This document shows positions 1-64,000 of a DNA stretch of 64,000 nucleotides, in pieces; positions within the stretch are counted from its first letter, which is position 1; each line of letters starts with the position of its first letter. Below the pieces are notes generated by a model that made no database searches, was not told the DNA's origin, and was given only the letters and a program-made list of their open reading frames with translations. Source of the DNA: Mesorhizobium sp. PAMC28654 (GTDB lineage: Bacteria > Pseudomonadota > Alphaproteobacteria > Rhizobiales > Rhizobiaceae); NCBI RefSeq assembly GCF_020616515.1, contig NZ_CP085135.1, forward strand, positions 5,937,001-6,001,000, written 5' to 3'. The translations under genes were made by a program, and so were the position numbers.

Positions 1-40
1 TCAGGAGATCCTGTTTTCCGCGCACCGTCATGTCGTTCAT
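1..40 (-). CDS. 5' end of an unidentified leftward gene (partial)
   Basis: An ATG at position 40 on the minus strand is preceded by a purine-rich GGGAGAGAG ribosome site and opens a frame (MNDMTVRGKQDLL...) that leaves the window after 13 codons. The gene would be divergent from the regulator at 610. Too little protein is visible to name a family. Confidence 0.45.
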   Translation of the reverse strand, partial: MNDMTVRGKQDLL

Positions 41-609
41 CGTCTCTCTCCCATGGCGCCAGCCCACGAGGGGCCACTTGCTTCCCTAGGCATATGGGCA
101 GCCGTCGAGGCCTGTAAATATGATATGTTTTGCCGGTGAAAATGTGCCTTGGCGGCCTGATCCGGGCGGAGAAATCGACGCTCCGCGCGTTGATTTCCGA
201 AGCGAGTCCGCTGGGATTTCGGATATGTCCGATGCCGCCGACTTTCCCCGCCAAGTCCGCCAAAGCCTGAATTGCGACATGCAGGCGCGGCATCGCGGCG
301 CAAAAGCGCTGAAGTGTGCGTGAAACGTCATTTTGCCGGGCGCGCGTGAAGCGGGCAGGTGCGGCTATCCGCAATTTCAAAACGATCGTTATAGTCACAT
401 CAATATGTCGTGGACTTCATATTGCTGGCGACGCCACCGATGACATAGCGTGCTATTTGAAGTCGAATTTCGGTTTCCTGCCAGGCCTGCTTCATCATTT
501 TTTTCGATGTCCGTGAGGCAAAAAGGCATTCGATCTGGCGGAGAACGCCCCGGTCAATCACTGTTGTGGCGGACGCGTGAATGCGGATCGACCGGGGAGA
601 GGGAGCACA
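41..609. other. Divergent intergenic region with no convincing gene
   Basis: About 570 bases separate the leftward partial gene from the regulator at 610. Short reading frames here look like shadows (arginine- and proline-rich, no ribosome sites). The stretch 380-520 is less GC-rich than its surroundings and could hold promoters for both directions. I see no clear palindromic operator or RNA gene. Confidence 0.4.
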
Positions 610-1686
610 ATGGTCCGTATCAACATCGAAGCGACATGGCATTTTACCAGTGAGACGTCGCCGCATTCGATGCGCGTGATCCTGGGCATATTGCGCGAGG
701 TCAAGTCGACCGGCACGCTGGCGACCGCCGCCGAACATACCGGCATGTCCTATCGCCATGCCTGGAACCTGGTCGACCAGTGGTCGGCCTTTTTCGGCGA
801 GCCGCTGGTCGAGCGGCGCCGTGGCAAGGGCACGCAGCTGACGGCGCTGGGCAACAAGCTGGTGTGGGCCGAGCAGCACCTGAAGGCGCGGCTTGGTCCG
901 CAACTGCACAACATCGCGCAGGAACTGGAGATGGAGCTGGCAAGCCTGCTGCCCGACGTGCCGCCGCGCGTGCGGATCCATGCCAGCCACGGCTTCGCGA
1001 TCTCCAAGCTGAGCGACTTCCTGGCCCAGGAGCCGAAAACGGACATCGATGTCCGCTACATGACCAATCAGGCGTCGCTGGAATCGCTGCGCGCGCAGGA
1101 ATGCGAACTCGCCGCCATTCATTTGCCGCATGGCGAGTTGCGCAAGCGCGCGGCGGCCGACTGCAAGCGGTGGCTGGATCCCAGCATCTATTGCGTGCTG
1201 GGCTTCGTCACCCGCGAGATGGGCCTTTTCGTGAAGCGCGGCAACCCGCTGGGCATCACCGGCATCCAGTCGCTGGTCGATTCCGGCATCAGCTTCGTCA
1301 ACCGCGATATCGGCTCGGGCACGCGGCTTCTGTTCGAACAGCTGCTGGCGCAAGGCAAGATCAATTCGGACGGGATCACCGGCTACCAGAATGTCGAGAT
1401 GACCCACGCGGCGGTGGCCGCCCATGTCGCCAGAGGCATGGCCGACACCGGCTTCGGCGTCGAGGCCGCTGCTGTCGAGTTCGACCTCGACTTCGTCCAT
1501 GTCATCACCGAGGACTATTTCTTCCTGTGCCGCAGCAACATCCTGAACTCGCGGCCGGTGGAGCGGCTGCGCGAGATCATCAGTGGCACCGAATACCGCC
1601 GCGCGGTCAACGCGCTGCCCGGCTATGCCGTCTCCGACGCCGGCGTGGTGAAGACCGTGAAGAAGTTCTTCCGCGAGAATTCCTGA
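610..1686 (+). CDS. ModE-type winged-helix regulator with a periplasmic-binding-like sensor domain
   Basis: This 358-residue cytoplasmic transcription factor has an N-terminal LysR/ModE-like winged helix (about residues 15-85; the TAAEHTGMSYRHAWNLV stretch is a recognisable helix-turn-helix). A C-terminal substrate-binding fold follows (about residues 110-340) of the PBP-like type found fused to ModE-like heads; the VNRDIGSGTR motif is typical of it. The ATG at 610 is chosen because it follows a GGGAGAGGGAG ribosome site; an in-frame ATG at 577 lacks one. In this family such proteins often sense oxyanions or small metabolites and control molybdenum-enzyme genes. The ligand here is unknown, and the divergent gene at the window edge is the obvious target. 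Confidence 0.8.
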   Translation: MVRINIEATWHFTSETSPHSMRVILGILREVKSTGTLATAAEHTGMSYRHAWNLVDQWSAFFGEPLVERRRGKGTQLTALGNKLVWAEQHLKARLGPQLHNIAQELEMELASLLPDVPPRVRIHASHGFAISKLSDFLAQEPKTDIDVRYMTNQASLESLRAQECELAAIHLPHGELRKRAAADCKRWLDPSIYCVLGFVTREMGLFVKRGNPLGITGIQSLVDSGISFVNRDIGSGTRLLFEQLLAQGKINSDGITGYQNVEMTHAAVAAHVARGMADTGFGVEAAAVEFDLDFVHVITEDYFFLCRSNILNSRPVERLREIISGTEYRRAVNALPGYAVSDAGVVKTVKKFFRENS

Positions 1687-1942
1687 GCGGGAAGGGGCAC
1701 CGGTCTTCGGAACGATCTTTCGGAGGAAACACCTGCTCGTCGCCCACCCCTGACACACCGCGTGCGCAACCGATGAATGAGGACAGCATGCTGTTTCACC
1801 TTAACTGAAGCTGAACGGCCTCGTTCAGCACGGGTCAAACCGACGGGACTACCATGGCCCGCATGACGTTTGCCGGTCGCCGGCCACGGGAACGGAAACC
1901 GCCGGGCCCCGTTAAGCATCCGCTGATAGAGGACACATCCAC

Positions 1943-3178
1943 ATGAGCAACCGGAATGCACGCGCCGTCACGGCGGGGGGTGCTGTGCTTTTGGCCTGCG
2001 CGGCGCTGTGGGCGGGAACGCACTGGTCCACGGTCACCGCCATCCTCTCCCCAAAACCCTCCGTCGCCAATGCCGCGGCATCGACGGATGCCGGCAAGGT
2101 GCATGTCAGCGTGGTGACCGCCGCCGAGGGCGACATCGACAAGATCATCGCCGGCATCGGCGTCGTCGCACCGCTGCGCACCGTCACCATCCAGAGCCGC
2201 GTCGATGGCGAAGTGACCGCGCTACCCTTCTCGGAAGGCGACATCGTCCACCAGGGCGACATTCTCGCGCAGGTCGATCCGCGCCAGTTCCAGGCAGCGT
2301 TCGCGGGCGCGCAGGCCAAGCAGGCGCAGGACCAGGCCTCGCTCGACAGCGCGCGCTCCGACGCCGACCGCTATTCCGCACTCGCCAAGAAGGACATCAT
2401 CTCGGCCGAGGCCCTCGACCAGAAGACCTCCACGGTCCACCAGCTGGAAGCCGCCATCAAATCCGACCAGGCGGCGGTGGCGAGCGCGCAGGCGCAGCTC
2501 GGCTTCGCCACCATCCGCGCGCCGTTCACCGGGCGTACCGGTTTCCGCAGCGTCGATCTCGGCGGCATGGTCAATTCCGGCTCCACCACCGGCATTGTCA
2601 CCATCACCCAGTTCGATCCGATCGGCGTCGTCTTCGTCGCGCCGGGCGACCGCTTCGGCGAGATCAGGCAGGCGATGAAGGACAATATCGCGACCGTCGA
2701 GGCCCTGTCCACCGATACGCAGACGGTGCTGGCCACCGGCAAGCTCACGCTGATGGACAACAATGTCGATGCCGCCAACGGCTCGATCAAGCTGCGCGCC
2801 ACCTTCGACAATTCGGACGGCAAACTGTGGCCCGGTCTGCCGGTGGCGACCCGGCTGACGGTCGCGGTGCGCCACGGCACCGTGGTTCCCGACGCTGTGC
2901 TGTCGCGCGGTGTCGACGGGCTTTACGCCTATGTCGTCGACGCGCAGGGCAAGGCGCGCCGCCAGGTCGTCGACGTCGATGTCAGCACCGACGGACGGTC
3001 CCTGGTCACCAAGGGTCTCGCCGCCGGCGACCGCATCGTGTCGCAGGGCCGAGAACAGGTCGGCGACGGCACGATGGTCGCGGTGGCGCCAGACGCCGGC
3101 AATGCGCCGGACGCGCCAAAGGCGGACGGCGCCGCGCCGAAGGCGGCCACGACCGTCGCCACGGACGTCGCGCCGTGA
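1943..3178 (+). CDS. RND efflux periplasmic adaptor (membrane fusion protein, HlyD/AcrA type)
   Basis: This 411-residue protein starts with a hydrophobic anchor (about residues 9-28). A biotinyl-lipoyl-like hairpin follows (SRVDGEVTALPFSEGDIVHQG, written as a domain at about residues 80-110). Next come an alanine/glutamine-rich coiled coil (about 110-180), a beta-barrel (about 200-290) and a membrane-proximal domain. It would bridge the inner-membrane RND pump encoded immediately downstream to an outer-membrane channel, which is not present in this window. The Ala/Pro-rich tail after about residue 375 looks disordered. The stop codon overlaps the GTG start of the permease, so the two are translationally coupled. 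Confidence 0.92.
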   Translation: MSNRNARAVTAGGAVLLACAALWAGTHWSTVTAILSPKPSVANAAASTDAGKVHVSVVTAAEGDIDKIIAGIGVVAPLRTVTIQSRVDGEVTALPFSEGDIVHQGDILAQVDPRQFQAAFAGAQAKQAQDQASLDSARSDADRYSALAKKDIISAEALDQKTSTVHQLEAAIKSDQAAVASAQAQLGFATIRAPFTGRTGFRSVDLGGMVNSGSTTGIVTITQFDPIGVVFVAPGDRFGEIRQAMKDNIATVEALSTDTQTVLATGKLTLMDNNVDAANGSIKLRATFDNSDGKLWPGLPVATRLTVAVRHGTVVPDAVLSRGVDGLYAYVVDAQGKARRQVVDVDVSTDGRSLVTKGLAAGDRIVSQGREQVGDGTMVAVAPDAGNAPDAPKADGAAPKAATTVATDVAP

Positions 3179-6100
3179 GCCGGGGCCCGTCCGATCCCTT
3201 CATCCGCAGGCCGGTCGCCACCACGCTGATCATGGTCGGCATATTGCTGATCGGCGTCTTCGCCTATCCAAGGCTTCCCGTCTCGGCACTGCCCGAAATC
3301 GCCTTTCCAACCATCCAGGTCTCGGCGAACCTGCCGGGCGCGGCGCCCGAGACAATGGCGTCCTCCGTCGCGCAGCCGCTGGAGACGCAACTGTCCCAGG
3401 TCAGCGGCGTCACCGAAATGACGTCATCCAGTTCGCTCGGCTCGACACAGATCACCGTGCAGTTCGATCTCGACCGTGACATCGATGCGGCGGGCAGCGA
3501 CATCCAGACGGCCATCAGCGCCGCCAGCGGCCAGCTGCCCAAGGACCTGCCGTCACCGCCGTCATTTCGCAAGGTCAACCCGGCGGACGCGCCGGTGCTG
3601 CAGCTTTCCGCGACCTCCGACAGCATGCCGCTGATCGATGTCGACGAATTCGTCGAAACCCGCGTCGCGCAGCGCATCAGCCAGATCTCCGGCGTCGCCC
3701 AGGTCAATATTGGCGGGCGCCAGAAGCCGGCGATCCGCATCGCCGTCGATCCGGGCAGGCTGGGGGCCGCCGGCATCACGCTGGAGGATGTGCGCACGGC
3801 CATCACCGGGCTCAGCGTCAGCGAGCCGAAAGGCAATCTCGACGACAAGAGCCGCACCTTCCCGATCTACAACAACGACCAGATCACCGACGCCGCCGGC
3901 TGGAGCGACGCGGTCGTGGCCTACCGCAATGGCGGCCCGGTGCGCATCCGCGACATCGGCCAGGCGGTGGACGGGCCCGAAGACGTCAAGATGGCGCACT
4001 GGACCAACGGCAAACGCGGCATCGCCGTCGATGTCTTCCGCCAGCCCGGCGCCAACGTCATCGAAGTGGTCAACCGCATCAAGGCCGAGCTGCCGCGCCT
4101 GCAGGCCTCCTTGCCGCCGTCGATCAAGCTCGACCTCGTCACCGACCGCACCACGACCATCCGCGCCTCGGTCTCCGACGTGCAGTTCACGCTGATGATC
4201 ACCATCGCGCTGGTGGTGCTGGTGATCTTCATCTTCCTGCGCAATCTGCGCGCGACGCTGATCCCGGCGGCGACGCTGCCGCTGGCGCTGCTCGGCGCGC
4301 TGGCGCCGATGTGGCTGTTCGGCTTCAGCCTCGACAATCTGTCGCTGATGGCGCTGGTGGTGGCTGTCGGCTTCGTCGTCGACGACGCCATCGTCATGCT
4401 GGAAAACATCAGCCGCCACATCGAGGCCGGCGAAACGCCGATGCGGGCCGCCTTCAACGGCTCCAAGGAAGTCGGCTTCACCATCGTCTCGATCAGCCTG
4501 TCGCTGGTCGCGGTGCTGATCCCGATCCTGGCCATGGGTGGCATCGTCGGCCGGCTGTTTCGCGAATTCGCGCTGACGCTGACCCTGACGATCGCCATTT
4601 CCACCATCGTCTCGCTGACGCTGACGCCGATGATGGCAGCCTATCTGATCAAGCCGATGGAGGGCCGCCAGCATGGCCGCCTCTATCGCTGGAGCGAACG
4701 CGCCTTCGAGGCGCTGCAGAATGCCTATGGGCGCGGGCTCGACGTGGTGCTTCGCCATCAGGTGGCGACGCTCATCGTGTTCCTGGCGACGGTCGCCGCC
4801 ACCGCATGGTTGTTCATCGTCATTCCCAAGGGCTTCTTCCCCGAGCAGGACACCGGCTTCATCAACGGCCTGTCACAGGCCTCGCCTGATGTCTCCTACG
4901 CGGAGATGGTCAAGCTGCAGGAGAAGGTCAGCGCCGTGGTGCTGAAAGACCCGGCCGTCTACAGCGTGTTCATGGATGTCGGCGGCGGCAATGGCGGCAA
5001 CGCGCTGAACCAGGGCCATGTCAACATCACGCTGAAGCCGAAGAACCAGCGCGATGCCTCGGCGCAGGAGGTGATCGCGCGGCTGCGCGCCGCGCTGGTG
5101 CCGGTACAGGGCATCCAGCTGTTCATGCAGGCGGCGCAGGACATCAACATCGGCGCCCGCCCGGCCAAGACGCAGTACCAGTACACGCTGGAGGACAGCG
5201 ACATAGACGAGCTCGGTGCATGGTCACCCAAGGTGGTGGGGGCGCTGAAGAAACTGCCCGAGCTTGCCGATGTCGCCAGCGACCAGCAGCAGCAGGCGCC
5301 GACGCTGATGCTGACCATCGACCGAGCGGCGGCCTCGCTGTTCGGCGTCGCGCCCGACACCATTGACCAGACACTCTACGACGCCTTCGGCCAGCGCCAG
5401 GTGGCGCAATACACGACGCAGACCGACACGTTCCATGTCGTGCTGGAAGTGCTGCCCGGCCTGCAGCAGGATGTCGCGACGCTGGAGCGGCTGTCGGTGA
5501 AGTCGGCATCGGGCACGCTGGTGCCGCTGGCCAATGTCGCGCACTGGACGACGCGGGGCGTGGCGCCCGTTTCGATCAACCACCAGGGTCAGTTCCCGGC
5601 GGTGACGGTGTCGTTCAACCTGGCGCCCAACGTGGCGCTGGGCGATGCGACCAACGCCATCCAGCAGGCGATGACGGCGCTGAAGCCGCCGGCCTCGCTG
5701 GAAGGATCCTTCGCCGGCAGCGCCAAGGCGTTCGAGGACTCGCTGTCAACCGTGCCGCTTTTGATCGGCGCCTCGCTGATCGTGGTCTATCTCATCCTGG
5801 GCGTGCTCTATGAGAGTTTCATCCACCCGCTCACCATCCTGTCGACCTTGCCGTCGGCGGCGCTTGGCGCGCTGATCGCGCTGATGCTGGCCGGGTTCGA
5901 TTTCGGCCTGGTGGCGATGATCGGCGTCATCCTGCTGATCGGCATCGTCAAGAAGAACGGCATCATGCTGGTCGACTTCGCCACGAAGGCGGAGGCCGAC
6001 CAGGGGCTGACCAGCGAGGCGGCGATCAAGCAGGCGGCGCTGATGCGGTTCCGGCCGATCCTGATGACGACGATGGCGGCAATGCTGGGCGGCGTGCCGC

Positions 6101-6309
6101 TGATGCTCGGCCACGGCGCAGGCTCCGAGCTGCGCCAGCCGCTGGGCTACGCCATCGTCGGCGGGCTCATCGTCAGCCAGGTGCTGACGCTGTTCACCAC
6201 GCCGGTCGTCTATGTACTGCTGGACCGGCTGTCGCGGCGCTTCACCCCGTTCAAGGCGGGGCGCGAAGCCAAACGAGGCGCGGCCCCGGCTTCGGCGGCA
6301 GAGGCTTGA
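3175..6309 (+). CDS. RND multidrug efflux permease (AcrB/MexB-like, HAE1 type)
   Basis: This is a 1,044-residue inner-membrane proton antiporter with the normal length and twelve-helix, two-repeat design of AcrB-type pumps. The N-terminal signature DPFIRRPVAT is at residues 7-16. The proton-relay aspartates D403-D404 lie in TM4 within FVVDDAIVMLEN, and the relay lysine lies in TM10 (GIVKKNGIM, K926/K927). I start it at the GTG at 3175, which overlaps the adaptor stop by four bases (GTGA); the frame also runs upstream through the adaptor gene, but only as a shadow. It should export hydrophobic or amphiphilic compounds together with the adaptor. Substrate cannot be inferred from sequence alone. 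Confidence 0.93.
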   Translation: MSRGPSDPFIRRPVATTLIMVGILLIGVFAYPRLPVSALPEIAFPTIQVSANLPGAAPETMASSVAQPLETQLSQVSGVTEMTSSSSLGSTQITVQFDLDRDIDAAGSDIQTAISAASGQLPKDLPSPPSFRKVNPADAPVLQLSATSDSMPLIDVDEFVETRVAQRISQISGVAQVNIGGRQKPAIRIAVDPGRLGAAGITLEDVRTAITGLSVSEPKGNLDDKSRTFPIYNNDQITDAAGWSDAVVAYRNGGPVRIRDIGQAVDGPEDVKMAHWTNGKRGIAVDVFRQPGANVIEVVNRIKAELPRLQASLPPSIKLDLVTDRTTTIRASVSDVQFTLMITIALVVLVIFIFLRNLRATLIPAATLPLALLGALAPMWLFGFSLDNLSLMALVVAVGFVVDDAIVMLENISRHIEAGETPMRAAFNGSKEVGFTIVSISLSLVAVLIPILAMGGIVGRLFREFALTLTLTIAISTIVSLTLTPMMAAYLIKPMEGRQHGRLYRWSERAFEALQNAYGRGLDVVLRHQVATLIVFLATVAATAWLFIVIPKGFFPEQDTGFINGLSQASPDVSYAEMVKLQEKVSAVVLKDPAVYSVFMDVGGGNGGNALNQGHVNITLKPKNQRDASAQEVIARLRAALVPVQGIQLFMQAAQDINIGARPAKTQYQYTLEDSDIDELGAWSPKVVGALKKLPELADVASDQQQQAPTLMLTIDRAAASLFGVAPDTIDQTLYDAFGQRQVAQYTTQTDTFHVVLEVLPGLQQDVATLERLSVKSASGTLVPLANVAHWTTRGVAPVSINHQGQFPAVTVSFNLAPNVALGDATNAIQQAMTALKPPASLEGSFAGSAKAFEDSLSTVPLLIGASLIVVYLILGVLYESFIHPLTILSTLPSAALGALIALMLAGFDFGLVAMIGVILLIGIVKKNGIMLVDFATKAEADQGLTSEAAIKQAALMRFRPILMTTMAAMLGGVPLMLGHGAGSELRQPLGYAIVGGLIVSQVLTLFTTPVVYVLLDRLSRRFTPFKAGREAKRGAAPASAAEA

Positions 6310-6334
6310 TCTGGTTGGCCGGCGCGAAGCGCCG

Positions 6335-6718
6335 TCACTGGCCAACGACAGGCTTTTTCCCAGAAGGCGTGCCGTCGGGGTTCATGCCGTAGCGGCGATA
6401 GAGCGTCTGTTCGTCACGGGCCAGTTGGGCATCCATGCGCGCGTTGGCGCTTTTCGCCATGGCGTTGCGCGCGGCCATAGCGACTGGGGCTTTGACGATG
6501 TTGGAAATGCCTGTCGGATCGGCGGACGCCGCGATGCTTGTCGCGCCTTGAACAGTACCGAAGGCTGCTGCTTCAGCGTTCAGCTGCTTTTCCAGGGCTC
6601 GCGTTTCGCCTGAAAAATTCTCTCCCTGAAAACTGGATTGAGGACTCTGGCATGCAGCCAGCCCGAATGCTGCAAGTGATGCGAGAGCAAAACGAATGAA
6701 ATAGCGGTTCCAATGCAT
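6335..6718 (-). CDS. Small predicted lipoprotein, function unknown
   Basis: Taken from the ATG at 6718, this is a 127-residue protein with a lipoprotein signal peptide: Arg near the N terminus, a hydrophobic core, and the lipobox LAAC at about residues 18-21. The mature part is Ala/Asn-rich and ends in a basic, Gly/Pro-rich tail (YRRYGMNPDGTPSGKK). It would sit in the periplasm anchored to a membrane. An in-frame ATG twelve codons upstream is possible but makes a poorer signal peptide. It lies just upstream in reading direction of nothing recognisable and is followed by the convergent RND gene. Confidence 0.7.
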   Translation of the reverse strand: MHWNRYFIRFALASLAAFGLAACQSPQSSFQGENFSGETRALEKQLNAEAAAFGTVQGATSIAASADPTGISNIVKAPVAMAARNAMAKSANARMDAQLARDEQTLYRRYGMNPDGTPSGKKPVVGQ

Positions 6719-6846
6719 CTCCAGATTACCTTGAAGTTTGATGAGATCATCCATCCGGGCGGCGCCTGAAGCGCGCCGGCCTTTAAGTCTTTGTTTTTAT
6801 GCATGTCGGTGTCCCAAAACCGCCGCGCACTTTTGGGCGACATGCA

Positions 6847-7215
6847 TTAGCAGGCGACCCGGGAGTGTCCCTGGTTTCGTATCGCCATGCCGTTGACCGG
6901 GCCCATCGCGCGCGTCGCCAATGCGCCGCCCGGTCCGGCGAAACCGACAGCGGCCATTCCGGCTTTCGTCGCCATGTTTGCCGCCTGCGTGGCCCTGGAA
7001 TGCGCCTGCAACTGATCGATGCACGATTGCGCGGCGGCATAGCCCTTGGCGCGTTCTTTATCTTGCGATGTGGCACCGGGACGGCTGGCCGCAATCTCCG
7101 CGGCCGCCTGGCGGCCGGCCATGTCGGCGCGCAACGCACTCATGCGCGCATCGCCGCTGCTGCAGCCGGCGCAAAGGAGGCAGAGCAGGGCAGCAAAAAA
7201 CCATCTTGCCTTCAT
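6847..7215 (-). CDS. Small predicted lipoprotein with glycine-rich C terminus
   Basis: The ATG at 7215 opens a 122-residue protein beginning MKARWFF, followed by a leucine-rich core and the lipobox CAGC at about residues 15-18. That is a clear class II signal peptide; the longer frame extending to 7377 is not needed. The mature part has an Ala-rich helical stretch and a Gly/Ala hydrophobic segment (AGMAAVGFAGPGGALA) that could lie in or against the membrane. With the lipoprotein at 6335-6718 it forms a two-gene leftward set of unknown function. Confidence 0.7.
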   Translation of the reverse strand: MKARWFFAALLCLLCAGCSSGDARMSALRADMAGRQAAAEIAASRPGATSQDKERAKGYAAAQSCIDQLQAHSRATQAANMATKAGMAAVGFAGPGGALATRAMGPVNGMAIRNQGHSRVAC

Positions 7216-7745
7216 GGTTGGACATACCCTTCTCATCGTTTGTTTCGAACCATCGGGTGATGTCGCCGTTGCCGGCGGATTTTTTGGTCCGTCCGAAGTT
7301 TCAGAGCGCCAGCCCTGGCAAAGATGCGCGAGCCGGAAGCGCGCCCGACAGCGCCGAGTGGCGTTCCGGCAGGGCAAGCGCGATCATCGACGCCCCGGCC
7401 AGAGGCGATTTCGCATGCCGAAGACGCGTCCTGGTCGCCGATCCCAAAGGATTGAAAGTTCCGTCCTGCAATTCCATGCTCCCGATTTGGCCGACAAAGC
7501 TCCGCCGGCAACAGGCACGCGAGCGCCCGAAGGACGCTGCGCTCCCGCCGTGAGGCGAGCGCGATGCCGGCTGACCAATAGCGAAGCCTCGCGGCGTGCC
7601 GAAGAGGCAATTAGCTACAATTCTTCTGCTATTCTTCTTGCTTGTTCGTCACGCCGACAAAGCGGCGCGCGGTTAATCCCCAGCCTCACTTTTGCGCAAT
7701 GTCTTCCCAGGCTATTCTGAATACCTTGTGGTGGAGATTTGCGGC
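7216..7745. other. Long divergent intergenic region; possible 58-codon leftward reading frame
   Basis: About 530 bases separate the lipoprotein gene from the reductase gene. A leftward frame at 7477-7301 (58 residues, starting MELQDGTFNP, with a GGGAGC ribosome-like site) is open, but its composition is not distinctive enough to call it. The segment 7590-7660 is AT-richer and probably carries the rightward promoter. Confidence 0.35.
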
Positions 7746-8276
7746 ATGGCGAAACTCGTCTTTGGAATGAACCAGTCACTGGACGGCTATGTCGACCACC
7801 AGGAAATGTCGACAGGTCCCGTTCTTTTCCGCCACTGGATAGAGCATGTGCGTGGCCTTGCGGCCAGCGTGTACGGTCGCCGCATGTACGAGATCATGCG
7901 CTATTGGGACGAAGACCGCGCCGAGTGGAGTGCGGAGCAACGCGAGTTCGCGGCGGCGTGGCGGCGCCAACCGAAGTGGGTGGTGTCGCGCTCGCTGACG
8001 TCCGTCGGCCCCAACGCCACGCTTGTCCAGCATGACATCGAGGCGGTGATACGTGGCCTGCGGGATCGACTCGCAGGCGAGATTGCCGTTTCCGGACCAG
8101 ATCTGGCTCGAAGCCTGACCGACCTCGGTCTTGTCGATGAGTACCGGCTCTATTTGCACCCCGTGGTGCTTGGCCGCGGCAAGCCATTCTTCGCCGGCCC
8201 GCGGCCGCCGCTGCGCCTTGTCTCAACAGACCACATCGGCGAGGACGTGATCAGGTTGACTTACGTTCCTGCTTGA
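7746..8276 (+). CDS. Dihydrofolate reductase-family protein (RibD C-terminal fold)
   Basis: This 176-residue cytoplasmic protein spans a single RibD_C/bacterial DHFR-like domain. The N-terminal strand-loop MAKLVFGMNQSLDGYV is the family hallmark. The nucleotide-binding segment EIAVSGPDLARSLTDLGLVDEY and the end-of-domain LHPVVLGRGKPFF are also typical. Such proteins are NAD(P)H-dependent reductases of uncertain substrate, common in soil bacteria. The ATG at 7746 is preferred over the upstream frame start because the conserved domain begins directly there and GGTGGAG lies upstream. Confidence 0.88.
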   Translation: MAKLVFGMNQSLDGYVDHQEMSTGPVLFRHWIEHVRGLAASVYGRRMYEIMRYWDEDRAEWSAEQREFAAAWRRQPKWVVSRSLTSVGPNATLVQHDIEAVIRGLRDRLAGEIAVSGPDLARSLTDLGLVDEYRLYLHPVVLGRGKPFFAGPRPPLRLVSTDHIGEDVIRLTYVPA

Positions 8277-8370
8277 CGCCGATCTCACCAATCCAGGAGA
8301 CCCCGGGAAAAGTACAACAGGCTGTTGCAACCGCTCCCGGTCAAAACATAAAGTGATTTATTCTGGCGAT

Positions 8371-8383
8371 ATCGAATTTCGAT
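8371..8383. promoter_or_regulatory. Perfect 6-bp inverted repeat upstream of the MarR-like gene
   Basis: ATCGAA-T-TTCGAT is a perfect palindrome within an AT-rich stretch about 40 bases before the start codon at 8421. Its place suggests a promoter-overlapping operator, possibly for autoregulation by the MarR-like protein. This is inference from position only. Confidence 0.4.
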
Positions 8384-8420
8384 CTTATGGAAGGTATTGG
8401 ATTACGGAAGATATTGGCTC

Positions 8421-8927
8421 ATGAAAAATACTGACAGTGCGATCAGTCCCGCGGAGATATTGAATAACGTTCTCTCTATCGACCGGCACGCGGAAGTCGC
8501 TCTCGATCCGGAGCAGCGCGCGCTGCTGGCGTCGGATGTGTCCTGGCTGGAATACCGGGCCGAGTTTCGCCGGCAAATGATCAAGGGTGGGTTTCTCAAG
8601 CATCCCTGGCGAAGCATATTCGAAGCCGACATGATCTTCACCCTGATCGGCCACAAATGGTTGCAGGGCGAGATACTGACGCTGAAACAGGTGGCAACCT
8701 ACTTCAAGGCTTTCGCCAGCGACGTCACGATCAGCCGGCACATTGATGACATGGTGGCTGCCGGCACGCTGGTCCGTATCCCTGATCCCAAGGATCGCCG
8801 GCGCCTGCTTTTGATGCCGACACAGCGTCTCTTCGAGATCGGCCGGATCTTCCTGCAGGCGCGCAAGGAAATCGCCCGCAAGCATGGTTACGTCTACGAT
8901 CCCGCGCGAGCGAGCGCGCAACAATAG
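8421..8927 (+). CDS. MarR-like winged-helix transcriptional regulator
   Basis: This 168-residue protein has a central winged-helix region (about residues 75-140). A recognition helix region (LKQVATYFKAFASDVTISRHIDDMVAAG) is followed by the wing sequence IPDPKDRRRLLLMPT, whose D-x-R-R-R pattern is characteristic of MarR-type wings. The start at 8421 has GGAAG upstream; an alternative start lies eight codons earlier. A 13-base palindrome upstream may be its own operator. The effector and target are unknown. An inverted repeat (TCAAAC...GTTTGA, 8931-8955) just after the gene could end the transcript or control the next gene. Confidence 0.75.
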   Translation: MKNTDSAISPAEILNNVLSIDRHAEVALDPEQRALLASDVSWLEYRAEFRRQMIKGGFLKHPWRSIFEADMIFTLIGHKWLQGEILTLKQVATYFKAFASDVTISRHIDDMVAAGTLVRIPDPKDRRRLLLMPTQRLFEIGRIFLQARKEIARKHGYVYDPARASAQQ

Positions 8928-9008
8928 CCGTCAAACTGTAATCAATCCGGTTTGAACTGCAGTATCGTTGCCAATAGCACGACTTGGTCCAGCAACAAGG
9001 AACAGGTC

Positions 9009-9431
9009 ATGTTGAAACGTCTATTTGCATGCGCACTCATCTTCGCCACCATCATTCCCACCACGGCGACCATGGCCGACGATGTCGGCCTGTCGGCGGC
9101 GGAGAGGGCCGCGAACAAGAAAGCCTATGCCAGGCAAAAGGCACTGGGACTGGCGGACCAGCCGCGCGGTCGCGGCGCGCAAAAGGCCCAGAAGCAGGAA
9201 GCCCGCAATGGCAAGCAGGTGCAGCGCAACGGCCAGAAATGCGCCGAGGCCACAAAGAACGCCCAGGCAACGGCGACCGGAACCGCCGTCCTTTCGAGCG
9301 TCATCGGACTGATCCCATTTGGCGGATCCGCATCCGGCATCGCCGGTGCTGCCGCCGGCGCCGGTGCTGCGGTGGTCGGCGAAGCCGCGCGCCAGAAGTC
9401 CACGGCAACGATGCAGGAAGAATGCATGTGA
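9009..9431 (+). CDS. Secreted glycine/alanine-rich protein of unknown function
   Basis: This 140-residue protein has a cleavable signal peptide (MLKRLFACALIF...TATMA, cut at about residue 22). A charged, Lys/Gln/Arg-rich middle follows, then a Gly/Ala-rich hydrophobic segment (about residues 90-125) of the type that inserts into membranes in small rhizobial proteins. Two cysteines (in QKCAE and near the C terminus, EECM) could form a disulphide. The start is fixed by AAGGAACAG upstream. It is followed by a weak hairpin plus T-run (GACCA-gat-TGGTC-TTTT, 9536-9552). Confidence 0.7.
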   Translation: MLKRLFACALIFATIIPTTATMADDVGLSAAERAANKKAYARQKALGLADQPRGRGAQKAQKQEARNGKQVQRNGQKCAEATKNAQATATGTAVLSSVIGLIPFGGSASGIAGAAAGAGAAVVGEAARQKSTATMQEECM

Positions 9432-9713
9432 GCGTGTCTTGAAGGCGGGACGCGGGGCCGAGGCACGACAACCGTCGCGCCGGCGGAACAGGAGCCTGCC
9501 TCAGGATTTGAATCTGGATAGGCTTTTATCCCATTGACCAGATTGGTCTTTTCAACCCAGGGATCATCGGGCGAACCTGCCCTTGCCCTTGGCGGCTGAC
9601 ATCGGCGGACCGATCACCAACCCGTGATCGGCCAAATCGCCAACGCCGGGAATAAACCACCGCTTCCGCCTGTCTCCTCATCAGACGCCACTTGCGGCGT
9701 CGAGGAGATCGAG

Positions 9714-10664
9714 ATGACCAACCATGACGACGACAGCGAGCGCGGGGGCATCAGCCGCCGCCATGCGCTGGAATGCATGATCTGGGCCGGCACCGGCGTG
9801 CTGTGGACGATGTCGGGCGGGGTGCCCGTATCGCTGAACCTGCTTGGCGCGGCGCAGGCGGCCGAGGCCATGACGACCGGGTTCACCTTCCTGCAGATTT
9901 CCGACAGCCATATCGGCTTCGACAAGGCGGCCAACCCGCATGCCATCGACACGCTGAAGGAGGCGATGGGCAAGATCCAGGCGCTGCCGCAAAAGCCCGC
10001 CTTCATGATCCACACCGGCGACATCACGCATCTGTCCAAGGCGGCGCAGTTCGACAATGCGGCTGAGATCATCGGCGGCGCTGGCTTTGACGTGCACTAT
10101 GTGCCGGGCGAGCACGATGTCATCGACGACGACAATGGCAAGGCCTATCTCGACCGCTACGGCAAGGGCACCAAGGGCGCCGGCTGGTATTCGTTCGAGC
10201 AGAACGGCGTGCATTTCGTAGGGCTCGTCAATGTCGTCAACCTCAAGGCCGGCGGGCTCGGCAATCTCGGGCCCGAGCAACTGGCGTGGCTGGCGGATGA
10301 CCTCAAGGCCGTCAGTGCATCGACGCCGATCGTCGTCTTCGCCCACATTCCGCTATGGGCCATCTATCCCGAATGGGGCTGGGGCACCGACGATGCCGCG
10401 CAGGCGCTCAGCCTGCTCAAGGGCTTCGGCTCGGTCACCGTGCTCAACGGCCATATCCACCAGATCATGCAGAAGGTGGAGGGCAACGTCACCTTCCACA
10501 CGGCGCGCTCCACTGCCTTTCCGCAGCCGGCACCCGGCACGGCGGCGTCGCCCGGACCGATGACGGTTCCGGCCGGCCAGCTGCGCGGCCTGCTCGGCAC
10601 CTCCAGCGTCGCCGTGAAGCAGGGCGGGCAGGAACTCGCCATCATCGACTCGACATTGGCGTGA
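9714..10664 (+). CDS. Tat-exported metallophosphoesterase
   Basis: This 316-residue protein has a twin-arginine signal (GGISRRHALECMIWAG) and a calcineurin-like phosphoesterase domain. The metal-binding motifs appear in order: ISDSHIGFD, HTGDITH, GEHD (in place of the usual GNHD), FAHIPLW and NGHIHQ. It would act in the periplasm on a phosphate ester. The start at 9714 is set by GAGGAG upstream, and the longer frame start at 9624 is not needed. It heads a four-gene rightward run with cupredoxin, ECF sigma and anti-sigma genes, so it may be a redox- or envelope-stress-controlled enzyme. Only a 12-base gap separates it from the cupredoxin gene. Confidence 0.88.
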   Translation: MTNHDDDSERGGISRRHALECMIWAGTGVLWTMSGGVPVSLNLLGAAQAAEAMTTGFTFLQISDSHIGFDKAANPHAIDTLKEAMGKIQALPQKPAFMIHTGDITHLSKAAQFDNAAEIIGGAGFDVHYVPGEHDVIDDDNGKAYLDRYGKGTKGAGWYSFEQNGVHFVGLVNVVNLKAGGLGNLGPEQLAWLADDLKAVSASTPIVVFAHIPLWAIYPEWGWGTDDAAQALSLLKGFGSVTVLNGHIHQIMQKVEGNVTFHTARSTAFPQPAPGTAASPGPMTVPAGQLRGLLGTSSVAVKQGGQELAIIDSTLA

Positions 10665-10676
10665 GAGGACAACAGC

Positions 10677-11015
10677 ATGATCCGCTTTCCGACCCGGCCT
10701 CTTGTTGGTCCTCTCGCAGCGCTCGGCCTCGCCATGGTGGCGCCGGCGCCGTTGCAGGCGGCCGACGCGCAGGTGGTGAAGATCGACAATTTCACCTTCA
10801 CGCCGGCGGCGCTGACGGTGAAGCCCGGCACCACCGTGACCTTCGAGAATGACGACGACATCCCGCATCTGGTCGTCGCCAATGATGGTGCGTTCCGTTC
10901 CAAGGCGCTTGACACAGGTGACACATATGCCTTCACCTTCACCAAAGCAGGCGACTTCGCCTATTATTGCGGGCTTCACCCGCACATGCAGGGCAAGATC
11001 ACCGTCGCCCCTTGA
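10677..11015 (+). CDS. Periplasmic cupredoxin (amicyanin/plastocyanin-like)
   Basis: This 112-residue blue-copper protein has a signal peptide cut at about residue 29. The copper ligands are visible: H64 (IPHLV), then C98, H101 and M104 in the loop YYCGLHPHMQG, with the spacing C-x2-H-x2-M found in amicyanin. It probably transfers electrons in the periplasm. It lies between a Tat phosphoesterase and an ECF sigma/anti-sigma pair, an arrangement I recall as recurrent in rhizobia. The physiological partner is not evident. Confidence 0.9.
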   Translation: MIRFPTRPLVGPLAALGLAMVAPAPLQAADAQVVKIDNFTFTPAALTVKPGTTVTFENDDDIPHLVVANDGAFRSKALDTGDTYAFTFTKAGDFAYYCGLHPHMQGKITVAP

Positions 11016-11040
11016 AGGCGCGCGGCAAATCCTGCCCGGA

Positions 11041-11601
11041 GTGCCCGGCGATGCAACGGTGTTGAGCGAGAAGGCCGCGACTGAGCGCTTCGGCGAGGTG
11101 GTGCTGCCCCATCTCGGCGACGCGCTGTCGCTCGCCCGCTGGCTGACGGGCAACATGACTGATGCCGAGGATGTGGTGCAGGAGGCCTGCCTCAAGGCGC
11201 ATGCCGGCATCGCCAGCTATGCCGGCGGCAATGCCCGCGCCTGGCTGCTGGCCATCGTGCGCAACGCGGCCTATTCGTGGCTGGCGCGCAACCGGCCGCG
11301 TGCCGTGATGGCGGTCGGCGACCTCGCCGATCTCGACGACATGGCGGCGGGGCAGGGCGTCAGCATGCCGGACACGGACAGTCCGGAGGCGAGCCTGATC
11401 GCCAAGGCGGACACGGCGACGCTGGAAGCGGCGATCGCCGGACTGCCGGAGCCCTTTCGCGAGACGCTGGTGCTGCGCGACATCAACGGCCTCAGCTATC
11501 GCGAGATTTCGGCCATGCTCGCCATGCCCATCGGCACGGTGATGTCGCGGCTGGCGCGGGCCCGTGGCCTGCTGATGATAGAACGTGGGAGAGCGCCATG
11601 A
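11041..11601 (+). CDS. ECF RNA polymerase sigma factor
   Basis: The protein is about 186 residues. Region 2 (RWLTGNMTDAEDVVQEACLKAH) and region 4 (a helix-turn-helix around LSYREISAMLAMPIGTVMSRLARAR) are clear, and the connecting loop is Asp/Pro-rich as usual. The start is uncertain: no ATG is in frame close to the domain, and GTG at 11041 or GTG at 11059 are the candidates. The frame also runs back through the cupredoxin gene as a shadow. Its stop overlaps the ATG of the anti-sigma gene by four bases. It probably controls this operon. Confidence 0.88.
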   Translation: MPGDATVLSEKAATERFGEVVLPHLGDALSLARWLTGNMTDAEDVVQEACLKAHAGIASYAGGNARAWLLAIVRNAAYSWLARNRPRAVMAVGDLADLDDMAAGQGVSMPDTDSPEASLIAKADTATLEAAIAGLPEPFRETLVLRDINGLSYREISAMLAMPIGTVMSRLARARGLLMIERGRAP

Positions 11602-12506
11602 GCGCCCGTGACGATGGACTGCCCGAAGATGCCGAAGGCATGAACCTCATGATCCATGCACTGGTCGATGGCGAACTCGACGCGGCTGCGGCCCTGGCCG
11701 TGGAACGGCGCATTGCCGCCGACCCGGCGCTTGGCGCAGAGCATGCCCGCATCGTAGCCCTGCAGGGGGCGGTCGCGCGGCTGCCGCGCGCTGAGGTCAG
11801 CGACGACTTCATGGCGCGAATGGCCGCGATCGGCTCAATGGGTAGCGCACAGGCCACCCCGGCGCCGGCGCAGGCTGCGCCCGTCCAGGCGGAAGATGTG
11901 CAAGGCATGCCCTCGGCGTTGTCCGGCCAGACGGCACGCAGGCAGAACGCCCAGATACGGCCATCGCAAGCGCGGCCGGCGTGGCGCCGCTTCGGTTCGT
12001 TCGAATGGCGCTCGCTGGCGGCCTCGATCGTGGTCACGGCGGTGCTGGCCAGCGGTGCGACGCAATGGGTGATGACCAGCAATGCACCCGACAGTTTCGC
12101 AGACGCGGTGGCCGGTGGCCATCGCCGCAGCCTGCTTGCCGCGAGCCCCTTCGACATCGCCTCGTCCGACCGGCACACGGTCAAGCCCTGGCTCGATGCG
12201 CGGATCGGCGTGTCGCCGCCGGCGCCGGACCTTGCTGCCGATGGTTACGCGCTTGTCGGCGGCCGGGTCGAGGTGATCGCCGACCGGCCGGTGCCGGCGC
12301 TGGTCTACCGCCACCGCGAACACCTGATCACCCTGGTCGCGTCCCCACAGGACAAGGGCAGCGCCACCGCGCCCACGGACCTGTCGGCCGGCGGCTTCTC
12401 GATGGTGCGCTGGAGCGACGGCGCCTTCTCCTACTGGGCGATCTCCGACATGGAACGCCCCGAACTCGACGACTTCGCCGCGCGTTTCAGGGCGGCGGCG
12501 AAGTGA
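11598..12506 (+). CDS. Membrane anti-sigma factor
   Basis: This 302-residue protein has a cytoplasmic N-terminal part with an anti-sigma fold (LMIHALVDGELDAAAALAVERRIAADP, about residues 15-50). A Pro/Ala/Gln-rich linker, one transmembrane helix (LAASIVVTAVLASGATQWVM, about residues 138-160) and a periplasmic domain of about 140 residues follow. Overlap with the upstream sigma gene (ATGA) indicates translational coupling and a cognate pair. No zinc-binding H-x3-C-x2-C motif is visible, so it is probably not a redox-sensing ZAS protein. Confidence 0.88.
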   Translation: MSARDDGLPEDAEGMNLMIHALVDGELDAAAALAVERRIAADPALGAEHARIVALQGAVARLPRAEVSDDFMARMAAIGSMGSAQATPAPAQAAPVQAEDVQGMPSALSGQTARRQNAQIRPSQARPAWRRFGSFEWRSLAASIVVTAVLASGATQWVMTSNAPDSFADAVAGGHRRSLLAASPFDIASSDRHTVKPWLDARIGVSPPAPDLAADGYALVGGRVEVIADRPVPALVYRHREHLITLVASPQDKGSATAPTDLSAGGFSMVRWSDGAFSYWAISDMERPELDDFAARFRAAAK

Positions 12507-12524
12507 GGGGGCGAGGGGCGAGCT

Positions 12525-12582
12525 GGCTGTCAATCTTTATGTTGACGCGAGAAGCCCGCTGTAAACCCAAATGTTGACAGCC
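12525..12582. terminator. 9-bp inverted repeat between convergent genes
   Basis: GGCTGTCAA (12525-12533) and TTGACAGCC (12574-12582) are perfect inverted arms around a 40-base loop. They lie between the ends of the anti-sigma gene and the leftward gene at 12715. It could be a bidirectional terminator, but no T-run follows and the loop is long, so this is tentative. Confidence 0.3.
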
Positions 12583-12714
12583 GGCGCCTTCGTCGCGGGC
12601 AGACGCAAATCCGCTGGATCAGGGCACGCCTGCGCATAGCCAGTCCAGCCCTGCCAGATGGTCGCCCTTGCCACGGGCCGCCTGCCGCCGCGATCGCCGG
12701 GGGCCTCCCTGCCT

Positions 12715-13044
12715 TCAGTTGCCGTCGTCCTGGTCCTGCGGCAGCGCGTCCTGGCCGTTGTTGTTCTTGTCGTTGGAGACGGCGGGCGGCCTTGGGGCGT
12801 CGCCGCCATCCTGCGGCATCTCGTCGGGTTGCATCACCTCCGGGCCGTCGGGCGAGACTTCATCGGGCTGGGTGGACTCGCCGGGGCCGACATTCCGGCT
12901 GGGTATCGGATTGGTGAGGCGGTCCACCACCTTGATGGTGGATGTGTAGGACCGGGGCAGAGGCATGGCGGCGGCGTGCGCGGCTGGCGCCGCGACCAGG
13001 AAGGCCACCGAGGAACCGAACGCCAGATGCCTGAACTGCAACAT
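12715..13044 (-). CDS. Small secreted acidic, proline-rich protein
   Basis: This 109-residue protein starts at 13044 behind an AGAGGA ribosome site. It has a signal peptide (LAFGSSVAFLVAAPAAHA, cut near residue 23). The mature part is rich in Pro, Asp, Gln and Asn and ends in a low-complexity tail (NDKNNNGQDALPQDQDD), so it is probably disordered in the periplasm. No family is recognised. Confidence 0.65.
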   Translation of the reverse strand: MLQFRHLAFGSSVAFLVAAPAAHAAAMPLPRSYTSTIKVVDRLTNPIPSRNVGPGESTQPDEVSPDGPEVMQPDEMPQDGGDAPRPPAVSNDKNNNGQDALPQDQDDGN

Positions 13045-13274
13045 GTGAAATCCTCTGATCGTGTCGATGGTGATCCGCGGAATCCGGAAATGCCCTGGCA
13101 ACCATGGCTCCCAAGGTGGCCCGCTGCGATCGCGCATCCGGTGTTTCTGATTCGAATTTGCACAAAAATGCACGGATCGAGACGGAAAAGAGAAGCACCA
13201 TCGCGGCCGGGCCGGTACAAGGATTGTAAGCGCGCAAAACATATTGCGATGGATCGCGGCTGGAGGGGACGGGC

Positions 13275-13736
13275 ATGGGATGGTCGAAAGCGGGGCTCGT
13301 CGCCCTGTTGATGGTGTCGGCGAGTGCTGCCCAAGCCGATGGCAGCTACGGCTTCAAGATCGATCTGTCGCTGTCGGCCAAGGCGGCAAGCGAGCTTGCC
13401 CGGCTGCATGAGGGCATCGTCGTTGCCGCTTCCTATTATGGCGACCCGAAACCCGCCTTCGCCAAGAAAGCCAACGAAGTCGGGCAGATCGATCTCGGCA
13501 GGGAAGAGATCACCGTCGAAAGCACGGTTGCGTCCGTTGACGTCACCGGCAAGACGTTGGAGCGGGGCCACGTCAAATGGTTGGCCGACGGCAAGGTCAT
13601 GGTCAATGTGAACGTCTATTCGGCGCGCCGAAGCGGGCCCGACAACATACTGGACTGCGATTTCTTCGACGATGCGCTGACGCTTGCGCAACAGGCGCCG
13701 CTCACATTGCATTGCAAGCTCATAGGCGAGCCGTGA
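13275..13736 (+). CDS. Periplasmic hypothetical protein
   Basis: This 153-residue protein has a signal peptide ending about residue 21 (SASAAQA-DG). The mature domain is a mixed alpha/beta protein with two cysteines (ILDCDFFDD and LHCKLIGEP) likely to pair. The opening strand (YGFKIDLSLSAKAASELARLHEGIVVAASYYGDPKP) looks like a small periplasmic lipocalin- or Ig-like fold, but I do not recognise the family. The ribosome site is GGAGGGGACGGGC before the ATG. Confidence 0.7.
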   Translation: MGWSKAGLVALLMVSASAAQADGSYGFKIDLSLSAKAASELARLHEGIVVAASYYGDPKPAFAKKANEVGQIDLGREEITVESTVASVDVTGKTLERGHVKWLADGKVMVNVNVYSARRSGPDNILDCDFFDDALTLAQQAPLTLHCKLIGEP

Positions 13737-13915
13737 TATCAGCGCACCTTGCGGGCGCCTGTCCGGCTTGAATAGAGTGCCGGCCGCCGCCCGTGTCTTA
13801 CGCGCGTATCAAAACCACGGGAAACTGATCCGCACGGCGAACCGTCGGGAAACGAGAAGTCCACGATGTCCGGGAGGCGTGGGCTTTGGGAGGCAGGAAA
13901 AAGGAAAGGCACTAA

Positions 13916-14764
13916 ATGGTATCGTATGTTCAGGCAGTCATTCTCGGATTGCTGCAAGGTTTCTCGGAACTTTTCCCCATATCCAGCCTCGGCCACAGCG
14001 TGCTCATCCCGGCCTTGCTCGGCTGGAATCTCGACCAGTCGAGCGACGCCTTCCTGTCCTTCCTCGTCCTCACGCATCTGTCCACGGCACTGGTGCTGCT
14101 GGGCTTCTTCTGGCGCGACTGGGTGGCGATCGTCAGCGGCGTGCTGCGCTCGCTGGCCGAACGCCAGATCAAGAAGGAAGACACCTATGCGCGCATCGGC
14201 TGGCTGATCATCGTGTCAACCATACCGGCGGGCATTCTCGGCATCCTGTTCGAGCAGCGGCTGAAGGATTTGTTCTCCGCCGCCGACATCATCGCAGGCG
14301 CGCTCATCCTCAACGGCATCGCGCTATACGGCGTCGAATGGCTGCGTAGCCACGCCACCACCGAAGGCGCCTATGACGACCGCAAGCTGGCCGACATGTC
14401 GTGGGGCAAGAGCATCCTCATCGGCGTGGCGCAATGCCTGGCGCTGATCCCCGGCTTCTCGCGCACCGGCATGACCATCGCCGGCGGCCTGGTGACCGGG
14501 CTGTCGCACGACAATGCCGCGCGCTATTCCTTCCTGCTGGCCACGCCGATCATCTTCGCCGCCGCCGTGCTGAAAGTTCCGGACCTGTTCGCCGATGGCG
14601 CGGTCGGGTTGGGCCCAGCGGTCGTCGGCGCGGTCTGCTCGGGCGTCAGCGCCTATCTGTCAGTGCGCTTCCTGCTCAAATATTTCGAAACGCGCACGCT
14701 CACCCCCTTCGCGATCTACTGCGTCGTCGCCGGCTGCCTGGCGATGCTGGTGCTGAAGCTCTGA
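13916..14764 (+). CDS. uppP: Undecaprenyl-diphosphatase (UppP/BacA family)
   Basis: This 282-residue multi-pass inner-membrane phosphatase recycles the C55 lipid carrier by dephosphorylating undecaprenyl pyrophosphate for cell-wall synthesis; extra copies can raise bacitracin resistance. The first family motif is present in variant form (QGFSELFPISSLGH, E18 and H27), where typical enzymes have EFLPISSTGH. The second motif PGFSRTGMTIAGG (about residues 178-190) carries the essential Arg. About eight hydrophobic segments are visible. The variant first motif suggests a divergent second-copy type rather than the main housekeeping enzyme. Confidence 0.88.
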   Translation: MVSYVQAVILGLLQGFSELFPISSLGHSVLIPALLGWNLDQSSDAFLSFLVLTHLSTALVLLGFFWRDWVAIVSGVLRSLAERQIKKEDTYARIGWLIIVSTIPAGILGILFEQRLKDLFSAADIIAGALILNGIALYGVEWLRSHATTEGAYDDRKLADMSWGKSILIGVAQCLALIPGFSRTGMTIAGGLVTGLSHDNAARYSFLLATPIIFAAAVLKVPDLFADGAVGLGPAVVGAVCSGVSAYLSVRFLLKYFETRTLTPFAIYCVVAGCLAMLVLKL

Positions 14765-14829
14765 TCAGTCCGCGATCCAGAAGCGCTTTCCACCAATGCG
14801 CATGGAACCTTGCGGCGTGGTGGAAGTTC

Positions 14830-14919
14830 TAAAAACAGCCGCTTTCCCTCAAGGCGGCGAAGGCTGATATAGTCAGCTTTCGGACAAGGCCTCGCCGGCT
14901 CAGCCGGCGGGGCTTTTTT
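14830..14919 (+). ncRNA. Candidate small RNA with terminator
   Basis: Downstream of uppP three hairpins follow each other: CCGCTTTCCCTCAAGGCGG, GCTGA-tatag-TCAGC, and the strong terminator below. Such stacked hairpins without an open frame look like a short regulatory RNA, or the structured 3' end of the uppP transcript. No family is recognised. Confidence 0.3.
14889..14919 (+). terminator. Strong Rho-independent terminator
   Basis: The 12-bp stem GCCTCGCCGGCT / AGCCGGCGGGGC with a one-base loop is followed by six Ts. It ends the uppP transcript or the candidate small RNA. Confidence 0.8.
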
Positions 14920-15003
14920 CGAGCGCCTATCGCCCGTACCGCCGCCGGCCAGCCGGGAACAATCCAACCTGTGGCTCGTTGGCGCTCGAAGGAGATTGCC
15001 GTC

Positions 15004-15189
15004 ATGAGCCTGATGAAATTCAGCACTGCGAACACGCCAAAGCCCGAACCAGCGGACGAACCGCCGGCAGAGGCGCCGACCTGGGCGCCCGACGTGCGCG
15101 AGCCCGATCCGGACCTGCTTCCCGACGAGATGCCCGTGCCAAATCCCGACGAGAACAGGGAGCCGCCCAAAAACGCGGTGGCGCCATGA
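15004..15189 (+). CDS. Small proline/aspartate-rich protein
   Basis: This 61-residue protein starts at 15004 behind an AAGGAGA ribosome site. It is dominated by Pro, Glu and Asp (PEPADEPPAEAP; EPDPDLLPDEMPVPNPDEN) and is probably disordered. Its stop overlaps the ATG of the next gene by four bases, so the two are expressed together. Function unknown. Confidence 0.65.
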   Translation: MSLMKFSTANTPKPEPADEPPAEAPTWAPDVREPDPDLLPDEMPVPNPDENREPPKNAVAP

Positions 15190-15593
15190 GTGCCATTCGC
15201 ACCGGCGGCTGCCTTTGCGGCGCCGCGCGCTTTCGTCTGGACGGCCCTCCCTTGCGGGTTGGCGTCTGCCATTGCCAGGATTGCCGGCGCACCAGCGGCA
15301 GCGCCTTCAATTTCTTCGGCGTGTGGCCGCGCTCCGCCTATGAAGGCACAGGCGAACTCGGCACATTCGTCGGCAGGAGCTTTTGCGTGACATGCGGCTC
15401 GCGGGTCGCATCGCTGCGCAAGGAGGAGGCCGAGATCATGCTTGGCTGTCTGGACGAGGCACCCAGCGACCTTATCCCGGCCTATGAATTGTGGATCGGG
15501 CGGCGCGAGCCCTGGCTCCTCAATCTGCAATGGGCAGAGCAGTTCGAGCATGACCGTGAGTCGGCGCGGGACGCTGAGGCCGCTTCGCCATAG
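15186..15593 (+). CDS. GFA-family (CENP-V/glutathione-dependent formaldehyde-activating fold) protein
   Basis: This 135-residue zinc protein has the family's cysteine pattern: CLC near residue 10 (C9, C11), CHCQDC at residues 28-33, and a later C-x2-C (FCVTCGSR). Family members bind two zinc ions and some handle glutathione adducts of formaldehyde; most have no proven substrate. It is coupled to the short acidic protein upstream through an ATGA overlap. Confidence 0.88.
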   Translation: MSAIRTGGCLCGAARFRLDGPPLRVGVCHCQDCRRTSGSAFNFFGVWPRSAYEGTGELGTFVGRSFCVTCGSRVASLRKEEAEIMLGCLDEAPSDLIPAYELWIGRREPWLLNLQWAEQFEHDRESARDAEAASP

Positions 15594-15629
15594 GGCGTAC
15601 CAAGCTAGCAGTTCATCGTTTCAGGGAAA

Positions 15630-15704
15630 CGCCGAACCGCTCTATCTCTTTGTTCTGACGCAATTCCGGACGGAAAACCGTTTCACACTTTTCCTGGAAT
15701 TGCT
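15630..15704. repeat. Dispersed rhizobial intergenic repeat
   Basis: The stretch beginning GAACCGCTCTATCTCTTTG and ending TCCTGGAATTGCT contains an internal palindrome (CAATTCC...GGAATTG). I recall near-identical text many times in intergenic regions of Rhizobium and Mesorhizobium genomes. It lies between two convergent genes and may act as a transcription end or RNA-processing site. The identification is from memory. Confidence 0.55.
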
Positions 15705-15756
15705 CCCGCGCCCCTTATGGAGGCGCGGGCACGTGGCCGCATGATCGAGGTCTTGA

Positions 15757-15978
15757 TCAGCCCTGCTTGGGGCCGCTCTGGAACCAGGCGAACGCGAACA
15801 GCGCCAGCCCGACAATGGCCGAGCCCAGCCCATGCTTGAAATGGATCGCCGCCGATCCGGCTTCAAAGCCGGGCAGGAAACCCGGCAGCGAGCCCGCGGG
15901 AACCATCCAGTAGACGATGCCCAGAATGATGAAGAGGATGCCGAGGATGACGGCAAGCCCGGTAAGCGTTCGGTTCAT
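15757..15978 (-). CDS. Small two-helix membrane protein
   Basis: This 73-residue protein starts at 15978 after AGGGAAG. It has two transmembrane helices (TLTGLAVILGILFIILGIVYW and SAIVGLALFAFAWF) separated by a Gly/Pro-rich loop, and a short tail ending SGPKQG. Such proteins are frequent in rhizobia and no function is known. Confidence 0.7.
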   Translation of the reverse strand: MNRTLTGLAVILGILFIILGIVYWMVPAGSLPGFLPGFEAGSAAIHFKHGLGSAIVGLALFAFAWFQSGPKQG

Positions 15979-16209
15979 ATTTGCAACTTCCCTGATATCT
16001 GTCGATCCGGCCACCGCCGCGGCGCCAAATCAGTTCAGTCTAACGCGGCCGGCAAGAGCCTGTCTTGGGGTTTTTCGGCTGGCGGCCATACGATTTTGTA
16101 AGCTCGGGAGGTCGCAATCCCAACGTGCAGGCAGCCGTCCACGGCCGCGGTCGTGCCGGCCAGAACTTGAGGGCTTCAGTCCAAGCCGGTGTAGTCGTTG
16201 GAGGCCGGT

Positions 16210-16467
16210 CTAGTTGTTGGGGATGGAAACAACGGCCGAAACCGTACGGCCGGCGCCGGAACTGTTGTCCAGGCAATGCTGCGGTATGTTCGGCCATGTC
16301 GCCTTGCTGCAATCGTCGGCGGAGGTCTTGCGGACCGACGGCTTTTCGACCGCCGCCGTTTGCGCGGCGACGGCCGGCCCCGGCGTCAGTTCAAAGGCCG
16401 CCGCCATAAGCAGGGCAAGCGCACCAGCGGCCTGGGCGACGATCACGAGGGTCAATGTCTTTTTCAT
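16210..16467 (-). CDS. Small secreted protein with a Cys pair
   Basis: This 85-residue protein starts at 16467. It has a hydrophobic N-terminal signal or anchor (TLTLVIVAQAAGALALLMAAA). A periplasmic part carries the motif DDCSKATWPNIPQHCLDN, in which two cysteines flank a Trp-Pro core. I recall this C...WP.IP..CL arrangement in many short rhizobial exported proteins. Function unknown. Confidence 0.7.
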   Translation of the reverse strand: MKKTLTLVIVAQAAGALALLMAAAFELTPGPAVAAQTAAVEKPSVRKTSADDCSKATWPNIPQHCLDNSSGAGRTVSAVVSIPNN

Positions 16468-16685
16468 CACCGGCAGAACGGGGGCCGATGGCAAATGGTT
16501 CCGGCCGATCAGGGTGTGTGCTGATCTTTGTCATGTGTCGCGCTTGGCGCGTTGCGAGGGAGGCACGGTGCTCAGGATGCCCAGACGGCCTCAACATCCG
16601 GAGTGCTCTTGGGGAACCCGCCGTGAAGGCGAACGTTCACCCTCGGCTAGCGCGCGTTCGACGCGGCGAAACATGGAGATCTCCA

Positions 16686-16928
16686 GTGGCGAAAGACATC
16701 AACCCCAAGACGGGCGAAGCGCTCCACCCTGAAAAGGTCGAGGGCATCGCGTTCCAGATCAACGAAAACTCAGTGAACGACAAAGGACCCAGGAAGGTGT
16801 TGCCGGCCGAGCCGCCCCAGCAGCAATCCGGGACCAGATCGGAAAAGGTCGAGGGCAAGGCTTTCCAGGTGAACGAGAAAAGCGTCGACAACCCCAAGCC
16901 CGCCGATACGCCGCCCCGACGCGAATGA
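16686..16928 (+). CDS. Small protein with two internal repeats
   Basis: I take the GTG at 16686, behind GGAGATCTCCA, giving 80 residues. The repeated unit EKVEGIAFQINENSVND / EKVEGKAFQVNEKSVDN occurs twice, separated by a Pro/Gln linker. The protein is hydrophilic with no signal peptide. The frame is open further upstream but that part looks non-coding. Function unknown. Confidence 0.55.
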   Translation: MAKDINPKTGEALHPEKVEGIAFQINENSVNDKGPRKVLPAEPPQQQSGTRSEKVEGKAFQVNEKSVDNPKPADTPPRRE

Positions 16929-16956
16929 TGCCGGGGCGCTTTAATCCCGCCCTGGT

Positions 16957-18087
16957 TTATGCAGTCGCGGCGATGGCTTCGAGCATGTCGACCGTCTCAT
17001 ACTCGCGATAGGACGTCTCGTCGTTGGTCAGCCCGTAGCGCCGGTTGGCGGACAGCTTGACGATGACCACGCCCTTGGTGGGGTTGACGTAGATGAACTG
17101 GTTGTAGACGCCGATCGCGGCGAACGCGCCGTCGCCGCCCGCCAGCACCCACCATTGATAGCCATAGCCGAACAGCGAGTCCGACAGGCCGGTTTCGCCT
17201 GGCATGAGATGCGGCGCGTCGGGCGTGACCGACGCCTTGACCCATTGCGCCGGCACGATTTGCCGGCCGTGCCATTGGCCCTGGTTGCGGAAAAGCTCGC
17301 CGATCTTGGCATAGTCGAGCGCCGTGGCGTTGAGGCCGGCATAGGCCATCTCCATGCCGTGGTCGTCGAGCAGCCAGAACCCTTCCGTCTCCATGCCGAG
17401 CGGATGCCAGAGCTTTTCTTGCACATAGTCGTGGATGGGGCGCCCGGTAACCCGGGTCAGCAGCATGCCAAGCACTTGCGTGTCCATGCTGTTGTAGAGG
17501 TTGAATGTGCCGGGCACGCGGGCTCTCGTCAGCGTCGCTGGAAATGCGTTGAACGAGCCGCCACTGGCGGTGATCGCGGCGAAGCGGTTGATGTCGGAGC
17601 TCGGATCGCTGTAGTCCTCGTTCCATCCCGCGCCCGACGACATCTGCAGCACATTCTTGATGCTGACACCGTAGGCCGATCCGGCGAGTTCGGGCAGGAT
17701 GGATGAAACCGGCGTCTCGAGCGACGGGATCAGGCCTTCGCCCCAGGCGATGCCGAGCGCGGCGGAGATGACGCTCTTGGCAACGGACATCGATTTCCAG
17801 CGCTGGTGTGGCCCGCCCCAGTCCGCATAGCGTTCGAAGACGATCGATCCGTCCCTGACCACCAGCAATGCCATGGTCTCCGTCTCGTCGAGCAGCGCTT
17901 CGACGGAGCGGTCGACGCCTTCATGCGTGTAGGTGGGCGGCAGGACGATCGCCGGCCCGCACGGAAAGACAAAGGGCGTCGATGATGCCGACATGGGCGC
18001 GATCGGGAAGACCGTGTCCAAGGTCTGGAAGTTCCGACGCTGGTCGGCGCCGGTAAACAGGCTCGATATGTAGGTTTTGCGGTCCAT
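16957..18087 (-). CDS. Beta-lactamase-fold serine hydrolase
   Basis: This 376-residue protein has the class C/esterase-type serine hydrolase fold. The catalytic SxxK is S101-V-A-K104 in KSMSVAKS, and the second motif is Y198-N-S in FNLYNSMD. Later, GYGYQWWV and a Lys-poor third motif region follow. No signal peptide is obvious, so it may be cytoplasmic and act as an esterase or amidase rather than on beta-lactams. The substrate is unknown. It is a single-gene transcription unit on the minus strand. Confidence 0.85.
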   Translation of the reverse strand: MDRKTYISSLFTGADQRRNFQTLDTVFPIAPMSASSTPFVFPCGPAIVLPPTYTHEGVDRSVEALLDETETMALLVVRDGSIVFERYADWGGPHQRWKSMSVAKSVISAALGIAWGEGLIPSLETPVSSILPELAGSAYGVSIKNVLQMSSGAGWNEDYSDPSSDINRFAAITASGGSFNAFPATLTRARVPGTFNLYNSMDTQVLGMLLTRVTGRPIHDYVQEKLWHPLGMETEGFWLLDDHGMEMAYAGLNATALDYAKIGELFRNQGQWHGRQIVPAQWVKASVTPDAPHLMPGETGLSDSLFGYGYQWWVLAGGDGAFAAIGVYNQFIYVNPTKGVVIVKLSANRRYGLTNDETSYREYETVDMLEAIAATA

Positions 18088-18151
18088 GGGGCCTGCCTAT
18101 AGCGGCGGGCCGCCAGATCAGGAAGACCGGGCTGTCACGCCGGCGGGAGCC

Positions 18152-18400
18152 TCATTCTTTCCGGTCTGCTTCCGCTGCGTTGCGGTCGGGACTCTTCGCG
18201 TCGCTGTTGACTGCCTTTGCATCCATGCGGTTGGAAAAAATGCGGGTGAGAATGCCGCAGGCGACCTCGGCCCTGTGCTTTTGTCGTCCGCGAAGTTCGC
18301 AGCCGCCAAGCGCGGCGGGTGCCCGGGTTACGTTGTCCCAGACCATCCATGTGTCTGCGCTGTCTGGCAGGCATTCGAATCGTGGTGTGGCATAAGGCAT
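18152..18400 (-). CDS. Small hypothetical protein
   Basis: This 82-residue protein starts at 18400 behind a good AAGGAAG ribosome site. The core TWMVWDNVTRAPAALGGCEL...AEVACGILTRIF resembles a short alpha/beta family I remember as common in rhizobia, with a W-x-V-W-D start and an amphipathic helix. The C-terminal part after about residue 62 is charged. No function known. Confidence 0.6.
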   Translation of the reverse strand: MPYATPRFECLPDSADTWMVWDNVTRAPAALGGCELRGRQKHRAEVACGILTRIFSNRMDAKAVNSDAKSPDRNAAEADRKE

Positions 18401-18591
18401 TGGCTCTTCCTTTCCAAGATAACGCGGGTGGAGAGCAAATGGTTCAATGCACGCCCAAGTTGGCTAACGGTTGCGGAGGACAAAGTTCGCCTCCTGTGCT
18501 TCCGGAATGACTTGACGATCATCCTATTGCACTTGAAAATAAGCGGAAAATGGCTTTCGTGCCATGATATAGCGGCTCCGCCGCCAGATGT

Positions 18592-18951
18592 TCACGCCGC
18601 CTCTCGTTGCCAGATCCGGCGGCCGTAGCGGCGGAAGAAGCGGGCGAGCAGAAGCTGCTGTCTGGCCCGCACGAGATCGGGCAGGCGCCGCTCCTGGCGC
18701 CAGCGCGGCATGTTCCGCCAGAAGATGATGAAGCGGGTCGCGTCCTCGATGGCCTCTTCAGCCGACAACGCCGGGCCGATGGCCGCCAGGAACATGTCTT
18801 CGCCGAGTTTGAGCCCGTCGATCACCGCCTTGCGCCGGTCGTGCTCCTGCCTTGCCTGGCGAATGCCGCACTGGCGGATCGCCTCGAAAGCATCGAGAAG
18901 GGCAGGGCTGTCGCCATCATAGCCGCAGGCGCGGGCGAAGCCGTCGCTCAT
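18592..18951 (-). CDS. Hypothetical helical protein
   Basis: From the ATG at 18951 (an alternative lies three codons upstream) this is a 119-residue, Arg-rich, largely helical protein (AIEDATRFIIFWRNMPRWRQERR and ARQQLLLARFFRRYGRRIW). It has no signal peptide or recognised domain. It is divergent from the zinc-ribbon gene at 19284. Confidence 0.5.
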   Translation of the reverse strand: MSDGFARACGYDGDSPALLDAFEAIRQCGIRQARQEHDRRKAVIDGLKLGEDMFLAAIGPALSAEEAIEDATRFIIFWRNMPRWRQERRLPDLVRARQQLLLARFFRRYGRRIWQREAA

Positions 18952-18960
18952 CGCGGCCAT

Positions 18961-19283
18961 TCCGGTGCGCGGACAGGTCCATGGCCGGTACGACCCGGCG
19001 ACGGTGGATGCGCGACCGCCTCAGTGCGCCACGGTGACTTGAAAAGCAGCGTGGCGACCCGGCCAGGGCCGGCGGTGGCCTGCATCATCTGTCCCTCATG
19101 CGTCCATGTGCCGGAGGCCGGCCGCGCTAAACATCGCGTGTGCCTCGCGCTCATCCGAAGAATATAAGCAAAACTCAATAATTGTACAAGTGATACTCTT
19201 GTAAAAGTTTGAGCAGCGCGGACTCGACTCTTGCGTTGAAACACACGATTATGTGAACAAATCAGGAACACAAGGGAGGGGCG
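18961..19283. other. Divergent promoter region, AT-rich near 19160-19270
   Basis: The 19160-19270 stretch is markedly AT-richer than the surroundings. It holds TTGTACAA (a palindrome) followed shortly by CTTGTAAAAG. These half-sites resemble the ends of the 30-bp palindromes at 20773 and 20833, so the same regulator might act here. No gene is seen. Confidence 0.35.
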
Positions 19284-19586
19284 ATGGCATTGCAGGGGAG
19301 GGAACCAACGATCGCCGATGTCGTGTCGATCGCCGTCGAATGCGTCGATTGCGGTCGCAACAGGTGGTGGAAGCCCGATCAGCTCAAGCGCTTCGGCGTG
19401 ACCAGGCAAACACCACTGGCGGCGCTTTCAGGCCGCATCATCTGCTCGGCCTGCCGCGCCGACGGCCTGCCGGGCGGCACGGTGTCGATCCAGGCGGCGT
19501 TCATCGACGACAGGCAGCGCACGCTGGCCGAAGCGCGCATGCTGAACAGCCGCGAGGTACCGCTGGAGCGGAGCAAAAGGGCGTGA
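19284..19586 (+). CDS. Small zinc-ribbon-like protein
   Basis: This 100-residue protein starts behind GGGAGGGGCG. It carries two Cys pairs, C-x2-C at VECVDCGRN and C-x2-C at IICSACRAD, spaced about 30 residues apart, which form a plausible four-cysteine zinc site. The segment RNRWWKPDQLKRFGVTRQTPL between them looks nucleic-acid-binding. It borders the prophage-like island and may belong to it. Confidence 0.65.
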   Translation: MALQGREPTIADVVSIAVECVDCGRNRWWKPDQLKRFGVTRQTPLAALSGRIICSACRADGLPGGTVSIQAAFIDDRQRTLAEARMLNSREVPLERSKRA

Positions 19587-19667
19587 GACGCGACCCGTGT
19601 GACGACGCAAAGCCAATTGCCTGTCCTTGCGGGCTTCGAACGTCCGAAGTGCTGGCCGGGTTGGTCT

Positions 19668-20762
19668 TCAGGAAGCTAGGCTGAAGTCCCTGGGATCTTC
19701 ATCGATCTCAAGCAAGCCTTTTCGAAGTCCGTCCTCCACAAGACCGCGCTTGTTGTCCTCGATATAGGATAGGCCTGTGGAAATCCCTTCGCGCCACGAA
19801 GGGCCTCGGTTCCAGGCTTCGGCGAAGGCCATGGCGAGGTCGCCGTGGCGCCGGGTTTGAACCAGGGCTTCGACAAGGGAGGCGGCCTGCAGCGTATCTT
19901 TCGCGCGCTTCGCATAGCCCGACGTATCGTTGCGTCGCCGTGAACTGACGATCAGCTTGTGGACCGCATAGCGCTCGGCCGCGGGAACCGTGACGGGGAC
20001 GCCGCTTTTGTGCAGCATGACGGTGCGCACCGGATCCTGGATGAGGAAGTCGAGGAATCTGAGGGGCTGGGCTGCGGCCCCGCCCAGCGCCGGCATTTTT
20101 GCCGCGCGCCCCGAATGTTCTTCTCTCCCCGTGTTCGGGGTCAGGAACTCGACCCTGAATTTCCCGGCATTCTCAAACTGGGTGCTGAACTTGCCGTCCG
20201 ATTGGTGTGGAATATCGCGGAAGGTCGGGTCGATCGCCTTGAGCACGTCCAGTATCGGCGGAAGGCTGTCTTCGATGGCGGCGGAAATCGAATGGAACTG
20301 CGCGAAATCGGCGTCGCCCGTCTGCATGGCCGTTGACGGCAGTCGAATTCCGAGAAGGCCGGGGTAGCACTGGTAGGCGACCGTCCCGACCAGGACGCCC
20401 CTGAGTCTGAACAGGCCGGCATTTGAGAGCGCGGCCACGACATCGCCGGTGAATCGTTCCGGGGCGGGCAGGTAAGCATTCCTGACGAGGGTCGACGTCA
20501 GTTTGCGGCGGGTCTTCAGGTCGTTCTTCAGCTCTTTGAATGTTTTGACCCGGTCGTCTATCTCCTTGCTGGAACTGGGACCGACATATTTCCTGACAGG
20601 CTTTCCGTCGACATTGGTCTGAAAATACCAGAATTCCTGGTTCTTGGACTTCTGCTTCACGAAAAGTCCATCGCTGGAAAAATCCGATGCGAAGGCCGCG
20701 TCGAAGGTTCGCTGATCAAGCTCGGCGAACATGGTCCTGTAGACGATATCGACTTCTTTCAT
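19668..20762 (-). CDS. GSU2403-type nucleotidyltransferase-fold protein
   Basis: From the ATG at 20762 this is a 364-residue protein. The central part (GVLVGTVAYQCYPGLLGIRLPSTAMQTGDADFAQ) fits the GSU2403-like nucleotidyltransferase family, with a G-T-x-A-Y motif and a T-x-D-x-D acidic metal site (TGDADFA). This family is a distant relative of AbiEii/MenT-type nucleotidyltransferases, some of which are toxins; for this protein activity is unknown. The longer frame start at 20801 would lie inside a 30-bp palindrome, so 20762 is preferred. It follows the phage-repressor gene in the same direction and may be a prophage cargo gene. Confidence 0.78.
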   Translation of the reverse strand: MKEVDIVYRTMFAELDQRTFDAAFASDFSSDGLFVKQKSKNQEFWYFQTNVDGKPVRKYVGPSSSKEIDDRVKTFKELKNDLKTRRKLTSTLVRNAYLPAPERFTGDVVAALSNAGLFRLRGVLVGTVAYQCYPGLLGIRLPSTAMQTGDADFAQFHSISAAIEDSLPPILDVLKAIDPTFRDIPHQSDGKFSTQFENAGKFRVEFLTPNTGREEHSGRAAKMPALGGAAAQPLRFLDFLIQDPVRTVMLHKSGVPVTVPAAERYAVHKLIVSSRRRNDTSGYAKRAKDTLQAASLVEALVQTRRHGDLAMAFAEAWNRGPSWREGISTGLSYIEDNKRGLVEDGLRKGLLEIDEDPRDFSLAS

Positions 20763-20772
20763 TCGAAGCTCG

Positions 20773-20802
20773 GTTGTAAACTTTTTGCAAATTATGTACA
20801 AC
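20773..20802. promoter_or_regulatory. 30-bp near-palindromic operator, site 1
   Basis: GTTGTAAAC-TTTTTGCAA-ATTATGTACAAC has inverted ends (GTTGTA / TACAAC). It starts 11 bases upstream of the nucleotidyltransferase ATG. It shares most positions with site 2, exactly 60 bp away and in the same orientation, and is probably a repressor-binding site. Confidence 0.6.
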
Positions 20803-20832
20803 TGTAGCTGTCGAGATGGCGGAATTCAAGCC

Positions 20833-20862
20833 GTTGTAAAGTTTTTGCGAAAAATTTACAAC
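20833..20862. promoter_or_regulatory. 30-bp palindromic operator, site 2
   Basis: This site has perfect 8-bp arms GTTGTAAA / TTTACAAC and inner TTTTT / AAAAA tracts, so it is nearly palindromic over all 30 bases. Spacing from site 1 is 60 bp start to start. It lies between the CI-like repressor gene and the nucleotidyltransferase gene. Confidence 0.65.
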
Positions 20863-20879
20863 GCGGGCGCGCAATGCCC

Positions 20880-21611
20880 TCAATAGCCCAGCAGTTCCTT
20901 GAGCGGGATGACTCGCCAGACGTGTTTTATGGCGTAGCGGTTGAAGGTCAGCGTCTTTGGCGGATTGTATTGCTCGACCACCAGTTCGGCGGCGGTGCGC
21001 TTGACCAGTTTCTTGATGAAGGCCTTGCCGTTGCGCTCGTTTTCTTCCGGAAACGTCTCGATCACCACGTGGTCGCCGGGCACGGCGTCGCGGCCGCCGC
21101 AATAGATGAGGTCGCCGGGCTCGTAGCGCGGCACCATGGAATCCGAGAGCACGTGCAGCGCGAACACTTTTGGCAGGTTGCGCACGCCCGGCGGGCGCTG
21201 GACGTAGCCGGCCGGCTCGCCGTTGAAGGTGAAATCGCCATCGTCGCCGCCGACCGCAGCACCCAGCACCTCGATGTCCATCGAGCCTGAGGGCAGGGGG
21301 GCGGCATCGGTGACGATCTCGGCATCGGCCACGAGGCCGGTATCCTCCAGGAACACGACCTCGCCCTTGCCCAGCGCCACCGGGTCGACGCGCAGGAAGG
21401 CGGCGGTCTTCAAAAGGTTCTCGGTCTTGGGCAAATTGCGCCCGGTTTCCCAGTTGCCGACGGCGGCGACATCGGTGTCGTTATGCTCGGCGATGTGGCG
21501 CATGACCATGCCGCGCTGCTTGCGCGCCTTGCGGATCGCCGCCCCGACCTTGATCGACAGTTCCGTCTTCGCCATGGCGCCATGTGAGCGATGAAAGCGG
21601 TTCTCGTCCAT
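20880..21611 (-). CDS. CI/LexA-like phage repressor (XRE helix-turn-helix plus S24 peptidase)
   Basis: This is about 243 residues from the ATG at 21611; ATG 21575 (MAKTELS) is an equally plausible start and no strong ribosome site decides. The N-terminal XRE helix-turn-helix (RKARKQRGMVMRHIAEHNDTDVAAVGNWETGRNLP) is followed by an S24 self-cleavage domain with the Ser at LSDSMVPRYEPGDLI and the downstream Lys in FIKKLVKR. It is divergent from a Cro/YdaS-like gene, a typical lysogeny switch. It should silence the rightward early genes and be cleaved under SOS. Confidence 0.85.
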   Translation of the reverse strand: MDENRFHRSHGAMAKTELSIKVGAAIRKARKQRGMVMRHIAEHNDTDVAAVGNWETGRNLPKTENLLKTAAFLRVDPVALGKGEVVFLEDTGLVADAEIVTDAAPLPSGSMDIEVLGAAVGGDDGDFTFNGEPAGYVQRPPGVRNLPKVFALHVLSDSMVPRYEPGDLIYCGGRDAVPGDHVVIETFPEENERNGKAFIKKLVKRTAAELVVEQYNPPKTLTFNRYAIKHVWRVIPLKELLGY

Positions 21612-21657
21612 GAAAGAATCGCTTGCATATATTTTTGAGTTATGCTTATATTTGGTC

Positions 21658-21930
21658 ATGCAGAAGCTCCGCCCTTTGTCCGCACTCGATCTTGCCCTTC
21701 AGCGGGCCGGAAGCGCCAGCGCGCTGGCCCGGCTGCTACGGGTGACGCCGTCCGCCGTGCTGCAGTGGCAGGATGTGCCGGCGCGCCGCGTGCTGGAGGT
21801 CGAGCAGTTCACCGGCGTGTCCCGCCATGCGCTGCGCCCTGACATCTTTGGGCCGGCGCCCCAAAGTGCCGTGTCCCGGAGCAGCGCGCAAAACCGCGCA
21901 ATGGTCGACCCGACGGGAGATGCCGCATGA
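21658..21930 (+). CDS. YdaS/Cro-like DNA-binding protein
   Basis: This 90-residue protein carries the helix-turn-helix LALQRAGSASALARLLRVTPSAVLQWQ. The C-terminal signature VPARRVLEVEQFTGVSRHALRPDIFG is characteristic of YdaS-type Cro proteins from lambdoid prophages. It is divergent from the CI-like gene; the 46-82 bases between them are AT-rich with TTGCATATA- and TATGCTTATA-like repeats that may be operators. There is no clear ribosome site, so it may be leaderless. Its end overlaps the next gene by four bases. Confidence 0.82.
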   Translation: MQKLRPLSALDLALQRAGSASALARLLRVTPSAVLQWQDVPARRVLEVEQFTGVSRHALRPDIFGPAPQSAVSRSSAQNRAMVDPTGDAA

Positions 21931-22331
21931 ACAGCATGACCCGACCCCATTCCCTTCCGCCCCGGCTGTCCTCCTCCCCGGCCGGGGCGAAGCCCGAGGC
22001 TCCCTCCAATGCATGCCGTCACCCGCAAGCCGGGTCCGGGCGGCATGCCGCAGCCTCGGGTCCGGTTCGCCCGTCACCGGCGACCGGAACGGCCGGAGCC
22101 GACGCTCCCCTCGACTCCGGCCCCCTTTTTTGCCGCGACCACTCCGCCTGGCGCGTATCGCGCGCAGCCGCCAACGGCGGGCGGGCGGGCAGGTCATGCA
22201 TCCGCACGCAGGACGGCACGGTCATCCTGTTCGACCGGCGCACGGGCAGGGCGGTTTCCGCCGCCACGGTGGCTCAGGCCGAGGCCGCGTTTCGGCTAGC
22301 CGCCCTGGGCCCCGGTGACACGCCTCCCTGA
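21927..22331 (+). CDS. Hypothetical prophage-associated protein
   Basis: This 134-residue protein is coupled to the Cro-like gene by an ATGA overlap. The N-terminal half is Pro/Ser/Ala-rich and probably disordered. The C-terminal part (RTQDGTVILFDRRTGRAVSAATVAQAEAAFRLA) looks like a small structured domain. No family is recognised. Confidence 0.5.
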   Translation: MNSMTRPHSLPPRLSSSPAGAKPEAPSNACRHPQAGSGRHAAASGPVRPSPATGTAGADAPLDSGPLFCRDHSAWRVSRAAANGGRAGRSCIRTQDGTVILFDRRTGRAVSAATVAQAEAAFRLAALGPGDTPP

Positions 22332-22437
22332 TCGGGCGGCGGCCAAGGCTGACACCCGCCGGCCCCGACGCCGGCTGAACCCCAACATGGGCCTTCCCCG
22401 CGTCTTTCGGCGCGGCCGGAGGCTGCGCGAAACAAGG

Positions 22438-23244
22438 ATGAAGACCGTGAGCGCCTATACCGACCCCGAACTGCGCGAGATTGCCGCCTGGCTGAAGGAC
22501 GGGCTCTCCGCCTCGAAGATCGCCACCCGCTTCAGCGCATTGCGGGGCAGTGCCGTGTCGCGTAATGCCATCATCGGCATCGTCCATCGCAACACGGCGT
22601 TGCGCGGCATCGGCTTCGCCAACCCCAAGGGTGGCAGGTCGGGCGGACGGCCACGCAAGCTGGCGGCAGCAGCGACGCAGGACGGATTTGCGGGCAGCGT
22701 TGCCAAGCGGGCCAGGCATGGCAAGCGGGCCATGCAAAGCGGGCCGGCCACGCAGGGCAGGCCGGCCACGCAGGGCGGGCAGGCCACGCAAAGCGGGCTG
22801 GCCACGCAAAGCGGGCTGGCCAAGCGAAATGAGCTGCAGCCGGGGCAGGGCGCGCCTGGTACGTCCAGGCCTCCCAGGCATCACAAATTGCCGCCGCCGG
22901 CCTGGCTGCCGCCGCGCCTGTTCCTGCAAGACGCCGGGCTGGCACCGGAGGGCGAGGCCTTTCGCCTGAAAGTGCCGGCGCCACGTTCCGTCACCCCCGG
23001 ACGCCCGCCGCAGGTCGCCGCCATGCGCTTCATGGATTGCCTGTTTTCCCGCTGCCGCGCGCCGCTGGACCTGACGCTGGCGGAGGAGCCGGAGAATGAA
23101 GATACGGGCGCGCGGCCCGGGCCGGAAATGCTGTGCTGCGGCCTGCGCACCAAGGCGCAGAAGAGCTATTGCGTCTATCATCAGGCCCGCTTCCACGACC
23201 ACCGCCGCACGCTGCTGGCCAATGAGCGGGCGGGGTTGGGGTAA
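22438..23244 (+). CDS. GcrA-like cell-cycle/transcription regulator with internal repeats
   Basis: This 268-residue protein starts at 22438. The N-terminal GcrA-type helix-turn-helix spans about residues 5-60 (ELREIAAWLKDGLSASKIATRF and SRNAIIGIVHRN). The C-terminal zinc-like signature (MDCLFSRCRAPL ... LCCGLRTKAQKSYCVYHQAR) resembles the GcrA C terminus. GcrA binds sigma-70 and methylated GANTC sites in Caulobacter, and phage-borne copies may hijack this. The linker contains five 18-bp DNA repeats (22728-22817) encoding A-T-Q-x-G-like units, and the linker is longer than in chromosomal GcrA. Confidence 0.8.
   Translation: MKTVSAYTDPELREIAAWLKDGLSASKIATRFSALRGSAVSRNAIIGIVHRNTALRGIGFANPKGGRSGGRPRKLAAAATQDGFAGSVAKRARHGKRAMQSGPATQGRPATQGGQATQSGLATQSGLAKRNELQPGQGAPGTSRPPRHHKLPPPAWLPPRLFLQDAGLAPEGEAFRLKVPAPRSVTPGRPPQVAAMRFMDCLFSRCRAPLDLTLAEEPENEDTGARPGPEMLCCGLRTKAQKSYCVYHQARFHDHRRTLLANERAGLG
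22728..22817 (+). repeat. Five tandem 18-bp repeats inside the gcrA-like gene
   Basis: The unit is close to GGCCACGCAAAGCGGGCT and is repeated five times without gaps. Units 4 and 5 are identical; units 1-3 differ at a few positions. It keeps the reading frame (six codons per unit) and encodes an extensible linker. Confidence 0.8.
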
Positions 23245-23259
23245 TGCGGTGGAGTGCTT

Positions 23260-23323
23260 CCCTTCTCCCCGTTCCTATACGGGGAGAAGGTGCCGGCAGG
23301 CGGATGAGGGGCGGCGCCGGCGC
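23260..23323. repeat. RIME-like intergenic repeat (type A, copy 1)
   Basis: The hairpin CTTCTCCCCGTTCCTATACGGGGAGAAG is joined to GCCGGCAGGCGGATGAGGGG. The same modules recur at 23385, 25508, 25627, 44069, 57941 and 58120. Confidence 0.75.
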
Positions 23324-23384
23324 TGCGAGCTTATTCAGTAGGTTAGGCGAGATTTCGTGGCGCGATGAGTCTTCATTCCCAACC

Positions 23385-23455
23385 GTCAGCGCCGCCCCTC
23401 ACCCTTACCCTCTCCCGTATAATGACGGGGAGAGGGGGCGTCAGCGCTAGCGCTC
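23385..23455. repeat. RIME-like intergenic repeat (type A, copy 2, diverged)
   Basis: GCCGCCCCTCACCC is followed by a CTCTCCCGTATAATGACGGGGAGAG hairpin. It is in inverted orientation to copy 1 and more diverged. Confidence 0.6.
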
Positions 23456-23585
23456 GATCCTTCTGCCGGCGAGCAGTGCTCGTCATCGCTGGCACCTTCT
23501 ACCACCCAAAAACAAAACCGCCGGCCAGGCTTTGCCCAACCGGCTGACTTGAAAGACACGGCCCATGCATTGCGGCGCAACACGC

Positions 23586-23891
23586 CTATTTCAACATATG
23601 GCGGCCTTGTTTGGGCATGCGGATCTGCACGCTCCGCTGCTCAAGCACCATGGCTTCGCCGCTCGGCACCAGAATGCCGCTGACCCTGGCGAAGCCGGCG
23701 AAGGCCTTCATGGCATCGGAAGCCGAGACCTGCGCGGCGATCGCAGCGCTGCAGGCGTTCAGCGCGGTGCGGTAGACATGGCCGCGACGCTCGATCGGCC
23801 AGCGCTGCAGGAAATCGGAGGCATGATTGACGTTTTCGATATCTTCGGCCTGCCCGTCCAGGCAAACCCTGACCGTAAGGCTGGTTTTCAT
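23586..23891 (-). CDS. DUF982 family protein
   Basis: From the ATG at 23891 this is a 101-residue protein. It has the DUF982 pattern: short strands (TSLTVRVCLDGQAEDIENV), a conserved W-P (FLQRWPIERRG), then Y-R-T-A-x-N-A-C and AFAGFARVSGILV. DUF982 proteins are small, rhizobia-specific and often multi-copy; function unknown. Two more members lie at 24006 and 62121. Confidence 0.75.
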   Translation of the reverse strand: MKTSLTVRVCLDGQAEDIENVNHASDFLQRWPIERRGHVYRTALNACSAAIAAQVSASDAMKAFAGFARVSGILVPSGEAMVLEQRSVQIRMPKQGRHMLK

Positions 23892-24005
23892 CGTACCCAA
23901 GGCATTTTTCTCCCTTGTTATGCGAACCCTCACCGGGCCCAACGTGCGACCGGGCCGAGTGGTTGCATCACATTGTCGGCGGGCTTGCTGGCCGGTTCGC
24001 GGGTT

Positions 24006-24284
24006 TCAGGGGCTGGCGGCGTCGAGCCATTCATTGGCGCGCGACCTTGGTTTCCTCACCAGCAGGCCCTGTTCGCTCGCCGCCCTGGTGAGGGCGTCGA
24101 AGGCCGGGCGCTGGCTGCAGGTGCCGTCGACGGCGAGCGCCACCAGCCGCGCGGCGGCCTGGTAGCTCAGCCTGGTCTTGTCCGGCCACTGTTGGCCAAG
24201 CGCCGTGGCAGCCTCGGCCACCGAGCCGACCAGCATGGTCTTGTTGTCGCAGAATCGCAGCGTAATCGGGTGGAATGTCGTCAT
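24006..24284 (-). CDS. DUF982 family protein
   Basis: This 92-residue protein starts at 24284 behind GAGGAGGCTCCC. The conserved features are present: PITLRFCDNKTMLVGSVAEAATAL, QQWPDK, YQAAARLVALAVDG and AFDALTRAASEQGLLV. It is a close paralogue of the DUF982 gene at 62121 (shared SxxDAxxAL, EQGLL). Function unknown. Confidence 0.78.
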   Translation of the reverse strand: MTTFHPITLRFCDNKTMLVGSVAEAATALGQQWPDKTRLSYQAAARLVALAVDGTCSQRPAFDALTRAASEQGLLVRKPRSRANEWLDAASP

Positions 24285-24488
24285 CGTCGGGAGCCTCCTC
24301 TCATGCAGCGGCGCGCGCGCCGACGGGCACGCGACACGCTCCAACACATTGAATTCATGCACAAACCTGTCCGCCAATCCCTCGCGGGCATCAGGCTCAT
24401 GCCTTCGACGCGACACAACGTCGAAATGCGGCGGTGGTTCCATGAGCCAACGCTTGAATCCGGCCGATGCGATGCGGGAGGCGGTGCG

Positions 24489-25153
24489 ATGAGCGAGCGG
24501 CCCTTCATGCAGCTCTATGTCTCCGATTTCGTCGGCGACACCTTGCAGCTCTCCACCGAGCAGATCGGCGCCTACATGCTGATGCTGATGGCGATGTGGA
24601 ACGCCGGCGGCACGCTGCCCGACGACGACGTGAAACTGTCGCGCGTGGTGCGCATGTCCTTGAAGAAATGGCGGGCTATCAGCGCCGATCTCCTGACTTC
24701 TTCGAGCGCGCCAATGGCGAGATCAGCCACAAGCGGCTGACGAAGGAGCTGCGCAAAAGCCTGGTGAAAAGCGAGGCGAGGGCCGCCGCCGGAGCGCTGG
24801 GCGGGGCGGCCAAGGCCTTGAAAACGCGCGGGTCTGGCATGGCAAATGACAGCTTTTTGCCGGAGCATCTTCCAGAGTCCAGAAACCAGACGAAAAAAGC
24901 TGCGGCTTTTCCGGCAAAAAGCCTTCGGCTTTTGCTGGGCGCCATCCCCCCGAGATCGCGCAGCGATCTTCGGGCTCATCAAGCGAGATCGCGCAGCGAT
25001 CTTCGGGCTCATCAAGCGAAAACGCCGCCGAAAACGCACGGCGATCGTCCAGTTCATCGAGCAAAAAGCCTCCGGCTTTTGCCAGACCGCCTGGCTGGCA
25101 TCAGCCCAAAACCCACACCGACGCCGCCAACACCATCATCGAGGAGATCCTGA
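24489..25153 (+). pseudogene. DUF1376 (phage replication-associated) gene with a frameshift
   Basis: The N-terminal half (MSERPFMQLYVSDFVGDTLQ... to KKWRAISADLL) is a clear DUF1376 domain, a family found next to phage replication genes. Near 24695 the frame is lost; the expected continuation (PDFFERANGEISHKRLTKELRKS) is present one base out of phase and runs to 25153. The second half also contains a perfect tandem duplication of 33 bases (24955-25018). Either a one-base indel inactivated the gene or the assembly has an error. This supports prophage decay together with the DUF6456 gene. Confidence 0.78.
24953..25018 (+). repeat. 33-bp tandem duplication
   Basis: The unit GAGATCGCGCAGCGATCTTC... 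through GGGCTCATCAAGC occurs twice in direct succession inside the 3' part of the DUF1376 pseudogene. The unit contains its own palindrome (GATCGCGCAGCGATC). Confidence 0.75.
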
Positions 25154-25156
25154 ACC

Positions 25157-25474
25157 ATGACCGCAGCCGAATTGCAGCAGGCGACGAAGGCGCTGGCGGC
25201 GATGTTCTCATGCTTCCCGCAGTCCGCGCTCGCTGACGTGGAGATGCAGATGCGCGGCTACCTGGCTTCGGTGCAGGATGCCGAGCTTGCTGATTTGCAG
25301 GGCGCCATCCAGCGCTTCATGCGCGGCGAGGTGAAGGCCGGCAACGCCCAGTTCTGCCCCTCCAGCGCGCAGCTCTGCATCGAGGTGCGCGAGCGCCGCA
25401 CGATACGCGAGCTGCTGGCGAGAAGGGCGGCGGGGGCGCTGGCGCAATCGGCGGGGAGGACCAGCGGGCGGTGA
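25157..25474 (+). CDS. Hypothetical prophage protein
   Basis: This 105-residue, mostly helical protein (LQQATKALAAMFSCFPQSALADVEMQMRG...) starts 3 bases after the end of the DUF1376 frame. The end is Arg/Ala-rich with a possible coiled segment (CIEVRERRTIRELLARRAAG). Its position after DUF1376 suggests a phage replication accessory protein. No family named. Confidence 0.6.
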   Translation: MTAAELQQATKALAAMFSCFPQSALADVEMQMRGYLASVQDAELADLQGAIQRFMRGEVKAGNAQFCPSSAQLCIEVRERRTIRELLARRAAGALAQSAGRTSGR

Positions 25475-25507
25475 ACATGCTTGCCGTCACATTCCTTGTT
25501 CGGTTGG

Positions 25508-25563
25508 TGCTGCCCCTCATCCGCCTGCCGGCACCTTCTCCCCGTATAGGGACGGGGAGAAGA
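25508..25563. repeat. RIME-like intergenic repeat (type A, copy 3)
   Basis: GTGCTGCCCCTCATCCGCC is followed by CACCTTCTCCCC and the hairpin partner GGGACGGGGAGAAG. Same modules as copy 1, inverted. Confidence 0.8.
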
Positions 25564-25626
25564 TAGAGCACAACCGCGATGCTCATTCTGCTGACGCTGG
25601 CGATTGGCGAAATCATCGGCGACGGC

Positions 25627-25690
25627 GTCCTTCTCCCCGTCTCTAGACGGGGAGAAGGACGCCCGGCAGGGCGATGAGGGGCAGCGCCAG
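25627..25690. repeat. RIME-like intergenic repeat (type A, copy 4)
   Basis: The perfect hairpin TCCTTCTCCCCGTCT/AGACGGGGAGAAGGA is joined to GCCCGGCAGGGCGATGAGGGG. It pairs head-to-head with copy 3. Confidence 0.8.
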
Positions 25691-25783
25691 CCCTGCGCGA
25701 TCGAAGCAGCAAAATGGGCATCGATCGCCCGAACCCAAAATCCTCCAATACCCCTTCGAACCACCCCAACCGAGGAGCCACCC

Positions 25784-26389
25784 ATGAGCAAGAAACCGCC
25801 AAGCCCACCAAACCGCAGGCGCCGAAACTGCCCAAGGGCGAGGCCGAGCAGGTGCGCATCCGCAAGGAGATCGGCCATGATTTCGCGCTCAGGGACGACG
25901 CCCATGGCCGCAAGCGGCTGGGTGGCCGGCACGCAGGAGGCGCGGCGCGTCTACGAGGTGTCGAATGACGGCCATACCGCCACCGGCGGCATCGTGCGGG
26001 TGCGCAATGTCGACCCGCTGCTTGGCATCACCTCGCTATCGGGCCAGCAAAGGGAAGCCGGCCAGCGCTACCGCGCGGATTTCCAGTGCAGCCAGCAGGC
26101 GAGCGTCAAGCCGATGCGCTGGACAGAGCGCGTCGACGGTGGCCGGCAAGGCGGCGGCATAGCCGACAGCGTGCTCGACGCCGGCCGCGCGCATGCCGCC
26201 GCCACAAGAGCGCTCGCCCACTGGGAGGTGGCCGCCGTGGTGCAGGCCGTGTGCTGCGCCGGCGGCTCGATCAAGAGCCTGGCCGAGCAGACCGGCGAGG
26301 GCCGCGATGTGGTGACGAAGATGTTGAAGGTGGGACTGGACCTGCTGGCGGTGCACTACGGGATGATGCTGGGGAGGAAGGTGGGGTGA
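25784..26389 (+). pseudogene. DUF6456 domain gene with two compensating frameshifts
   Basis: The C-terminal two thirds (WVAGTQEARRVYEVSNDG ... GLDLLAVHYGMML) is a DUF6456-type domain, found in alphaproteobacterial regulators and phages, with the RADF and GGRQGGG features. The sensible N-terminal sequence (TAKPTKPQAPKLPKGEAEQV...ALRDDAHGRKR) lies in a different frame between about 25793 and 25915. The in-frame translation there is Arg/Pro-rich nonsense. One shift sits at an AAA run right after the start, the other near 25915. It is either a damaged gene or a sequencing problem at a homopolymer. Confidence 0.65.
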
Positions 26390-26462
26390 GGGGGCGTCGG
26401 CAACGAATTCCTTACTCCAGTCTCATGGAAGCTCGCAGCCTGGGGGAGCTAGTGTTTGTTGG

Positions 26463-26891
26463 CTAACGAGCCCAATCGACATCGACGTCGGTTGGGCTTG
26501 GTGACCGAAACCGGCGAAGCACCAGAATGCTGGCCACGCAGATTATGATGGGAATGAAGACCCCGACATATATCCAAGGTTTGGCCGCGTCTACATTTCC
26601 GCCCCAGTAGACGTTGATCATGTGCAGCATCGCATTGGCAAAGATGATGGACAGCGCCAATTCGGCGATGAAGATGCCGGTGAACACGAGAAACCTTGGC
26701 AGGAACGCCGTTGTTGGCGCAGCCGCGGCAACAATAAGCGAAACAAGAAACCCAAAGACCAGCGGTCCCATAGGCTGCCGCCCGATATCGACATGAAAGA
26801 TATACACAGCCTGCGTTATTGCGACCATTCCGATGAAGGTGGCCAACGCCAACGCAATGATATTGATCAATAGTCGCCTGAGAAAAGCCAT
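26463..26891 (-). CDS. Four-helix membrane protein, function unknown
   Basis: This 142-residue protein has four predicted transmembrane helices: about residues 8-30, 42-62, 66-88 and 104-126. An Arg-rich cytoplasmic C-terminal segment follows (LVLRRFRSPSPTDVDVDW). It lies between the prophage-like island and the restriction operon. No family recognised. Confidence 0.65.
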   Translation of the reverse strand: MAFLRRLLINIIALALATFIGMVAITQAVYIFHVDIGRQPMGPLVFGFLVSLIVAAAAPTTAFLPRFLVFTGIFIAELALSIIFANAMLHMINVYWGGNVDAAKPWIYVGVFIPIIICVASILVLRRFRSPSPTDVDVDWAR

Positions 26892-26925
26892 GCCCGGGTT
26901 CTTTCAGAACATTGAAAGAGGGTAG

Positions 26926-27690
26926 CTATATCCTTGAATTCGCTATCATCTCGGCTTGGGGATAGTCGCGCTCTTCCTTGTAAAGAATAATGTAGCCGGG
27001 AAGGGCGGTCGCTTGCCATCCCGAAGGCAAAGCCTCGACGACATGCCGGATCGCTGAGCGCGGCGTGAGCGGTCCGCTTAGCGCGGAAAGCACGGTTGTG
27101 TCGAAATCGTCGTGGGGTTTCCTGTTGCGGCCGCCATTCCCCTGGTAGCGGAATGTATAGGGCAAGGCGTCCTTGAGGCGCGAGAGCGCGCTTGTCGCCG
27201 TTTCGTTGGCTTCGATGGCAAAAGCAAGTTCCCGATCAATATCGATCGGGAACTTGGCGTCGTAGTTCCTCGGGTCCACCTTGGTGGTGTCACGCTCTCG
27301 GCCAGGATCATTGGAACCGAATCCGCTGCCGTTCCAATCGATCGCCTTTACCCCGCCATAGTGACGGATGAGATCGGATTCCAGATCGACCGCGGTGAAC
27401 ACGAAGATGCGCACGGCCTTGAAGCTTACACGTGCGGGATCGAGGCCAACTCGATACATGATCTTGCGCGCATGACGAGCCAGCCGCTTGTGAAGTCCGG
27501 CCTCCGCGTCCGTCTTGCCGACATAGACGACGCGATCGTCGAGCAGAAGCTGATAGACACCCTGTTCCTCGGGCACCTCTTGCAGATTCGCCCTGCTGAG
27601 CGGTGCGGTTTCGAGTTCGTCCAGCACTTTGATGAGTCTGGCCAACAAGGCGCCTGGAAGGTCGAACTCGAACTCGACATAGGCCTTCAT
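26926..27690 (-). CDS. Eco29kI-like GIY-YIG restriction endonuclease
   Basis: This 254-residue protein is encoded last in a vsr-methyltransferase-endonuclease operon. GIY-YIG motifs appear as GVY (44-46) and YVG (56-58); H73, E104 and N120 (in WNGSGFGSNDPGRERDTT) match the order of catalytic residues described for Eco29kI. That family cuts CCGCGG; specificity here is inferred only by family. The ATG at 27690 overlaps the methyltransferase stop (ATGA). The longer frame start at 27801 lies inside the methyltransferase gene. Confidence 0.85.
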   Translation of the reverse strand: MKAYVEFEFDLPGALLARLIKVLDELETAPLSRANLQEVPEEQGVYQLLLDDRVVYVGKTDAEAGLHKRLARHARKIMYRVGLDPARVSFKAVRIFVFTAVDLESDLIRHYGGVKAIDWNGSGFGSNDPGRERDTTKVDPRNYDAKFPIDIDRELAFAIEANETATSALSRLKDALPYTFRYQGNGGRNRKPHDDFDTTVLSALSGPLTPRSAIRHVVEALPSGWQATALPGYIILYKEERDYPQAEMIANSRI

Positions 27691-28868
27691 TTCAGAAAAT
27701 CCGACCCGCCGAAATCGAGGTGCCGTTTCACGCTGCGCGCGATGATGTTGGCCAGTTCCACCGGCACGGCGTTGCCGAGCTGACGCATGGTTTCGGACCA
27801 TGCTCCATGGAAACGGAAATTGTCTGGGAAAGTCTGCAGGCGGGCGCTTTCGCGCACGGTGAAATAGCGCACGCTGCCATCCGGCCGCAGCAGCATGTTC
27901 TCTCCGCCTGGCACGCCGTGGACGCCGGCCTTCAAGGTCTTGGCCGGTTCGTCGAGCGGGCTGCCGGTATGGCCAGGATAGGATCGTGCGCCAGGCTGGA
28001 ACCGATGGTTGTTGTGGTTGGCGGCCTTGCGCGATTCATGCTCAGGGTCCGGCAGATCGCCAATCGCGTCTCGCGTTGTCCGCCATGGTGCTGTTTTCGG
28101 CTTGGCGTCGAGTCGTGCCGCACGCTCGGAATGCCGACCCCCAACCTTGCGATCAGCGTTGCGGACCTTGTGTCGGTCCCAATAGTCGCCCTGGGTCTGG
28201 TCCCACAGCAAGGCGTCAAGGGAATGCGTTTCCAGTGGAAAGGCCCATTTGATGTCGAGGTCGGCGCGGAAGCCCACAAAAATCACACGCTCCCGGCGCT
28301 GCGGGATGCCGTAATTCGCCGCGTTCAGCGAACGTGGAACGACCCGGTATTCGAGACCTCTCGGACCGCGCCGGCCAGTGTGGTGCTTTTCAAGCCGGCG
28401 CAGATGGCTTTCCCATCCCTCATCAGGTCCCGCGACCAATTCGGGATAGGTCATTTGCAGGACGATGTGCGAAAAATAGGTGGCGAAGGTTTCGCGGGTC
28501 AGGCCTTTCACGTTCTCGAAGATGAAGGCGCGCGGCTTTGTTTCCCGCAGCGCCCGGACCGCTTCAGGCCACATGTCGCGGGAATCCGCATGCGCGCGGT
28601 GCTTGCCACCCAGCGAGAATGGCTGACAGGGCGGACCGCCCGTCACCAGATCGATCTTGCCCTCGTGCTCGCGGAAATCCACGCCGCGGACATCGCCCTC
28701 GGTCGGCTGCGGCCAATCGCCAACCAGGCCGACACCATCCGCCCGGTTTTCGCGAATGGTGTCGCAGCACCACCGGTCCCATTCAATCACGGCCTGTGGC
28801 GCGAAACCGGCAAGGCTGACGCCCATTCCAAGCCCGCCGGCGCCCGCGAAGAGCTCGATCGATTTCAT
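27687..28868 (-). CDS. DNA (cytosine-5) methyltransferase of the restriction system
   Basis: This 393-residue enzyme has the ordered C5-methyltransferase motifs. These are motif I ELFAGAGGLGMG (residues 5-16), motif IV GGPPCQPFS with nucleophile C81, motif VI FENVKG (E118), motif VIII GIPQRRERV (about 190-198), a variable target-recognition region, and motif X near the C terminus (RQLGNAVPVELA). It protects host DNA from the downstream endonuclease and makes m5C, whose deamination the upstream Vsr repairs. One base separates it from the vsr stop. Confidence 0.93.
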   Translation of the reverse strand: MKSIELFAGAGGLGMGVSLAGFAPQAVIEWDRWCCDTIRENRADGVGLVGDWPQPTEGDVRGVDFREHEGKIDLVTGGPPCQPFSLGGKHRAHADSRDMWPEAVRALRETKPRAFIFENVKGLTRETFATYFSHIVLQMTYPELVAGPDEGWESHLRRLEKHHTGRRGPRGLEYRVVPRSLNAANYGIPQRRERVIFVGFRADLDIKWAFPLETHSLDALLWDQTQGDYWDRHKVRNADRKVGGRHSERAARLDAKPKTAPWRTTRDAIGDLPDPEHESRKAANHNNHRFQPGARSYPGHTGSPLDEPAKTLKAGVHGVPGGENMLLRPDGSVRYFTVRESARLQTFPDNFRFHGAWSETMRQLGNAVPVELANIIARSVKRHLDFGGSDFLK

Positions 28869-28869
28869 G

Positions 28870-29283
28870 CTATTTCCCCACGAACTGGCGCAGCTTGTTC
28901 TCTAATTGTTCACTCTGCCGCAATTCGCATTCCCAGACAACCAGTACGTTCCAGCCGAGTCGCTCCAACGCGTCTTGCTTGAGCGCATCGCGTTGCGCGT
29001 TCGCCGATAGTTTCGGCCCCCAAAACTCCAGCCGGGATTTTGGAAGGCGAGCGAGCCGACAGGCCGGATCGTCGTGACGATGCCAAAAGCACCCATGAAT
29101 GAAAATCGCCTTTTTGCGTTTTCCAAAAGCAATGTCCGGTTTGCCGGGCAAGTCGCCCCGATGAAGCCGATAGCGATAGTTCATCCCATGAAGAAGCCGG
29201 CGCACGACCATTTCCGGCTTCGTATCCCTGCCATGGATACGCGCCATCCGCTCGCTGCGTTCACTGGTCGAGAGGGTATCCAC
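28870..29283 (-). CDS. vsr: Very short patch repair (Vsr) mismatch endonuclease
   Basis: From the GTG at 29283 this is a 137-residue protein of normal Vsr length. The N-terminal signature SERSERMARIHGRDTKPEM is followed by the catalytic/metal segment GKPDIAFGKRKKAIFIHGCFWHRHD (D50, H64, H70). Vsr nicks T:G mismatches arising by deamination of m5C, countering mutation by the linked methyltransferase. It is first gene of the three-gene leftward operon. Confidence 0.92.
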   Translation of the reverse strand: MDTLSTSERSERMARIHGRDTKPEMVVRRLLHGMNYRYRLHRGDLPGKPDIAFGKRKKAIFIHGCFWHRHDDPACRLARLPKSRLEFWGPKLSANAQRDALKQDALERLGWNVLVVWECELRQSEQLENKLRQFVGK

Positions 29284-29428
29284 TTTCCGTCGTCTCGTTG
29301 ATTCGGGAAGATGGTGTTGCGTTTTGCCCGGAAAGGGAAGGCCCACGAGTGCATGGGATGATGGCGGGTGCGATCTCGCGCGACACTCAAAACCTCGCTA
29401 AGCTCGAATTGCACTGCTTGGGGGAATC

Positions 29429-30355
29429 GTGAAAGCCGTTTTCGACGTGAAGCCTGAGTCTGGCTATAAGGATGAGGAGGGCCGATACCATTTCCCTGCT
29501 CGCCATCTGGAAGCGGCTCGGAATACGGTTGGCGACTGGGTGCTCTATCGTGAACCGCGACGCAATGGCGGATTGCAAGCTTACATTGCTTTTGCCCGGG
29601 TGACCGATATCGAGCCGGACCAGGAACTGGCCGGCCATTACTATGCCAATGTGACGGACTATCTTAAATTTCCAACGCCTGTGCCTTTTATCAGGGATGG
29701 TCGCTACGCGGAGGCGCGACTGCGCGAAGTGGTTGACGCCAGCCGTGTCGGTCGCGAAATACAGGGCAAGTCGATACGATCGATCTCGCAGGAGGATTTC
29801 GACGACATCATTCTAGCCGATCTTAGCGAAACGCTTGATCCCACCAACGCCAGAAAACTCGATCTTGACCTTCACCTGGATCTGCCGTTGCCGACGCGGC
29901 CTGGTTTTGCTGGACAGCCAGGCTTCGCCGAGACGGTCGATCGTCAGGTCGAGCAGATATTGCTGAACCGAAAAATCCGTGACGCAACGTTCCGGCTGGA
30001 GGTCTGCCGGGCCTATGAGGATAAATGCGCCGTCACTGGCCTGCGCATCATCAATGGCGGCGGCAGGGCGGAGGTTCAGGCTGCCCACATCAAGCCGGTC
30101 GCCGTCGGCGGCCCGGACGTTGTTCAGAACGGCATCGCGCTATCGGCCACGGTGCATTGGCTGTTCGACAGGCACCTGATTTCGATAGACGAGAACCATC
30201 GGCTGCTGGTCGCCCACAACCGCGTGCCCAGCGAATTGCGGAATCTCTTCAGGCCGGAATCCCAAGGTTTGCATTGGCCCAAGGATTCTCGACTAATGCC
30301 GCATCCGGCGTTCCTGGCCCACCATCGCGAAGCGTTTGCCGGGGCGATGCACTGA
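29429..30355 (+). CDS. HNH endonuclease, probably a restriction enzyme
   Basis: This 308-residue protein starts with GTG at 29429 behind GGGGGAATC. The N-terminal half (VLYREPRRNGGLQAYIAFARV, YYANVTDYLKFP) looks like a PUA/EVE-like base-reading domain. The C-terminal HNH domain (about residues 185-255) holds AYEDKCAVTG, AAHIKPVAVGG and NGIALSATVHWLFDRHLI. The arrangement is typical of solitary or modification-dependent HNH restriction enzymes. It is divergent from the vsr-dcm-R operon, 145 bases apart, making a small defence island. Confidence 0.85.
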   Translation: MKAVFDVKPESGYKDEEGRYHFPARHLEAARNTVGDWVLYREPRRNGGLQAYIAFARVTDIEPDQELAGHYYANVTDYLKFPTPVPFIRDGRYAEARLREVVDASRVGREIQGKSIRSISQEDFDDIILADLSETLDPTNARKLDLDLHLDLPLPTRPGFAGQPGFAETVDRQVEQILLNRKIRDATFRLEVCRAYEDKCAVTGLRIINGGGRAEVQAAHIKPVAVGGPDVVQNGIALSATVHWLFDRHLISIDENHRLLVAHNRVPSELRNLFRPESQGLHWPKDSRLMPHPAFLAHHREAFAGAMH

Positions 30356-30462
30356 GGCACGAGCTACTTGATGGGATGCCCACTTCTCCGATGGGCCTTC
30401 GAATGGCTTCGAGCGTTAGCTGTTTCAGTGGATAAAAGTCGTGCTGGAATTTTAGCGCCAGC

Positions 30463-30468
30463 TTGACA
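30463..30468 (+). promoter_or_regulatory. Conserved -35-like TTGACA upstream of peptide gene copy 1
   Basis: TTGACA lies 62 bases before the ATG and is preceded by TTTTAGCGCCAGC. The same combination, with two changed bases, occurs at the same distance before copy 2 (34172). Confidence 0.6.
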
Positions 30469-30524
30469 AAACTTGCGGCCCGGCGCCCCATGCGGTCTTC
30501 GTTTAGGGGCCCTGGGGAACATCG

Positions 30525-30614
30525 ATGAAGAAGGTTTATGAGAAGCCGACGCTGAGCAAGCGTCAGTTGCTGTCGAAGGTCACCGCCCAGCAGAATCCGT
30601 CGGCGCCACGCTAA
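30525..30614 (+). CDS. Tiny peptide, putative RiPP precursor-like (copy 1)
   Basis: This 29-residue peptide begins MKKVYEKPTLSKRQ and ends SKVTA-QQNPSAPR. It shares the invariant K-K-x-Y-E-K-P-x-L and S-(K/R)-V-T-A positions with five other copies; only the last eight residues are specific. The Y-x-x-P-x-L motif and the Thr next to last in the leader resemble lasso peptide leaders. The short tail lacks the Asp/Glu needed for a lasso ring. A GGGGAAC ribosome site lies upstream. Too short for usual gene callers; nine or more supporting features are shared between copies. Confidence 0.75.
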   Translation: MKKVYEKPTLSKRQLLSKVTAQQNPSAPR

Positions 30615-30694
30615 CCCGACCGGTTCCAGCGCAGGCCGCTTGCTGAAAGATATCGTGCTGGCCTCCCTCCAGAGGGACGCTCTTGCCTCGCCGA

Positions 30695-30732
30695 AAAGCG
30701 ATCCGGCCGGCTTGCGCCGGCCAGACCGCTTT
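30695..30732. terminator. Bidirectional hairpin terminator
   Basis: Nested inverted repeats AAAGCG / CGCTTT and GGCCGGC-ttgc-GCCGGCC lie between the end of peptide copy 1 and the end of the leftward gene at 30744. On the minus strand TTTT follows the stem. It could end both transcripts. Confidence 0.55.
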
Positions 30733-30743
30733 CCATCCCCGGC

Positions 30744-31031
30744 TCAGCCGCAGACGCGGACTTCCTCGACCACGCGGTGGTGGTGGCGCCAATGCACTAC
30801 CTGCTCGATACGGCAATTGTGGCGGTGATGGCGGCGATAGCCGTTGTCGCCTTGATACTGGGCGTTTTCATCATAGTAATCGCGGTGCCGGCGGGGGTAA
30901 TAATTGTCGCCATTGTTCTGGTCGACATAGGCTCCGTCGGGGTTGATGATGAGGCTCGCGGCACTGGCCGGGGCGATGAAAGCGGTTGCCGAAGTAACGG
31001 CGATCAGGGACGCAATCAATAGCGTTTTCAT
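30744..31031 (-). CDS. Small secreted Tyr/His/Asn-rich protein
   Basis: This 95-residue protein has a signal peptide (MKTLLIASLIAVTSATAFIAPASA). The mature part is rich in Asp, Asn, Tyr, Arg and His (NNGDNYYPRRHRDYYDENAQY, then RRHHRHNC and HWRHHHR). Two cysteines may pair. The His clusters could bind metal; function unknown. A good AAAAAAGGAAT ribosome site precedes the ATG. Confidence 0.75.
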   Translation of the reverse strand: MKTLLIASLIAVTSATAFIAPASAASLIINPDGAYVDQNNGDNYYPRRHRDYYDENAQYQGDNGYRRHHRHNCRIEQVVHWRHHHRVVEEVRVCG

Positions 31032-31448
31032 GACTTATTCCTTTTTTAGCGGTTATGCAGATAAACCTTCGAGGCGGCGGCTCGTTCCCATACAAATCGG
31101 TAAGTTTTGTTCGCGGCCTTGTAAGAAGACGTGAAGGCCGGGGGTAAGAAAGGCGTGGAGGCGAGGCTTGGCGGCTCGCCGCTGCTGGGCGGTGTAGCTT
31201 CGGGCCCGGAGGCATGGAACCAAAGCCGCGTCAGACGGTTGTCTGTCTGATCGGTCACCGGAAAGTATCGATTGTTAAAGAGCCCGCATCCTTGTCCCCC
31301 TCGGATAGCGGGCTTTTTTGCGCCCCTATGTCAAAGTGAATAGACGGCGCGCCAGAATGCCTGCTTAATGCTGGCATCATCGGGTCTAGCTAGCGGCGGC
31401 CGGTGCTTGGGAGCGCAGATCGTACTCTTGCCCTTTGTGAGGCGTGAG
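31032..31448. other. Intergenic region with a terminator and a possible 39-codon frame
   Basis: A GTG-started frame (31131-31250; VKAGGKKGVEARLGGSPLL... 39 residues) is followed by a small palindrome TCAGAC...GTCTGA and a strong terminator. It may be a small RNA or a tiny gene; there is no convincing ribosome site, so I do not call it. Confidence 0.35.
31281..31319 (+). terminator. Rho-independent terminator without an assigned gene
   Basis: The stem AGCCCGC-ATCC / GGAT-a-GCGGGCT is followed by six Ts. Its AGCCCGC/GCGGGCT stem matches the terminators behind peptide copies 4 and 5. The transcript it ends is not identified. Confidence 0.7.
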
Positions 31449-31676
31449 ATGGTCGGGTATTTTCAGCAATGCGTACTTTACCCCTGCGACCTGGCGATGC
31501 TCCAGCGCGTGTTCGATGAAATCTGTGCCGATGGCTGCCACGATGCGGCGTCGCCAGAGGCGGAGATACTTGCCACCGCGCTGCTCGTCCTGTTCCAGAA
31601 CGGCATGACCAATGAAGCAGCGCTGCTGGCCGAAATGCGGTCGCGCCAGCAGGTTTACCTTCTGCGCACCGGCTGA
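31449..31676 (+). CDS. Small hypothetical protein
   Basis: From the ATG at 31449 (GAGGCGTGAG upstream) this is 75 residues: MVGYFQQCVLYPCDLAMLQRVFDEIC..., then a hydrophobic helix ILATALLVLFQNGMTNEAALLAEM. I recall similar short proteins beginning with an aromatic-rich strand and L-x-x-V-F-D-x-I-C in many rhizobia. Function unknown. Confidence 0.65.
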   Translation: MVGYFQQCVLYPCDLAMLQRVFDEICADGCHDAASPEAEILATALLVLFQNGMTNEAALLAEMRSRQQVYLLRTG

Positions 31677-31718
31677 TAGCAGCCCGGTATCAAAGCGAGC
31701 CGGATGCCGGCCCAATGG

Positions 31719-31940
31719 TCAGGCCTTCTTCACAAACTCGGTCTTCAGCACCAGGCCCTTGACCTGTTTGGTGTTGCATTCGATCTCGCCGGGATTGCCG
31801 TTGAGGCGGATGTTCTTCACCATCGTGCCGCGCTTGATTGTTTCCGACGTGCCCTTGACCTTCAGGTCCTTGATCAAGGTGACGCTGTCGCCGTCATTCA
31901 GCGCGGCGCCGTTGCTGTCTCTTACGATCGCGTCGGTCAT
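31719..31940 (-). CDS. PhnA/YjdM C-terminal-type protein
   Basis: This 73-residue protein consists of the small beta-barrel half of PhnA/YjdM proteins. DSNGAALNDGDSVTLIKDLKVKG, then I-K-R-G-T-M-V-K-N-I-R-L and I-E-C-x-x-K... V-L-K-T-E-F-V-K-K are the conserved strands. The zinc-ribbon half found in E. coli YjdM is missing. Despite its old name it is not known to cleave phosphonates. The start is set at 31940. Confidence 0.85.
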   Translation of the reverse strand: MTDAIVRDSNGAALNDGDSVTLIKDLKVKGTSETIKRGTMVKNIRLNGNPGEIECNTKQVKGLVLKTEFVKKA

Positions 31941-32142
31941 GTCCGGTCTTTCCAGGGGAGGGCGTCTGTCTTGGCGGCCGCAATGCCGGTCGCCTGTCTT
32001 GCGGCTTGTAGACTCGCCGCTTGTAGAAATCCGCCGCCTGTTCGTCCAGCGCATTGACGAACACCCTGCCGCCAGCCATCAGTTTTGGGGGGTTGCAAGG
32101 TGCCGGGCCGGTTGCACGGCCGGCTTGAGAGGAGGTTTGCGG

Positions 32143-32505
32143 ATGCGGCGTCGATGCATGGTCCTGTCGTCCGTCCTGGTTGTTGCCTTGCCCAGCGTGG
32201 CGCCCGCCGTCGCCGCGCCGGAGCAGGCCTATACTCTCGTCAAGTCCGGCGATTTCTGGGGCATGTGCCACGACCGCGAGCTGGACACCCGCAAGGAGCG
32301 TGACTGCACCAATTATCTGCTTGGCCAGATCGACGCCGCCGTGACGCTGGCCGCCCGGCAGGGGCCAAAGCTGTGCATGGATTTTGGCGAGCGGATACCC
32401 ACCCTGATCGACCAGGTTCTGGATCATGTGCCGGCGGACATGCCCGATGACCAGGAGATCACCCCCGCCATCCAGGCGGCCATCCTCAAGGCGCTGGCCT
32501 GCTGA
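32143..32505 (+). CDS. Secreted four-cysteine protein, Rap1a/Tai-like
   Basis: This 120-residue protein has a strong GAGGAGG ribosome site and a signal peptide cut near residue 24. The mature domain has four cysteines (MCHD, RDCTNYL, KLCMD, ALAC) and the Y-L-x-G-x-x-D-A segment typical of the Rap1a/Tai immunity-like fold. In enteric bacteria that fold protects against type VI effectors; in rhizobia such genes are often stand-alone. It is followed by an EthD gene, and the same pair recurs at 34428/34723. Confidence 0.65.
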   Translation: MRRRCMVLSSVLVVALPSVAPAVAAPEQAYTLVKSGDFWGMCHDRELDTRKERDCTNYLLGQIDAAVTLAARQGPKLCMDFGERIPTLIDQVLDHVPADMPDDQEITPAIQAAILKALAC

Positions 32506-32626
32506 CGAGGCGGGCGGATTGGCAAGGCGCGGATTGGCAAGGCGCGGCTTGAGAGGGGCCCGGATTGACAGAACCGGCACAAGGCGGCCACGCTGCCGGG
32601 AGACAACGGCTTTCGGGAGGATGATG

Positions 32627-32935
32627 ATGGCCAGCCTTGTGGTGATGTACGGCACGCCCAACGACGCGGCGGCCTTCGACCGCTACTACCGCGAAACCCA
32701 TATTCCCATCGCCAAGACCATTCCGGGCCTGCGGCGCTACGAGATCAGCCGCGGGCCGGTGGTCACGCCGGCGGGGCCGTCAAAATATCATCTGGTCGCC
32801 ACCTTGCTGTTCGATGACCTGGCAGCCATCCAGAACGCCTTTGCCAGCGCCGAAGGCCAGAAGGCCGCCGCCGATGTGCGGGTGTTCGCCACGGGCGGCG
32901 CGGAGATGTTCATTTTCGACAGCGAGGATGTCTGA
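32627..32935 (+). CDS. EthD-family protein (copy 1)
   Basis: This 102-residue protein has a ferredoxin-like EthD fold: LVVMYGTPNDAAAFDRYYRETHIPIAKTIPGL is the family signature (Y-R-x-x-H-x-P). Of three consecutive in-frame ATGs, 32627 is best spaced from GGGAGG. EthD proteins are small dimeric barrels associated with degradation of ethers and other xenobiotics, with mostly unknown substrates. It is paralogous to the gene at 34723-35070. Confidence 0.85.
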   Translation: MASLVVMYGTPNDAAAFDRYYRETHIPIAKTIPGLRRYEISRGPVVTPAGPSKYHLVATLLFDDLAAIQNAFASAEGQKAAADVRVFATGGAEMFIFDSEDV

Positions 32936-33360
32936 GGCAAGGGGCGCACGGCGTCCGGCCCAGCTCTTCTGAACGCCAGGGGGCGCGCCTTTGGAGAGTT
33001 GCCTCTCGCGGTGTCGTATTTGTAGGCGAGATGGCGATGCGCATGGTGCAATGGGAATGGCCGGCTGGCTATCGGCATTACCTGAGCGATCATGATATCA
33101 AGCCGACTGAGGAATTTGGGACATTTATACTTGGGCGGGATTGAGGTGGGCTGATCATAGCCCGCGCGGGGGTGGGATATAACTTCGACACAAGCGCGCC
33201 AGACGCTTTCGGCGCGCCGGAATCCGTTTCTCGCGGATGTCCTGGCGCTGCGCTTCACTGCGCCCTCGCGCGACACCGCCTTGACAGGCAGCGAGCGCGA
33301 GCGACGGCTCGGCCTCCGCCAATTCACCGTCCAGGGCGTCACTCTCGGGAGCGATGCATC
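32936..33360. other. Gap without a supported gene
   Basis: This is 425 bases between the EthD and sulfotransferase genes. Long antisense frames crossing it are shadows. The 33080-33190 part is AT-richer and may hold the sulfotransferase promoter. I see no repeat or RNA here. Confidence 0.4.
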
Positions 33361-34071
33361 ATGACCGGCGGGGACACATTCAGGACGGTGATCGTCGCGG
33401 CAACGCCCCGTTCGGGCAGTTCCATGCTCGGCCAGATGATGGCGAGCACAGGCTGCCTGGGCAAGCCGGCTGAGTATTTCGAGCCCGACCGGATGCCAGG
33501 CTCGACCCCTGCCGACCGATGCCGCCTGGCGCTCACCGAGGGGCGCTCCGCCAACGGCGTCGTGGCGACGAAACTGTTTCCGGAGCATTTCGACTGGCTG
33601 CGCCGGGACGTCCGGCTGAGCGACTGGTTCCCCGATCCGCTATGGGTGTATCTGCGCCGCCGCGACCTTCTGGGGCAGGCGATCTCGCTGGCCATCGCCA
33701 TGCAGGACAAAGCCTGGAAACATCACGACACGCCGGTCGGGAGCGCCGTCTATTCACGCGAAGGCATCGAACAGGCGCTCAAGCAATTGGCGGAGCCGCG
33801 CTGGCCGGTCTTCTTCGCGCGCCACGGGATCGAGCCGCTGGAACTGGTCTATGAGGATCTTGGCGACGCCGGCGACGCGTGCCGGATGATCGCCGAACGG
33901 CTCGGCGTGGCACTGACGGCGATGCCGGCGCCGCCGGTGCTGCAGCGCCAGCGCGGCGCGGTCAACGAGGCGTGGCGCCGGCGCTTCATCGCCGAGGCCG
34001 GCAACCCCGACGATTTCGACGGCCTTGTGCCGAAGGCACGCCGGCGCTGGCGGTTCTGGCGCGGTCCGTGA
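33361..34071 (+). CDS. Stf0-type sulfotransferase
   Basis: This 236-residue protein has the PAPS-binding 5'-phosphosulfate loop TPRSGSSML (about residues 15-23). Stf0-like features follow: GKPAEYFEPD, VVATKLFPEHFDWL, then the 3'-phosphate loop region VYLRRRDLLGQAISLAIAMQ. Mycobacterial Stf0 sulfates trehalose; rhizobial relatives sulfate glycans or other hydroxyls. It ends 163 bases before peptide copy 2, which has its own promoter-like box. A role in modifying that peptide is conceivable but unsupported beyond proximity. Confidence 0.88.
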   Translation: MTGGDTFRTVIVAATPRSGSSMLGQMMASTGCLGKPAEYFEPDRMPGSTPADRCRLALTEGRSANGVVATKLFPEHFDWLRRDVRLSDWFPDPLWVYLRRRDLLGQAISLAIAMQDKAWKHHDTPVGSAVYSREGIEQALKQLAEPRWPVFFARHGIEPLELVYEDLGDAGDACRMIAERLGVALTAMPAPPVLQRQRGAVNEAWRRRFIAEAGNPDDFDGLVPKARRRWRFWRGP

Positions 34072-34171
34072 CGCGGCGCGGCTCCGGCTCCCGCCTGGCG
34101 ACAGGCTATGAGAGGCGGCGCCAGCTTGGATGGGATTCCTCCGGTCCGCGAATCTGTATTTTAGCGCTGGC

Positions 34172-34177
34172 TTGACA
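34172..34177 (+). promoter_or_regulatory. Conserved -35-like TTGACA upstream of peptide gene copy 2
   Basis: TTGACA lies 62 bases before the ATG and is preceded by TTTTAGCGCTGGC, as before copy 1. Confidence 0.6.
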
Positions 34178-34233
34178 GGTCGGTGCTATTTGCATCACCG
34201 TTCGACGGCCATTTCGGGCTTTGGGGAATATCC

Positions 34234-34323
34234 ATGAAGAAAACTTACGAAAAGCCGACGCTCGACAAGCGTCAGAAGCTCTCGCGCGTCACAGCGGGTG
34301 GAGTTCCGTCAAATATAAAGTGA
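34234..34323 (+). CDS. Tiny peptide, putative RiPP precursor-like (copy 2)
   Basis: This 29-residue peptide begins MKKTYEKPTLDKRQKLSRVTA, split from a tail GGVPSNIK. Compared with copy 1 the leader-like part is conserved, while the tail is entirely different except for a Pro-Ser. TTTGGGGAATATCC precedes the ATG. It is followed 29 bases later by a strong terminator, so it forms its own transcription unit between the sulfotransferase gene and a Rap1a-like gene. GG at the start of the tail could also be read as a double-glycine cleavage site. Confidence 0.78.
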   Translation: MKKTYEKPTLDKRQKLSRVTAGGVPSNIK

Positions 34324-34352
34324 TCAGCCGGCAGGCGATCGCCAACCATTAA

Positions 34353-34380
34353 CCCGCCGCCGCGAGACGGCGGGTTTTTG
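34353..34380 (+). terminator. Terminator of peptide gene copy 2
   Basis: The stem CCCGCCG / CGGCGGG with an 8-base loop is followed by TTTTT, 29 bases after the stop codon. Confidence 0.85.
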
Positions 34381-34427
34381 TTTCTGACGCCAGCGCGATG
34401 GGCCTATGATCCGGATGGGAGTGCTGC

Positions 34428-34754
34428 ATGCCGATCCGCATCCTTTTACTGTCGATCTGTTCCGCAATCGTGGTGCTGCCTGCCGGGGCCGATGAGCAGG
34501 AGACGGCGGGACAATTCCTGGCGCGGTGCGAACGTCCCAATCCCGCCTGCCGCGGCGAATACGAGGCCGGCTTGCAGGCTGTGAACGAGGGCCAGCTGGC
34601 GTGCCCGCCGCGCATCGACGTCAACGCGCCGATCACGCCTTGGCTCGACATCATGCACCGCATGGTCGCCGAGAAACCGGGCCTCGCCGATGGCGACAAG
34701 AACAGGCTGCAGCTGGAAGCGTTCATGCGCCTGTGGCCTTGTCCGGCGAAATGA
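34428..34754 (+). CDS. Secreted four-cysteine protein, Rap1a/Tai-like (second copy)
   Basis: This 108-residue protein has a signal peptide (IRILLLSICSAIVVLPAGA). The mature part has four cysteines at RCERP, ACRGEY, ACPPR and PCPAK, the same order as in the 32143 protein, with EYEAGLQAV in the place of YLLGQIDAA. Overall identity looks low. The 3' end overlaps the tail of the convergent EthD gene by about 30 bases. Confidence 0.65.
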   Translation: MPIRILLLSICSAIVVLPAGADEQETAGQFLARCERPNPACRGEYEAGLQAVNEGQLACPPRIDVNAPITPWLDIMHRMVAEKPGLADGDKNRLQLEAFMRLWPCPAK

Positions 34755-35070
34755 CTGTTCGCACGGCCTCGGTATCGAAAAGCAGTATCGTCACGGCATC
34801 ATCCGCGGCGAGTTTGCGCCGGTCCTGCGCGCACGCCTTGCCGACCTCGCTGGCAAAGGCCACGCGAATGGTCTCCAGGCTGTCGAAATAAAGCGTCGCC
34901 ACCCTGAAGGGCGTCTCACCCTGCGTGACGTTCACGATCGGCTGCTGGCTGATCTCGTAGCGGTGAAGCCCGGGCAACTGCTTGGCCAGCGGCACGTGGA
35001 TGTCGAAGTAATGCCGGTCGAAGGCGGCTGGGTCGGCGGGGGTCTTGTAGATGACAAGCATCTTGGCCAT
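34723..35070 (-). CDS. EthD-family protein (copy 2)
   Basis: This 115-residue protein is clearly homologous to the EthD protein at 32627: P-A-A-F-D-R-x-Y-x-x-x-H-x-P-x-A-K-x-x-P-G-L-x-R-Y-E-I-S is shared. Its C-terminal extension (about 12 residues) lies in the overlap with the convergent Rap1a-like gene. Orientation relative to its Rap1a-like partner is opposite to that of the first pair. Confidence 0.85.
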   Translation of the reverse strand: MAKMLVIYKTPADPAAFDRHYFDIHVPLAKQLPGLHRYEISQQPIVNVTQGETPFRVATLYFDSLETIRVAFASEVGKACAQDRRKLAADDAVTILLFDTEAVRTVISPDKATGA

Positions 35071-35431
35071 GGCGGTGTTTTTCCTGTCCGGTCTTGAGTG
35101 ACGGGCGCTCGCCGGGCTTCATCGGCGCCGCACCAATGTCGTCCGGCAATGGCTGAATTCGACAGGTGCCAAATTTTATCGCGAGGTCCCTTGGCCAGTT
35201 GATCCTGATCAAAGCTGACCACCGCGCACGCGCCTAACTGATGTCCCGTCTTGGGAAGGACGCAAGGCGGGCGGGTGGCCCGGGTCGTGCCCCTATCAGC
35301 TGGAAACAGCCTCGGCACGGACCACCTGAACCCTTGAAATTGACAGAGCTCGCGGTCTCCGTCATCCTTGCCGCAGTCGCCGGGCCACCAGAAGAGGCCA
35401 TGTTGCGTGTAGGCGACCGAGGGCAACGTGC
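35071..35431. other. Gap without a supported gene
   Basis: This is 360 bases between the divergent EthD gene and the small gene at 35432. Several open frames cross it, but none has a ribosome site plus plausible composition. No repeats seen. Confidence 0.4.
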
Positions 35432-35656
35432 ATGGCCAGTCCCGTCACCAGCCAGAATTCCAAGCGCGCCGCGGTGCGCAAGGCGCTCGACCGCCACAAG
35501 GTCTACATCACCGCGCAAAGCTTTTCGGCCGGCGCGTATAGCGCGCGCGTGCTGGTGGATGGCGAGGCTTACTGGGTGGATGAGTTCCGGCTCGCCCAGC
35601 TGCGGGAAGGGCTGACCCCCGCCGAGCTTGAGTTGACACCTGCCACCGACGATTGA
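35432..35656 (+). CDS. Small hypothetical protein
   Basis: This 74-residue protein, MASPVTSQNSKRAAVRKALDRHK then VYITAQSFSAGAYSARVLVDGEAYWVDEFRLAQLREGLTP, looks like a compact alpha-beta domain with no signal peptide. Composition and start context are gene-like; no family recognised. Confidence 0.55.
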   Translation: MASPVTSQNSKRAAVRKALDRHKVYITAQSFSAGAYSARVLVDGEAYWVDEFRLAQLREGLTPAELELTPATDD

Positions 35657-36031
35657 GCGTGACGGGCCGCAACGTGCCAGCGGGACGCCGCGCCTGATGC
35701 ATGCCGCTCCTTTCCTTTCGCCATCCCAGGGCGGAGCAGGCGCGAAGCGACGTCGCGGAGACCCTGGGATTCATGCCGTGATATTCACCGAGAGGCACCG
35801 CGGTCCGGATTCTAGCACTTCATCGTCGAGTTCCTTCGCGCCCCCCTCTGTCCTGCCGGACATCTCCCCCTCAAGAGGGGAGATCGGCAGCTTCGATGCA
35901 ACTGCACATCATCCGGCGTTGGTGATTGGCGAAAGCCTTGGCGACATACGATCTCCCCCCTGGAGAGGGAGATGTCCGGCAGGACAGAGGGGGGCGTTGT
36001 CCCTCTGCGCAACGATCGATCGCGCCTGACC
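35657..36031. other. Gap holding a palindromic element upstream of ligD
   Basis: Apart from the type B repeat (35836-35996) there is no gene here. The repeat ends only 35 bases before the ligD start. Confidence 0.45.
35836..35996. repeat. Long palindromic intergenic element (type B, copy 1)
   Basis: The outer arms CGCCCCCCTCTGTCCTGCCG / CAGGACAGAGGGGGGCG and inner CATCTCCC/GGGAGATG arms surround about 70 bases of unique sequence. The same structure recurs at 38562 and 49151. It resembles a MITE or mosaic intergenic element. Confidence 0.8.
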
Positions 36032-38536
36032 ATGCCCACCCCTCCCAAACTCAAAACCTACCGCGCCAAGCGCGAATTCTCGAAAACCCCCGAACCAGCC
36101 GGCGGGCTGATCTCCGGCCCAATGGGGGGAGACGGCAACCGCTTCGTCGTCCACAAGCATCATGCCACGGCCGATCACTATGATCTCAGACTCCAGGTTG
36201 GCGATGTGCTGAAGAGCTGGGCGGTGCCGCGCGGGCCTTCGCTCAATCCGGCCGACAAAAGGCTGGCGGTGGAGACCGAGGATCATCCGCTTGAATATAT
36301 CGACTTCGAGGGCGTCATTCCCGAGGGCGAATATGGTGGTGGGCCGATGATCGTCTGGGACACGGGAACGTGGGCGCCGATGGACGATGTCGAGAAAAGC
36401 CTGAGCACCGGCGCGTTCAAGTTCCGGCTGGCCGGAGAAAAGCTCAATGGCGGCTGGATGCTGACCCGGCTGAAGCCCAAGCCCGGCGAGGACGAGGGCA
36501 AGAAGAACTGGCTGCTGTTCAAGGAACGCGATCTCGCTTCCGATCCCAAGCTCGATATCCTGGAAGCGCGACCGGAAAGCGTGAAATCCGGGCTGCGCAT
36601 CGAGGCGCTGGCGGCGGTTCCCAAGCCGGCCGCGAAGTCCGCACCGAAGCCGGGTTCGCTCAAGCCCGGCACGCTGCCGGGCGCGTTGAAGGCGCCGGCA
36701 TCCGGCCGCATCGAGCCGCAACTGGCGACGCAGGTGCCTAAACCGCCCGATGGCGAAGACACCAATGAGCTCTGGCTGCACGAGATCAAGTTCGACGGCT
36801 ACCGCACCATGGCGCATCTGAGTGACGGCGTGGTCAAGCTGATCACCCGGGGCGGCATCGACTGGACGAAGCGCTATGGCGACCTGCCGCATGCCTTCGC
36901 CAAATTGCCGTGCCGCGAGGCGATCATCGATGGCGAGATCGTCGTGCTCGATGCCAAGGGCATCAGCCGCTTCGCGCTGCTGCAGGATGCGCTGGCCGAG
37001 GGCGCCGGCAGCAAGCTGCATTTCTATGCCTTCGATCTGCTGCATCTCGATGGTTGGGATCTGACCAAGACGCCACTCTTCCGGCGCAAGGCGCTGCTGG
37101 CGCAGCTGCTCGCCGGGCTGGGCGCCAACTCCGCCATCCAGTTTTCCGATCATGTCGAAGGCTCGGGGCAGGGGCTTTACGACCAGGCGACGGAGCTCGA
37201 GCTCGAAGGCGTCGTCTCCAAGCGCGCCACCGCGATCTACCAGAGCGGCCGGAGCAAGAGCTGGACCAAGTGCAAGGCGCTGAAAAACGGTGATTTCGTC
37301 ATCGCAGGGTACACCACCTCGGATGCCGCCGAGGGGCTCGCGGCGCTCGGTCTTGCCGAGTTCGAGGAGGGCGAGCTGCATTATCGCGGCAAGGTGGGGA
37401 CGGGCTTCGACCGCGACACAGCCGCCGACCTGCTGGCCCGGCTGGAGCCGCTCACCGCCGGCGCGACGCCGCCCGAAGGCGTGCCGCGCGAAATCATGCG
37501 CGAGATGCATTGGGTGAGGCCGCTGTTCTCGGCCCACATCCACTATGCCAACCGCACGGCCGACAATGCGCTGCGCCACGCTGTGTTCAAGGGCCTCAGG
37601 GATGTCGGCCTATCGACGCCGGTGTCGGCGAAGCGCAAGCGGCTGATCTCCGAGGCGGATCTCGCCACCATCTGGGTGACCAATCCGGAGCGGCGGCTGT
37701 TCGGCAAGACCGGACCGACCAAGCTCGACATCGCCGTCTACTACGCGCTGGTCGGCGATTTCATGCTGCCGCACATTCTTGGCCGCCCGGTGTCGCTGGT
37801 GCGCTGCCCGACCGGCCTGCCAAAGGACTGCTTCTTCCAGCGCCACGCCTTCACCGGCATGCCGCCCTCGGTGGTGACGTTCGAAGCGACCAATTCCGAG
37901 GGCGAGACCAAATCCTACCTCTCGGTCGAGGGCGCCAAGGGCTTTTTGGCGCTGGCGCAGTTCGGCGTCGTCGAGTTCCACACCTGGGGCACGCACCGCA
38001 CAAGCCTCGACAAGCCCGACCAGATCGTCTTCGACCTCGACCCCGGCGAGGGGATTTCCTGGCGCGAGGTGGTCGAGGCGGCCGTCCACATCAAGGGCGA
38101 GCTGGAGGGGCTGGGGCTGGTGCCCTTCGTAAAAACCTCCGGCGGCAGCGGCATCCATATCACGGTGCCGGTGACGCAAAAGCAGAACTGGAAGAAGCTG
38201 CACCAGGCGACCAGCGCCATCGCAACGCATCTGACGGCCACCGCGCCGGACACCTTCACCACCACCATGGGCAAGGACAACCGCAAGAAACGCATCTTCA
38301 TCGACTATCACCGCAACGCACGCGGCCACACCTCGGCAGCCCCTTACTCGCTGAGGGCGCGCACCAATCTGCCCGCCTCGACGCCGGTCAGCTGGGGTGA
38401 TCTGGAGGCGATCGATGCGCCGCAGGATCTGAACTTTTCGTCGCTGCCGGGGCTGCTGGAGACGTCGGGCGATCCCTGGGCGGAGATTGACGAGTTCGCG
38501 CGGGATTTGCCGGTGATGTCGGGAAGCAGAAAGTAG
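36032..38536 (+). CDS. ligD: ATP-dependent DNA ligase D (PE-LIG-POL)
   Basis: This 834-residue multifunctional NHEJ enzyme has three domains. The N-terminal 3'-phosphoesterase spans about residues 25-180 (HKHHATADHYDLRL). The ligase spans about 230-520, with the adenylated lysine K253 in EIKFDGYR and DGEIVVLD later. The polymerase/primase spans about 550-825, with KTGPTKLDIAVYY and the catalytic acids in DLDPGEG near residue 670. With Ku it repairs double-strand breaks. I start at 36032 (MPTPPKLKTYR); an upstream in-frame ATG lies inside the palindromic element. Confidence 0.95.
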   Translation: MPTPPKLKTYRAKREFSKTPEPAGGLISGPMGGDGNRFVVHKHHATADHYDLRLQVGDVLKSWAVPRGPSLNPADKRLAVETEDHPLEYIDFEGVIPEGEYGGGPMIVWDTGTWAPMDDVEKSLSTGAFKFRLAGEKLNGGWMLTRLKPKPGEDEGKKNWLLFKERDLASDPKLDILEARPESVKSGLRIEALAAVPKPAAKSAPKPGSLKPGTLPGALKAPASGRIEPQLATQVPKPPDGEDTNELWLHEIKFDGYRTMAHLSDGVVKLITRGGIDWTKRYGDLPHAFAKLPCREAIIDGEIVVLDAKGISRFALLQDALAEGAGSKLHFYAFDLLHLDGWDLTKTPLFRRKALLAQLLAGLGANSAIQFSDHVEGSGQGLYDQATELELEGVVSKRATAIYQSGRSKSWTKCKALKNGDFVIAGYTTSDAAEGLAALGLAEFEEGELHYRGKVGTGFDRDTAADLLARLEPLTAGATPPEGVPREIMREMHWVRPLFSAHIHYANRTADNALRHAVFKGLRDVGLSTPVSAKRKRLISEADLATIWVTNPERRLFGKTGPTKLDIAVYYALVGDFMLPHILGRPVSLVRCPTGLPKDCFFQRHAFTGMPPSVVTFEATNSEGETKSYLSVEGAKGFLALAQFGVVEFHTWGTHRTSLDKPDQIVFDLDPGEGISWREVVEAAVHIKGELEGLGLVPFVKTSGGSGIHITVPVTQKQNWKKLHQATSAIATHLTATAPDTFTTTMGKDNRKKRIFIDYHRNARGHTSAAPYSLRARTNLPASTPVSWGDLEAIDAPQDLNFSSLPGLLETSGDPWAEIDEFARDLPVMSGSRK

Positions 38537-38933
38537 TTGCAGAATGAGGATCGCCGCGACCCTTCGCGCGCCCCTCTGTCCTGCCGGACATCTCCCCCCA
38601 CAAGTGGGGAGATTGGCCGTCGCCCCGGCTTTCGCCTATCTCCGACGTTGCTGAAGAGAGCGAGGCTTTGAAGCTACCAATCTCCCCCCAAGTGGGGGAG
38701 ATGTCCGGCAGGACAGAGGGGGGTGCTGTCCCGCCAGTGTTCAAATTCCAATGCCATCGACGCTTCCGACAATTTGAATTATCCTCCACCCCAGCCCCTC
38801 TCGGCGCCCTAGAACAATTCATCAGGGATTTGCCTGTATCGTGCGGGGTCGGTGTAGGATTTCCGCGGCGCCAATCGTCCTTCGGACGAAAAGCGCTGAG
38901 TAGTATCAGTGCATGGCCGCGTAGGAGTGTATT
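38537..38933. other. ligD-ku spacer containing a type B element
   Basis: This is a 400-base spacer. The type B palindrome fills 38562-38724. The rest (38740-38933) has no gene and should carry the ku promoter. Confidence 0.45.
38562..38724. repeat. Long palindromic intergenic element (type B, copy 2)
   Basis: The same arms as copy 1 (CCCCTCTGTCCTGCCGGACA / TGTCCGGCAGGACAGAGGGG) surround a different central sequence. It lies between ligD and ku. Confidence 0.8.
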
Positions 38934-39839
38934 ATGGCGCCCAGGGCAAGTTGGAAGGGTTACCTCAAGCTCAGCCTCGTCAGCTGTCCGGTCCGGCTCT
39001 ATCCGGCGACGACCACCAGCGAGCGCATCTCGTTCAATCAGTTGCACAAGAAGACCCACAACCGCATCAACATGAAGCCGGTTGATCCCGAACTGGGGCT
39101 GGTCGAGCGCTCGGACCTGATCAAGGGTTATGAATATGAGGACAAGCAATACATCATCATCGATGATGCCGACCTCGAGGCTGTCAGGATCGAATCCAAC
39201 CATACGATGAACATCGAGGCCTTCGTCGACGAGGGCGAGGTTGACGTCATCTACCAGGACGCGCCCTATTACATGGCGCCGGATGGCGCGATGGCGGAGG
39301 AAACCTTCGCCGTGCTGCGCGAAGCGATGCGCAAATCCGGCAAGCTGGCCATTGCCCGGCTGGTGCTGTCCAGCCGCGAGCGCATCGTGACGATCGGCGC
39401 GCGCGAGAACGGCATGTTCGTGTGCACCTTGAGGAACCCGAACGAAGTGCGCGGCACGGCTGAGTATTTCGGCAACATCCCGGCCGGCAAGCCCGACCAG
39501 GAAATGCTTGAGCTGGCCGAAGCGCTGATCAAGCAGAAGGAAACCACCTTCGATGCGAAGAACTACGAGGACCGCTACGAGATCGCGCTGATGGCGATGA
39601 TCCGCGAGAAGCTGAAGGGCCACAAGCCGATCATCGCGGCGGCACCCGAGCGCGGCAATGTCATCAACCTGATGGACGCGCTGAAGGCGAGCCTGTCGCA
39701 GTCGAAGCCGCCGGCCAAGTCGAAGAGCAAGGCCGACGAGGTGGCCAAGCCCGTCGCCAAGAAGGCTGCAGCGGGCGGTGCTGCTGAAAATCCGCTGAAG
39801 GCCAATCTGCTGAAGGCGGTCGGCAAGAGCAAGAAATGA
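38934..39839 (+). CDS. ku: Non-homologous end-joining protein Ku
   Basis: This 301-residue protein shows the bacterial Ku core (about residues 5-255). WKGYLKLSLVSCPVRLYPA, RISFNQLHKKTHNRI, LIKGYEYEDKQYIIIDDADLE and the later LIARL/VLSSRER-like segments are characteristic. A Lys/Ala-rich tail (KPPAKSKSKADEVAKP...) follows, as in other bacterial Ku proteins that use it for DNA and ligase contacts. It recruits LigD to ends. Its stop overlaps the next gene by four bases. Confidence 0.95.
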   Translation: MAPRASWKGYLKLSLVSCPVRLYPATTTSERISFNQLHKKTHNRINMKPVDPELGLVERSDLIKGYEYEDKQYIIIDDADLEAVRIESNHTMNIEAFVDEGEVDVIYQDAPYYMAPDGAMAEETFAVLREAMRKSGKLAIARLVLSSRERIVTIGARENGMFVCTLRNPNEVRGTAEYFGNIPAGKPDQEMLELAEALIKQKETTFDAKNYEDRYEIALMAMIREKLKGHKPIIAAAPERGNVINLMDALKASLSQSKPPAKSKSKADEVAKPVAKKAAAGGAAENPLKANLLKAVGKSKK

Positions 39840-40960
39840 CGGCACAAGCCGTCGGGGTCGCCGGGGCCGTCTTCGGCACGATCGGCGCGCTGGCGGCGTT
39901 TCCGCTCAGGCTCGCCGCGCGCGAGGTCGAGCGGCAGCACGGCCAGTTGCGGCGTGGCGTCACCAGGCGCACCACGCATGTCGTGTTCGGCCGCACGCTG
40001 CTGGCCAAGGCCGGGCTTACCAAGATCGGCGATGCCGAGATCGAGCGCCGTGTCGCCGCCGAGCGCACGGTGGGGCGCACGCTGATCAGCGAGAACGGTT
40101 TTCTGCGCCTGCTCGGGTTGATGAAGGCGCCCGAGGCGTCTTCGCTATCACGGCAATCGCTGATCGAGCAGTCGCGCCTGTCCGGCGCCGACCTCGACCT
40201 GTTGTCGCTGTTCGACGCCTTCGAGCACGACGGCGAACCCTATTCCTTCCGCGACCTGATCCTCGCCCGCAAATATGCCGGGCTGGTCGCTGGCGGGGCG
40301 ACATGGGGCGCGATCGCGCGCTCCGTGCACCGCTCCGGCCCGGTGGCCTCGCTGACCGCCAAGTCGCTCAATGTAGGCTCGCAGCACGGGCGCGCGGACG
40401 CCATCTATCTCGAGGGTGGCCAGAGCGAACTCGACGGGCAGTTGCTGTTCGATCTGGGTGCCGCCGCACATGGCGACGACACGCTGGAAGAGCTGTTTTC
40501 CGAGGCCGAAGCAGCGGAGGAGGGCGGCGACCATGATGCGGCCGCCGCGCTCTACCAACGCTGCCTCGCCATCGATCCCGGCGACGCCATCGCCGCCTTC
40601 AACCGCGCCAACTGCCTGCGCGCCGGCGGCCACGCGACGGATGCCGCGCACGACTATGCGCGGGCGATAAAGCTCGACCCGGCCTTCGTCGAAGCCTGGT
40701 TCAACCTCGCCGGGCTGATGAGCGAGGAGGGCCGCGTGGCGTCGGCGCGACGGCACCTGCAGAGGGCCATCGCGCTCGACAAGAATTATGCGGACCCGGT
40801 GTTCAACCTGGCCCGGCTGGAATTCGATGCCGGCAATCTGGAGGAAGCGCGGCGGCTGTGGTCACGGTACCTGGAGCTCGACGCCGAGTCCGAATGGGCC
40901 GGGGTGGCGGCCAAGGGCGTGCAGTTCGTGGATATGCAGCTGGCACGGACGGCGGGGTGA
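39836..40960 (+). CDS. Ku-linked protein with BRCT-like N terminus and TPR repeats
   Basis: This 374-residue protein is coupled to ku by an ATGA overlap. About residues 35-95 (RTTHVVFGRTLLAKAGLTKIGDAEIERRV...GRTLISENGFLRLLGL) look like a BRCT domain. Residues about 135-170 (YSFRDLILARKYAGLVAGGATWGAI) resemble a MerR-type helix-turn-helix. Residues about 225-345 form three TPR units (AAALYQRCLAIDPGDAIAAFNRANCL and two more). Such a composition suggests a scaffold acting with Ku/LigD at breaks. That role is inference from position and domains. Confidence 0.75.
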   Translation: MTAQAVGVAGAVFGTIGALAAFPLRLAAREVERQHGQLRRGVTRRTTHVVFGRTLLAKAGLTKIGDAEIERRVAAERTVGRTLISENGFLRLLGLMKAPEASSLSRQSLIEQSRLSGADLDLLSLFDAFEHDGEPYSFRDLILARKYAGLVAGGATWGAIARSVHRSGPVASLTAKSLNVGSQHGRADAIYLEGGQSELDGQLLFDLGAAAHGDDTLEELFSEAEAAEEGGDHDAAAALYQRCLAIDPGDAIAAFNRANCLRAGGHATDAAHDYARAIKLDPAFVEAWFNLAGLMSEEGRVASARRHLQRAIALDKNYADPVFNLARLEFDAGNLEEARRLWSRYLELDAESEWAGVAAKGVQFVDMQLARTAG

Positions 40961-41631
40961 GGGAAGACGTGCAGCTCGACGCCAAGACCATCCGAACGCG
41001 GGTTGCCGAAGAACTCCGTGCGCGCCTGGGCGAGAGATGGTTCAAGCCGGATAGCACCAAACTTCTGGTTGCATCCGCGAATAACCTGACGGACTTCAGC
41101 GTTGAATTCGACTGCTACGCAGAGCGGCGATACGGCGACTACGATTGCTCATTGGTCGCCGTACTTAGATGGAAGAAATTCGCCAAATTATTTAGAGAGT
41201 TAGCTGGCTGGTATAATATCAAATTCGAAGGTTCTGCCCCACCGAACGGCAAGGTATTTGCGAGAGTTGCTTTTGACGGAATTCATGGGGATTTTGCACT
41301 CCCCAGCCGCGCCGCCTTCTGGGTCGCCAGCGAACAAGACCTGGATGAGTTCATAACCCAGTGCGTCAATGATCTCGATGGCAAGGTCGGCGATTGGATC
41401 CAGGGATGGTTCACTTGGCCTTCGGCGCTTCAGGTAATGGACGGAAACCAGCGGTTGTGTGGCGCGTGGCGCAATATAGCCTACTATTGCCTGATGGAGC
41501 AGGTTCACGGGCACGAAGCTGCATGCAATTGGGTTCGCGGTATTGATGCCACAGGCTGGCCCCAATGGCTGGCAGCACAAGTGGAGTATCTCCAGTTGCG
41601 GATTTGTGGTGTGGGCGCCGCGCAGGCATAA
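40957..41631 (+). CDS. Hypothetical protein of atypical composition
   Basis: GTG at 40957 overlaps the upstream stop by four bases and gives 224 residues. The protein is rich in Trp, Tyr and Phe (FRELAGWYNIKFEG, WIQGWFTWPSALQVM, GWPQWLAAQVEYLQL) with no signal peptide. The DNA at 41080-41330 is AT-richer than its neighbours, which suggests later acquisition despite the operon-like overlap. No family recognised. Confidence 0.6.
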   Translation: MREDVQLDAKTIRTRVAEELRARLGERWFKPDSTKLLVASANNLTDFSVEFDCYAERRYGDYDCSLVAVLRWKKFAKLFRELAGWYNIKFEGSAPPNGKVFARVAFDGIHGDFALPSRAAFWVASEQDLDEFITQCVNDLDGKVGDWIQGWFTWPSALQVMDGNQRLCGAWRNIAYYCLMEQVHGHEAACNWVRGIDATGWPQWLAAQVEYLQLRICGVGAAQA

Positions 41632-41686
41632 GCTGGCGGTGTAATTCAAGAAGGATTGGCAGGTTCATGCTTCGGAGTACAACCCC

Positions 41687-42325
41687 ATGACCACCTTCCT
41701 CTTCGACGGCGACGACACCGCCCCCACAACCATCCTGCTGGCCCATGGCGCCGGTGCGTCGATGGATTCTCCCTCCATGACCGCCACCGCCAAGGCGCTC
41801 AGCACGGCCGGCTTCCAGGTCGCGCGGTTCGAATTCCACTACATGGCCGCGCGCCGTTATGGCCACCGCAAGCCGCCGCCGCGCGCCGAGACGGTGAACC
41901 CGGAGTATATCAAGGCAATCGCCGATCTCAGGGCCAGAGGCGTTACGGGCAAGCTCATCATCGGCGGCAAATCGATGGGCGGGCGCGTCGCCTCGATGGT
42001 GGCGGACGAGATGTTCGCCAAGGGCGAGATCGCCGGGCTGCTGTGTCTTGGCTATCCCTTCCATCCGCCGGGCAAGCCCGAGCAGTTGCGCACGAAGCAT
42101 CTGGTCGGGCTGAAGACGCCGACGCTGATCTTCCAGGGTACGCGTGATGAGTTCGGCACGCCGGATGAGGTGGCGGGTTACGGGCTGTCGGACGCGATCG
42201 AGGTGGCGTGGCTGGAGGATGGCGACCATGACCTCAAGCCGCGCAAGAGTATTTCGGGGTTTTCGGCTGGTGATCATCTGAAGACGCTGGCGGAGACGGT
42301 GAGGGACTGGGTGGGAAGGATCTAG
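41687..42325 (+). CDS. Alpha/beta hydrolase of the KANL3/Tex30 type
   Basis: This 212-residue single-domain protein has the oxyanion strand LLAHGAGASMDS, nucleophile elbow GGKSMGGR (S96), acid in FQGTRDEFG (D154) and catalytic histidine in EDGDHDLKP (H181). These match the KANL3/Tex30-like dienelactone-hydrolase-related family. The substrate is unknown. A frame-matched ATG at 41687 is well placed. Confidence 0.88.
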   Translation: MTTFLFDGDDTAPTTILLAHGAGASMDSPSMTATAKALSTAGFQVARFEFHYMAARRYGHRKPPPRAETVNPEYIKAIADLRARGVTGKLIIGGKSMGGRVASMVADEMFAKGEIAGLLCLGYPFHPPGKPEQLRTKHLVGLKTPTLIFQGTRDEFGTPDEVAGYGLSDAIEVAWLEDGDHDLKPRKSISGFSAGDHLKTLAETVRDWVGRI

Positions 42326-42430
42326 GGCGAATGGCTGAGCCATGTATTCTGACGTAGGCGCCGCCAGCATCCACAATTTGGCCCGCGCGTCCCTTGCCAC
42401 TCGCTTCCCCTTCCTGCTCTCATAACCCCA

Positions 42431-43201
42431 ATGAAAATCGCCTCCTTCAACATCAACAACATCAACAGCCGGCTGGAAAACCTGCTGGCGTGGCTGGCCG
42501 CGGCAAAGCCCGATGTCGTCTGCCTGCAGGAGCTCAAGGCGCGCGACACGCAGTTTCCGCTGACCAGGCTCGCCGACGCCGGCTATGGCGCGGTGTGGAA
42601 GGGGGAGCCGACCTGGAACGGCGTGGCCATACTGGCGCGGGGCGCGGAGCCGGTGCTGACCCGCGATGTCCTGCCCGGCGACGATGGGGACAAGCAGAGC
42701 CGCTATATAGAGGCGGCGGTGAACGGCATCGTCATTGCCTGCCTCTATGCACCGAACGGCAACCCGCAACCCGGGCCGAAATTCGCCTACAAGCTCGCCT
42801 GGCATGCCCGGCTGGAAACGCATGCCGAGCAGTTGCTCGACACCGGCCTGCCGGTGGCGCTGGCCGGCGACTTCAACATCGTGCCCGAGCCCCGCGACAT
42901 CTATGCCACGCGCTCCTATGACGACAATGCGCTGGTGCAGCCGGAAAGCCGCGCCGCCTTCGCCGCGCTCATCGAGCAGGGCTGGACGGACGCACTGCGC
43001 AAGAAGCACCCGAAGGAAACGCTCTACACATTCTGGGATTATCGCCGGAACCGCTGGCCGCGCGACGCGGGGCTGCGGCTCGACCATATCCTTTTGTCGA
43101 AGACGCTGGCGCGCCGGCTGATCGCCGCCGGCATCGACCGCGACGTGCGGGGTGAGGACGGCGCCAGCGATCATGCGCCGGTGTGGGTGGAGTTGAAGTA
43201 G
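42431..43201 (+). CDS. xth: Exodeoxyribonuclease III
   Basis: This 256-residue AP endonuclease/3'-5' exonuclease of the ExoIII family has the expected motifs: SFNINNINSR, LQELKARD (E34 as metal ligand), LYAPNG, GDFNIVPEPRDIY, RLDHILLS, and DHAPVW with D247-H248 as catalytic pair. It acts in base-excision repair. Located after the NHEJ genes but with a separate 105-base spacer, so co-transcription is uncertain. Confidence 0.94.
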   Translation: MKIASFNINNINSRLENLLAWLAAAKPDVVCLQELKARDTQFPLTRLADAGYGAVWKGEPTWNGVAILARGAEPVLTRDVLPGDDGDKQSRYIEAAVNGIVIACLYAPNGNPQPGPKFAYKLAWHARLETHAEQLLDTGLPVALAGDFNIVPEPRDIYATRSYDDNALVQPESRAAFAALIEQGWTDALRKKHPKETLYTFWDYRRNRWPRDAGLRLDHILLSKTLARRLIAAGIDRDVRGEDGASDHAPVWVELK

Positions 43202-43231
43202 GCGGCTTAGATGACCCCCGCCCACCGGCGT

Positions 43232-43501
43232 CTAGGGAACAACGGCAACCCCGGCATAGAACACGCCGGCGAAGATCAGTGGAACGGCGACGAGGCAGAT
43301 ACACATCACGACAAAGACAACATGGGCCGTGCGCTCGCCACGCCGGCAAATGGCATCGGCGGCGGCATCGTCCTGCGGGATCAGCACCCGCAGAAAGTCC
43401 AGGATTTCCTGGCCCACGGGCGCCTTGTTGTCGTTGGCGGGCAGGCTCGCGGGACCCTTCGGGATCAGCTTCTTCGGAACAGGAATCAAGGTTTGCCTCA
43501 C
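43232..43501 (-). CDS. Small single-pass membrane protein (start uncertain)
   Basis: The C-terminal part of this leftward frame looks genuine: an acidic/neutral stretch (QEILDFLRVLIPQDDAAADAICRRGE) followed by one transmembrane helix (VVFVVMCICLVAVPLIFAGVFYAG). The frame is open up to 43714, but residues upstream look non-coding; GTG 43501 is a guess. No family recognised. Confidence 0.4.
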   Translation of the reverse strand: MRQTLIPVPKKLIPKGPASLPANDNKAPVGQEILDFLRVLIPQDDAAADAICRRGERTAHVVFVVMCICLVAVPLIFAGVFYAGVAVVP

Positions 43502-43712
43502 AGTCGAATGCGCGGCCCAACGTCGAAACGAGGCGATGGTTCCGGATTTTCCAAATTGGCGGCCATCGCATTTTCGTGAGCCTGGCGTGTAGAGGCTGTC
43601 GCGCGCCAGAGCCTGAAGCGCCGGATCACGATGACGACAGATGTGATCTTGATCCGGCTGGCCACTCGACTCTTTGCCGACGCTGCGTAAGATCAGAGTG
43701 GGGTACTTCTCC

Positions 43713-43952
43713 ATGCGATCACTGCCACGAAATATCGACGTCGATGCCGTGCTGGAAATCGGCGCCTATCTGGACGACCAGGCGCACGCCGTTCCGGTCT
43801 CGGTCCGCGCTGCCGTCGCCGCTATTCGGCGGCGGCTGAAGACGGACCTCAGCGATCACGACCTGGAAGAACTGATTGTCGAGAGCGCTTCCACGCGGCG
43901 CCTGGCGTTGCTGCTGGACAGCCGCGACCAGGTTCCACCGCCGGGCGCCTGA
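43713..43952 (+). CDS. Small hypothetical helical protein
   Basis: This 79-residue protein reads NIDVDAVLEIGAYLDDQAHAVPVSVRAAVAAIRRRLKTDLSDHDLEELIVESA..., a composition consistent with a folded helical domain. No signal peptide. Function unknown. Confidence 0.5.
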   Translation: MRSLPRNIDVDAVLEIGAYLDDQAHAVPVSVRAAVAAIRRRLKTDLSDHDLEELIVESASTRRLALLLDSRDQVPPPGA

Positions 43953-44068
43953 GCGAGCATAAAACCTGGGGCGTCGACACCGGCAACGAGCTTGCCCAGT
44001 TCGAGAGGTGTCGTTCGGGCGAAGGGAAGAACGATGCCGCGCGGATGGCCTGAGCTTTTGAGGTTTAC

Positions 44069-44179
44069 GCTGCCCCTCATTGTCCTGCCGGACGTTCGTC
44101 GCTCGAAAAGCCAAGCAATTGGCTTTTCGTCCGCTGCGCGGATCACTCCTCAACTCCCCGTATAGGGACGGGGAGAAAA
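44069..44179. repeat. RIME-like repeat with an embedded hairpin module (type A, copy 5)
   Basis: GCTGCCCCTCAT and the CTCCCCGTATAGGGACGGGGAG hairpin are separated by an inserted perfect hairpin GAAAAGCCAA-gcaa-TTGGCTTTTC. Copy 7 at 57941 carries the same insert. Confidence 0.75.
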
Positions 44180-44431
44180 ATGCTGTCATCGCCGCTTTCG
44201 CCAATCTCCAGCGTTGCCAGGTAAGGGCGCCGGCCTTGCGGCCATCTGTCCAGCCGATAGATGGGTAACAGAATGGACCGGATACATAGGTAACAGTTCT
44301 CCCCCTATGCGTCCGCCGCAGCGCCAAGCGGATTGGTTGGCGCTGGGCTGCGGCGGGCAAGCTTCATGCGCCTTGTATCGATGATGCCGAGCGGATGGGG
44401 ATGGAAGGAAAGCGCCCATTGTTCATCCTCG

Positions 44432-44461
44432 GTGCCGGCAGGCGGATGAGGGGCAGCACCA
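44432..44461. repeat. Partial RIME-like repeat (type A, fragment)
   Basis: Only the module GTGCCGGCAGGCGGATGAGG is left. Confidence 0.55.
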
Positions 44462-44539
44462 ATGTCGAACAATTCTGGCTGAAGATACCGACTTTGCTCG
44501 GTTAAACCATTCCTCACGCGACCTTTGCCGAGTGCCCCG

Positions 44540-45376
44540 TCACCCCAGCTCCAGCGTCGTCACCCCGAATATGCGCGATAAATCCAGCTTCGGCGCAGGG
44601 CCCTTGTACATGCGCGTGGTGGTGAAGGTCGGGGCAAAACCCGCCGCTTCAAGCGCGGCGATGAAGGTGGTGTTTTCGGCCGGGACGTCGATATGCAGGT
44701 CGCCGCCCTGGCAGGTGTCCGCCAGCCCGTCCAGCAGGTGCAGCGCGGTGTCGAGATCATCAGCGAACAGCGGGCCGATCTTGAAGCCGGCGCGGCAGGG
44801 GCGGGCGACGGCGTAGCCGGTGGTGCCGCGCGCGCTGATTGCGGCGAGGCCGTGATGCGGTGGCTGCGCCCAGCGCTGCAGGAAGGCGCGCCGGGGCGCG
44901 GGGAAGCAGCGGGCGTCATAGGCGATGATGTCGGGCACGAGTTGCGTCGTCACCGGGCGCAGCCGCTCGACCCTGACCGCCGGGCCGGCGCCGCGCCCGC
45001 TGTAGCGGATGGTCTCGTAGGCCGGCCTGAAACCCTTGCGCCGGTAGTTGGCCAGTTGTGCCGCGACGCCGTCGAGGCCGATGGTGCGGCCGGAGAGCCG
45101 CTTCATGCCGGCGCTCCACACCGCCTTGCCATGACCCTTGCCGCGCATGTCGGGACGGCAGATGTAGAGGCCGATGAAGCCGAAATCGCCGCCATAGGCG
45201 ACAGCCGAGATGGCGGCGACCATCTCGTTGCCGGCGAAGGCGCCGATGAAACCCTCGGGGTCGGCGGCGAGGAAGGCGGCGGCATCGTCGATGCCGGGGT
45301 TCCAGCCCTCGGTGGCCGCCCAGTCGATGAGGACGGCCAGCTCCTGCAGCGACAGCGTGCGGATGGTCGGTTTCAT
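44540..45376 (-). CDS. GNAT acetyltransferase with a C-terminal second domain
   Basis: This 278-residue protein has an N-terminal GNAT domain (about residues 3-130) with the acetyl-CoA loop CRPDMRGKGHGKAVW (R/Q-x-x-G-x-G/A type) and the L-x-N-Y-x-x-x-G-F segment. A second domain (about 150-278) of the kind seen in YitH/HolE-like proteins follows. Cytoplasmic; substrate unknown. It ends the leftward set and lies five bases downstream of nothing coupled; the racemase gene starts a separate unit beyond it. Confidence 0.85.
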   Translation of the reverse strand: MKPTIRTLSLQELAVLIDWAATEGWNPGIDDAAAFLAADPEGFIGAFAGNEMVAAISAVAYGGDFGFIGLYICRPDMRGKGHGKAVWSAGMKRLSGRTIGLDGVAAQLANYRRKGFRPAYETIRYSGRGAGPAVRVERLRPVTTQLVPDIIAYDARCFPAPRRAFLQRWAQPPHHGLAAISARGTTGYAVARPCRAGFKIGPLFADDLDTALHLLDGLADTCQGGDLHIDVPAENTTFIAALEAAGFAPTFTTTRMYKGPAPKLDLSRIFGVTTLELG

Positions 45377-45380
45377 TCTC

Positions 45381-46127
45381 TCACTCCGCGGCGATCATCC
45401 CGGGCGAGAAGGATTTCAGCACGCCGCGATAGGGCTTGGCCAGCGGGCTGGCATAGGCGCCGCGCTTCGATGTCGACAGGCCCAAGGCGATCAGCGCCTC
45501 GGCCTGCTTCACCGCCGCGCCGACGCCGTCGATGACCGGCAGGTCGAACTCCTTCTGCAATTGGTGGGCAAGGTCGGCCATGCCGGCGCAGCCGAGCACG
45601 ATGGCCTCGGCGCGGTCCTCCTCGATGGCGCGCGCAATCTCGCCGCGCAGCTTTTCGACCGCGCCGGAGGCCGGGTCCTCCAGGGAGAGCACGGGAATCT
45701 CGGCGGCGCGCACGCGGGCGCGCCCGGCCATGCCGTAGCGCTGTACCAGCGCCTCGACCGGCACGCGCGAGCGGTCGGTGGTGGTGACGACGCTGAAACG
45801 CTGGGCGATGAAGGAGGCCAGGCTGAGCGCTGCCTCGCAGATGCCGATGACGGGGATGGCGGCCATGGCGCGCGCGGCATCCAGCCCGGTGTCGTCGAAA
45901 CAGGCGATGATCGCGGCTTGAGCGCCCCGGCGTTCGCCGCCGGCGATTTCCATCAGAAGGCCGGGCACCGCCAGCGCCTCGTCATAATAGCCCTCGATCG
46001 AAGCCGGCCCCATGGACGAGGTGACGGCGACGATTTCGGTCCAGGCGCCGGCCACGCCGCGCGCGGCCGCCGCGATCGTCTCGGTCATGCTCGCCGTCGT
46101 GTTGGGGTTCACCACCAGTATCTGCAC
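45381..46127 (-). CDS. Aspartate/glutamate (hydantoin) racemase family protein
   Basis: From the GTG at 46127 this is a 248-residue protein with the Asp/Glu/hydantoin racemase fold. The N-terminal ILVVNPNTTASMTETI is the hydantoin-racemase-like signature. The two catalytic cysteines are in ACFDDTGL and LGCAGM. It follows the ABC permease stop by two bases, so before the IS insertion it was the last gene of the transporter operon. Context (amidase, amidohydrolase, ABC uptake) suggests hydantoin or ureide catabolism. Confidence 0.88.
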   Translation of the reverse strand: MQILVVNPNTTASMTETIAAAARGVAGAWTEIVAVTSSMGPASIEGYYDEALAVPGLLMEIAGGERRGAQAAIIACFDDTGLDAARAMAAIPVIGICEAALSLASFIAQRFSVVTTTDRSRVPVEALVQRYGMAGRARVRAAEIPVLSLEDPASGAVEKLRGEIARAIEEDRAEAIVLGCAGMADLAHQLQKEFDLPVIDGVGAAVKQAEALIALGLSTSKRGAYASPLAKPYRGVLKSFSPGMIAAE

Positions 46128-46254
46128 GATCAAACCCTGGCTCGCCGGCGGCCGACATAGAGGATGGCGCCCAGCGTCGCCAGGATCACCAGGAAGGAGA
46201 ACTGGACTTGCCCCGAAAAAGTGGAGAGTTTCCTTCTGATGAAAGGCGACCTCG

Positions 46255-46548
46255 ATGACGAAACAGAGACAGTTTACGGATGCGTTCAAGGCGGAGGCGG
46301 TTGGCCTTGTGCGAACGAGCGGTCGGACGAAGCGGCAGATCGCGGAGGATCTTGGTGTTGGTTTCTCGACGCTGACGCGATGGATGGGTCGGCAGCTGGA
46401 TCGTGAGATGGGCGATCCTGGGCGTCCGCCTGATGCTGATGTCGCCGCTGAATTGAAACGGCTGCGGCGGGAGAATGAAATCCTTCGGCAGGAGCGGGAT
46501 ATCTTGAAACGGGCGACGGCTTTTTTCGTCAAGGAGGGAAGTCGGTGA
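46255..46548 (+). CDS. IS3-family transposase OrfA
   Basis: This 97-residue protein has a helix-turn-helix (RTSGRTKRQIAEDLGVGFSTLTRW) and a leucine-zipper-like coiled coil (ELKRLRRENEILRQERDILKRAT) typical of IS3 OrfA. It ends in a GTGA overlap with OrfB; in this group a fused OrfAB transposase is usually made by frameshifting. Confidence 0.93.
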   Translation: MTKQRQFTDAFKAEAVGLVRTSGRTKRQIAEDLGVGFSTLTRWMGRQLDREMGDPGRPPDADVAAELKRLRRENEILRQERDILKRATAFFVKEGSR

Positions 46549-47405
46549 GGTTCGCGCTCATCGACCAGGCGAAGAAGGATTTCCCTGTGGACCGTTTGTG
46601 CGCGACGCTGGGTGTCAGCCCGAGCGGCTACTTTGCCTGGGGGCGCCGGCCGGCGTGCCGCCGGCAGCGCGACGACATGATAATGCTGGCGCATGTGCGA
46701 TCGTCGTTCGCGCTGTCGAACGGAACCTATGGTAGCCCGCGCATGACGCGGGAACTGCAAGACAATGGCTTTGCCATTGGCCGGCGACGAACGGCGCGTC
46801 TGATGCGGGAGAATGGCCTCCAGGCAAGACAGAAGCGGCGGTTCAAGCGCACGACGGACAGCGAACACGCCTTTCCGGTTGCCCCCAATGTCATCGACCA
46901 GGATTTTGCCGCCACTGGTCCCAACCAGAAATGGGGTGCCGACATCTCCTACATCTGGACGCGGGAGGGCTGGTTGTACCTTGCTGTCGTCATCGATCTG
47001 TTTGCCCGCAAGGTCGTTGGCTGGGCTGCTGGCAACCGGCTACACCGCAGCCTGGCTCTGGCAGCGCTCAACAAGGCGTTCGTCATGCGGCAGCCGGAAC
47101 CCGGCCTCATTCACCACTCCGACCGCGGCAGCCAATATTGTTCTATCGACTACCAAGCCGAATTGCGTGCCGCCGGCGTCATCATCTCAATGTCAGGCAA
47201 GGGCAATTGCTTTGATAACGCCATGGTCGAAACATTCTTCAAGACGCTGAAAACTGAACTGATCTGGCGCACCTCTTTCCTTACCCGCGCCGATGCCCAA
47301 GCCGCCATTGCCCGATATATCGACGGCTTCTACAATCCCATCCGGCGGCATTCCGCGCTCGACTACATCAGCCCGATGCAGTTCGAGCGAAACGCCGCCG
47401 AATGA
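46545..47405 (+). CDS. IS3-family transposase OrfB (DDE integrase)
   Basis: This 286-residue protein has an N-terminal HTH_21 region and the rve core: first Asp in WGADISYIW, second in HHSDRGSQY, and Glu in DNAMVETFFKTLK. The IRRHSALDYISPMQFE end is typical of IS3. GTG start overlaps OrfA. Confidence 0.93.
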   Translation: MRFALIDQAKKDFPVDRLCATLGVSPSGYFAWGRRPACRRQRDDMIMLAHVRSSFALSNGTYGSPRMTRELQDNGFAIGRRRTARLMRENGLQARQKRRFKRTTDSEHAFPVAPNVIDQDFAATGPNQKWGADISYIWTREGWLYLAVVIDLFARKVVGWAAGNRLHRSLALAALNKAFVMRQPEPGLIHHSDRGSQYCSIDYQAELRAAGVIISMSGKGNCFDNAMVETFFKTLKTELIWRTSFLTRADAQAAIARYIDGFYNPIRRHSALDYISPMQFERNAAE

Positions 47406-48189
47406 GCAACCCGCTCTCCACTTTACCGAAGCAAGTCCAAACACCGTGGTCACCGTGCCCAGCGCGTAGAGGACGGGCGTGGTGACATTGGTGGTCATGC
47501 CGTAGATTTCCAGCGGCAGCGTGTTGAAGGTGCCTGAGGTCATCAGCGTGCGGGCGAACTCGTCATAGGAGAGCGTGAAGCCGAACAGGCCGACACCGAT
47601 CAGGCTCGGCGCGATCATCGGCAGCACGACATGGGCGAAGGTCTGCCAGGAGGTGGCGCCAAGGTCGCGCGCGGCTTCCTCATAGGCTGGCGAGAAGCGG
47701 TTGAAGACGGCGAACATGATGAGCACGCCGAAGGGCAAGGTCCAGGTCAGGTGCGCGCCGAAAGCCGATGTGTACCAGGCCGGGCGAAAGCCGACCCGCT
47801 GGAAGACGACACCGATGCCCAGCGAGATGATGATTGAAGGCACGACGAGGCTGGCGACCGCCAGGTAGAACAAGGCGGTCGCGCCGCGAAACTTCTGCCG
47901 GAAGGCGAGGCCGGCCAGCAGCGACACCACGACGGTGACGACCATCACCATCAGGCCCAGCACCAGCGAGCGCTTGAAGCTGCCGCCGAAATCGCCGACG
48001 GCCTGGCGTTCGAACAGGTTGGCGAACCAGTGCAGCGATACGCCGTTGAGCGGGAAGGTGAGGCCGCCCGTCTCGCCTAGGAAAGAGAGGATGAGGATCG
48101 CCGACAGCGGACCGTATAGGAACAGCACGAACAGCGCGAAGAAGGCGGCGAGCACATAGAATTCGAGGGTGCGTTTTTCGTGGCTCACG

Positions 48190-49103
48190 TCACAGCTCCC
48201 TGCGGATGTCGACGATGCGCAGGATCCCGGCGACCATCAAGAGCACCAGTACCAGCAGCACCACGGCGTTGGCGGCGGCGGCCGGATATTGCAGCAGCGA
48301 CATCTGGTTCTTCATCATCAGCGCCACGGAAGCGCTCTGGCCGCCCGACATCACCTGCACTGTGGAGAAATCGGCCATCACCAGCGTGACGACGAAGATG
48401 GTGCCGATCGCCATGCCCGGCTTGGCCAGCGGGATGATGACGTTCCACAGTACCTGCCAGCCGGAGGCGCCGGCATCGCGCGCGGCCTCGACCAGCGAGC
48501 GGTCGATGCGCATCAGCGTGTTGAAGATCGGCGTCACCATGAACAGCGTGTAGAGATGCACCATGGCCAGCACGACGGCGAATTCCGAATAGAGCAGCCA
48601 TTCGATGGGTTTTGGCACCAGCCCCAGATGCACCAGCGTCGAGTTGACCAGCCCGTTGCGGCCGAGCACCGGAATCCAGGAAATCATGCGGATGATGTTG
48701 GAGGTCAGGAACGGCACGGTGCAGACCAGGAACAGCACCATCTGCATGGCCGTGGTGCGGATGTGGAAGGCGAGAAAATAGGCGACCCAGAAGCCGATGA
48801 ACAAGGTCAGCGCCCAGACGATGACGGCGAATTTGATGGTGTTGAGATAGGTCTTCCAGGTGACCCAGGAGCCCAGCACATCGGAATAGTTGGTGTCAGG
48901 AAATCCGGATACATGGCGGCGAAGTCGTAATCCCAGAAGGATACGACGACGATCATGATGATGGGCAAGAGCAGGAACGCGCCGAGGATGATGGCGAGTG
49001 GTGCTGACTGCAGGTAGGGCGTGACGGCGCTGATGGAGATGCGGCGGCGGCGCCTTGTGGGGTTGGCTGTGGCGATTGCGGGGCTTTCGAGCGCGACTGT
49101 CAT
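48190..49103 (-). pseudogene. PotB-like ABC transporter permease with a frameshift
   Basis: The N-terminal part (MTVALESPAIATANP... to FWDYDFAAMYPDFL) reads from ATG 49103, behind AAAGGTG, to about 48895. The continuation (TNYSDVLGSWVTWKTYLNTIKF... to the stop at 48190) is one base out of frame. Both halves fit a single PotB-type permease: first helix SAPLAIILGAFLLLPIIMIVVV, five later helices and EAARDAGASGWQVLWNVIIPL. A one-base deletion in the CTGACACCAAC stretch explains it. It is a real mutation or an assembly error. Confidence 0.85.
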
Positions 49104-49150
49104 GCGGAACACCTTTGGGGTGTGGTGGGAGGATTTCGTAAGTCGTGATC

Positions 49151-49320
49151 CTTCGCGCCCCCCTCTGTCCTGCCGGACATCTCCCCCTCAAGGGGGGAGA
49201 TCGGCAGTTTCGGCGTCAACGCCTCTTCTCGCAAAGTTGGAGATTGGCGAAACCCAAGGCGACATCCAATCTCCCCCCTTGAGGGGGAGATGCCCGGCAG
49301 GGCAGAGGGGGGCGCGAAGG
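49151..49320. repeat. Long palindromic intergenic element (type B, copy 3)
   Basis: The outermost arms CCTTCGCGCCCCCCTCTG / CAGAGGGGGGCGCGAAGG are perfectly inverted, with inner CATCTCCCCCTCAAG / CTTGAGGGGGAGATG arms. It lies between the solute-binding protein gene and the PotB-like gene, so it may affect downstream expression in the operon. Confidence 0.85.
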
Positions 49321-49351
49321 AACGGGGCATGTCCAGTTGACGCCTTGCCCC

Positions 49352-50641
49352 TTACGCCGCGATGAACTCGTTCCAGCGCTTCACCATGTAGCGGTCCTCG
49401 TCCATGACCGAGTTCCAGCAGGCGACCTTGCCCATGCGCTCTTCGAAGGAGCCGCCATCGCGCACGGCGCCGGCCTTTTCCATGACGGTGCCGTCGGGCG
49501 CCTTGATCTCGCCCTTGGCCGGCTTGCCCTCGATCCAGTAGCCCCACTCGTCATCGGACATGAACTTCTTGGCCGAGACCATGTTGGCCGAGTAGTAGCC
49601 CTGGCGGTTGAGGTAGCCGCCGACCCAGCCCGATGTGTACCAGTTGATGTATTCATAGGCCGCGTCGAGTTCGGCGCCCTTGAGATGGGCGGCGAGGCCA
49701 AGGCCGCCGCCCCATGAGCGGTAACCTTCCTTGAGCGGCTGGAAGCGGCAGGGAATGCCCTTGGAGCGCACGGCGGCCACCGCCGGGGACCACATGGACT
49801 GGATGACGACTTCGCCCGACGCCATCAGATTGACGCTCTCGTCGAAGGACTTCCAGAAGGCGCGGAACTGGCCGCCCTGCTTGGCCTTGATCAGGAAGTC
49901 GATCGTCTTGTCGATCTCGTCCTTGGTCATGTTGCCCTTGTCGGCATATTTGATGTTGCCCATCGCTTCCATGATCATGGCGGCGTCCATGATGCCGATG
50001 GAGGGGATGTTGAGGATGGCGGTCTTGCCCTTGAAGGCCGGGTCCATGATGTCGGCCCAGCTGTTGATGTCACGGCCGACGAGGTCGGGGCGGATGCCAA
50101 GCGTGTCGGCGTTGTAGATGGTGGGCACCATGGTGAACCAGTTGGTCGGCGCCTTGGCGAAAGTCTTCGAGTCCTGTGCCTCGACGAAGCCGACCGTGTG
50201 CGGCGCCGTGCCCTGGGCAATGACGCTGTCGGGGGTGAGCTTGCCGGTTTTGAACAGCGGCACCAACTCGTCGTAATATTTCAGCTTGCTGACATCCATC
50301 GGCTGCAAGACGCCGCTCGGGAACACCTTCTTGCAGATCCAGTATTCGATATCAGCGATGTCGTAGCTGTCGGGCTGGGTCACGGCGCGCTGGGCGGCGG
50401 CATCGGAATCGGTCGCCGTCATCTCCAGCGTGATGCCGAGGTCGGCCTTGCACTTGTCGGCGATGGCGTTGAGGTTCGATACACCGGTGCCGAACTGGCG
50501 GAGCGTGATGTTGGACTGCGCCCAGATGGTCGGGAAGCCGGTGATGACGCCCGAGCCGGCGGCGAGGCCGACGGCAGCGGCACCTGTCTTGAGCAGCGTG
50601 CGGCGCGAAATGCCAGTCTTGTTTTGTGATGTATTCGTCAT
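49352..50641 (-). CDS. ABC transporter solute-binding protein (PotD/extracellular type 1-like), Tat-exported
   Basis: This 429-residue protein has a twin-arginine signal (GISRRTLLKTGAAAVGLAAGSG). A periplasmic binding fold follows, with YDIADIEYWICKKVF, a central hinge around TNWFTMVPTIYNADTLG and GYRSWGGGLGLAAHLKG. It is similar in layout to spermidine/putrescine-type binding proteins that act with PotA-like ATPases. The ligand is not evident. It starts 34 bases after the ATPase gene behind GGGGAA. Confidence 0.9.
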   Translation of the reverse strand: MTNTSQNKTGISRRTLLKTGAAAVGLAAGSGVITGFPTIWAQSNITLRQFGTGVSNLNAIADKCKADLGITLEMTATDSDAAAQRAVTQPDSYDIADIEYWICKKVFPSGVLQPMDVSKLKYYDELVPLFKTGKLTPDSVIAQGTAPHTVGFVEAQDSKTFAKAPTNWFTMVPTIYNADTLGIRPDLVGRDINSWADIMDPAFKGKTAILNIPSIGIMDAAMIMEAMGNIKYADKGNMTKDEIDKTIDFLIKAKQGGQFRAFWKSFDESVNLMASGEVVIQSMWSPAVAAVRSKGIPCRFQPLKEGYRSWGGGLGLAAHLKGAELDAAYEYINWYTSGWVGGYLNRQGYYSANMVSAKKFMSDDEWGYWIEGKPAKGEIKAPDGTVMEKAGAVRDGGSFEERMGKVACWNSVMDEDRYMVKRWNEFIAA

Positions 50642-50675
50642 GCCTATTCCCCTGTCTTGTTTTGCTTCGTTGAAC

Positions 50676-51764
50676 TCATGAATGAAGGCGCCCGAGGACG
50701 ATGGCGTCCTGCGAATCCCAGGCGAGCGGTACGGCGTCGCCCATGGCGACGGGTCTGGCGAAGAAGTCGGAATCGTCGATGATCACGGTGAAGTCGTCGA
50801 TGCCGGCGCCGTTGACAGACAGCTTCACCGTGGCGCCGCGATATTCGATGTTGGAGATGACGCCGGTGAAGCCGAGGCCGGGCGAGGGAGCCTCGCCGAT
50901 GCGCACATGGTCGGTGCGGATGGCAATGTCGATCGGCGCGCCCGGCTCCTGGCCTTGCCCGCATGCAGCCAGCGCGCCGCCGCTGTTCACGTCGAAGACG
51001 ACCATGCCGTCTTGGCTGCCCGTGACGCGCCCGGAGATGACATTGTGGTCGCCCATGAAGCGCGCGACGAAGGCCGTGGCCGGCCGCTCGAACACGTCGC
51101 GTGGAGGCGCCGCCTGTTCGATGCGGCCGTCATTCATCACCACGATCAGGTCCGCCAAGGCCATCGCCTCCTCCTGGCTGTGGGTGACGTGGACGAAGGT
51201 GATGCCGAGCGAGGTCTGCAGCTTTTTCAGCTCGGCGCGCATGCGTATCTTCAGGAACGGGTCGAGCGCCGACAGCGGCTCGTCGAGCAGCAGTGCTTCC
51301 GGGTCGGTGATCAGTGCGCGGGCCAGCGCCACGCGCTGCTGCTGGCCGCCGGAAAGCTGCGCGGGACGTCGCGTCGCATAGGCCTCCATCTGCATGAGCT
51401 TCAGCATGTCGAGCGCCTTGGCGCGGCGCTGTTCCTTGTCGACGCCCTTCATCTTCAGGCTGAAGGCGACATTGTCGATGAGGTCGAGATGCGGGAACAG
51501 CGCATAGGACTGGAACATCATCGCCGTGCCGCGCCTGGCCGGCGGCAGGTCGGTGACGACGGTGTTGCCGAGCCGAACATCGCCCGACGAGATGCTTTCG
51601 TGACCGGCGATCATGCGCAACGTCGAGGTCTTGCCGCAGCCGGAGGGGCCGAGCAGGCAGCAATAGGTGCCGGCCGGGATCTTCAGGCTGATGTCCTCGA
51701 CGGCGGTCGTCGTTCCATAGACTTTCGAAACGGACACGATGTCGATCTCGGCGGCTTTGGACAT
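50676..51764 (-). CDS. ABC transporter ATP-binding protein (PotA-like)
   Basis: This 362-residue ATPase has Walker A GPSGCGKTS (39-47), the signature LSGGQQQR (137-144), Walker B LLLDEP (158-163), the H-loop in VTHSQEEA and a C-terminal TOBE-type domain (about 280-360). It is first gene of the leftward operon ATPase, binding protein, PotB-like, PotC-like, racemase. It is intact, but both permeases are broken, so it cannot form a complete importer as sequenced. Confidence 0.93.
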   Translation of the reverse strand: MSKAAEIDIVSVSKVYGTTTAVEDISLKIPAGTYCCLLGPSGCGKTSTLRMIAGHESISSGDVRLGNTVVTDLPPARRGTAMMFQSYALFPHLDLIDNVAFSLKMKGVDKEQRRAKALDMLKLMQMEAYATRRPAQLSGGQQQRVALARALITDPEALLLDEPLSALDPFLKIRMRAELKKLQTSLGITFVHVTHSQEEAMALADLIVVMNDGRIEQAAPPRDVFERPATAFVARFMGDHNVISGRVTGSQDGMVVFDVNSGGALAACGQGQEPGAPIDIAIRTDHVRIGEAPSPGLGFTGVISNIEYRGATVKLSVNGAGIDDFTVIIDDSDFFARPVAMGDAVPLAWDSQDAIVLGRLHS

Positions 51765-52024
51765 TCAGGCTTCCCCGTTTGGTCGCATTAACCAATGCAT
51801 CATGCGTGCCAAACTCGGGGTGGCCGGCCAAGCGTTTGAATTGTCTGAAAAATCAGGATTCTCGACCGCTGCCCATGCTATGGGCTGCTTTGTGCATTGC
51901 ACAAATTATGGGCGATTGCGCGCGATCCGTACGCAAATCGTATGCAATCTTTGGCTTCGTGTCCACTTTGCCTCTCGCGAGGGAAGGACGAGTCGCGTTA
52001 GAAGAGGATGGGAACATCATCGCC

Positions 52025-52738
52025 ATGAACATTGCCGATCAGATCTATTCCGCCGCCGACAGCGCCAACCAGGATCGCGCCCAGGCGATCCGCGACAGTC
52101 TGCGCGACGCCATCGTCGACCGGCGGCTGGCGCCGGGCACCAAGCTGTCGGAAGGCGAGGTCGGCACGCTGTTCGACGTGTCCCGCACCGTCGCCCGGGC
52201 CGCGCTTCAGATGCTGTCCTTCGAAGGGCTGGTGCGCACAGAGCGCAACCGCGGCGCCTTCGTCGCCAACCCGTCGCCCGACGAGGCGCGCCAGGTGTTC
52301 GCGTCACGCCGGCTGATCGAGCCTGGCATTGCGATTGCCGCCTGCGGAAGCATCGGCGCCGCCGACATCGCCGCGTTCCGGGCGCAGCTCGACGAGGAAG
52401 GCCGCTTCATCGCCGAGCGCGGCCCGACCGCGCGGCGTTCCGAAATCAAGGCATCCGGCGATTTCCACCTGCTGCTCGCTTCGGTCGCCGGCAATGCCAT
52501 CCTGCAGCGCTTCATGGAGGAGCTGGTGGCGCGGTCGTCGCTGGTCATCGCGCTCTATGGCCGCTCCGGCGTGTCGAGCTGCGGCCACAGCGAGCATCTG
52601 CGCATGCTGGAGGCGCTGGAGCGCGGCGACGCCGAACTCGCCAGCCGGCTGATGGGCCACCATATCGACCACATCGAGGCCGATCTCGACCTGCGCAAGC
52701 GACCGGGCGTGGCGCTGAAGGACGCACTGGATTTCTAA
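52025..52738 (+). CDS. GntR/FadR-family transcriptional regulator
   Basis: This 237-residue protein has an N-terminal GntR winged helix (about residues 18-80: IRDSLRDAIVDRRLAPGTKLSEGEVGTLFDVSRTVARAAL...RNRGAFV). A C-terminal FCD ligand-binding domain (about 95-225) holds the metal-site residues in DFHLLLASVAGN, GHSEHLRML and MGHHIDHIE. It is divergent from the transporter operon by 260 bases and is its likely repressor, with a catabolic metabolite as inducer. Confidence 0.9.
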   Translation: MNIADQIYSAADSANQDRAQAIRDSLRDAIVDRRLAPGTKLSEGEVGTLFDVSRTVARAALQMLSFEGLVRTERNRGAFVANPSPDEARQVFASRRLIEPGIAIAACGSIGAADIAAFRAQLDEEGRFIAERGPTARRSEIKASGDFHLLLASVAGNAILQRFMEELVARSSLVIALYGRSGVSSCGHSEHLRMLEALERGDAELASRLMGHHIDHIEADLDLRKRPGVALKDALDF

Positions 52739-52820
52739 GGGTGGGGCGACGCTTTGGCGTGTCTGCCGCAGTTTACAGCGGAGCGATTAGAGCAGTTTGT
52801 TCTGCTGACCCGGCCAGGGC

Positions 52821-53510
52821 TCAGAACTTGTAGCTGAAGCCGATCTTGAGGGCGTTTTCCTTCAGATTCACCTCAGTACTGCCGGCGCCGGCCTGCGGTG
52901 TATCGAAGCTCGTGCTGCCAAAGTCGGTATAGCGATAGTCGACATTGGCGATGAAGTGATCGGTGAAGGCGTAGGCAAGGCCCGCACCCACGGTCCATCC
53001 GGCCTTGGTGCCGCTGAAATCGGCTCCGGGGTAAATAGGGCCGGGGAAGGTTTGAATGCCGCCGCCGCTATAATCGATGAATGCCACGCCGCCTGTCACA
53101 TAGGGCAGCAAGCGGTCGAAGAAATATCCGACCTGGCCACGCAGCGACCCGCCATAGTTCAGGGTAACGGATTCACCGCTGGCGGAAAAGTTAAACGGTG
53201 CGCCGTCTTCCTTGTTGAAATAGCTGTAGAGGTCGCCCTCGACACCCAGGACGACGTTGTTGTCGAACTGATAGCGGTATCCGGCCTGGCCGCCCAAGGT
53301 AAATGCGTTGGGGGAGGGTGAGGCTTCATAGCCTCCGGCAAAGTTGGGAAGCGTAATACTGGTATCGACCCAGGAAAATCCGCCCTGGACGCCGACATAG
53401 ACGCCGGACCAGGAAAACGACGGGGCGGCGGCTGCCGGTTCCAGCACATCGGCGGCATAGGCCGTGCCCATTCCGAGCAAGGACATCCCGATAGCCAGTG
53501 CAATGCGCAT
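52821..53510 (-). CDS. Outer-membrane beta-barrel protein (Omp25/31-like)
   Basis: This 229-residue protein has a signal peptide (MRIALAIGMSLLGMGTAYA-AD). An eight-stranded barrel of the rhizobial/Brucella Omp25/31 type follows: FSWSGVYVGVQGGFSW near the N terminus, GVEGDLYSYF, GGSLRGQVGYFFDRLLPYVTGGVAF, WTVGAGLAYAFTDHFIANVDYRYTDFG, and a terminal Phe in GFSYKF for Bam insertion. A structural outer-membrane protein. Confidence 0.92.
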   Translation of the reverse strand: MRIALAIGMSLLGMGTAYAADVLEPAAAAPSFSWSGVYVGVQGGFSWVDTSITLPNFAGGYEASPSPNAFTLGGQAGYRYQFDNNVVLGVEGDLYSYFNKEDGAPFNFSASGESVTLNYGGSLRGQVGYFFDRLLPYVTGGVAFIDYSGGGIQTFPGPIYPGADFSGTKAGWTVGAGLAYAFTDHFIANVDYRYTDFGSTSFDTPQAGAGSTEVNLKENALKIGFSYKF

Positions 53511-53948
53511 CGAATTCAACCCTCAATGGGCCGAGTTTTAGGCTGGTTGCAACGCCAAGTCTGTAACCTATTGGCAACGCGCGGGTAAAAAGGGGGAGGG
53601 ATGTCGTGGGGAGGCGCCAGCACTGACCCCCATCTTCCCGATCGACGGGGCAGAGGAAAAGCGCCTGGCTTTTTGCCGTCAACGCTCGTCCAGCAACGCT
53701 CCTTCCTTTCCCTCCGGAGGGGGGAAAGGTGGCGCTGCGTAGCAGCGACGGATTGGGGGAACCACGTAGCAATCAAGCCTCTGGCCGATCAGTCACGCCA
53801 GTCACGGAAGATGTGTGCATAACGTAGCCGTGAACGGGAGAAGGGGCTATGCCGCAACGCTACGCCGACTGTCCGTCCGCAAGGGCCCCTTTACCCCGCG
53901 TCCTTTCACAGCCAATAACAGCCAGCCAAACAACGCCGGAAGAATCCC
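53511..53948. other. Divergent intergenic region
   Basis: About 440 bases between the porin and amidase genes. A CTTTCCCTCCGGAGGGGGGAAAG palindrome (about 53705-53728) joined to GGTGGCGCTGCGTAGCAGCG is probably another dispersed intergenic repeat. No gene seen. Confidence 0.4.
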
Positions 53949-55994
53949 ATGACCGACCTTCACATCGTCGAGGCGACGATCGCCCAGTTGCGGCGCGCGC
54001 TGGAAGAGGGCACCGTCACCAGCGTCGAGTTGGTCGGGGCATATCTGCGGCGCATTGCTTTCCATGACCGGCATGGCATCGCGCTGAACGCGGTTCCGGT
54101 GCTCAACCCCCGCATGTTCGAGGATGCCGCTGCCTCCGACCTGCGCCGCCAGCAAGGCGCGGTGCTCGGGCCACTGGACGGCATCCCCTATACGGCCAAG
54201 GACAGCTACAAGGTGGCGGGGCTGACGGTGGCCGCCGGCTCGCCGGCGTTCGAACATCTCGTCGCCAATGAGGACGCCTTCACCATCGCGCGATTGCGGG
54301 CCGGCGGCGCGGTGCTGGTCGGGCTGACCAACATGCCGCCGATGGCCAATGGCGGCATGCAGCGCGGCGTCTATGGCCGGGCCGAAAGTCCCTATAATGC
54401 CGATTACCTCACCGCCGCCTTCGCGTCGGGCTCGTCCAACGGCTCGGGCACGGCGACGGCGGCCAGCTTCGCCGCTTTCGGGCTGGGCGAGGAGACATGG
54501 TCGTCGGGCCGCGCGCCGGCTTCCAACAACGCTGTTGTCGCCTACACGCCGTCGCGCGGCGTCATTTCGGTTCGCGGCAACTGGCCGCTGGTGCCGACCA
54601 TGGATGTGGTCGTGCCGCATACGCGCAGCGTCGGCGACATGCTGGAACTGCTCGACGTGATCGTGGCGGATGATGCGGAGACGCGTGGCGATTTCTGGCG
54701 CGCGCAGCCCTGGGTGGCGCTGCCCGTGAGTTCGGCGGTCAGGCCGCCAAGCTATGCCGGGTTGCCACTGGAAGGCGCGCTGAAGGGCAAGCGGCTGGGC
54801 GTGCCGCGCATGTATATCGGTGGGGATGCCGAGGCGACCACGCCGATCGAGACCCGCGCCTCGGTGCTCGATCTGTGGCGGCAGGCGGCGGATGATCTCA
54901 GGCGGCTCGGCGCCGAGGTGGTCGAGGTCGATTTTCCAGTTGTCTCCAATTACGAGCGCGACCGCCCGGGCGCGCAAACCATGGTCGATCGCGGCATCGT
55001 GCCCCTGGATTTCGCCGAGCGGGAAATCTGGGACCTCTGCATTTTCGGCTGGGACGATTTCCTGCGCGCCAACGCCGATCGGAACATCCCTGATCTCGCG
55101 GCGGTCGATGGCCCCAACATCTTCCCGCAGCCGCCGGGCACGCTGCCGGACCGCTACACCGGTGATTTCAGCTTCGCCGACTATGTCGAGCGGGCAAGGC
55201 TCGGCGTGACGCCCGTCGCCGATATCCCGGCGCTGGAAGACGGGCTGAAGGGGCTGGAGGCCACGAGGCGGATAGATTTCGAGGACTGGCTGGACGCGCA
55301 AGGCCTCGATGCCGTGGTGCTGCCGGCCGCCGCCGATGTCGGGCCGGCCGACGCCGATGTCAACGAAGCCTCGGCCGTGCTTGCCTGGCGCAACGGCACC
55401 TGGGTTGCCAACGGCAATCTTGTATGGCGGCATCTGGGCATCCCCACCGTCACCGTACCGATGGGGACGATGGCTGATATCGGCATGCCCGTGGGGCTGA
55501 CTTTTGCCGGCAAGGCCTATGACGACACCGCGCTGCTGTGCCTCGCCGGCGATTACGAGTGCGCCACACACCGCCGCACCAGCCCGCCGCGCACGCCTGA
55601 ACTGGCCGATGATATATTCACGGCGCGGGCGGGCGGCATCGCGAAGGCTGGTACCGTGCCGCCAGCGATCGTGCTGACCGCCGACACGCTTGCCTCGGGC
55701 GACGAGGACGAGATCATCATCACGCTCGACATCGCAGGCGATGCTTCGTCACCGGCCGGCGTGCAGGCGCATGTGAACGGACGGGAGATCGAGTTGCGGC
55801 GCAGCGAAACGCCGCCGGTCGAAACGCCCAAGGGCAGCATCCGCTTCACCGGCGTCGCGCTGGTTCCGGCCGGCGAGCACCGCAGGGTCCACAGCGTCTG
55901 GCGCGGGTCTTATGGCTCGGTCGTTACGGCCGTTGTGCGCACGCAGGATGGGCGCACCGCCGGGGCCTATGTGGTGACCGGCGGGATCGAGTGA
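53949..55994 (+). CDS. Amidase-signature family hydrolase with C-terminal extension
   Basis: This 681-residue protein has an amidase-signature core (about residues 10-545). It shows the Lys of the Ser-cisSer-Lys triad (K84 in YTAKDSYK), the cis-Ser in the Ser/Gly-rich loop FASGSSNGSG (about S162) and the nucleophile probably S186 in GEETWSSGRAPA. The latter departs from the usual G-T-D-T-G-G-S. About 130 extra residues at the C terminus (TVPPAIVLTADTLASGDEDEIIITLD...) look like a beta-sandwich. It likely releases ammonia from an amide in the catabolic region. Confidence 0.88.
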   Translation: MTDLHIVEATIAQLRRALEEGTVTSVELVGAYLRRIAFHDRHGIALNAVPVLNPRMFEDAAASDLRRQQGAVLGPLDGIPYTAKDSYKVAGLTVAAGSPAFEHLVANEDAFTIARLRAGGAVLVGLTNMPPMANGGMQRGVYGRAESPYNADYLTAAFASGSSNGSGTATAASFAAFGLGEETWSSGRAPASNNAVVAYTPSRGVISVRGNWPLVPTMDVVVPHTRSVGDMLELLDVIVADDAETRGDFWRAQPWVALPVSSAVRPPSYAGLPLEGALKGKRLGVPRMYIGGDAEATTPIETRASVLDLWRQAADDLRRLGAEVVEVDFPVVSNYERDRPGAQTMVDRGIVPLDFAEREIWDLCIFGWDDFLRANADRNIPDLAAVDGPNIFPQPPGTLPDRYTGDFSFADYVERARLGVTPVADIPALEDGLKGLEATRRIDFEDWLDAQGLDAVVLPAAADVGPADADVNEASAVLAWRNGTWVANGNLVWRHLGIPTVTVPMGTMADIGMPVGLTFAGKAYDDTALLCLAGDYECATHRRTSPPRTPELADDIFTARAGGIAKAGTVPPAIVLTADTLASGDEDEIIITLDIAGDASSPAGVQAHVNGREIELRRSETPPVETPKGSIRFTGVALVPAGEHRRVHSVWRGSYGSVVTAVVRTQDGRTAGAYVVTGGIE

Positions 55995-56074
55995 CAGACG
56001 AACGCTGATCTGCCAAGTTAACGAGGTCGGGCGTTCGATGCGGTTTTCAAGCAGCGCTCGGGAGGGGTGTGTGT

Positions 56075-56842
56075 GTGCATGCGTACGGGTCAGCTCCGCT
56101 GATTGCGGTTTTGCGTTCGAGATTTCTGCAGGTTCTTGTGGTGTCCGCCGCCGTGGCGGGCATGATCGAGGGCTGCGCCGGTCCTCGCATTATTGAAAGC
56201 GCGGTTCCCATGGCCGTCGAAGCCCGCCCATCCTGCACCGCGCAATGGCTCGCGCATGGCCACACCAACCAGAAAGAGGCACAGGCCTTCGCCAAGAAAT
56301 GCCTGGAGGCGCAAGGCGTGGTGGCCAGGCAGTTCGACGACAAGGCCATCGCCCGCAAGATGACGGCGTTGATCGACGCCGATCATCCGCTGACCGCGCT
56401 TGAGCCGTCCGACATCGGGGAGTTCTGCCCCGGCTATCTCAGGCAGGACCGCGAGGGCCGCGCCGTGTTCTGGCGCACGCTGCTCTCGGCCCTGGTCCAC
56501 GCGGAATCGGTCAACAACAGCGCGGCGGCGTTCTGGGAAGAAGACCAGGACCAGTACTCCATCGGTCTCATGCAGCTCTCGCTGGCCGACGAGCCCAGAT
56601 ACAAATGCGGCTTCAAGTCGGAGGCCGAGATCACCGATCCCGACAGGAACCTTGCCTGCGGCATCAAGGTCGTGACCATGCTGGTCGGCAAGGACGGGGT
56701 AATCGGCGGCGGCGTTGGTCACGAGATGAAGGGTGCGGCTGCCTACTGGCAGAATCTGCGGCAGCCCCTGCCGGTGCGGGCCCAGTTGATCAAGGCCACG
56801 AGAGCGGTCGCCATGTGCAAGGGCGACGGGCGAACCTCGTAG
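56075..56842 (+). CDS. Lytic transglycosylase-like (SLT fold) exported protein
   Basis: This is about 255 residues. GGAGGGG precedes a run of GTG codons and the exact start (56069 or 56075) is unsure. The N terminus is hydrophobic (VLVVSAAVAGMIEGCAG), perhaps a lipoprotein signal with Cys in G-C-A. The catalytic SLT-like region is ALVHAESVNNSAAAFWEEDQDQYSIGLMQLS, with Glu in HAES as the likely acid. It would trim peptidoglycan. The extra cysteines are unusual for this fold. Confidence 0.75.
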   Translation: MHAYGSAPLIAVLRSRFLQVLVVSAAVAGMIEGCAGPRIIESAVPMAVEARPSCTAQWLAHGHTNQKEAQAFAKKCLEAQGVVARQFDDKAIARKMTALIDADHPLTALEPSDIGEFCPGYLRQDREGRAVFWRTLLSALVHAESVNNSAAAFWEEDQDQYSIGLMQLSLADEPRYKCGFKSEAEITDPDRNLACGIKVVTMLVGKDGVIGGGVGHEMKGAAAYWQNLRQPLPVRAQLIKATRAVAMCKGDGRTS

Positions 56843-56872
56843 GCAGGCTAGAGACGCTGGCGCCCCACAACC

Positions 56873-57181
56873 TCAAGGGCTGTCGCAACTATCGCTCATC
56901 GCCTTGCGCCACGGCCCGCCCTTGCGGTCTCTGCGGGCAAACCATCCAGGCGGCAGGTCGCTGATCTGTAGCAGCGACTTGTCTATCGCGATGACCTCTT
57001 CAAGGCCGACAAGCATGGCCTCCTTCATCTCGAAACCGGCTTCCCAATTGAGGAATTGCCATGCTCCGTCATCCTCGTCGTGCACCACATAGTCGACAGA
57101 ATGTTCGCCGCTCATGATCAGGCGTGTCGTGATGACCGCGAGATTGCGAGGGTCGTCGAAGGGCCAGTTGTCGTTGGTCAT
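56873..57181 (-). CDS. DUF2185/Imm33-like protein
   Basis: This 102-residue protein starts at 57181, overlapping the upstream gene by four bases. The sequence AVITTRLIMSGEHSVDYVVHDEDDGAWQFLN ... DKSLLQISDLPPGWFARRDRKGGPW follows the DUF2185/Imm33-type immunity pattern (V-x-H-D-x-D-D-G-x-W-Q-F, D-L-P-x-G-x-x-A-x-R). Such proteins usually neutralise secreted toxins or sit in polymorphic-toxin loci; no toxin is visible nearby. Confidence 0.7.
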   Translation of the reverse strand: MTNDNWPFDDPRNLAVITTRLIMSGEHSVDYVVHDEDDGAWQFLNWEAGFEMKEAMLVGLEEVIAIDKSLLQISDLPPGWFARRDRKGGPWRKAMSDSCDSP

Positions 57182-57588
57182 GACGGCAGCGAGGCCAGCC
57201 ATGCTTCCCAGAATTCCTGATGCATGTGGACGAAGACAGGGATGATATCGGGGCCTTCGTCAAATATGTCGACCAGATCCGTCTTTTGGGGGATCTGTCC
57301 CATCCGCACTTTGCAAGCCATCAATCCTAGGCTCATCTTGATGGTGGTTTCTTCCGGATAGACATTTGCGCTCGCGCCGTAACAAAAGGGCAGCAGGCCA
57401 TCGACTTCGAGGTGCTGACGTATCTGGAACAAGGCTTCGAAAAAGTCCTCCTCCTCGGCCTCGACCATCTTGCCTCGATAGCTGCAGGTCAAGCTGCAAC
57501 TGGTGCCTTTGCGGTCAAGTGTAAATACTGCCTGCTCATCCCCGCCGGTGCCTCCGCCAACAAGGAACACACTACGCTGTTCTGCCAT
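57178..57588 (-). CDS. Hypothetical protein coupled to an Imm33-like gene
   Basis: This 136-residue cytoplasmic protein has an acidic helix-strand composition (MVEAEEEDFFEALFQIRQHLEVDGLLPFCYGASANVYP, IFDEGPDIIPVFVHMHQEFWEAWLA). It resembles small immunity-type domains in length and character, but I cannot place it. ATGA overlap with the downstream Imm33-like gene shows co-expression. Confidence 0.65.
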   Translation of the reverse strand: MAEQRSVFLVGGGTGGDEQAVFTLDRKGTSCSLTCSYRGKMVEAEEEDFFEALFQIRQHLEVDGLLPFCYGASANVYPEETTIKMSLGLMACKVRMGQIPQKTDLVDIFDEGPDIIPVFVHMHQEFWEAWLASLPS

Positions 57589-57696
57589 TCTCCCCCCCCC
57601 TTGGCCTCATCCGGAGCATAGCTCGAAAAAGTCGAATTTTCCAATGGTCGGCTACTTTGTCGATGCTCTTCTCGATAGCCATTGTCCTTGATGTAG

Positions 57697-57885
57697 ATGG
57701 ACTTTTGCGTCGCCGCCACCGTCAAAGGCGCGATGGCGAGAGGGCTCGGCGTCACCGTGGTCGAGGACGCGCATTCGACGCTGGACAGCGGCGGCGAGAC
57801 GGCAGGCGAGATCATCGCCCGACACAATGCCGAGTTCGCAGGGGGCGTGACGCTGGTGACGACGGAGGAGTTGGTCGGCGGGTGA
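57697..57885 (+). pseudogene. C-terminal fragment of an isochorismatase-family hydrolase
   Basis: About 62 codons encode FCVAATVKGAMARGLGVTVVEDAHSTLD...IIARHNAEFAGGVTLVTTEELVG. This is the final third of a cysteine-hydrolase (isochorismatase/ureidoacrylate or carbamoylase-like) domain including the catalytic-Cys segment C-V-x-x-T. The N-terminal two thirds, with the catalytic Asp and Lys, are absent. It is probably a remnant of the catabolic cluster. Confidence 0.75.
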
Positions 57886-57940
57886 GGGCGCGTCGGGTTT
57901 GATCCGGGGAGCTTCGGCGGAAGCACTTTCCTTCGAGCGT

Positions 57941-58054
57941 CGCGCTGCCCCTCATCCGCCTGCCGGCGTTCGTCATTCGAAAAGCCAAGCAATTGGCTTT
58001 TCGTCCGCAAGCGGACCATTCCTCAACTCCCCGTATAGGGACGGGGAGAAGGGG
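57941..58054. repeat. RIME-like repeat with an embedded hairpin module (type A, copy 7)
   Basis: GCGCTGCCCCTCATCCGCC and the CTCCCCGTATAGGGACGGGGAG hairpin are separated by the GAAAAGCCAA-gcaa-TTGGCTTTTC insert, as in copy 5. Confidence 0.8.
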
Positions 58055-58119
58055 AGCTTGCAGCGACCTAGGCGCCCTTCTTGCAACGTTGGTAATTGGC
58101 AAAACCATCAACGACAGCG

Positions 58120-58182
58120 TCTTTCTCCCCGTCACTATACGGGGAGAAATGCCCGGCAGGGCAATGAGGGGCGGCGCCAGCG
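58120..58182. repeat. RIME-like intergenic repeat (type A, copy 8)
   Basis: The hairpin TTTCTCCCCG/CGGGGAGAAA is joined to GCCCGGCAGGGCAATGAGGGG. It is head-to-head with copy 7. Confidence 0.8.
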
Positions 58183-58392
58183 TTGGACGGGATTTCTCCG
58201 CCCAGGAATCATAAAGGCGGTGCTAGTCGCTCTCCCGTCCTGATTCATTGTTCTCCCGCATCCTGCTGTTTTGCATGATGTTTTCGGCTCCGGTGTCAGC
58301 CCATCGTGAAAACACTTTCACCTTTCCCATGTTGACCCTCGGCGGGCGCGCATGGTCTAGCCTTCGGCAACGACCCTGATGATGGTGATGCC

Positions 58393-59601
58393 GTGACCGC
58401 CCAGACCGCCCAACACACCCGTTTTACAAACGCCAGGCTAGCCGATGGCGCGCTGGTTGACCTCACCGTCGCCGATGGCCGCTTCAGCGCCATCACGCCG
58501 GCGGGCGACGGTGCGCCCGCCATCGAGACCATCGACCTCGGCGGACAACTCACGGTGCCCGGCTTCGTCGAGGGTCACATCCATCTGGACACCTCGTTCT
58601 ATGGTGACGCCTGGCGGCCGCATCTTCCCTGCACCGGCGGTTTCGACGTGCGCGAGCGCGTGGCGTTCCAGGCGCGCAACCTCACGGCTGCCGCACCCAT
58701 CGCTGTGCGGGCCAAGAACCAGCTGGAGCTGTGCGTCGCCCATGGCAGCCTTTCGATGCGCAGCCACGTCATGGTCGACGGCTCGGTCGGGCTGAAGCAT
58801 CTGGAGACGATCCTTGCGGTGCGCGAGGCGCACCGCGACCTCATCGACATCCAGCTCGTCGCCTTCCCGCAAAGCGGCATCCTGTCGTTACTCGGCACGG
58901 CGGAGTTCCTGGAGGAGGCGGTGAAGCTCGGCTGCGACCTGATCGGCGGGCTCGACCCCGCGAGCTTCGACCGCGACGTGAAGGGGCATCTCGACGTGGT
59001 GTTCGGCCTGGCGCAAAAGCACGGCGTCGGCGTCGACATCCACCTGCACGATGGCGGCACGCTCGGGCTGTTCGAGATCGAGGAGATCGCCGCGCGGACA
59101 AAGGCATTGGGCATGCAGGGCCATGTCACCGTCAGCCACGCCTATGCGCTGGGCGAGTTTTCCGGCGATGCGCTGAAGAAGGCCGGCGACATGCTGGCGG
59201 CGGCAGGCGTCGCGATCATGACCAACGCGCCGGGCAACCACGCCTTTCCGCCGGTCGCGGCACTCAGGCAGGCCGGCGTCACCGTGTTCGGCGGTTCCGA
59301 CAACATCCGCGATTCCTGGTGGCCCTATGGCGATGGCGACATGCTGAGCCGCGCCAACATGATCGGCTACCGCTCCGGCTTCTACGAGGACCACGAGCTG
59401 GAAGCGGCCTTTGACGTGGTCACCTATGCCGGCGCCAGGGCGTTGCGACTGGACAATTACGGCATCGGGGTCGGCGCCAGCGCCGACTTCGTGACGCTTG
59501 GGGCGGAGCATGTGCCCGAGGCGGTGGTGGCGGTGCCCAAGGCGCGGACAGTCTATCGCCGGGGCAGGGCGGTGGCGAAGGATGGGAAGCTGCTGGCGTG
59601 A
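58393..59601 (+). CDS. Amidohydrolase, cytosine-deaminase-like
   Basis: This 402-residue enzyme has a metal-dependent TIM-barrel hydrolase fold. HIHLD (H62, H64) gives the first metal ligands, VDIHLHDGG the third, HVTVSHAYAL the fourth, and GSDNIRDSW the catalytic Asp. The sequence VEGHIHLDTSFYGDAW is close to the cytosine deaminase/atrazine-type CodA group. It starts at GTG 58393. It probably deaminates or hydrolyses a cyclic amide or cytosine-like compound, fitting the region's racemase, amidase and transporter. Confidence 0.9.
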   Translation: MTAQTAQHTRFTNARLADGALVDLTVADGRFSAITPAGDGAPAIETIDLGGQLTVPGFVEGHIHLDTSFYGDAWRPHLPCTGGFDVRERVAFQARNLTAAAPIAVRAKNQLELCVAHGSLSMRSHVMVDGSVGLKHLETILAVREAHRDLIDIQLVAFPQSGILSLLGTAEFLEEAVKLGCDLIGGLDPASFDRDVKGHLDVVFGLAQKHGVGVDIHLHDGGTLGLFEIEEIAARTKALGMQGHVTVSHAYALGEFSGDALKKAGDMLAAAGVAIMTNAPGNHAFPPVAALRQAGVTVFGGSDNIRDSWWPYGDGDMLSRANMIGYRSGFYEDHELEAAFDVVTYAGARALRLDNYGIGVGASADFVTLGAEHVPEAVVAVPKARTVYRRGRAVAKDGKLLA

Positions 59602-59689
59602 GAGGTTTGCCTCTTGAAACGGATCATGAAATGGTCTGGATATCCTGGGATATTGGGCCCGTGTCTGGTCCGGAGCAGGATATGCCGCG

Positions 59690-59947
59690 ATGAAGGTATC
59701 GGTGACCGAGGCGAAGGGGCAATTGACGGAGCTGGTTCGGCGCGCGGAAGCGGGTGACGAGGTCATCCTGACTCGCAATGGCCATGCCGCTGTGCGCCTC
59801 GTGCCCGTCAGTGCGGTGCTGGACCGGAAATCCCGTCGGGCGTTGCTGGAGGCGGTGCGGACATCCGCCGCCACAAAGGCATCCGCCGGGCCAAGTGCTG
59901 CCCGCAGCCAGGATTTCCTCTACGGCGATGATGGCGAAACTTATTAG
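59690..59947 (+). CDS. Phd/YefM-family antitoxin without an adjacent toxin
   Basis: This 85-residue protein shows the Phd/YefM N-terminal DNA-binding signature (VSVTEAKGQLTELVRRAEAGDEVILTRNGHAAVRLVPV). The C-terminal part (about residues 45-85) should bind a toxin such as a PIN-domain protein. No VapC/Doc/RelE-like gene follows; the next gene is 47 bases away on the other strand. So it is an orphan antitoxin or regulator. Confidence 0.85.
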   Translation: MKVSVTEAKGQLTELVRRAEAGDEVILTRNGHAAVRLVPVSAVLDRKSRRALLEAVRTSAATKASAGPSAARSQDFLYGDDGETY

Positions 59948-59993
59948 GTCGGCCTGAAGGCAGAGGCTTATTAGCAGCAAAGCGCGGGCGGCA

Positions 59994-61040
59994 TCACGCT
60001 TCGCCCTCGCACAGATAAAGGCTTGCCGATGGCACGGTCGCGCCCGCTCCGGCCTGGAGGGGCTGGGCCACAAACAGGTTCTTTCCGATCTCGAGGAATT
60101 CGCGCTTGGCGATATCGCGCCGGTTCGATGACGGCACGATCTGGCCGTTCCGGACGGGGATCACGAAGCCGAATTCGCCCCCGGCCTGTCCGCCCCGGTC
60201 GAGCCAGTACTCGTCCATGTCCGCATGTTTGCGCACACGGTTCCGGGAGACGCGGAAATTGATCGTGTGCGTGGCATTCGACACGCCGAGAAGATGATCG
60301 GCGCCGCCGCGCAACGCAATGCCTTCCATGACCAGCAGCGCCGCGTCCTTCGGCCTGAGCCCGCCCATGTCACGGGTGGCGTCGACAACGGCACGCTTTG
60401 AATTCCGCTGCCTGCTGCCCTGGATGCCACCGATGGCGGCGGTGTAGCCGCCGGGCAATTTGTACAAAACGAAGCTCAGCTTGACCAGGTCGAACCGATC
60501 TCTCCGCCGTGTCAGCTTGATCGAAAAAGCGCCCTCATGGTTGGCGGCCGAATGGACGGCCAGCCGCATGGTCAATGTGTAGGCATCGCGCTTTCCGGCC
60601 ACCATGCCGATGTCCATCGGGCGGCCATGCCATGCCGCTTCCAGCCGATCGCGCGGCAAGGTTGCCGCGGCGAGATTGAAATGATCGGCGAGCAGGTCGA
60701 AGCCGCGTCCGCCCGGCAGCCCACGCGCGAAGAACTTGTAGACTTTCTTGAGCAGCAGGTCGTCGTTCGGCCTGTCCAGCCGGTGCTGCCGCCTGAACCT
60801 GGACAGGAACCTGAACCATTTGAAAAAGCTGACCGGCTTGCAGGCGACCCTGGACAGGAAGACCATCGATCGCCGCGCGCCCATGCGGGCGCAGAGGCTG
60901 CCAAGCTGCGCGGCAACGCCGGCGGCCTCCCGAGGCCAGCCGGGAAAACCCGGCTCCTTGCTCGTGTCGGTGCTCAAGATCCGCCCCGCATATCTTCCCA
61001 GCGCACAGGCAAATCGCCACTGCACTTCGCCGTTTCCCAA
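59994..61040 (-). CDS. VirK/YbjX (DUF535) family protein
   Basis: This 348-residue protein shows the DUF535 pattern: a basic N-terminal helix region (FFKWFRFLSRFRRQHRLD), central beta-rich part (MRLAVHSAANHEGAFSIKL, LSFVLYKLPGGYTAAIGGIQGSRQRN), and the signature LLVMEGIALRGGADHLLGVSN...HADMDEYWLDRGG. Relatives include Shigella VirK and E. coli YbjX/SomA, linked to envelope or virulence roles, mechanism unclear. No signal peptide. Confidence 0.85.
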   Translation of the reverse strand: MGNGEVQWRFACALGRYAGRILSTDTSKEPGFPGWPREAAGVAAQLGSLCARMGARRSMVFLSRVACKPVSFFKWFRFLSRFRRQHRLDRPNDDLLLKKVYKFFARGLPGGRGFDLLADHFNLAAATLPRDRLEAAWHGRPMDIGMVAGKRDAYTLTMRLAVHSAANHEGAFSIKLTRRRDRFDLVKLSFVLYKLPGGYTAAIGGIQGSRQRNSKRAVVDATRDMGGLRPKDAALLVMEGIALRGGADHLLGVSNATHTINFRVSRNRVRKHADMDEYWLDRGGQAGGEFGFVIPVRNGQIVPSSNRRDIAKREFLEIGKNLFVAQPLQAGAGATVPSASLYLCEGEA

Positions 61041-61453
61041 TCATTCGGACGATGAAAGCAGTCTTCAAACACCCCAGCCGCAACGTGGGTTGTGGTCTCA
61101 AGACCAAACGCGGCGTTGCTACCCCGTGGACATTGCCTACGCATTACACCTTGCAAGGAAATGTCCGGGATTATACGGATCGGTAAAGATTAGCGGCTTC
61201 GAATGGAAGGAAGTGTGAAGTTGAGGGGCGGCGGGGCGGCGCACGGTCCGGTTTTGCTTTGTGAGAAGACCGCGCTGCTTAAACCCGGGCGAGCCGGTTG
61301 TGCCGCAAGTTTACCAGAATGTAGTCACGTTATCGATTTTGCGTCGGGCACGTCTCCCGGGGCCGACTTCCATACTGCTGGGGTATGCACCGCCGCCATC
61401 AGCCGCCAGAGGCACCCGGCGCCGGCCGGCTCGTCGCTGCAATGCAACCTGGC
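61041..61453. other. Gap without a supported gene
   Basis: This is 413 bases between two leftward genes. Open frames here are Ser/Arg-rich shadows. An AT-richer stretch at 61150-61200 may be the promoter of the VirK-like gene. Confidence 0.4.
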
Positions 61454-61744
61454 TCATATCTCGTCGAAGCGTCCCTCGCGGGTCGGGTGGCGTGTGATTG
61501 CCGCTTCCTCCTCGTCGTCGGGTAGCGCGTCGTCGCTCTCCTGATACGGGTTGTCGTCGTCTTCCTCCGGCAGGTCGCCATCCTTCTCCGTGTCGAAACG
61601 ACTGTCGTTTTCCGGCACGCTGTCGGGCAGGATCTCGCCGCCCTTGATCGCATCCCAGTCCTGCTGGCCGATCGTCGGTCCATCGATATCCTCCGCGACG
61701 TCCGGATTTTGGCTGTTGGTGGGTGATTTGCCGCGTGGTGCCAT
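61454..61744 (-). CDS. Small, very acidic hypothetical protein
   Basis: This 96-residue protein starts behind AGGAGG. It is rich in Asp, Glu, Pro and Asn (KDGDLPEEDDDNPYQESDDALPDDEEEAA), with a small possible structured part (IDGPTIGQQDWDAIKGGEIL). I remember similar short acidic proteins in many rhizobia. It is probably disordered; function unknown. Confidence 0.7.
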   Translation of the reverse strand: MAPRGKSPTNSQNPDVAEDIDGPTIGQQDWDAIKGGEILPDSVPENDSRFDTEKDGDLPEEDDDNPYQESDDALPDDEEEAAITRHPTREGRFDEI

Positions 61745-62120
61745 GCTGGCCTCCTGTAGCGACTGCCGTTTCCAGCATCGCGGGTTTCATAATCGAATCA
61801 AATCGCCGCTCCATCTCGTTGTTCGAGCGTCGAATTTTTCAAAACTGGCGACAGCCTCCGGATACGATATCCAGCACCGCCATTTCTGAAATGACTGATT
61901 GCGAAATTCGGCGCGGACACAATGGTTCCGCCCCGTCCATGGAAGGGGCCGTCTATCCGTCGGAACTTTGGCGCGAAAGGCGAGGCGACGGCGTATATTC
62001 AATGTAATGTAGCAATCACTTCATTGAGAGGCGACCCCGAGGTGATCGGGCGTTGCATTTTTGTCATGTCCTTGGGCGACCGGGAAAGCGTTTTCGCCGT
62101 AGATCCAGAGCCCGTTGACG
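61745..62120. other. Gap without a supported gene
   Basis: This is 376 bases, AT-richer around 61830-61900 and 62000-62050. It must hold the promoter of the acidic-protein gene. No repeat or RNA structure stands out. Confidence 0.4.
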
Positions 62121-62417
62121 CTATCTGTCGGAGGAGACGAACAACGAGGCGGCGATCTGGGCGCGCAGGCCGGCGGGGCGTTCCTTTGCCTTGAGCAGGC
62201 CTTGTTCGCGGGCGGCGCGCTCGAAGGCGGACCATGCGACGGCCGGCCGGCATGCGCCGTTTTCAGCCGCGACCAGAAGCTGTGCCGCGGTCTTGTAGCT
62301 CTTCGCTTCCTTGTTGCACCAATGGCCTGCAAGGGCCCTGCGCGCGTCGGGGATCGAGGTGACCACCATGGAGCGGGCGTCGATGAAGCGAATGGTCAAG
62401 GCGGGCAGGGCGCGCAT
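62121..62417 (-). CDS. DUF982 family protein
   Basis: This 98-residue protein starts at 62417. The DUF982 features are LTIRFIDARSMVVTSIPDARRAL, W-C-N-K in place of the usual W-P, YKTAAQLLVAAENGACRP and AFERAAREQGLLKAK. It is closest to the member at 24006 within this window. Function unknown. Confidence 0.75.
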   Translation of the reverse strand: MRALPALTIRFIDARSMVVTSIPDARRALAGHWCNKEAKSYKTAAQLLVAAENGACRPAVAWSAFERAAREQGLLKAKERPAGLRAQIAASLFVSSDR

Positions 62418-62427
62418 GGCGACCGCC

Positions 62428-62544
62428 TCACCAGCCGAGCCACTCGCGCGTGCGCCAGGCAAGGCCAGCGAAGGGCGTGACGAGAACGAGAAACACCAGC
62501 ATCATCGTCAACGGGTGTCTGGTCATCGAGGGTCGCGGAGCCAT
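62428..62544 (-). CDS. Tiny single-helix membrane protein
   Basis: A 38-residue peptide starts at 62544 behind AGGTGACCTAGCG. It has basic residues followed by one hydrophobic helix (LTMMLVFLVLVTPFAGLAW) and ends REWLGW. It lies ten bases before the DUF982 gene in the same direction and may be co-transcribed with it. Confidence 0.45.
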   Translation of the reverse strand: MAPRPSMTRHPLTMMLVFLVLVTPFAGLAWRTREWLGW

Positions 62545-62859
62545 CGCTAGGTCACCTTTTGCTTCTGAGAATGTTGCTTCTGAGAACGCCGTTTTGCAAA
62601 CCGCAGGTGTAACGTCACTTCGGCCAAGTGGTTGCATCGCCACGCTGGCGGAATTGGCCAGGTGGCGGCATTCATCCCGCGGGGCAGGGGGACGGTTCAG
62701 GGCGTTGGTTCGAGGCGGCGCCGGGGCCGAGAAGCGATATGCCGTGCGATGCCTGCGGATCATTCACGCGAACCCGTTGGCGGAACCTGTTGGAACCTTC
62801 TGGCCATCGGGGCGTTTTGAATACGGATCGCCCCCCTCGCGATCCCAAGCCCCAAGTAC

Positions 62860-62894
62860 AGCCCCGCCGGTCTCCCCGTCCGGTGGGGCTTTAT
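62860..62894 (+). terminator. Rho-independent terminator without an upstream gene
   Basis: The 11-bp stem AGCCCCGCCGG / CCGGTGGGGCT with a 9-base loop is followed by TTATT. Confidence 0.7.
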
Positions 62895-62966
62895 TGTCTT
62901 GGCGGCCCCCTTTGCGTCGGCAGCCTGGAACAATCAATTTTCCAGCAATCGCGCGTCGCGAAAGGG

Positions 62967-62972
62967 TTGACA
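62967..62972 (+). promoter_or_regulatory. Conserved TTGACA box upstream of peptide gene copy 3
   Basis: It lies 58 bases before the ATG, followed after 17 bases by GAGTTT as a possible weak -10. The same box, distance and GA-x-x-T-T element are found for copies 5 and 6, and for copy 4 if its 17-bp duplication is discounted. Confidence 0.6.
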
Positions 62973-63024
62973 TGGAACAACCTGGGCGCGAGTTTCCGCC
63001 CATGTCCATTTTGGGGAGTCGGGA

Positions 63025-63123
63025 ATGAAGAAAATCTACGAGAAGCCGGTTCTGGTTCGCCGCGAGAAACTGTCGAAGGTCACGGCGGCCTTGCCACTAA
63101 GCGGTAACAATGGTCCGGCCTGA
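63025..63123 (+). CDS. Tiny peptide, putative RiPP precursor-like (copy 3)
   Basis: This 32-residue peptide has the leader-like part MKKIYEKPVLVRREKLSKVTA (split here at the Thr-Ala) and the tail ALPLSGNNGPA, the longest of the complete copies. TTTTGGGGAGTCGGGA before the ATG is a strong ribosome site. It is the first cassette of the tandem array at the window end, with its own TTGACA box and a weak downstream hairpin (GCCA-ggg-TGGC then CTTTTCTTT). No maturation gene is adjacent within the window. Confidence 0.82.
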   Translation: MKKIYEKPVLVRREKLSKVTAALPLSGNNGPA

Positions 63124-63297
63124 CGATTTTCGTCGGTCCGCCAGGGTGGCCTTTTCTTTCTCGGTTCCCGGCGCCTGAATTGCCGCGGTGCATGGCCTGG
63201 CCGGCTTCCTCCGCCGGGTTTTCAGGCATTCGCGGGCTATCCTGCTCACCATTTCGGGAAACAATCGATCTTCAAGCATTCGCACGCCGCGACCGCA

Positions 63298-63303
63298 TTG
63301 ACA
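63298..63303 (+). promoter_or_regulatory. Conserved TTGACA box upstream of peptide gene copy 4
   Basis: It lies 75 bases before the current ATG but exactly 58 before the first of two duplicated ATGs (63356). Confidence 0.6.
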
Positions 63304-63343
63304 TCGGGCAAGCCGGGCGCGAATTTTCGCCCGCATCACTCAT

Positions 63344-63377
63344 GGGGAATTGGGAATGAAGGGGAATTGGGAATGAA
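63344..63377 (+). repeat. 17-bp tandem duplication across the ribosome site and start of copy 4
   Basis: GGGGAATTGGGAATGAA is present twice in direct succession. The first unit's ATG now opens a frame of only six codons (MKGNWE, stop); the second unit starts the peptide gene. Confidence 0.85.
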
Positions 63378-63465
63378 GAAAATCTACGAGAAGCCTGTGT
63401 TGGTTCGCCGCGAAAAACTGTCGAAGGTCACGGCTATCCCGCTGAATTCGTCGAAGTCGGTCTGA
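63373..63465 (+). CDS. Tiny peptide, putative RiPP precursor-like (copy 4)
   Basis: This 30-residue peptide has a leader-like part identical to copy 3 and a tail IPLNSSKSV. Synonymous differences from copy 3 (CCT GTG TTG for CCG GTT CTG) together with the unchanged protein indicate selection on the leader. The upstream 17-bp duplication leaves a decoy start in front. A good terminator follows 12 bases after the stop. Confidence 0.82.
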   Translation: MKKIYEKPVLVRREKLSKVTAIPLNSSKSV

Positions 63466-63476
63466 CGGTTTCATCA

Positions 63477-63508
63477 GCCCGCCGCCGACAGGGGAGGCGG
63501 GCTTTTCT
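63477..63508 (+). terminator. Terminator of peptide gene copy 4
   Basis: The stem AGCCCGCC / GGCGGGCT with a 12-base loop is followed by TTTCTTT. Confidence 0.8.
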
Positions 63509-63660
63509 TTGCCGCGATTCCAGGTCCCGGTGCCTGGGTTCTCGCCGGAGCATTCGGCCCGGCGAGCTCTCTTCGCGGTGATTTCCCGCATTTTGGGGGC
63601 TTTCTTGCATCAGTGGGCGGAGAACAGGTCATTATCCGGATCTGATACGTCGGCTATGGA

Positions 63661-63666
63661 TTGACA
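63661..63666 (+). promoter_or_regulatory. Conserved TTGACA box upstream of peptide gene copy 5
   Basis: It lies 58 bases before the ATG, followed after 17 bases by GAGCTT. Confidence 0.6.
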
Positions 63667-63718
63667 TGCAAACAAGCGGGGGTGAGCTTGCAACCGTATC
63701 CATGGCGGGAGACGGGGC

Positions 63719-63808
63719 ATGAAGAAAATCTACGAGAAGCCGGTGCTTGTGCGCCGCGAAAAACTGTCGAAGGTCACGGCCGGTGGGTCACCATCGAGGC
63801 CGACCTGA
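63719..63808 (+). CDS. Tiny peptide, putative RiPP precursor-like (copy 5)
   Basis: This 29-residue peptide has the same leader-like part as copies 3 and 4, with different codons, and a tail GGSPSRPT. The tail echoes copy 2 (GG-x-P-S). GGGAGACGGGGC precedes the ATG. The cassette repeats the array pattern (box, 58-base leader, gene, terminator); start-to-start distance from copy 4 is 346 bases and from copy 3 to copy 4 is 348. Confidence 0.82.
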   Translation: MKKIYEKPVLVRREKLSKVTAGGSPSRPT

Positions 63809-63815
63809 CCTGACC

Positions 63816-63845
63816 AGCCCGCCGCCAGGGGTGGCGGGCTTCCTG
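63816..63845 (+). terminator. Terminator of peptide gene copy 5
   Basis: The stem AGCCCGCC / GGCGGGCT with a 9-base loop is followed by TCCTG. The T-run is poor. Confidence 0.6.
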
Positions 63846-63912
63846 CTTCGAGGTCTGAATTTTCACCGGCCGGAAACAGGACGTGGTCCAACGACTACAT
63901 GGGTGTCGCGGG

Positions 63913-63918
63913 TTGACA
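63913..63918 (+). promoter_or_regulatory. Conserved TTGACA box upstream of peptide gene copy 6
   Basis: It lies 58 bases before the ATG. The whole leader (GACGCGAGTTTCCGCCC, then TCCATTTTGGGGAGTCGGG) is almost identical to that of copy 3. Confidence 0.65.
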
Positions 63919-63970
63919 TGAGGCCGGCTGGACGCGAGTTTCCGCCCGTATCCATTTTGGGGAGTCGGGG

Positions 63971-64000
63971 ATGAAGAAAATCTACGAGAAGCCGGTGCTT
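63971..64000 (+). CDS. Tiny peptide, putative RiPP precursor-like (copy 6, cut by window end)
   Basis: The first ten codons, MKKIYEKPVL, are visible before the window ends. The leader DNA matches copy 3 closely. The array therefore continues to the right. Confidence 0.8.
   Translation, partial: MKKIYEKPVL

Follow-up and report, generated by a model that had tools for sequence, protein, structure and literature searches.

What do six very short genes, alike in their leaders and different in their tails, encode within one 64,000-nucleotide stretch of a Mesorhizobium genome (the window), and which enzymes would mature their products? A sequence-only reading had taken them for RiPP-type precursors that have a lasso-like leader yet are not lasso peptides. 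The ORF list of the window holds all six, each on the + strand, and the five complete tails are exactly as that reading had written them. Every gene below is an ORF call (for gene 2, an inner ATG of a listed ORF) that the family profile also matches.

30463..30468, + strand: TTGACA, 62 nt 5′ of the ATG of gene 1
30525..30614, + strand: precursor gene 1, MKKVYEKPTLSKRQLLSKVTA then tail QQNPSAPR
34172..34177, + strand: TTGACA, 62 nt 5′ of the ATG of gene 2
34234..34323, + strand: precursor gene 2, MKKTYEKPTLDKRQKLSRVTA then tail GGVPSNIK
62967..62972, + strand: TTGACA, 58 nt 5′ of the ATG of gene 3
63025..63123, + strand: precursor gene 3, tandem array, MKKIYEKPVLVRREKLSKVTA then tail ALPLSGNNGPA
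63298..63303, + strand: TTGACA, 75 nt 5′ of the ATG of gene 4
63373..63465, + strand: precursor gene 4, tandem array, MKKIYEKPVLVRREKLSKVTA then tail IPLNSSKSV
63661..63666, + strand: TTGACA, 58 nt 5′ of the ATG of gene 5
63719..63808, + strand: precursor gene 5, tandem array, MKKIYEKPVLVRREKLSKVTA then tail GGSPSRPT
63913..63918, + strand: TTGACA, 58 nt 5′ of the ATG of gene 6
63971..64000, + strand, cut at the window end: precursor gene 6, tandem array, MKKIYEKPVLVRREKLSRVTA then tail APSNSNAP, taken from the genome beyond the window

Constant leader and variable tail

TTGACA stands 58–75 nt ahead of the ATG in every one of the six window copies, and TTGAC is found upstream of 116 of 178 family copies, compared with a mean of 13 in shuffled sequence; a terminator-like hairpin is present at 63 of 176 copies, compared with 24–33 in shuffles. 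A genome-wide copy number, proposed earlier as a check, came to 11 copies in the 6.70-Mb genome by profile search (E 7e-19 to 1.6e-4). Searched as an exact DNA pattern, the start of the leader occurs at six places in the genome, and the reversed control at none. In the fetched loci the precursors are 26–42 aa long; tail and leader statistics come from these loci and not from all of the 888 family copies counted across the genomes searched.

The leader consensus is MKKxYEKPxLxKREKLSxVTA, in which the YxxPxL motif, a lasso-type RRE signal, occupies positions −17 to −12 and is followed by Ala at −1 and usually Thr at −2. Residue frequencies were taken from the 184 matches of a leader-only profile: Y(−17) is present in 175, P(−14) in 173 and L(−12) in 160, and position −2 is T in 124, V in 41, A in 14 and another residue in a few. 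The lasso-like leader with Thr by the cleavage site was thus recovered across the family. The five window peptides scored at best 13.3 bits with NF033521, 11.6 with NF033528 and 16.5 with PF19397, and so did not reach these curated lasso leader families (cut-offs 19, 33 and 22.6 bits). Substitutions in the leader are in excess at third positions, and pN/pS is 0.195 over 189 close, non-independent pairs from 90 leaders, which were chosen by a pattern fixing Y, P and A(−1), so that their invariance there is circular. Judged by this dominance of silent changes, the leader is under purifying selection, as had been suggested from the silent differences between window copies.

The tails had been called unrelated, which does not hold: Ser is present in 182 of 183 and lies most often at +5. 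This count covers tails of 5–25 aa at a score of at least 25 (183 of 184); scores of 12–25 add 19 matches, 12 with tails of that length, 11 of which have Ser. About a quarter of all tails bear Cys, and in 47 of these 49 tails two Cys flank the Ser. Hence the tails are constrained and not free, because the Ser is almost invariant and the Cys are mostly paired; tail pN/pS is 0.65 over 63 equal-length pairs. An acidic residue at +7 to +9 was found in only 17 of 166 unique tails (8 of 177 peptides were not anchorable and 169 gave 166 unique tails; the anchor fixes A(−1) and T/A/V/M(−2)). Acceptors for a lasso ring are therefore rare, in agreement with the sequence-only reading, and one tail of this genome, AQPLSGDSQAPEKT, has Asp at +7.

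A cyclase-less module and its distribution

The co-occurring maturation gene for which a search had been proposed exists as a cyclase-less module, comprising the RRE protein B1, the lasso-type Cys leader peptidase B2, the HprK-like kinase K and the nucleotidyltransferase N. It is chromosomal and lies ∼2.8 Mb away from the precursor genes of the window. B1 scores over the PF05402 cut-off, and its profile matches the lasso RREs TfuB1 and TbiB1 (12-row alignment including the genome's own lasso B1). B2 scores over the NF033537 cut-off, has no solved-structure relative by profile at E 1, and keeps Cys73 and His110, which we take to be the catalytic residues, invariant in 11 aligned sequences. K matches HPr-kinase models below curated cut-offs only, and a Pfam scan lists no HPr kinase for the Devosia K. 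A structure search with K (Foldseek, VIA) lists PEPCKs, with HPr kinases absent among the best 50 matches listed, and sequence profiles of K do find HPrK; HPrK and PEPCK have a common fold. Across module loci B1-B2-K is found in 80 of 80 and N in 79 of 80. The frames of B2 and K overlap or abut, K being second, and in Mesorhizobium N is transcribed towards K from a separate operon. None of the 80 loci matched the genome's own lasso cyclase (tblastn, 1e-6; up to 7 kb on each side, 73 full flanks). The module adjoins genes resembling exopolysaccharide genes, and a surface or signalling role of the peptides is thus plausible.

Module and family go together. Each of the 97 congeners that have B2 carries three or more precursor copies, and the 49 without B2 have 0–2 each; these counts and presences are minimum values, as part of the first-look candidates was scored (up to 55, 23 and 11 per genome by search). 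Within the genus, every genome found to have a multicopy family also has the module, with a median of 9 copies that lie mostly away from it, and in other Hyphomicrobiales the module recurs adjoining precursors. Two congeners (G139 and G238) have no B2, yet retain an intact-looking precursor copy, and a further genome (G339) has the module with no precursor found within its 14 kb. Phage records gave no match and plasmid records two Mesorhizobium matches.

We consider it probable, from sequence and by analogy, that the window genes encode scattered precursors of a RiPP pathway that derives from lasso biosynthesis and lacks a cyclase, and that these are matured in trans and phosphorylated on the tail Ser. 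B1 would bind the leader and present the precursor, K, a kinase of the PEPCK/HprK fold, would phosphorylate the Ser, and N may act on the phosphate, attaching a nucleotide or, as has been reported for pseudomycoidin, a sugar. B2 would then cleave after VTA and release a peptide of mostly 8–12 residues, which in Cys-bearing tails may be looped by a disulfide bond that encloses the modified Ser. The kinase step rests on fold, motif and analogy, since K stays below the curated cut-offs and the Devosia K lacks a Pfam HPr kinase. The cyclase-less module and the rare ring acceptors support the earlier view of RiPP-type precursors that are not lasso peptides. That view had left the product as short, modified or merely trimmed; the Ser constraint and K favour the modified form, with phosphorylation predicted, over mere trimming.

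Alternative fates of the peptides

B1 and B2 suffice for trimming, and K is a weak family match while N faces it from outside its operon in Mesorhizobium, so the tails could be short peptides without modification, with K and N serving other substrates. We regard this as unlikely: K abuts or overlaps B2 and is retained at every module locus, N is retained at all but one, and the sole residue retained in the tails is Ser, which HprK-like kinases of related pathways use. Slightly less likely still is that K and N modify the Ser by something other than phosphorylation, such as a nucleotidyl, polyphosphate or acyl group; trans maturation is kept here, and the odds of this reading overlap those of the best explanation. 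The fold that HPrK shares with PEPCK argues against it, as does a comparison of Mesorhizobium loci, in which no close homologue of the ligase-GNAT pair was found next to the module. Moreover, Ser is what the HPr-kinase homologues in related pathways phosphorylate, according to the available parts of three sources (PMC13381572, PMC10368454, PMC8498205).

It is improbable that the genes encode normal precursors of lasso peptides, processed in trans by the lasso cluster that this genome also carries (A, B1, B2, C, K and ABC at 3.197–3.203 Mb). This cluster has a lasso cyclase (NF033535, 787 bits versus a cut-off of 525), YxxPxL occurs in both leader sets, one own tail has the Asp described above, and family and cyclase are correlated in the genus (97 genomes with both, 5 with the family only, 6 with the cyclase only and 38 with neither; 3e-23, computed without regard to shared ancestry). 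The correlation can be read, though not as proven, as two nearby clusters being retained or lost together. Against lasso maturation, five congeners (G136, G153, G170, G242 and G246) have B2 and 6, 6, 7, 6 and 16 copies and no cyclase match at 1e-60, only distant Asn-synthase relatives of about 26–35% identity, the loss in G242 being uncertain because that genome is 79% complete. In G171 (12 copies) and G198 (7 copies) the match to the cyclase is split in two, and a genome-wide search at 1e-5 with the own cyclase gave no match in 4 of 16 genomes, all four of other genera, which nevertheless retain the system. The rarity of acidic residues at +7 to +9 likewise speaks against a lasso ring.

Short, dispersed copies with upstream TTGAC and a hairpin excess would suit a repeated RNA element, non-coding or regulatory, or leader ORFs of the attenuator type, but this reading is highly improbable, and the non-coding origin that the earlier reading had itself raised fails on codon-level selection in the leader, the Ser and paired-Cys constraint in translated tails, co-occurrence with peptide-maturing enzymes, and the absence of Rfam matches at gathering scores in 29500–64000.

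Sulfotransferases lying next to precursor copies (Stf0-like, 33352–34071; Sulfotransfer_4, just beyond the window) were considered as tailoring enzymes and dropped, because in 116 precursor-bearing loci, many with ∼1.5 kb flanks and two (L007, L136) from this genome itself, their only other occurrence is the ortholog in G166.

Relation to known pathways

No paper describing the Mesorhizobium system was among the matches listed in the open-access literature. Linear polyphosphorylated peptides (LPP) of Bacillota were described by Popov et al. 2026 and, in the part of that paper available, are stated to be restricted to Bacillota (PMC13381572). From the same part, LPP systems resemble ours in a discrete RRE, an HprK-like kinase, an NTP transferase, the absence of a macrolactam cyclase, a YxxP leader with a variable C-terminal part, and a frequent location next to lasso clusters and loci for capsular polysaccharide. 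The LPP kinase phosphorylates one Ser, and LppK does not phosphorylate Thr or Tyr replacing it (PMC13381572); the Mesorhizobium site is predicted from conservation of the Ser. Further differences taken from that text are the LPP leader, YxxPxVLxHQxIxFETxxS, which does not match ours, and precursors of 35–200 aa at one to three per cluster, compared with short, mostly off-module copies here. LPP also have an MsbA-like transporter, whereas no dedicated exporter or transporter was identified for the Mesorhizobium peptides, and their peptidase is the SpI-like signal peptidase LppS instead of a lasso-type B2 (PMC13381572). The SpI-like model TIGR02228 was over its cut-off in 0 of 14 genomes, with weak sub-cut-off matches in two. 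If our reading is true, cyclase-less phospho-RiPPs would occur beyond Bacillota, in rhizobia, where another leader peptidase serves them. Phospeptin is likewise a bacterial poly-phosphorylated RiPP, and differs in coming from an uncultivated ocean lineage, as given in the part of the source at hand (PMC9259500).

The paeninodin, pseudomycoidin and Bsf pathways share B1, B2, a kinase and, in some, a nucleotidyltransferase with the module, and Bsf also YxxPxL at −17 to −12 and a constrained −2 residue; in the portions of these papers available the phospho-Ser is C-terminal or Ser3, whereas our conserved Ser lies near +5 (PMC8498205, PMC10368454). By analogy with the characterised kinases, a target near +5 would count against the best explanation. 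Unlike phosphorylated lasso peptides, the Mesorhizobium system has a cyclase-less module, short tails mostly without a ring acceptor, and dispersed precursors.

In prochlorosin-type systems one enzyme set likewise serves many constant-leader precursors with variable cores, many of them in trans; these differ in a LanM enzyme class, another leader family and thioether-bridged, cyclised cores. Only tentatively do we suggest that Mesorhizobium may hold a prochlorosin-like repertoire, in which a trans-acting, cyclase-less B1-B2-K-N set would process about ten mostly independently transcribed precursors into phospho- or phosphoglyco-Ser peptides, with tails that change fast between strains and a quarter disulfide-closed around the modified Ser, acting as strain-specific signals or surface-polysaccharide tags. 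Should the pathway be as proposed, Mesorhizobium would hold an undescribed repertoire of modified mini-peptides in an unusual layout, with one enzyme set and many scattered mini-precursors. Because the leader profile and one conserved Ser make product masses predictable, Mesorhizobium peptidomics could be searched directly. One enzyme set that accepts many tails would be useful in engineering, and genomes in which a lasso and a non-lasso RRE pathway naturally coexist would be useful for the question of how cross-talk is avoided. The RRE-Finder discrete lasso RRE model covers ∼8,000 proteins, of which only ∼4,000 co-occur with a leader peptidase and cyclase according to the available part of its description, and modules like B1-B2-K-N may thus sit unlabelled in that set (PMC7470986).

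Precursor copies in the PAMC28654 genome

The window is C1:5937001-6001000, C1 being the single contig of 6,701,426 bases that makes up the genome, and all six precursor ORFs claimed by the sequence-only reading (genes 1-6, at window 30525, 34234, 63025, 63373, 63719 and 63971) are present. Gene 6 crosses the window end and, when read on in the genome, has the tail APSNSNAP. The genome-wide copy number, which that reading had proposed to map, was counted with a profile built from seven copies and came to 11.

Family copies in the genome (profile search)
308, 862, 3169, 4632, 4633, 5967 and 5971 kb, one copy each
6000 kb, four tandem copies

Two similar short proteins lie near genes 1 and 2, at window ~32617-32935 (+) and 34723-35070 (-), and we take them to resemble EthD-type proteins. 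At window 63340-63378 a duplicated GGGGAATTGGGAATGAA creates an ORF of six codons, whose end meets the start of gene 4. Sulfotransferase genes also adjoin precursors (Stf0-type, window 33352-34071; Sulfotransfer_4-type, fetched locus L007:1169-1909), and were set aside as not recurrent among precursor loci.

A module without cyclase and its co-occurrence with the family

A genome search for lasso-type parts found two sites, a cyclase-less module and a lasso cluster ~23 kb from it.

Genome 3.169-3.172 Mb, module of B1 (RRE), B2 (lasso-type Cys leader peptidase), K (HprK-like kinase) and N (nucleotidyltransferase), N convergent, one family copy adjoining
Genome ~3.197-3.203 Mb, lasso cluster (L016:10035-17446 = 3,195,035-3,202,446 with the gene upstream)

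In the module, B1 and N matched PF05402 and PF14907 above cut-off, B2 matched NF033537 with 65.7 bits versus a cut-off of 33, K is HprK-related with a score below cut-off, and no cyclase is present at 3.169-3.172 Mb. The lasso cluster, of the phosphorylated-lasso type, contains a precursor with a C-terminal Ser, B1, B2, a cyclase, a kinase scoring weakly as HprK, and a gene labelled ABC-like by eye; its precursor is presumably cut between MEQNVDRQEYETPSLTVHGSIETITQ and GGGGNTAID.... Upstream lies a gene whose alignment with N shows 24% identity. The module block was complete in all 20 further congeners fetched. In each of them an acyl-CoA ligase flanks it on one side, and 18 have a close dhaK-like gene on the other (L114 lacks it, L119 has only a 38% match); many also have Wzc-like and galU-like genes nearby (these four labels by eye), and K-N spacing is larger in L106 and L120.

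A co-occurring, putatively trans-acting maturation gene set, for which a search had been suggested, was found in this module. Among 146 Mesorhizobium genomes the family occurs in 102 and B2 in 97, both in 97 and B2 without the family in none; the co-occurrence p-values, here and for the order, ignore shared ancestry. The 97 genomes hold at least 3-29 copies each (median 9) and at least 888 in total. Six matches come from the five genomes that have the family but not B2: one intact-looking copy common to G139 and G238, a second G139 copy and the G140 copy that have lost the YxxP part, a G253 copy without a standard start codon, and a G141 match that appears spurious. Across 347 genomes of the order, the family was found in 13, B2 in 14 and both in 12, which include six genera outside Mesorhizobium; G308 has a weak family match without B2, and G339 and G420 have B2 without a family match at the order-search threshold, five divergent precursors adjoining the module in G420. 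Of 80 module loci from the named-genome collection, 36 have precursors in their flanks; outside Mesorhizobium, 7 of 8 genomes with the module have them in the module region that was fetched (weak in G306, atypical in G421), and the Devosia module locus has five complete precursors. Two cis subfamilies were seen among the Mesorhizobium loci of L211-L286, MK(K/R)xYEKP... immediately in front of B1 and, upstream of N, MTKKxYxAPVLRKAGKLS..., and several of these precursors have collagen-like tails, e.g. SGPIGPAG.

The cyclase itself correlates with the family (both in 97 of the 146 genomes, family only in 5, cyclase only in 6, neither in 38), which we interpret as two clusters, ~23 kb apart, being retained together. 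Five B2-positive genomes with 6-16 copies (one 79% complete) gave no cyclase match at 1e-60, two further genomes with 12 and 7 copies gave a match in two pieces, and G393, G421, G501 and G537 gave no match at 1e-5. Moreover, the 80 module loci, which include Devosia, Hoeflea, Nitratireductor and Chelativorans, have B1, B2 and K in 80, N in 79 and a cyclase in none. These gene contents argue that the family and module do not need a cyclase.

In seven non-Mesorhizobium loci (L187, L195, L281, L282, L284, L285, L288) an AMP-binding ligase adjoins the module together with a GNAT-type acetyltransferase, a possible extra acyl tailoring.

Ligase and GNAT-type acetyltransferase
L284:8713-10694
L288:9386-11349
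L282:9629-11652

The module is also present in L287, a MAG contig under the name Phycisphaera mikurensis, perhaps misassigned.

Comparison with linear polyphosphorylated peptides

The linear polyphosphorylated peptides (LPP) of Bacillota, described in May 2026, have an RRE, an HprK-like kinase, an NTP transferase, no cyclase and Ser phosphorylation, are found close to capsule loci and frequently alongside a lasso cluster, and are stated to be restricted to Bacillota (PMC13381572). LPP are the nearest described system to the Mesorhizobium family and module; none of the open-access literature matches listed describes the latter earlier. However, the LPP peptidase is SpI-type (PMC13381572), a type above cut-off in none of 14 genomes here, and the leader motif, precursor size and precursor number also differ. 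The Mesorhizobium system would work like LPP, yet by peptidase, leader, size and number it is not a member.

Leaders, tails and upstream signals

With a leader-only profile (score ≥25), the fetched loci gave 184 matches. The residues retained in them, numbered from the predicted cut, are Y(-17) (175 matches), P(-14) (173), L(-12) (160), T(-2) (124) and A(-1) (181). Selection on the leader protein, earlier argued from silent differences, is borne out by a pN/pS of 0.195 over 189 close, non-independent pairs; the tail value is 0.65 over 63 equal-length close pairs, likewise non-independent.

Ser is present in 165 of 166 unique tails versus 79% expected from the tails' own composition, and at +5 in 66% of them. 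The first tail profile had included tails and was rebuilt from leaders alone. The tails had been called hypervariable and unrelated: at an orthologous site with flanks ~88% identical in DNA, PAMC28654 carries four copies and G166, a close relative, carries two, with no tail in common, so that leaders persist while tails turn over; that they are unrelated did not hold, as Ser occurs in 182 of 183 tails found with the leader-only profile (score ≥25). Cys is absent from 134 of these 183, single in 2 and paired in 47, and because Ser sits between both Cys in all 47, a modified Ser within a disulfide loop would fit a quarter of the family.

TTGAC is found upstream of 116 of 178 copies, in most cases ~50-70 nt from the start, versus 13 on average in shuffles, and 173 of the 178 have GGA, GAG or GGG at the distance of a ribosome-binding site (a count without control). 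Most copies therefore resemble independent transcription units. The tandem array (genes 3-6) showed no recognisable standard sigma-70 pair. In three array copies a short GC inverted repeat, e.g. GGGCGCGAGTTTCCGCCC, was seen by eye between TTGACA and the start, one being also listed in the array promoter scan; it is possibly an operator or an odd promoter part.

GC inverted repeats (by eye)
window 62980-63005
window 63310-63335
window 63925-63950
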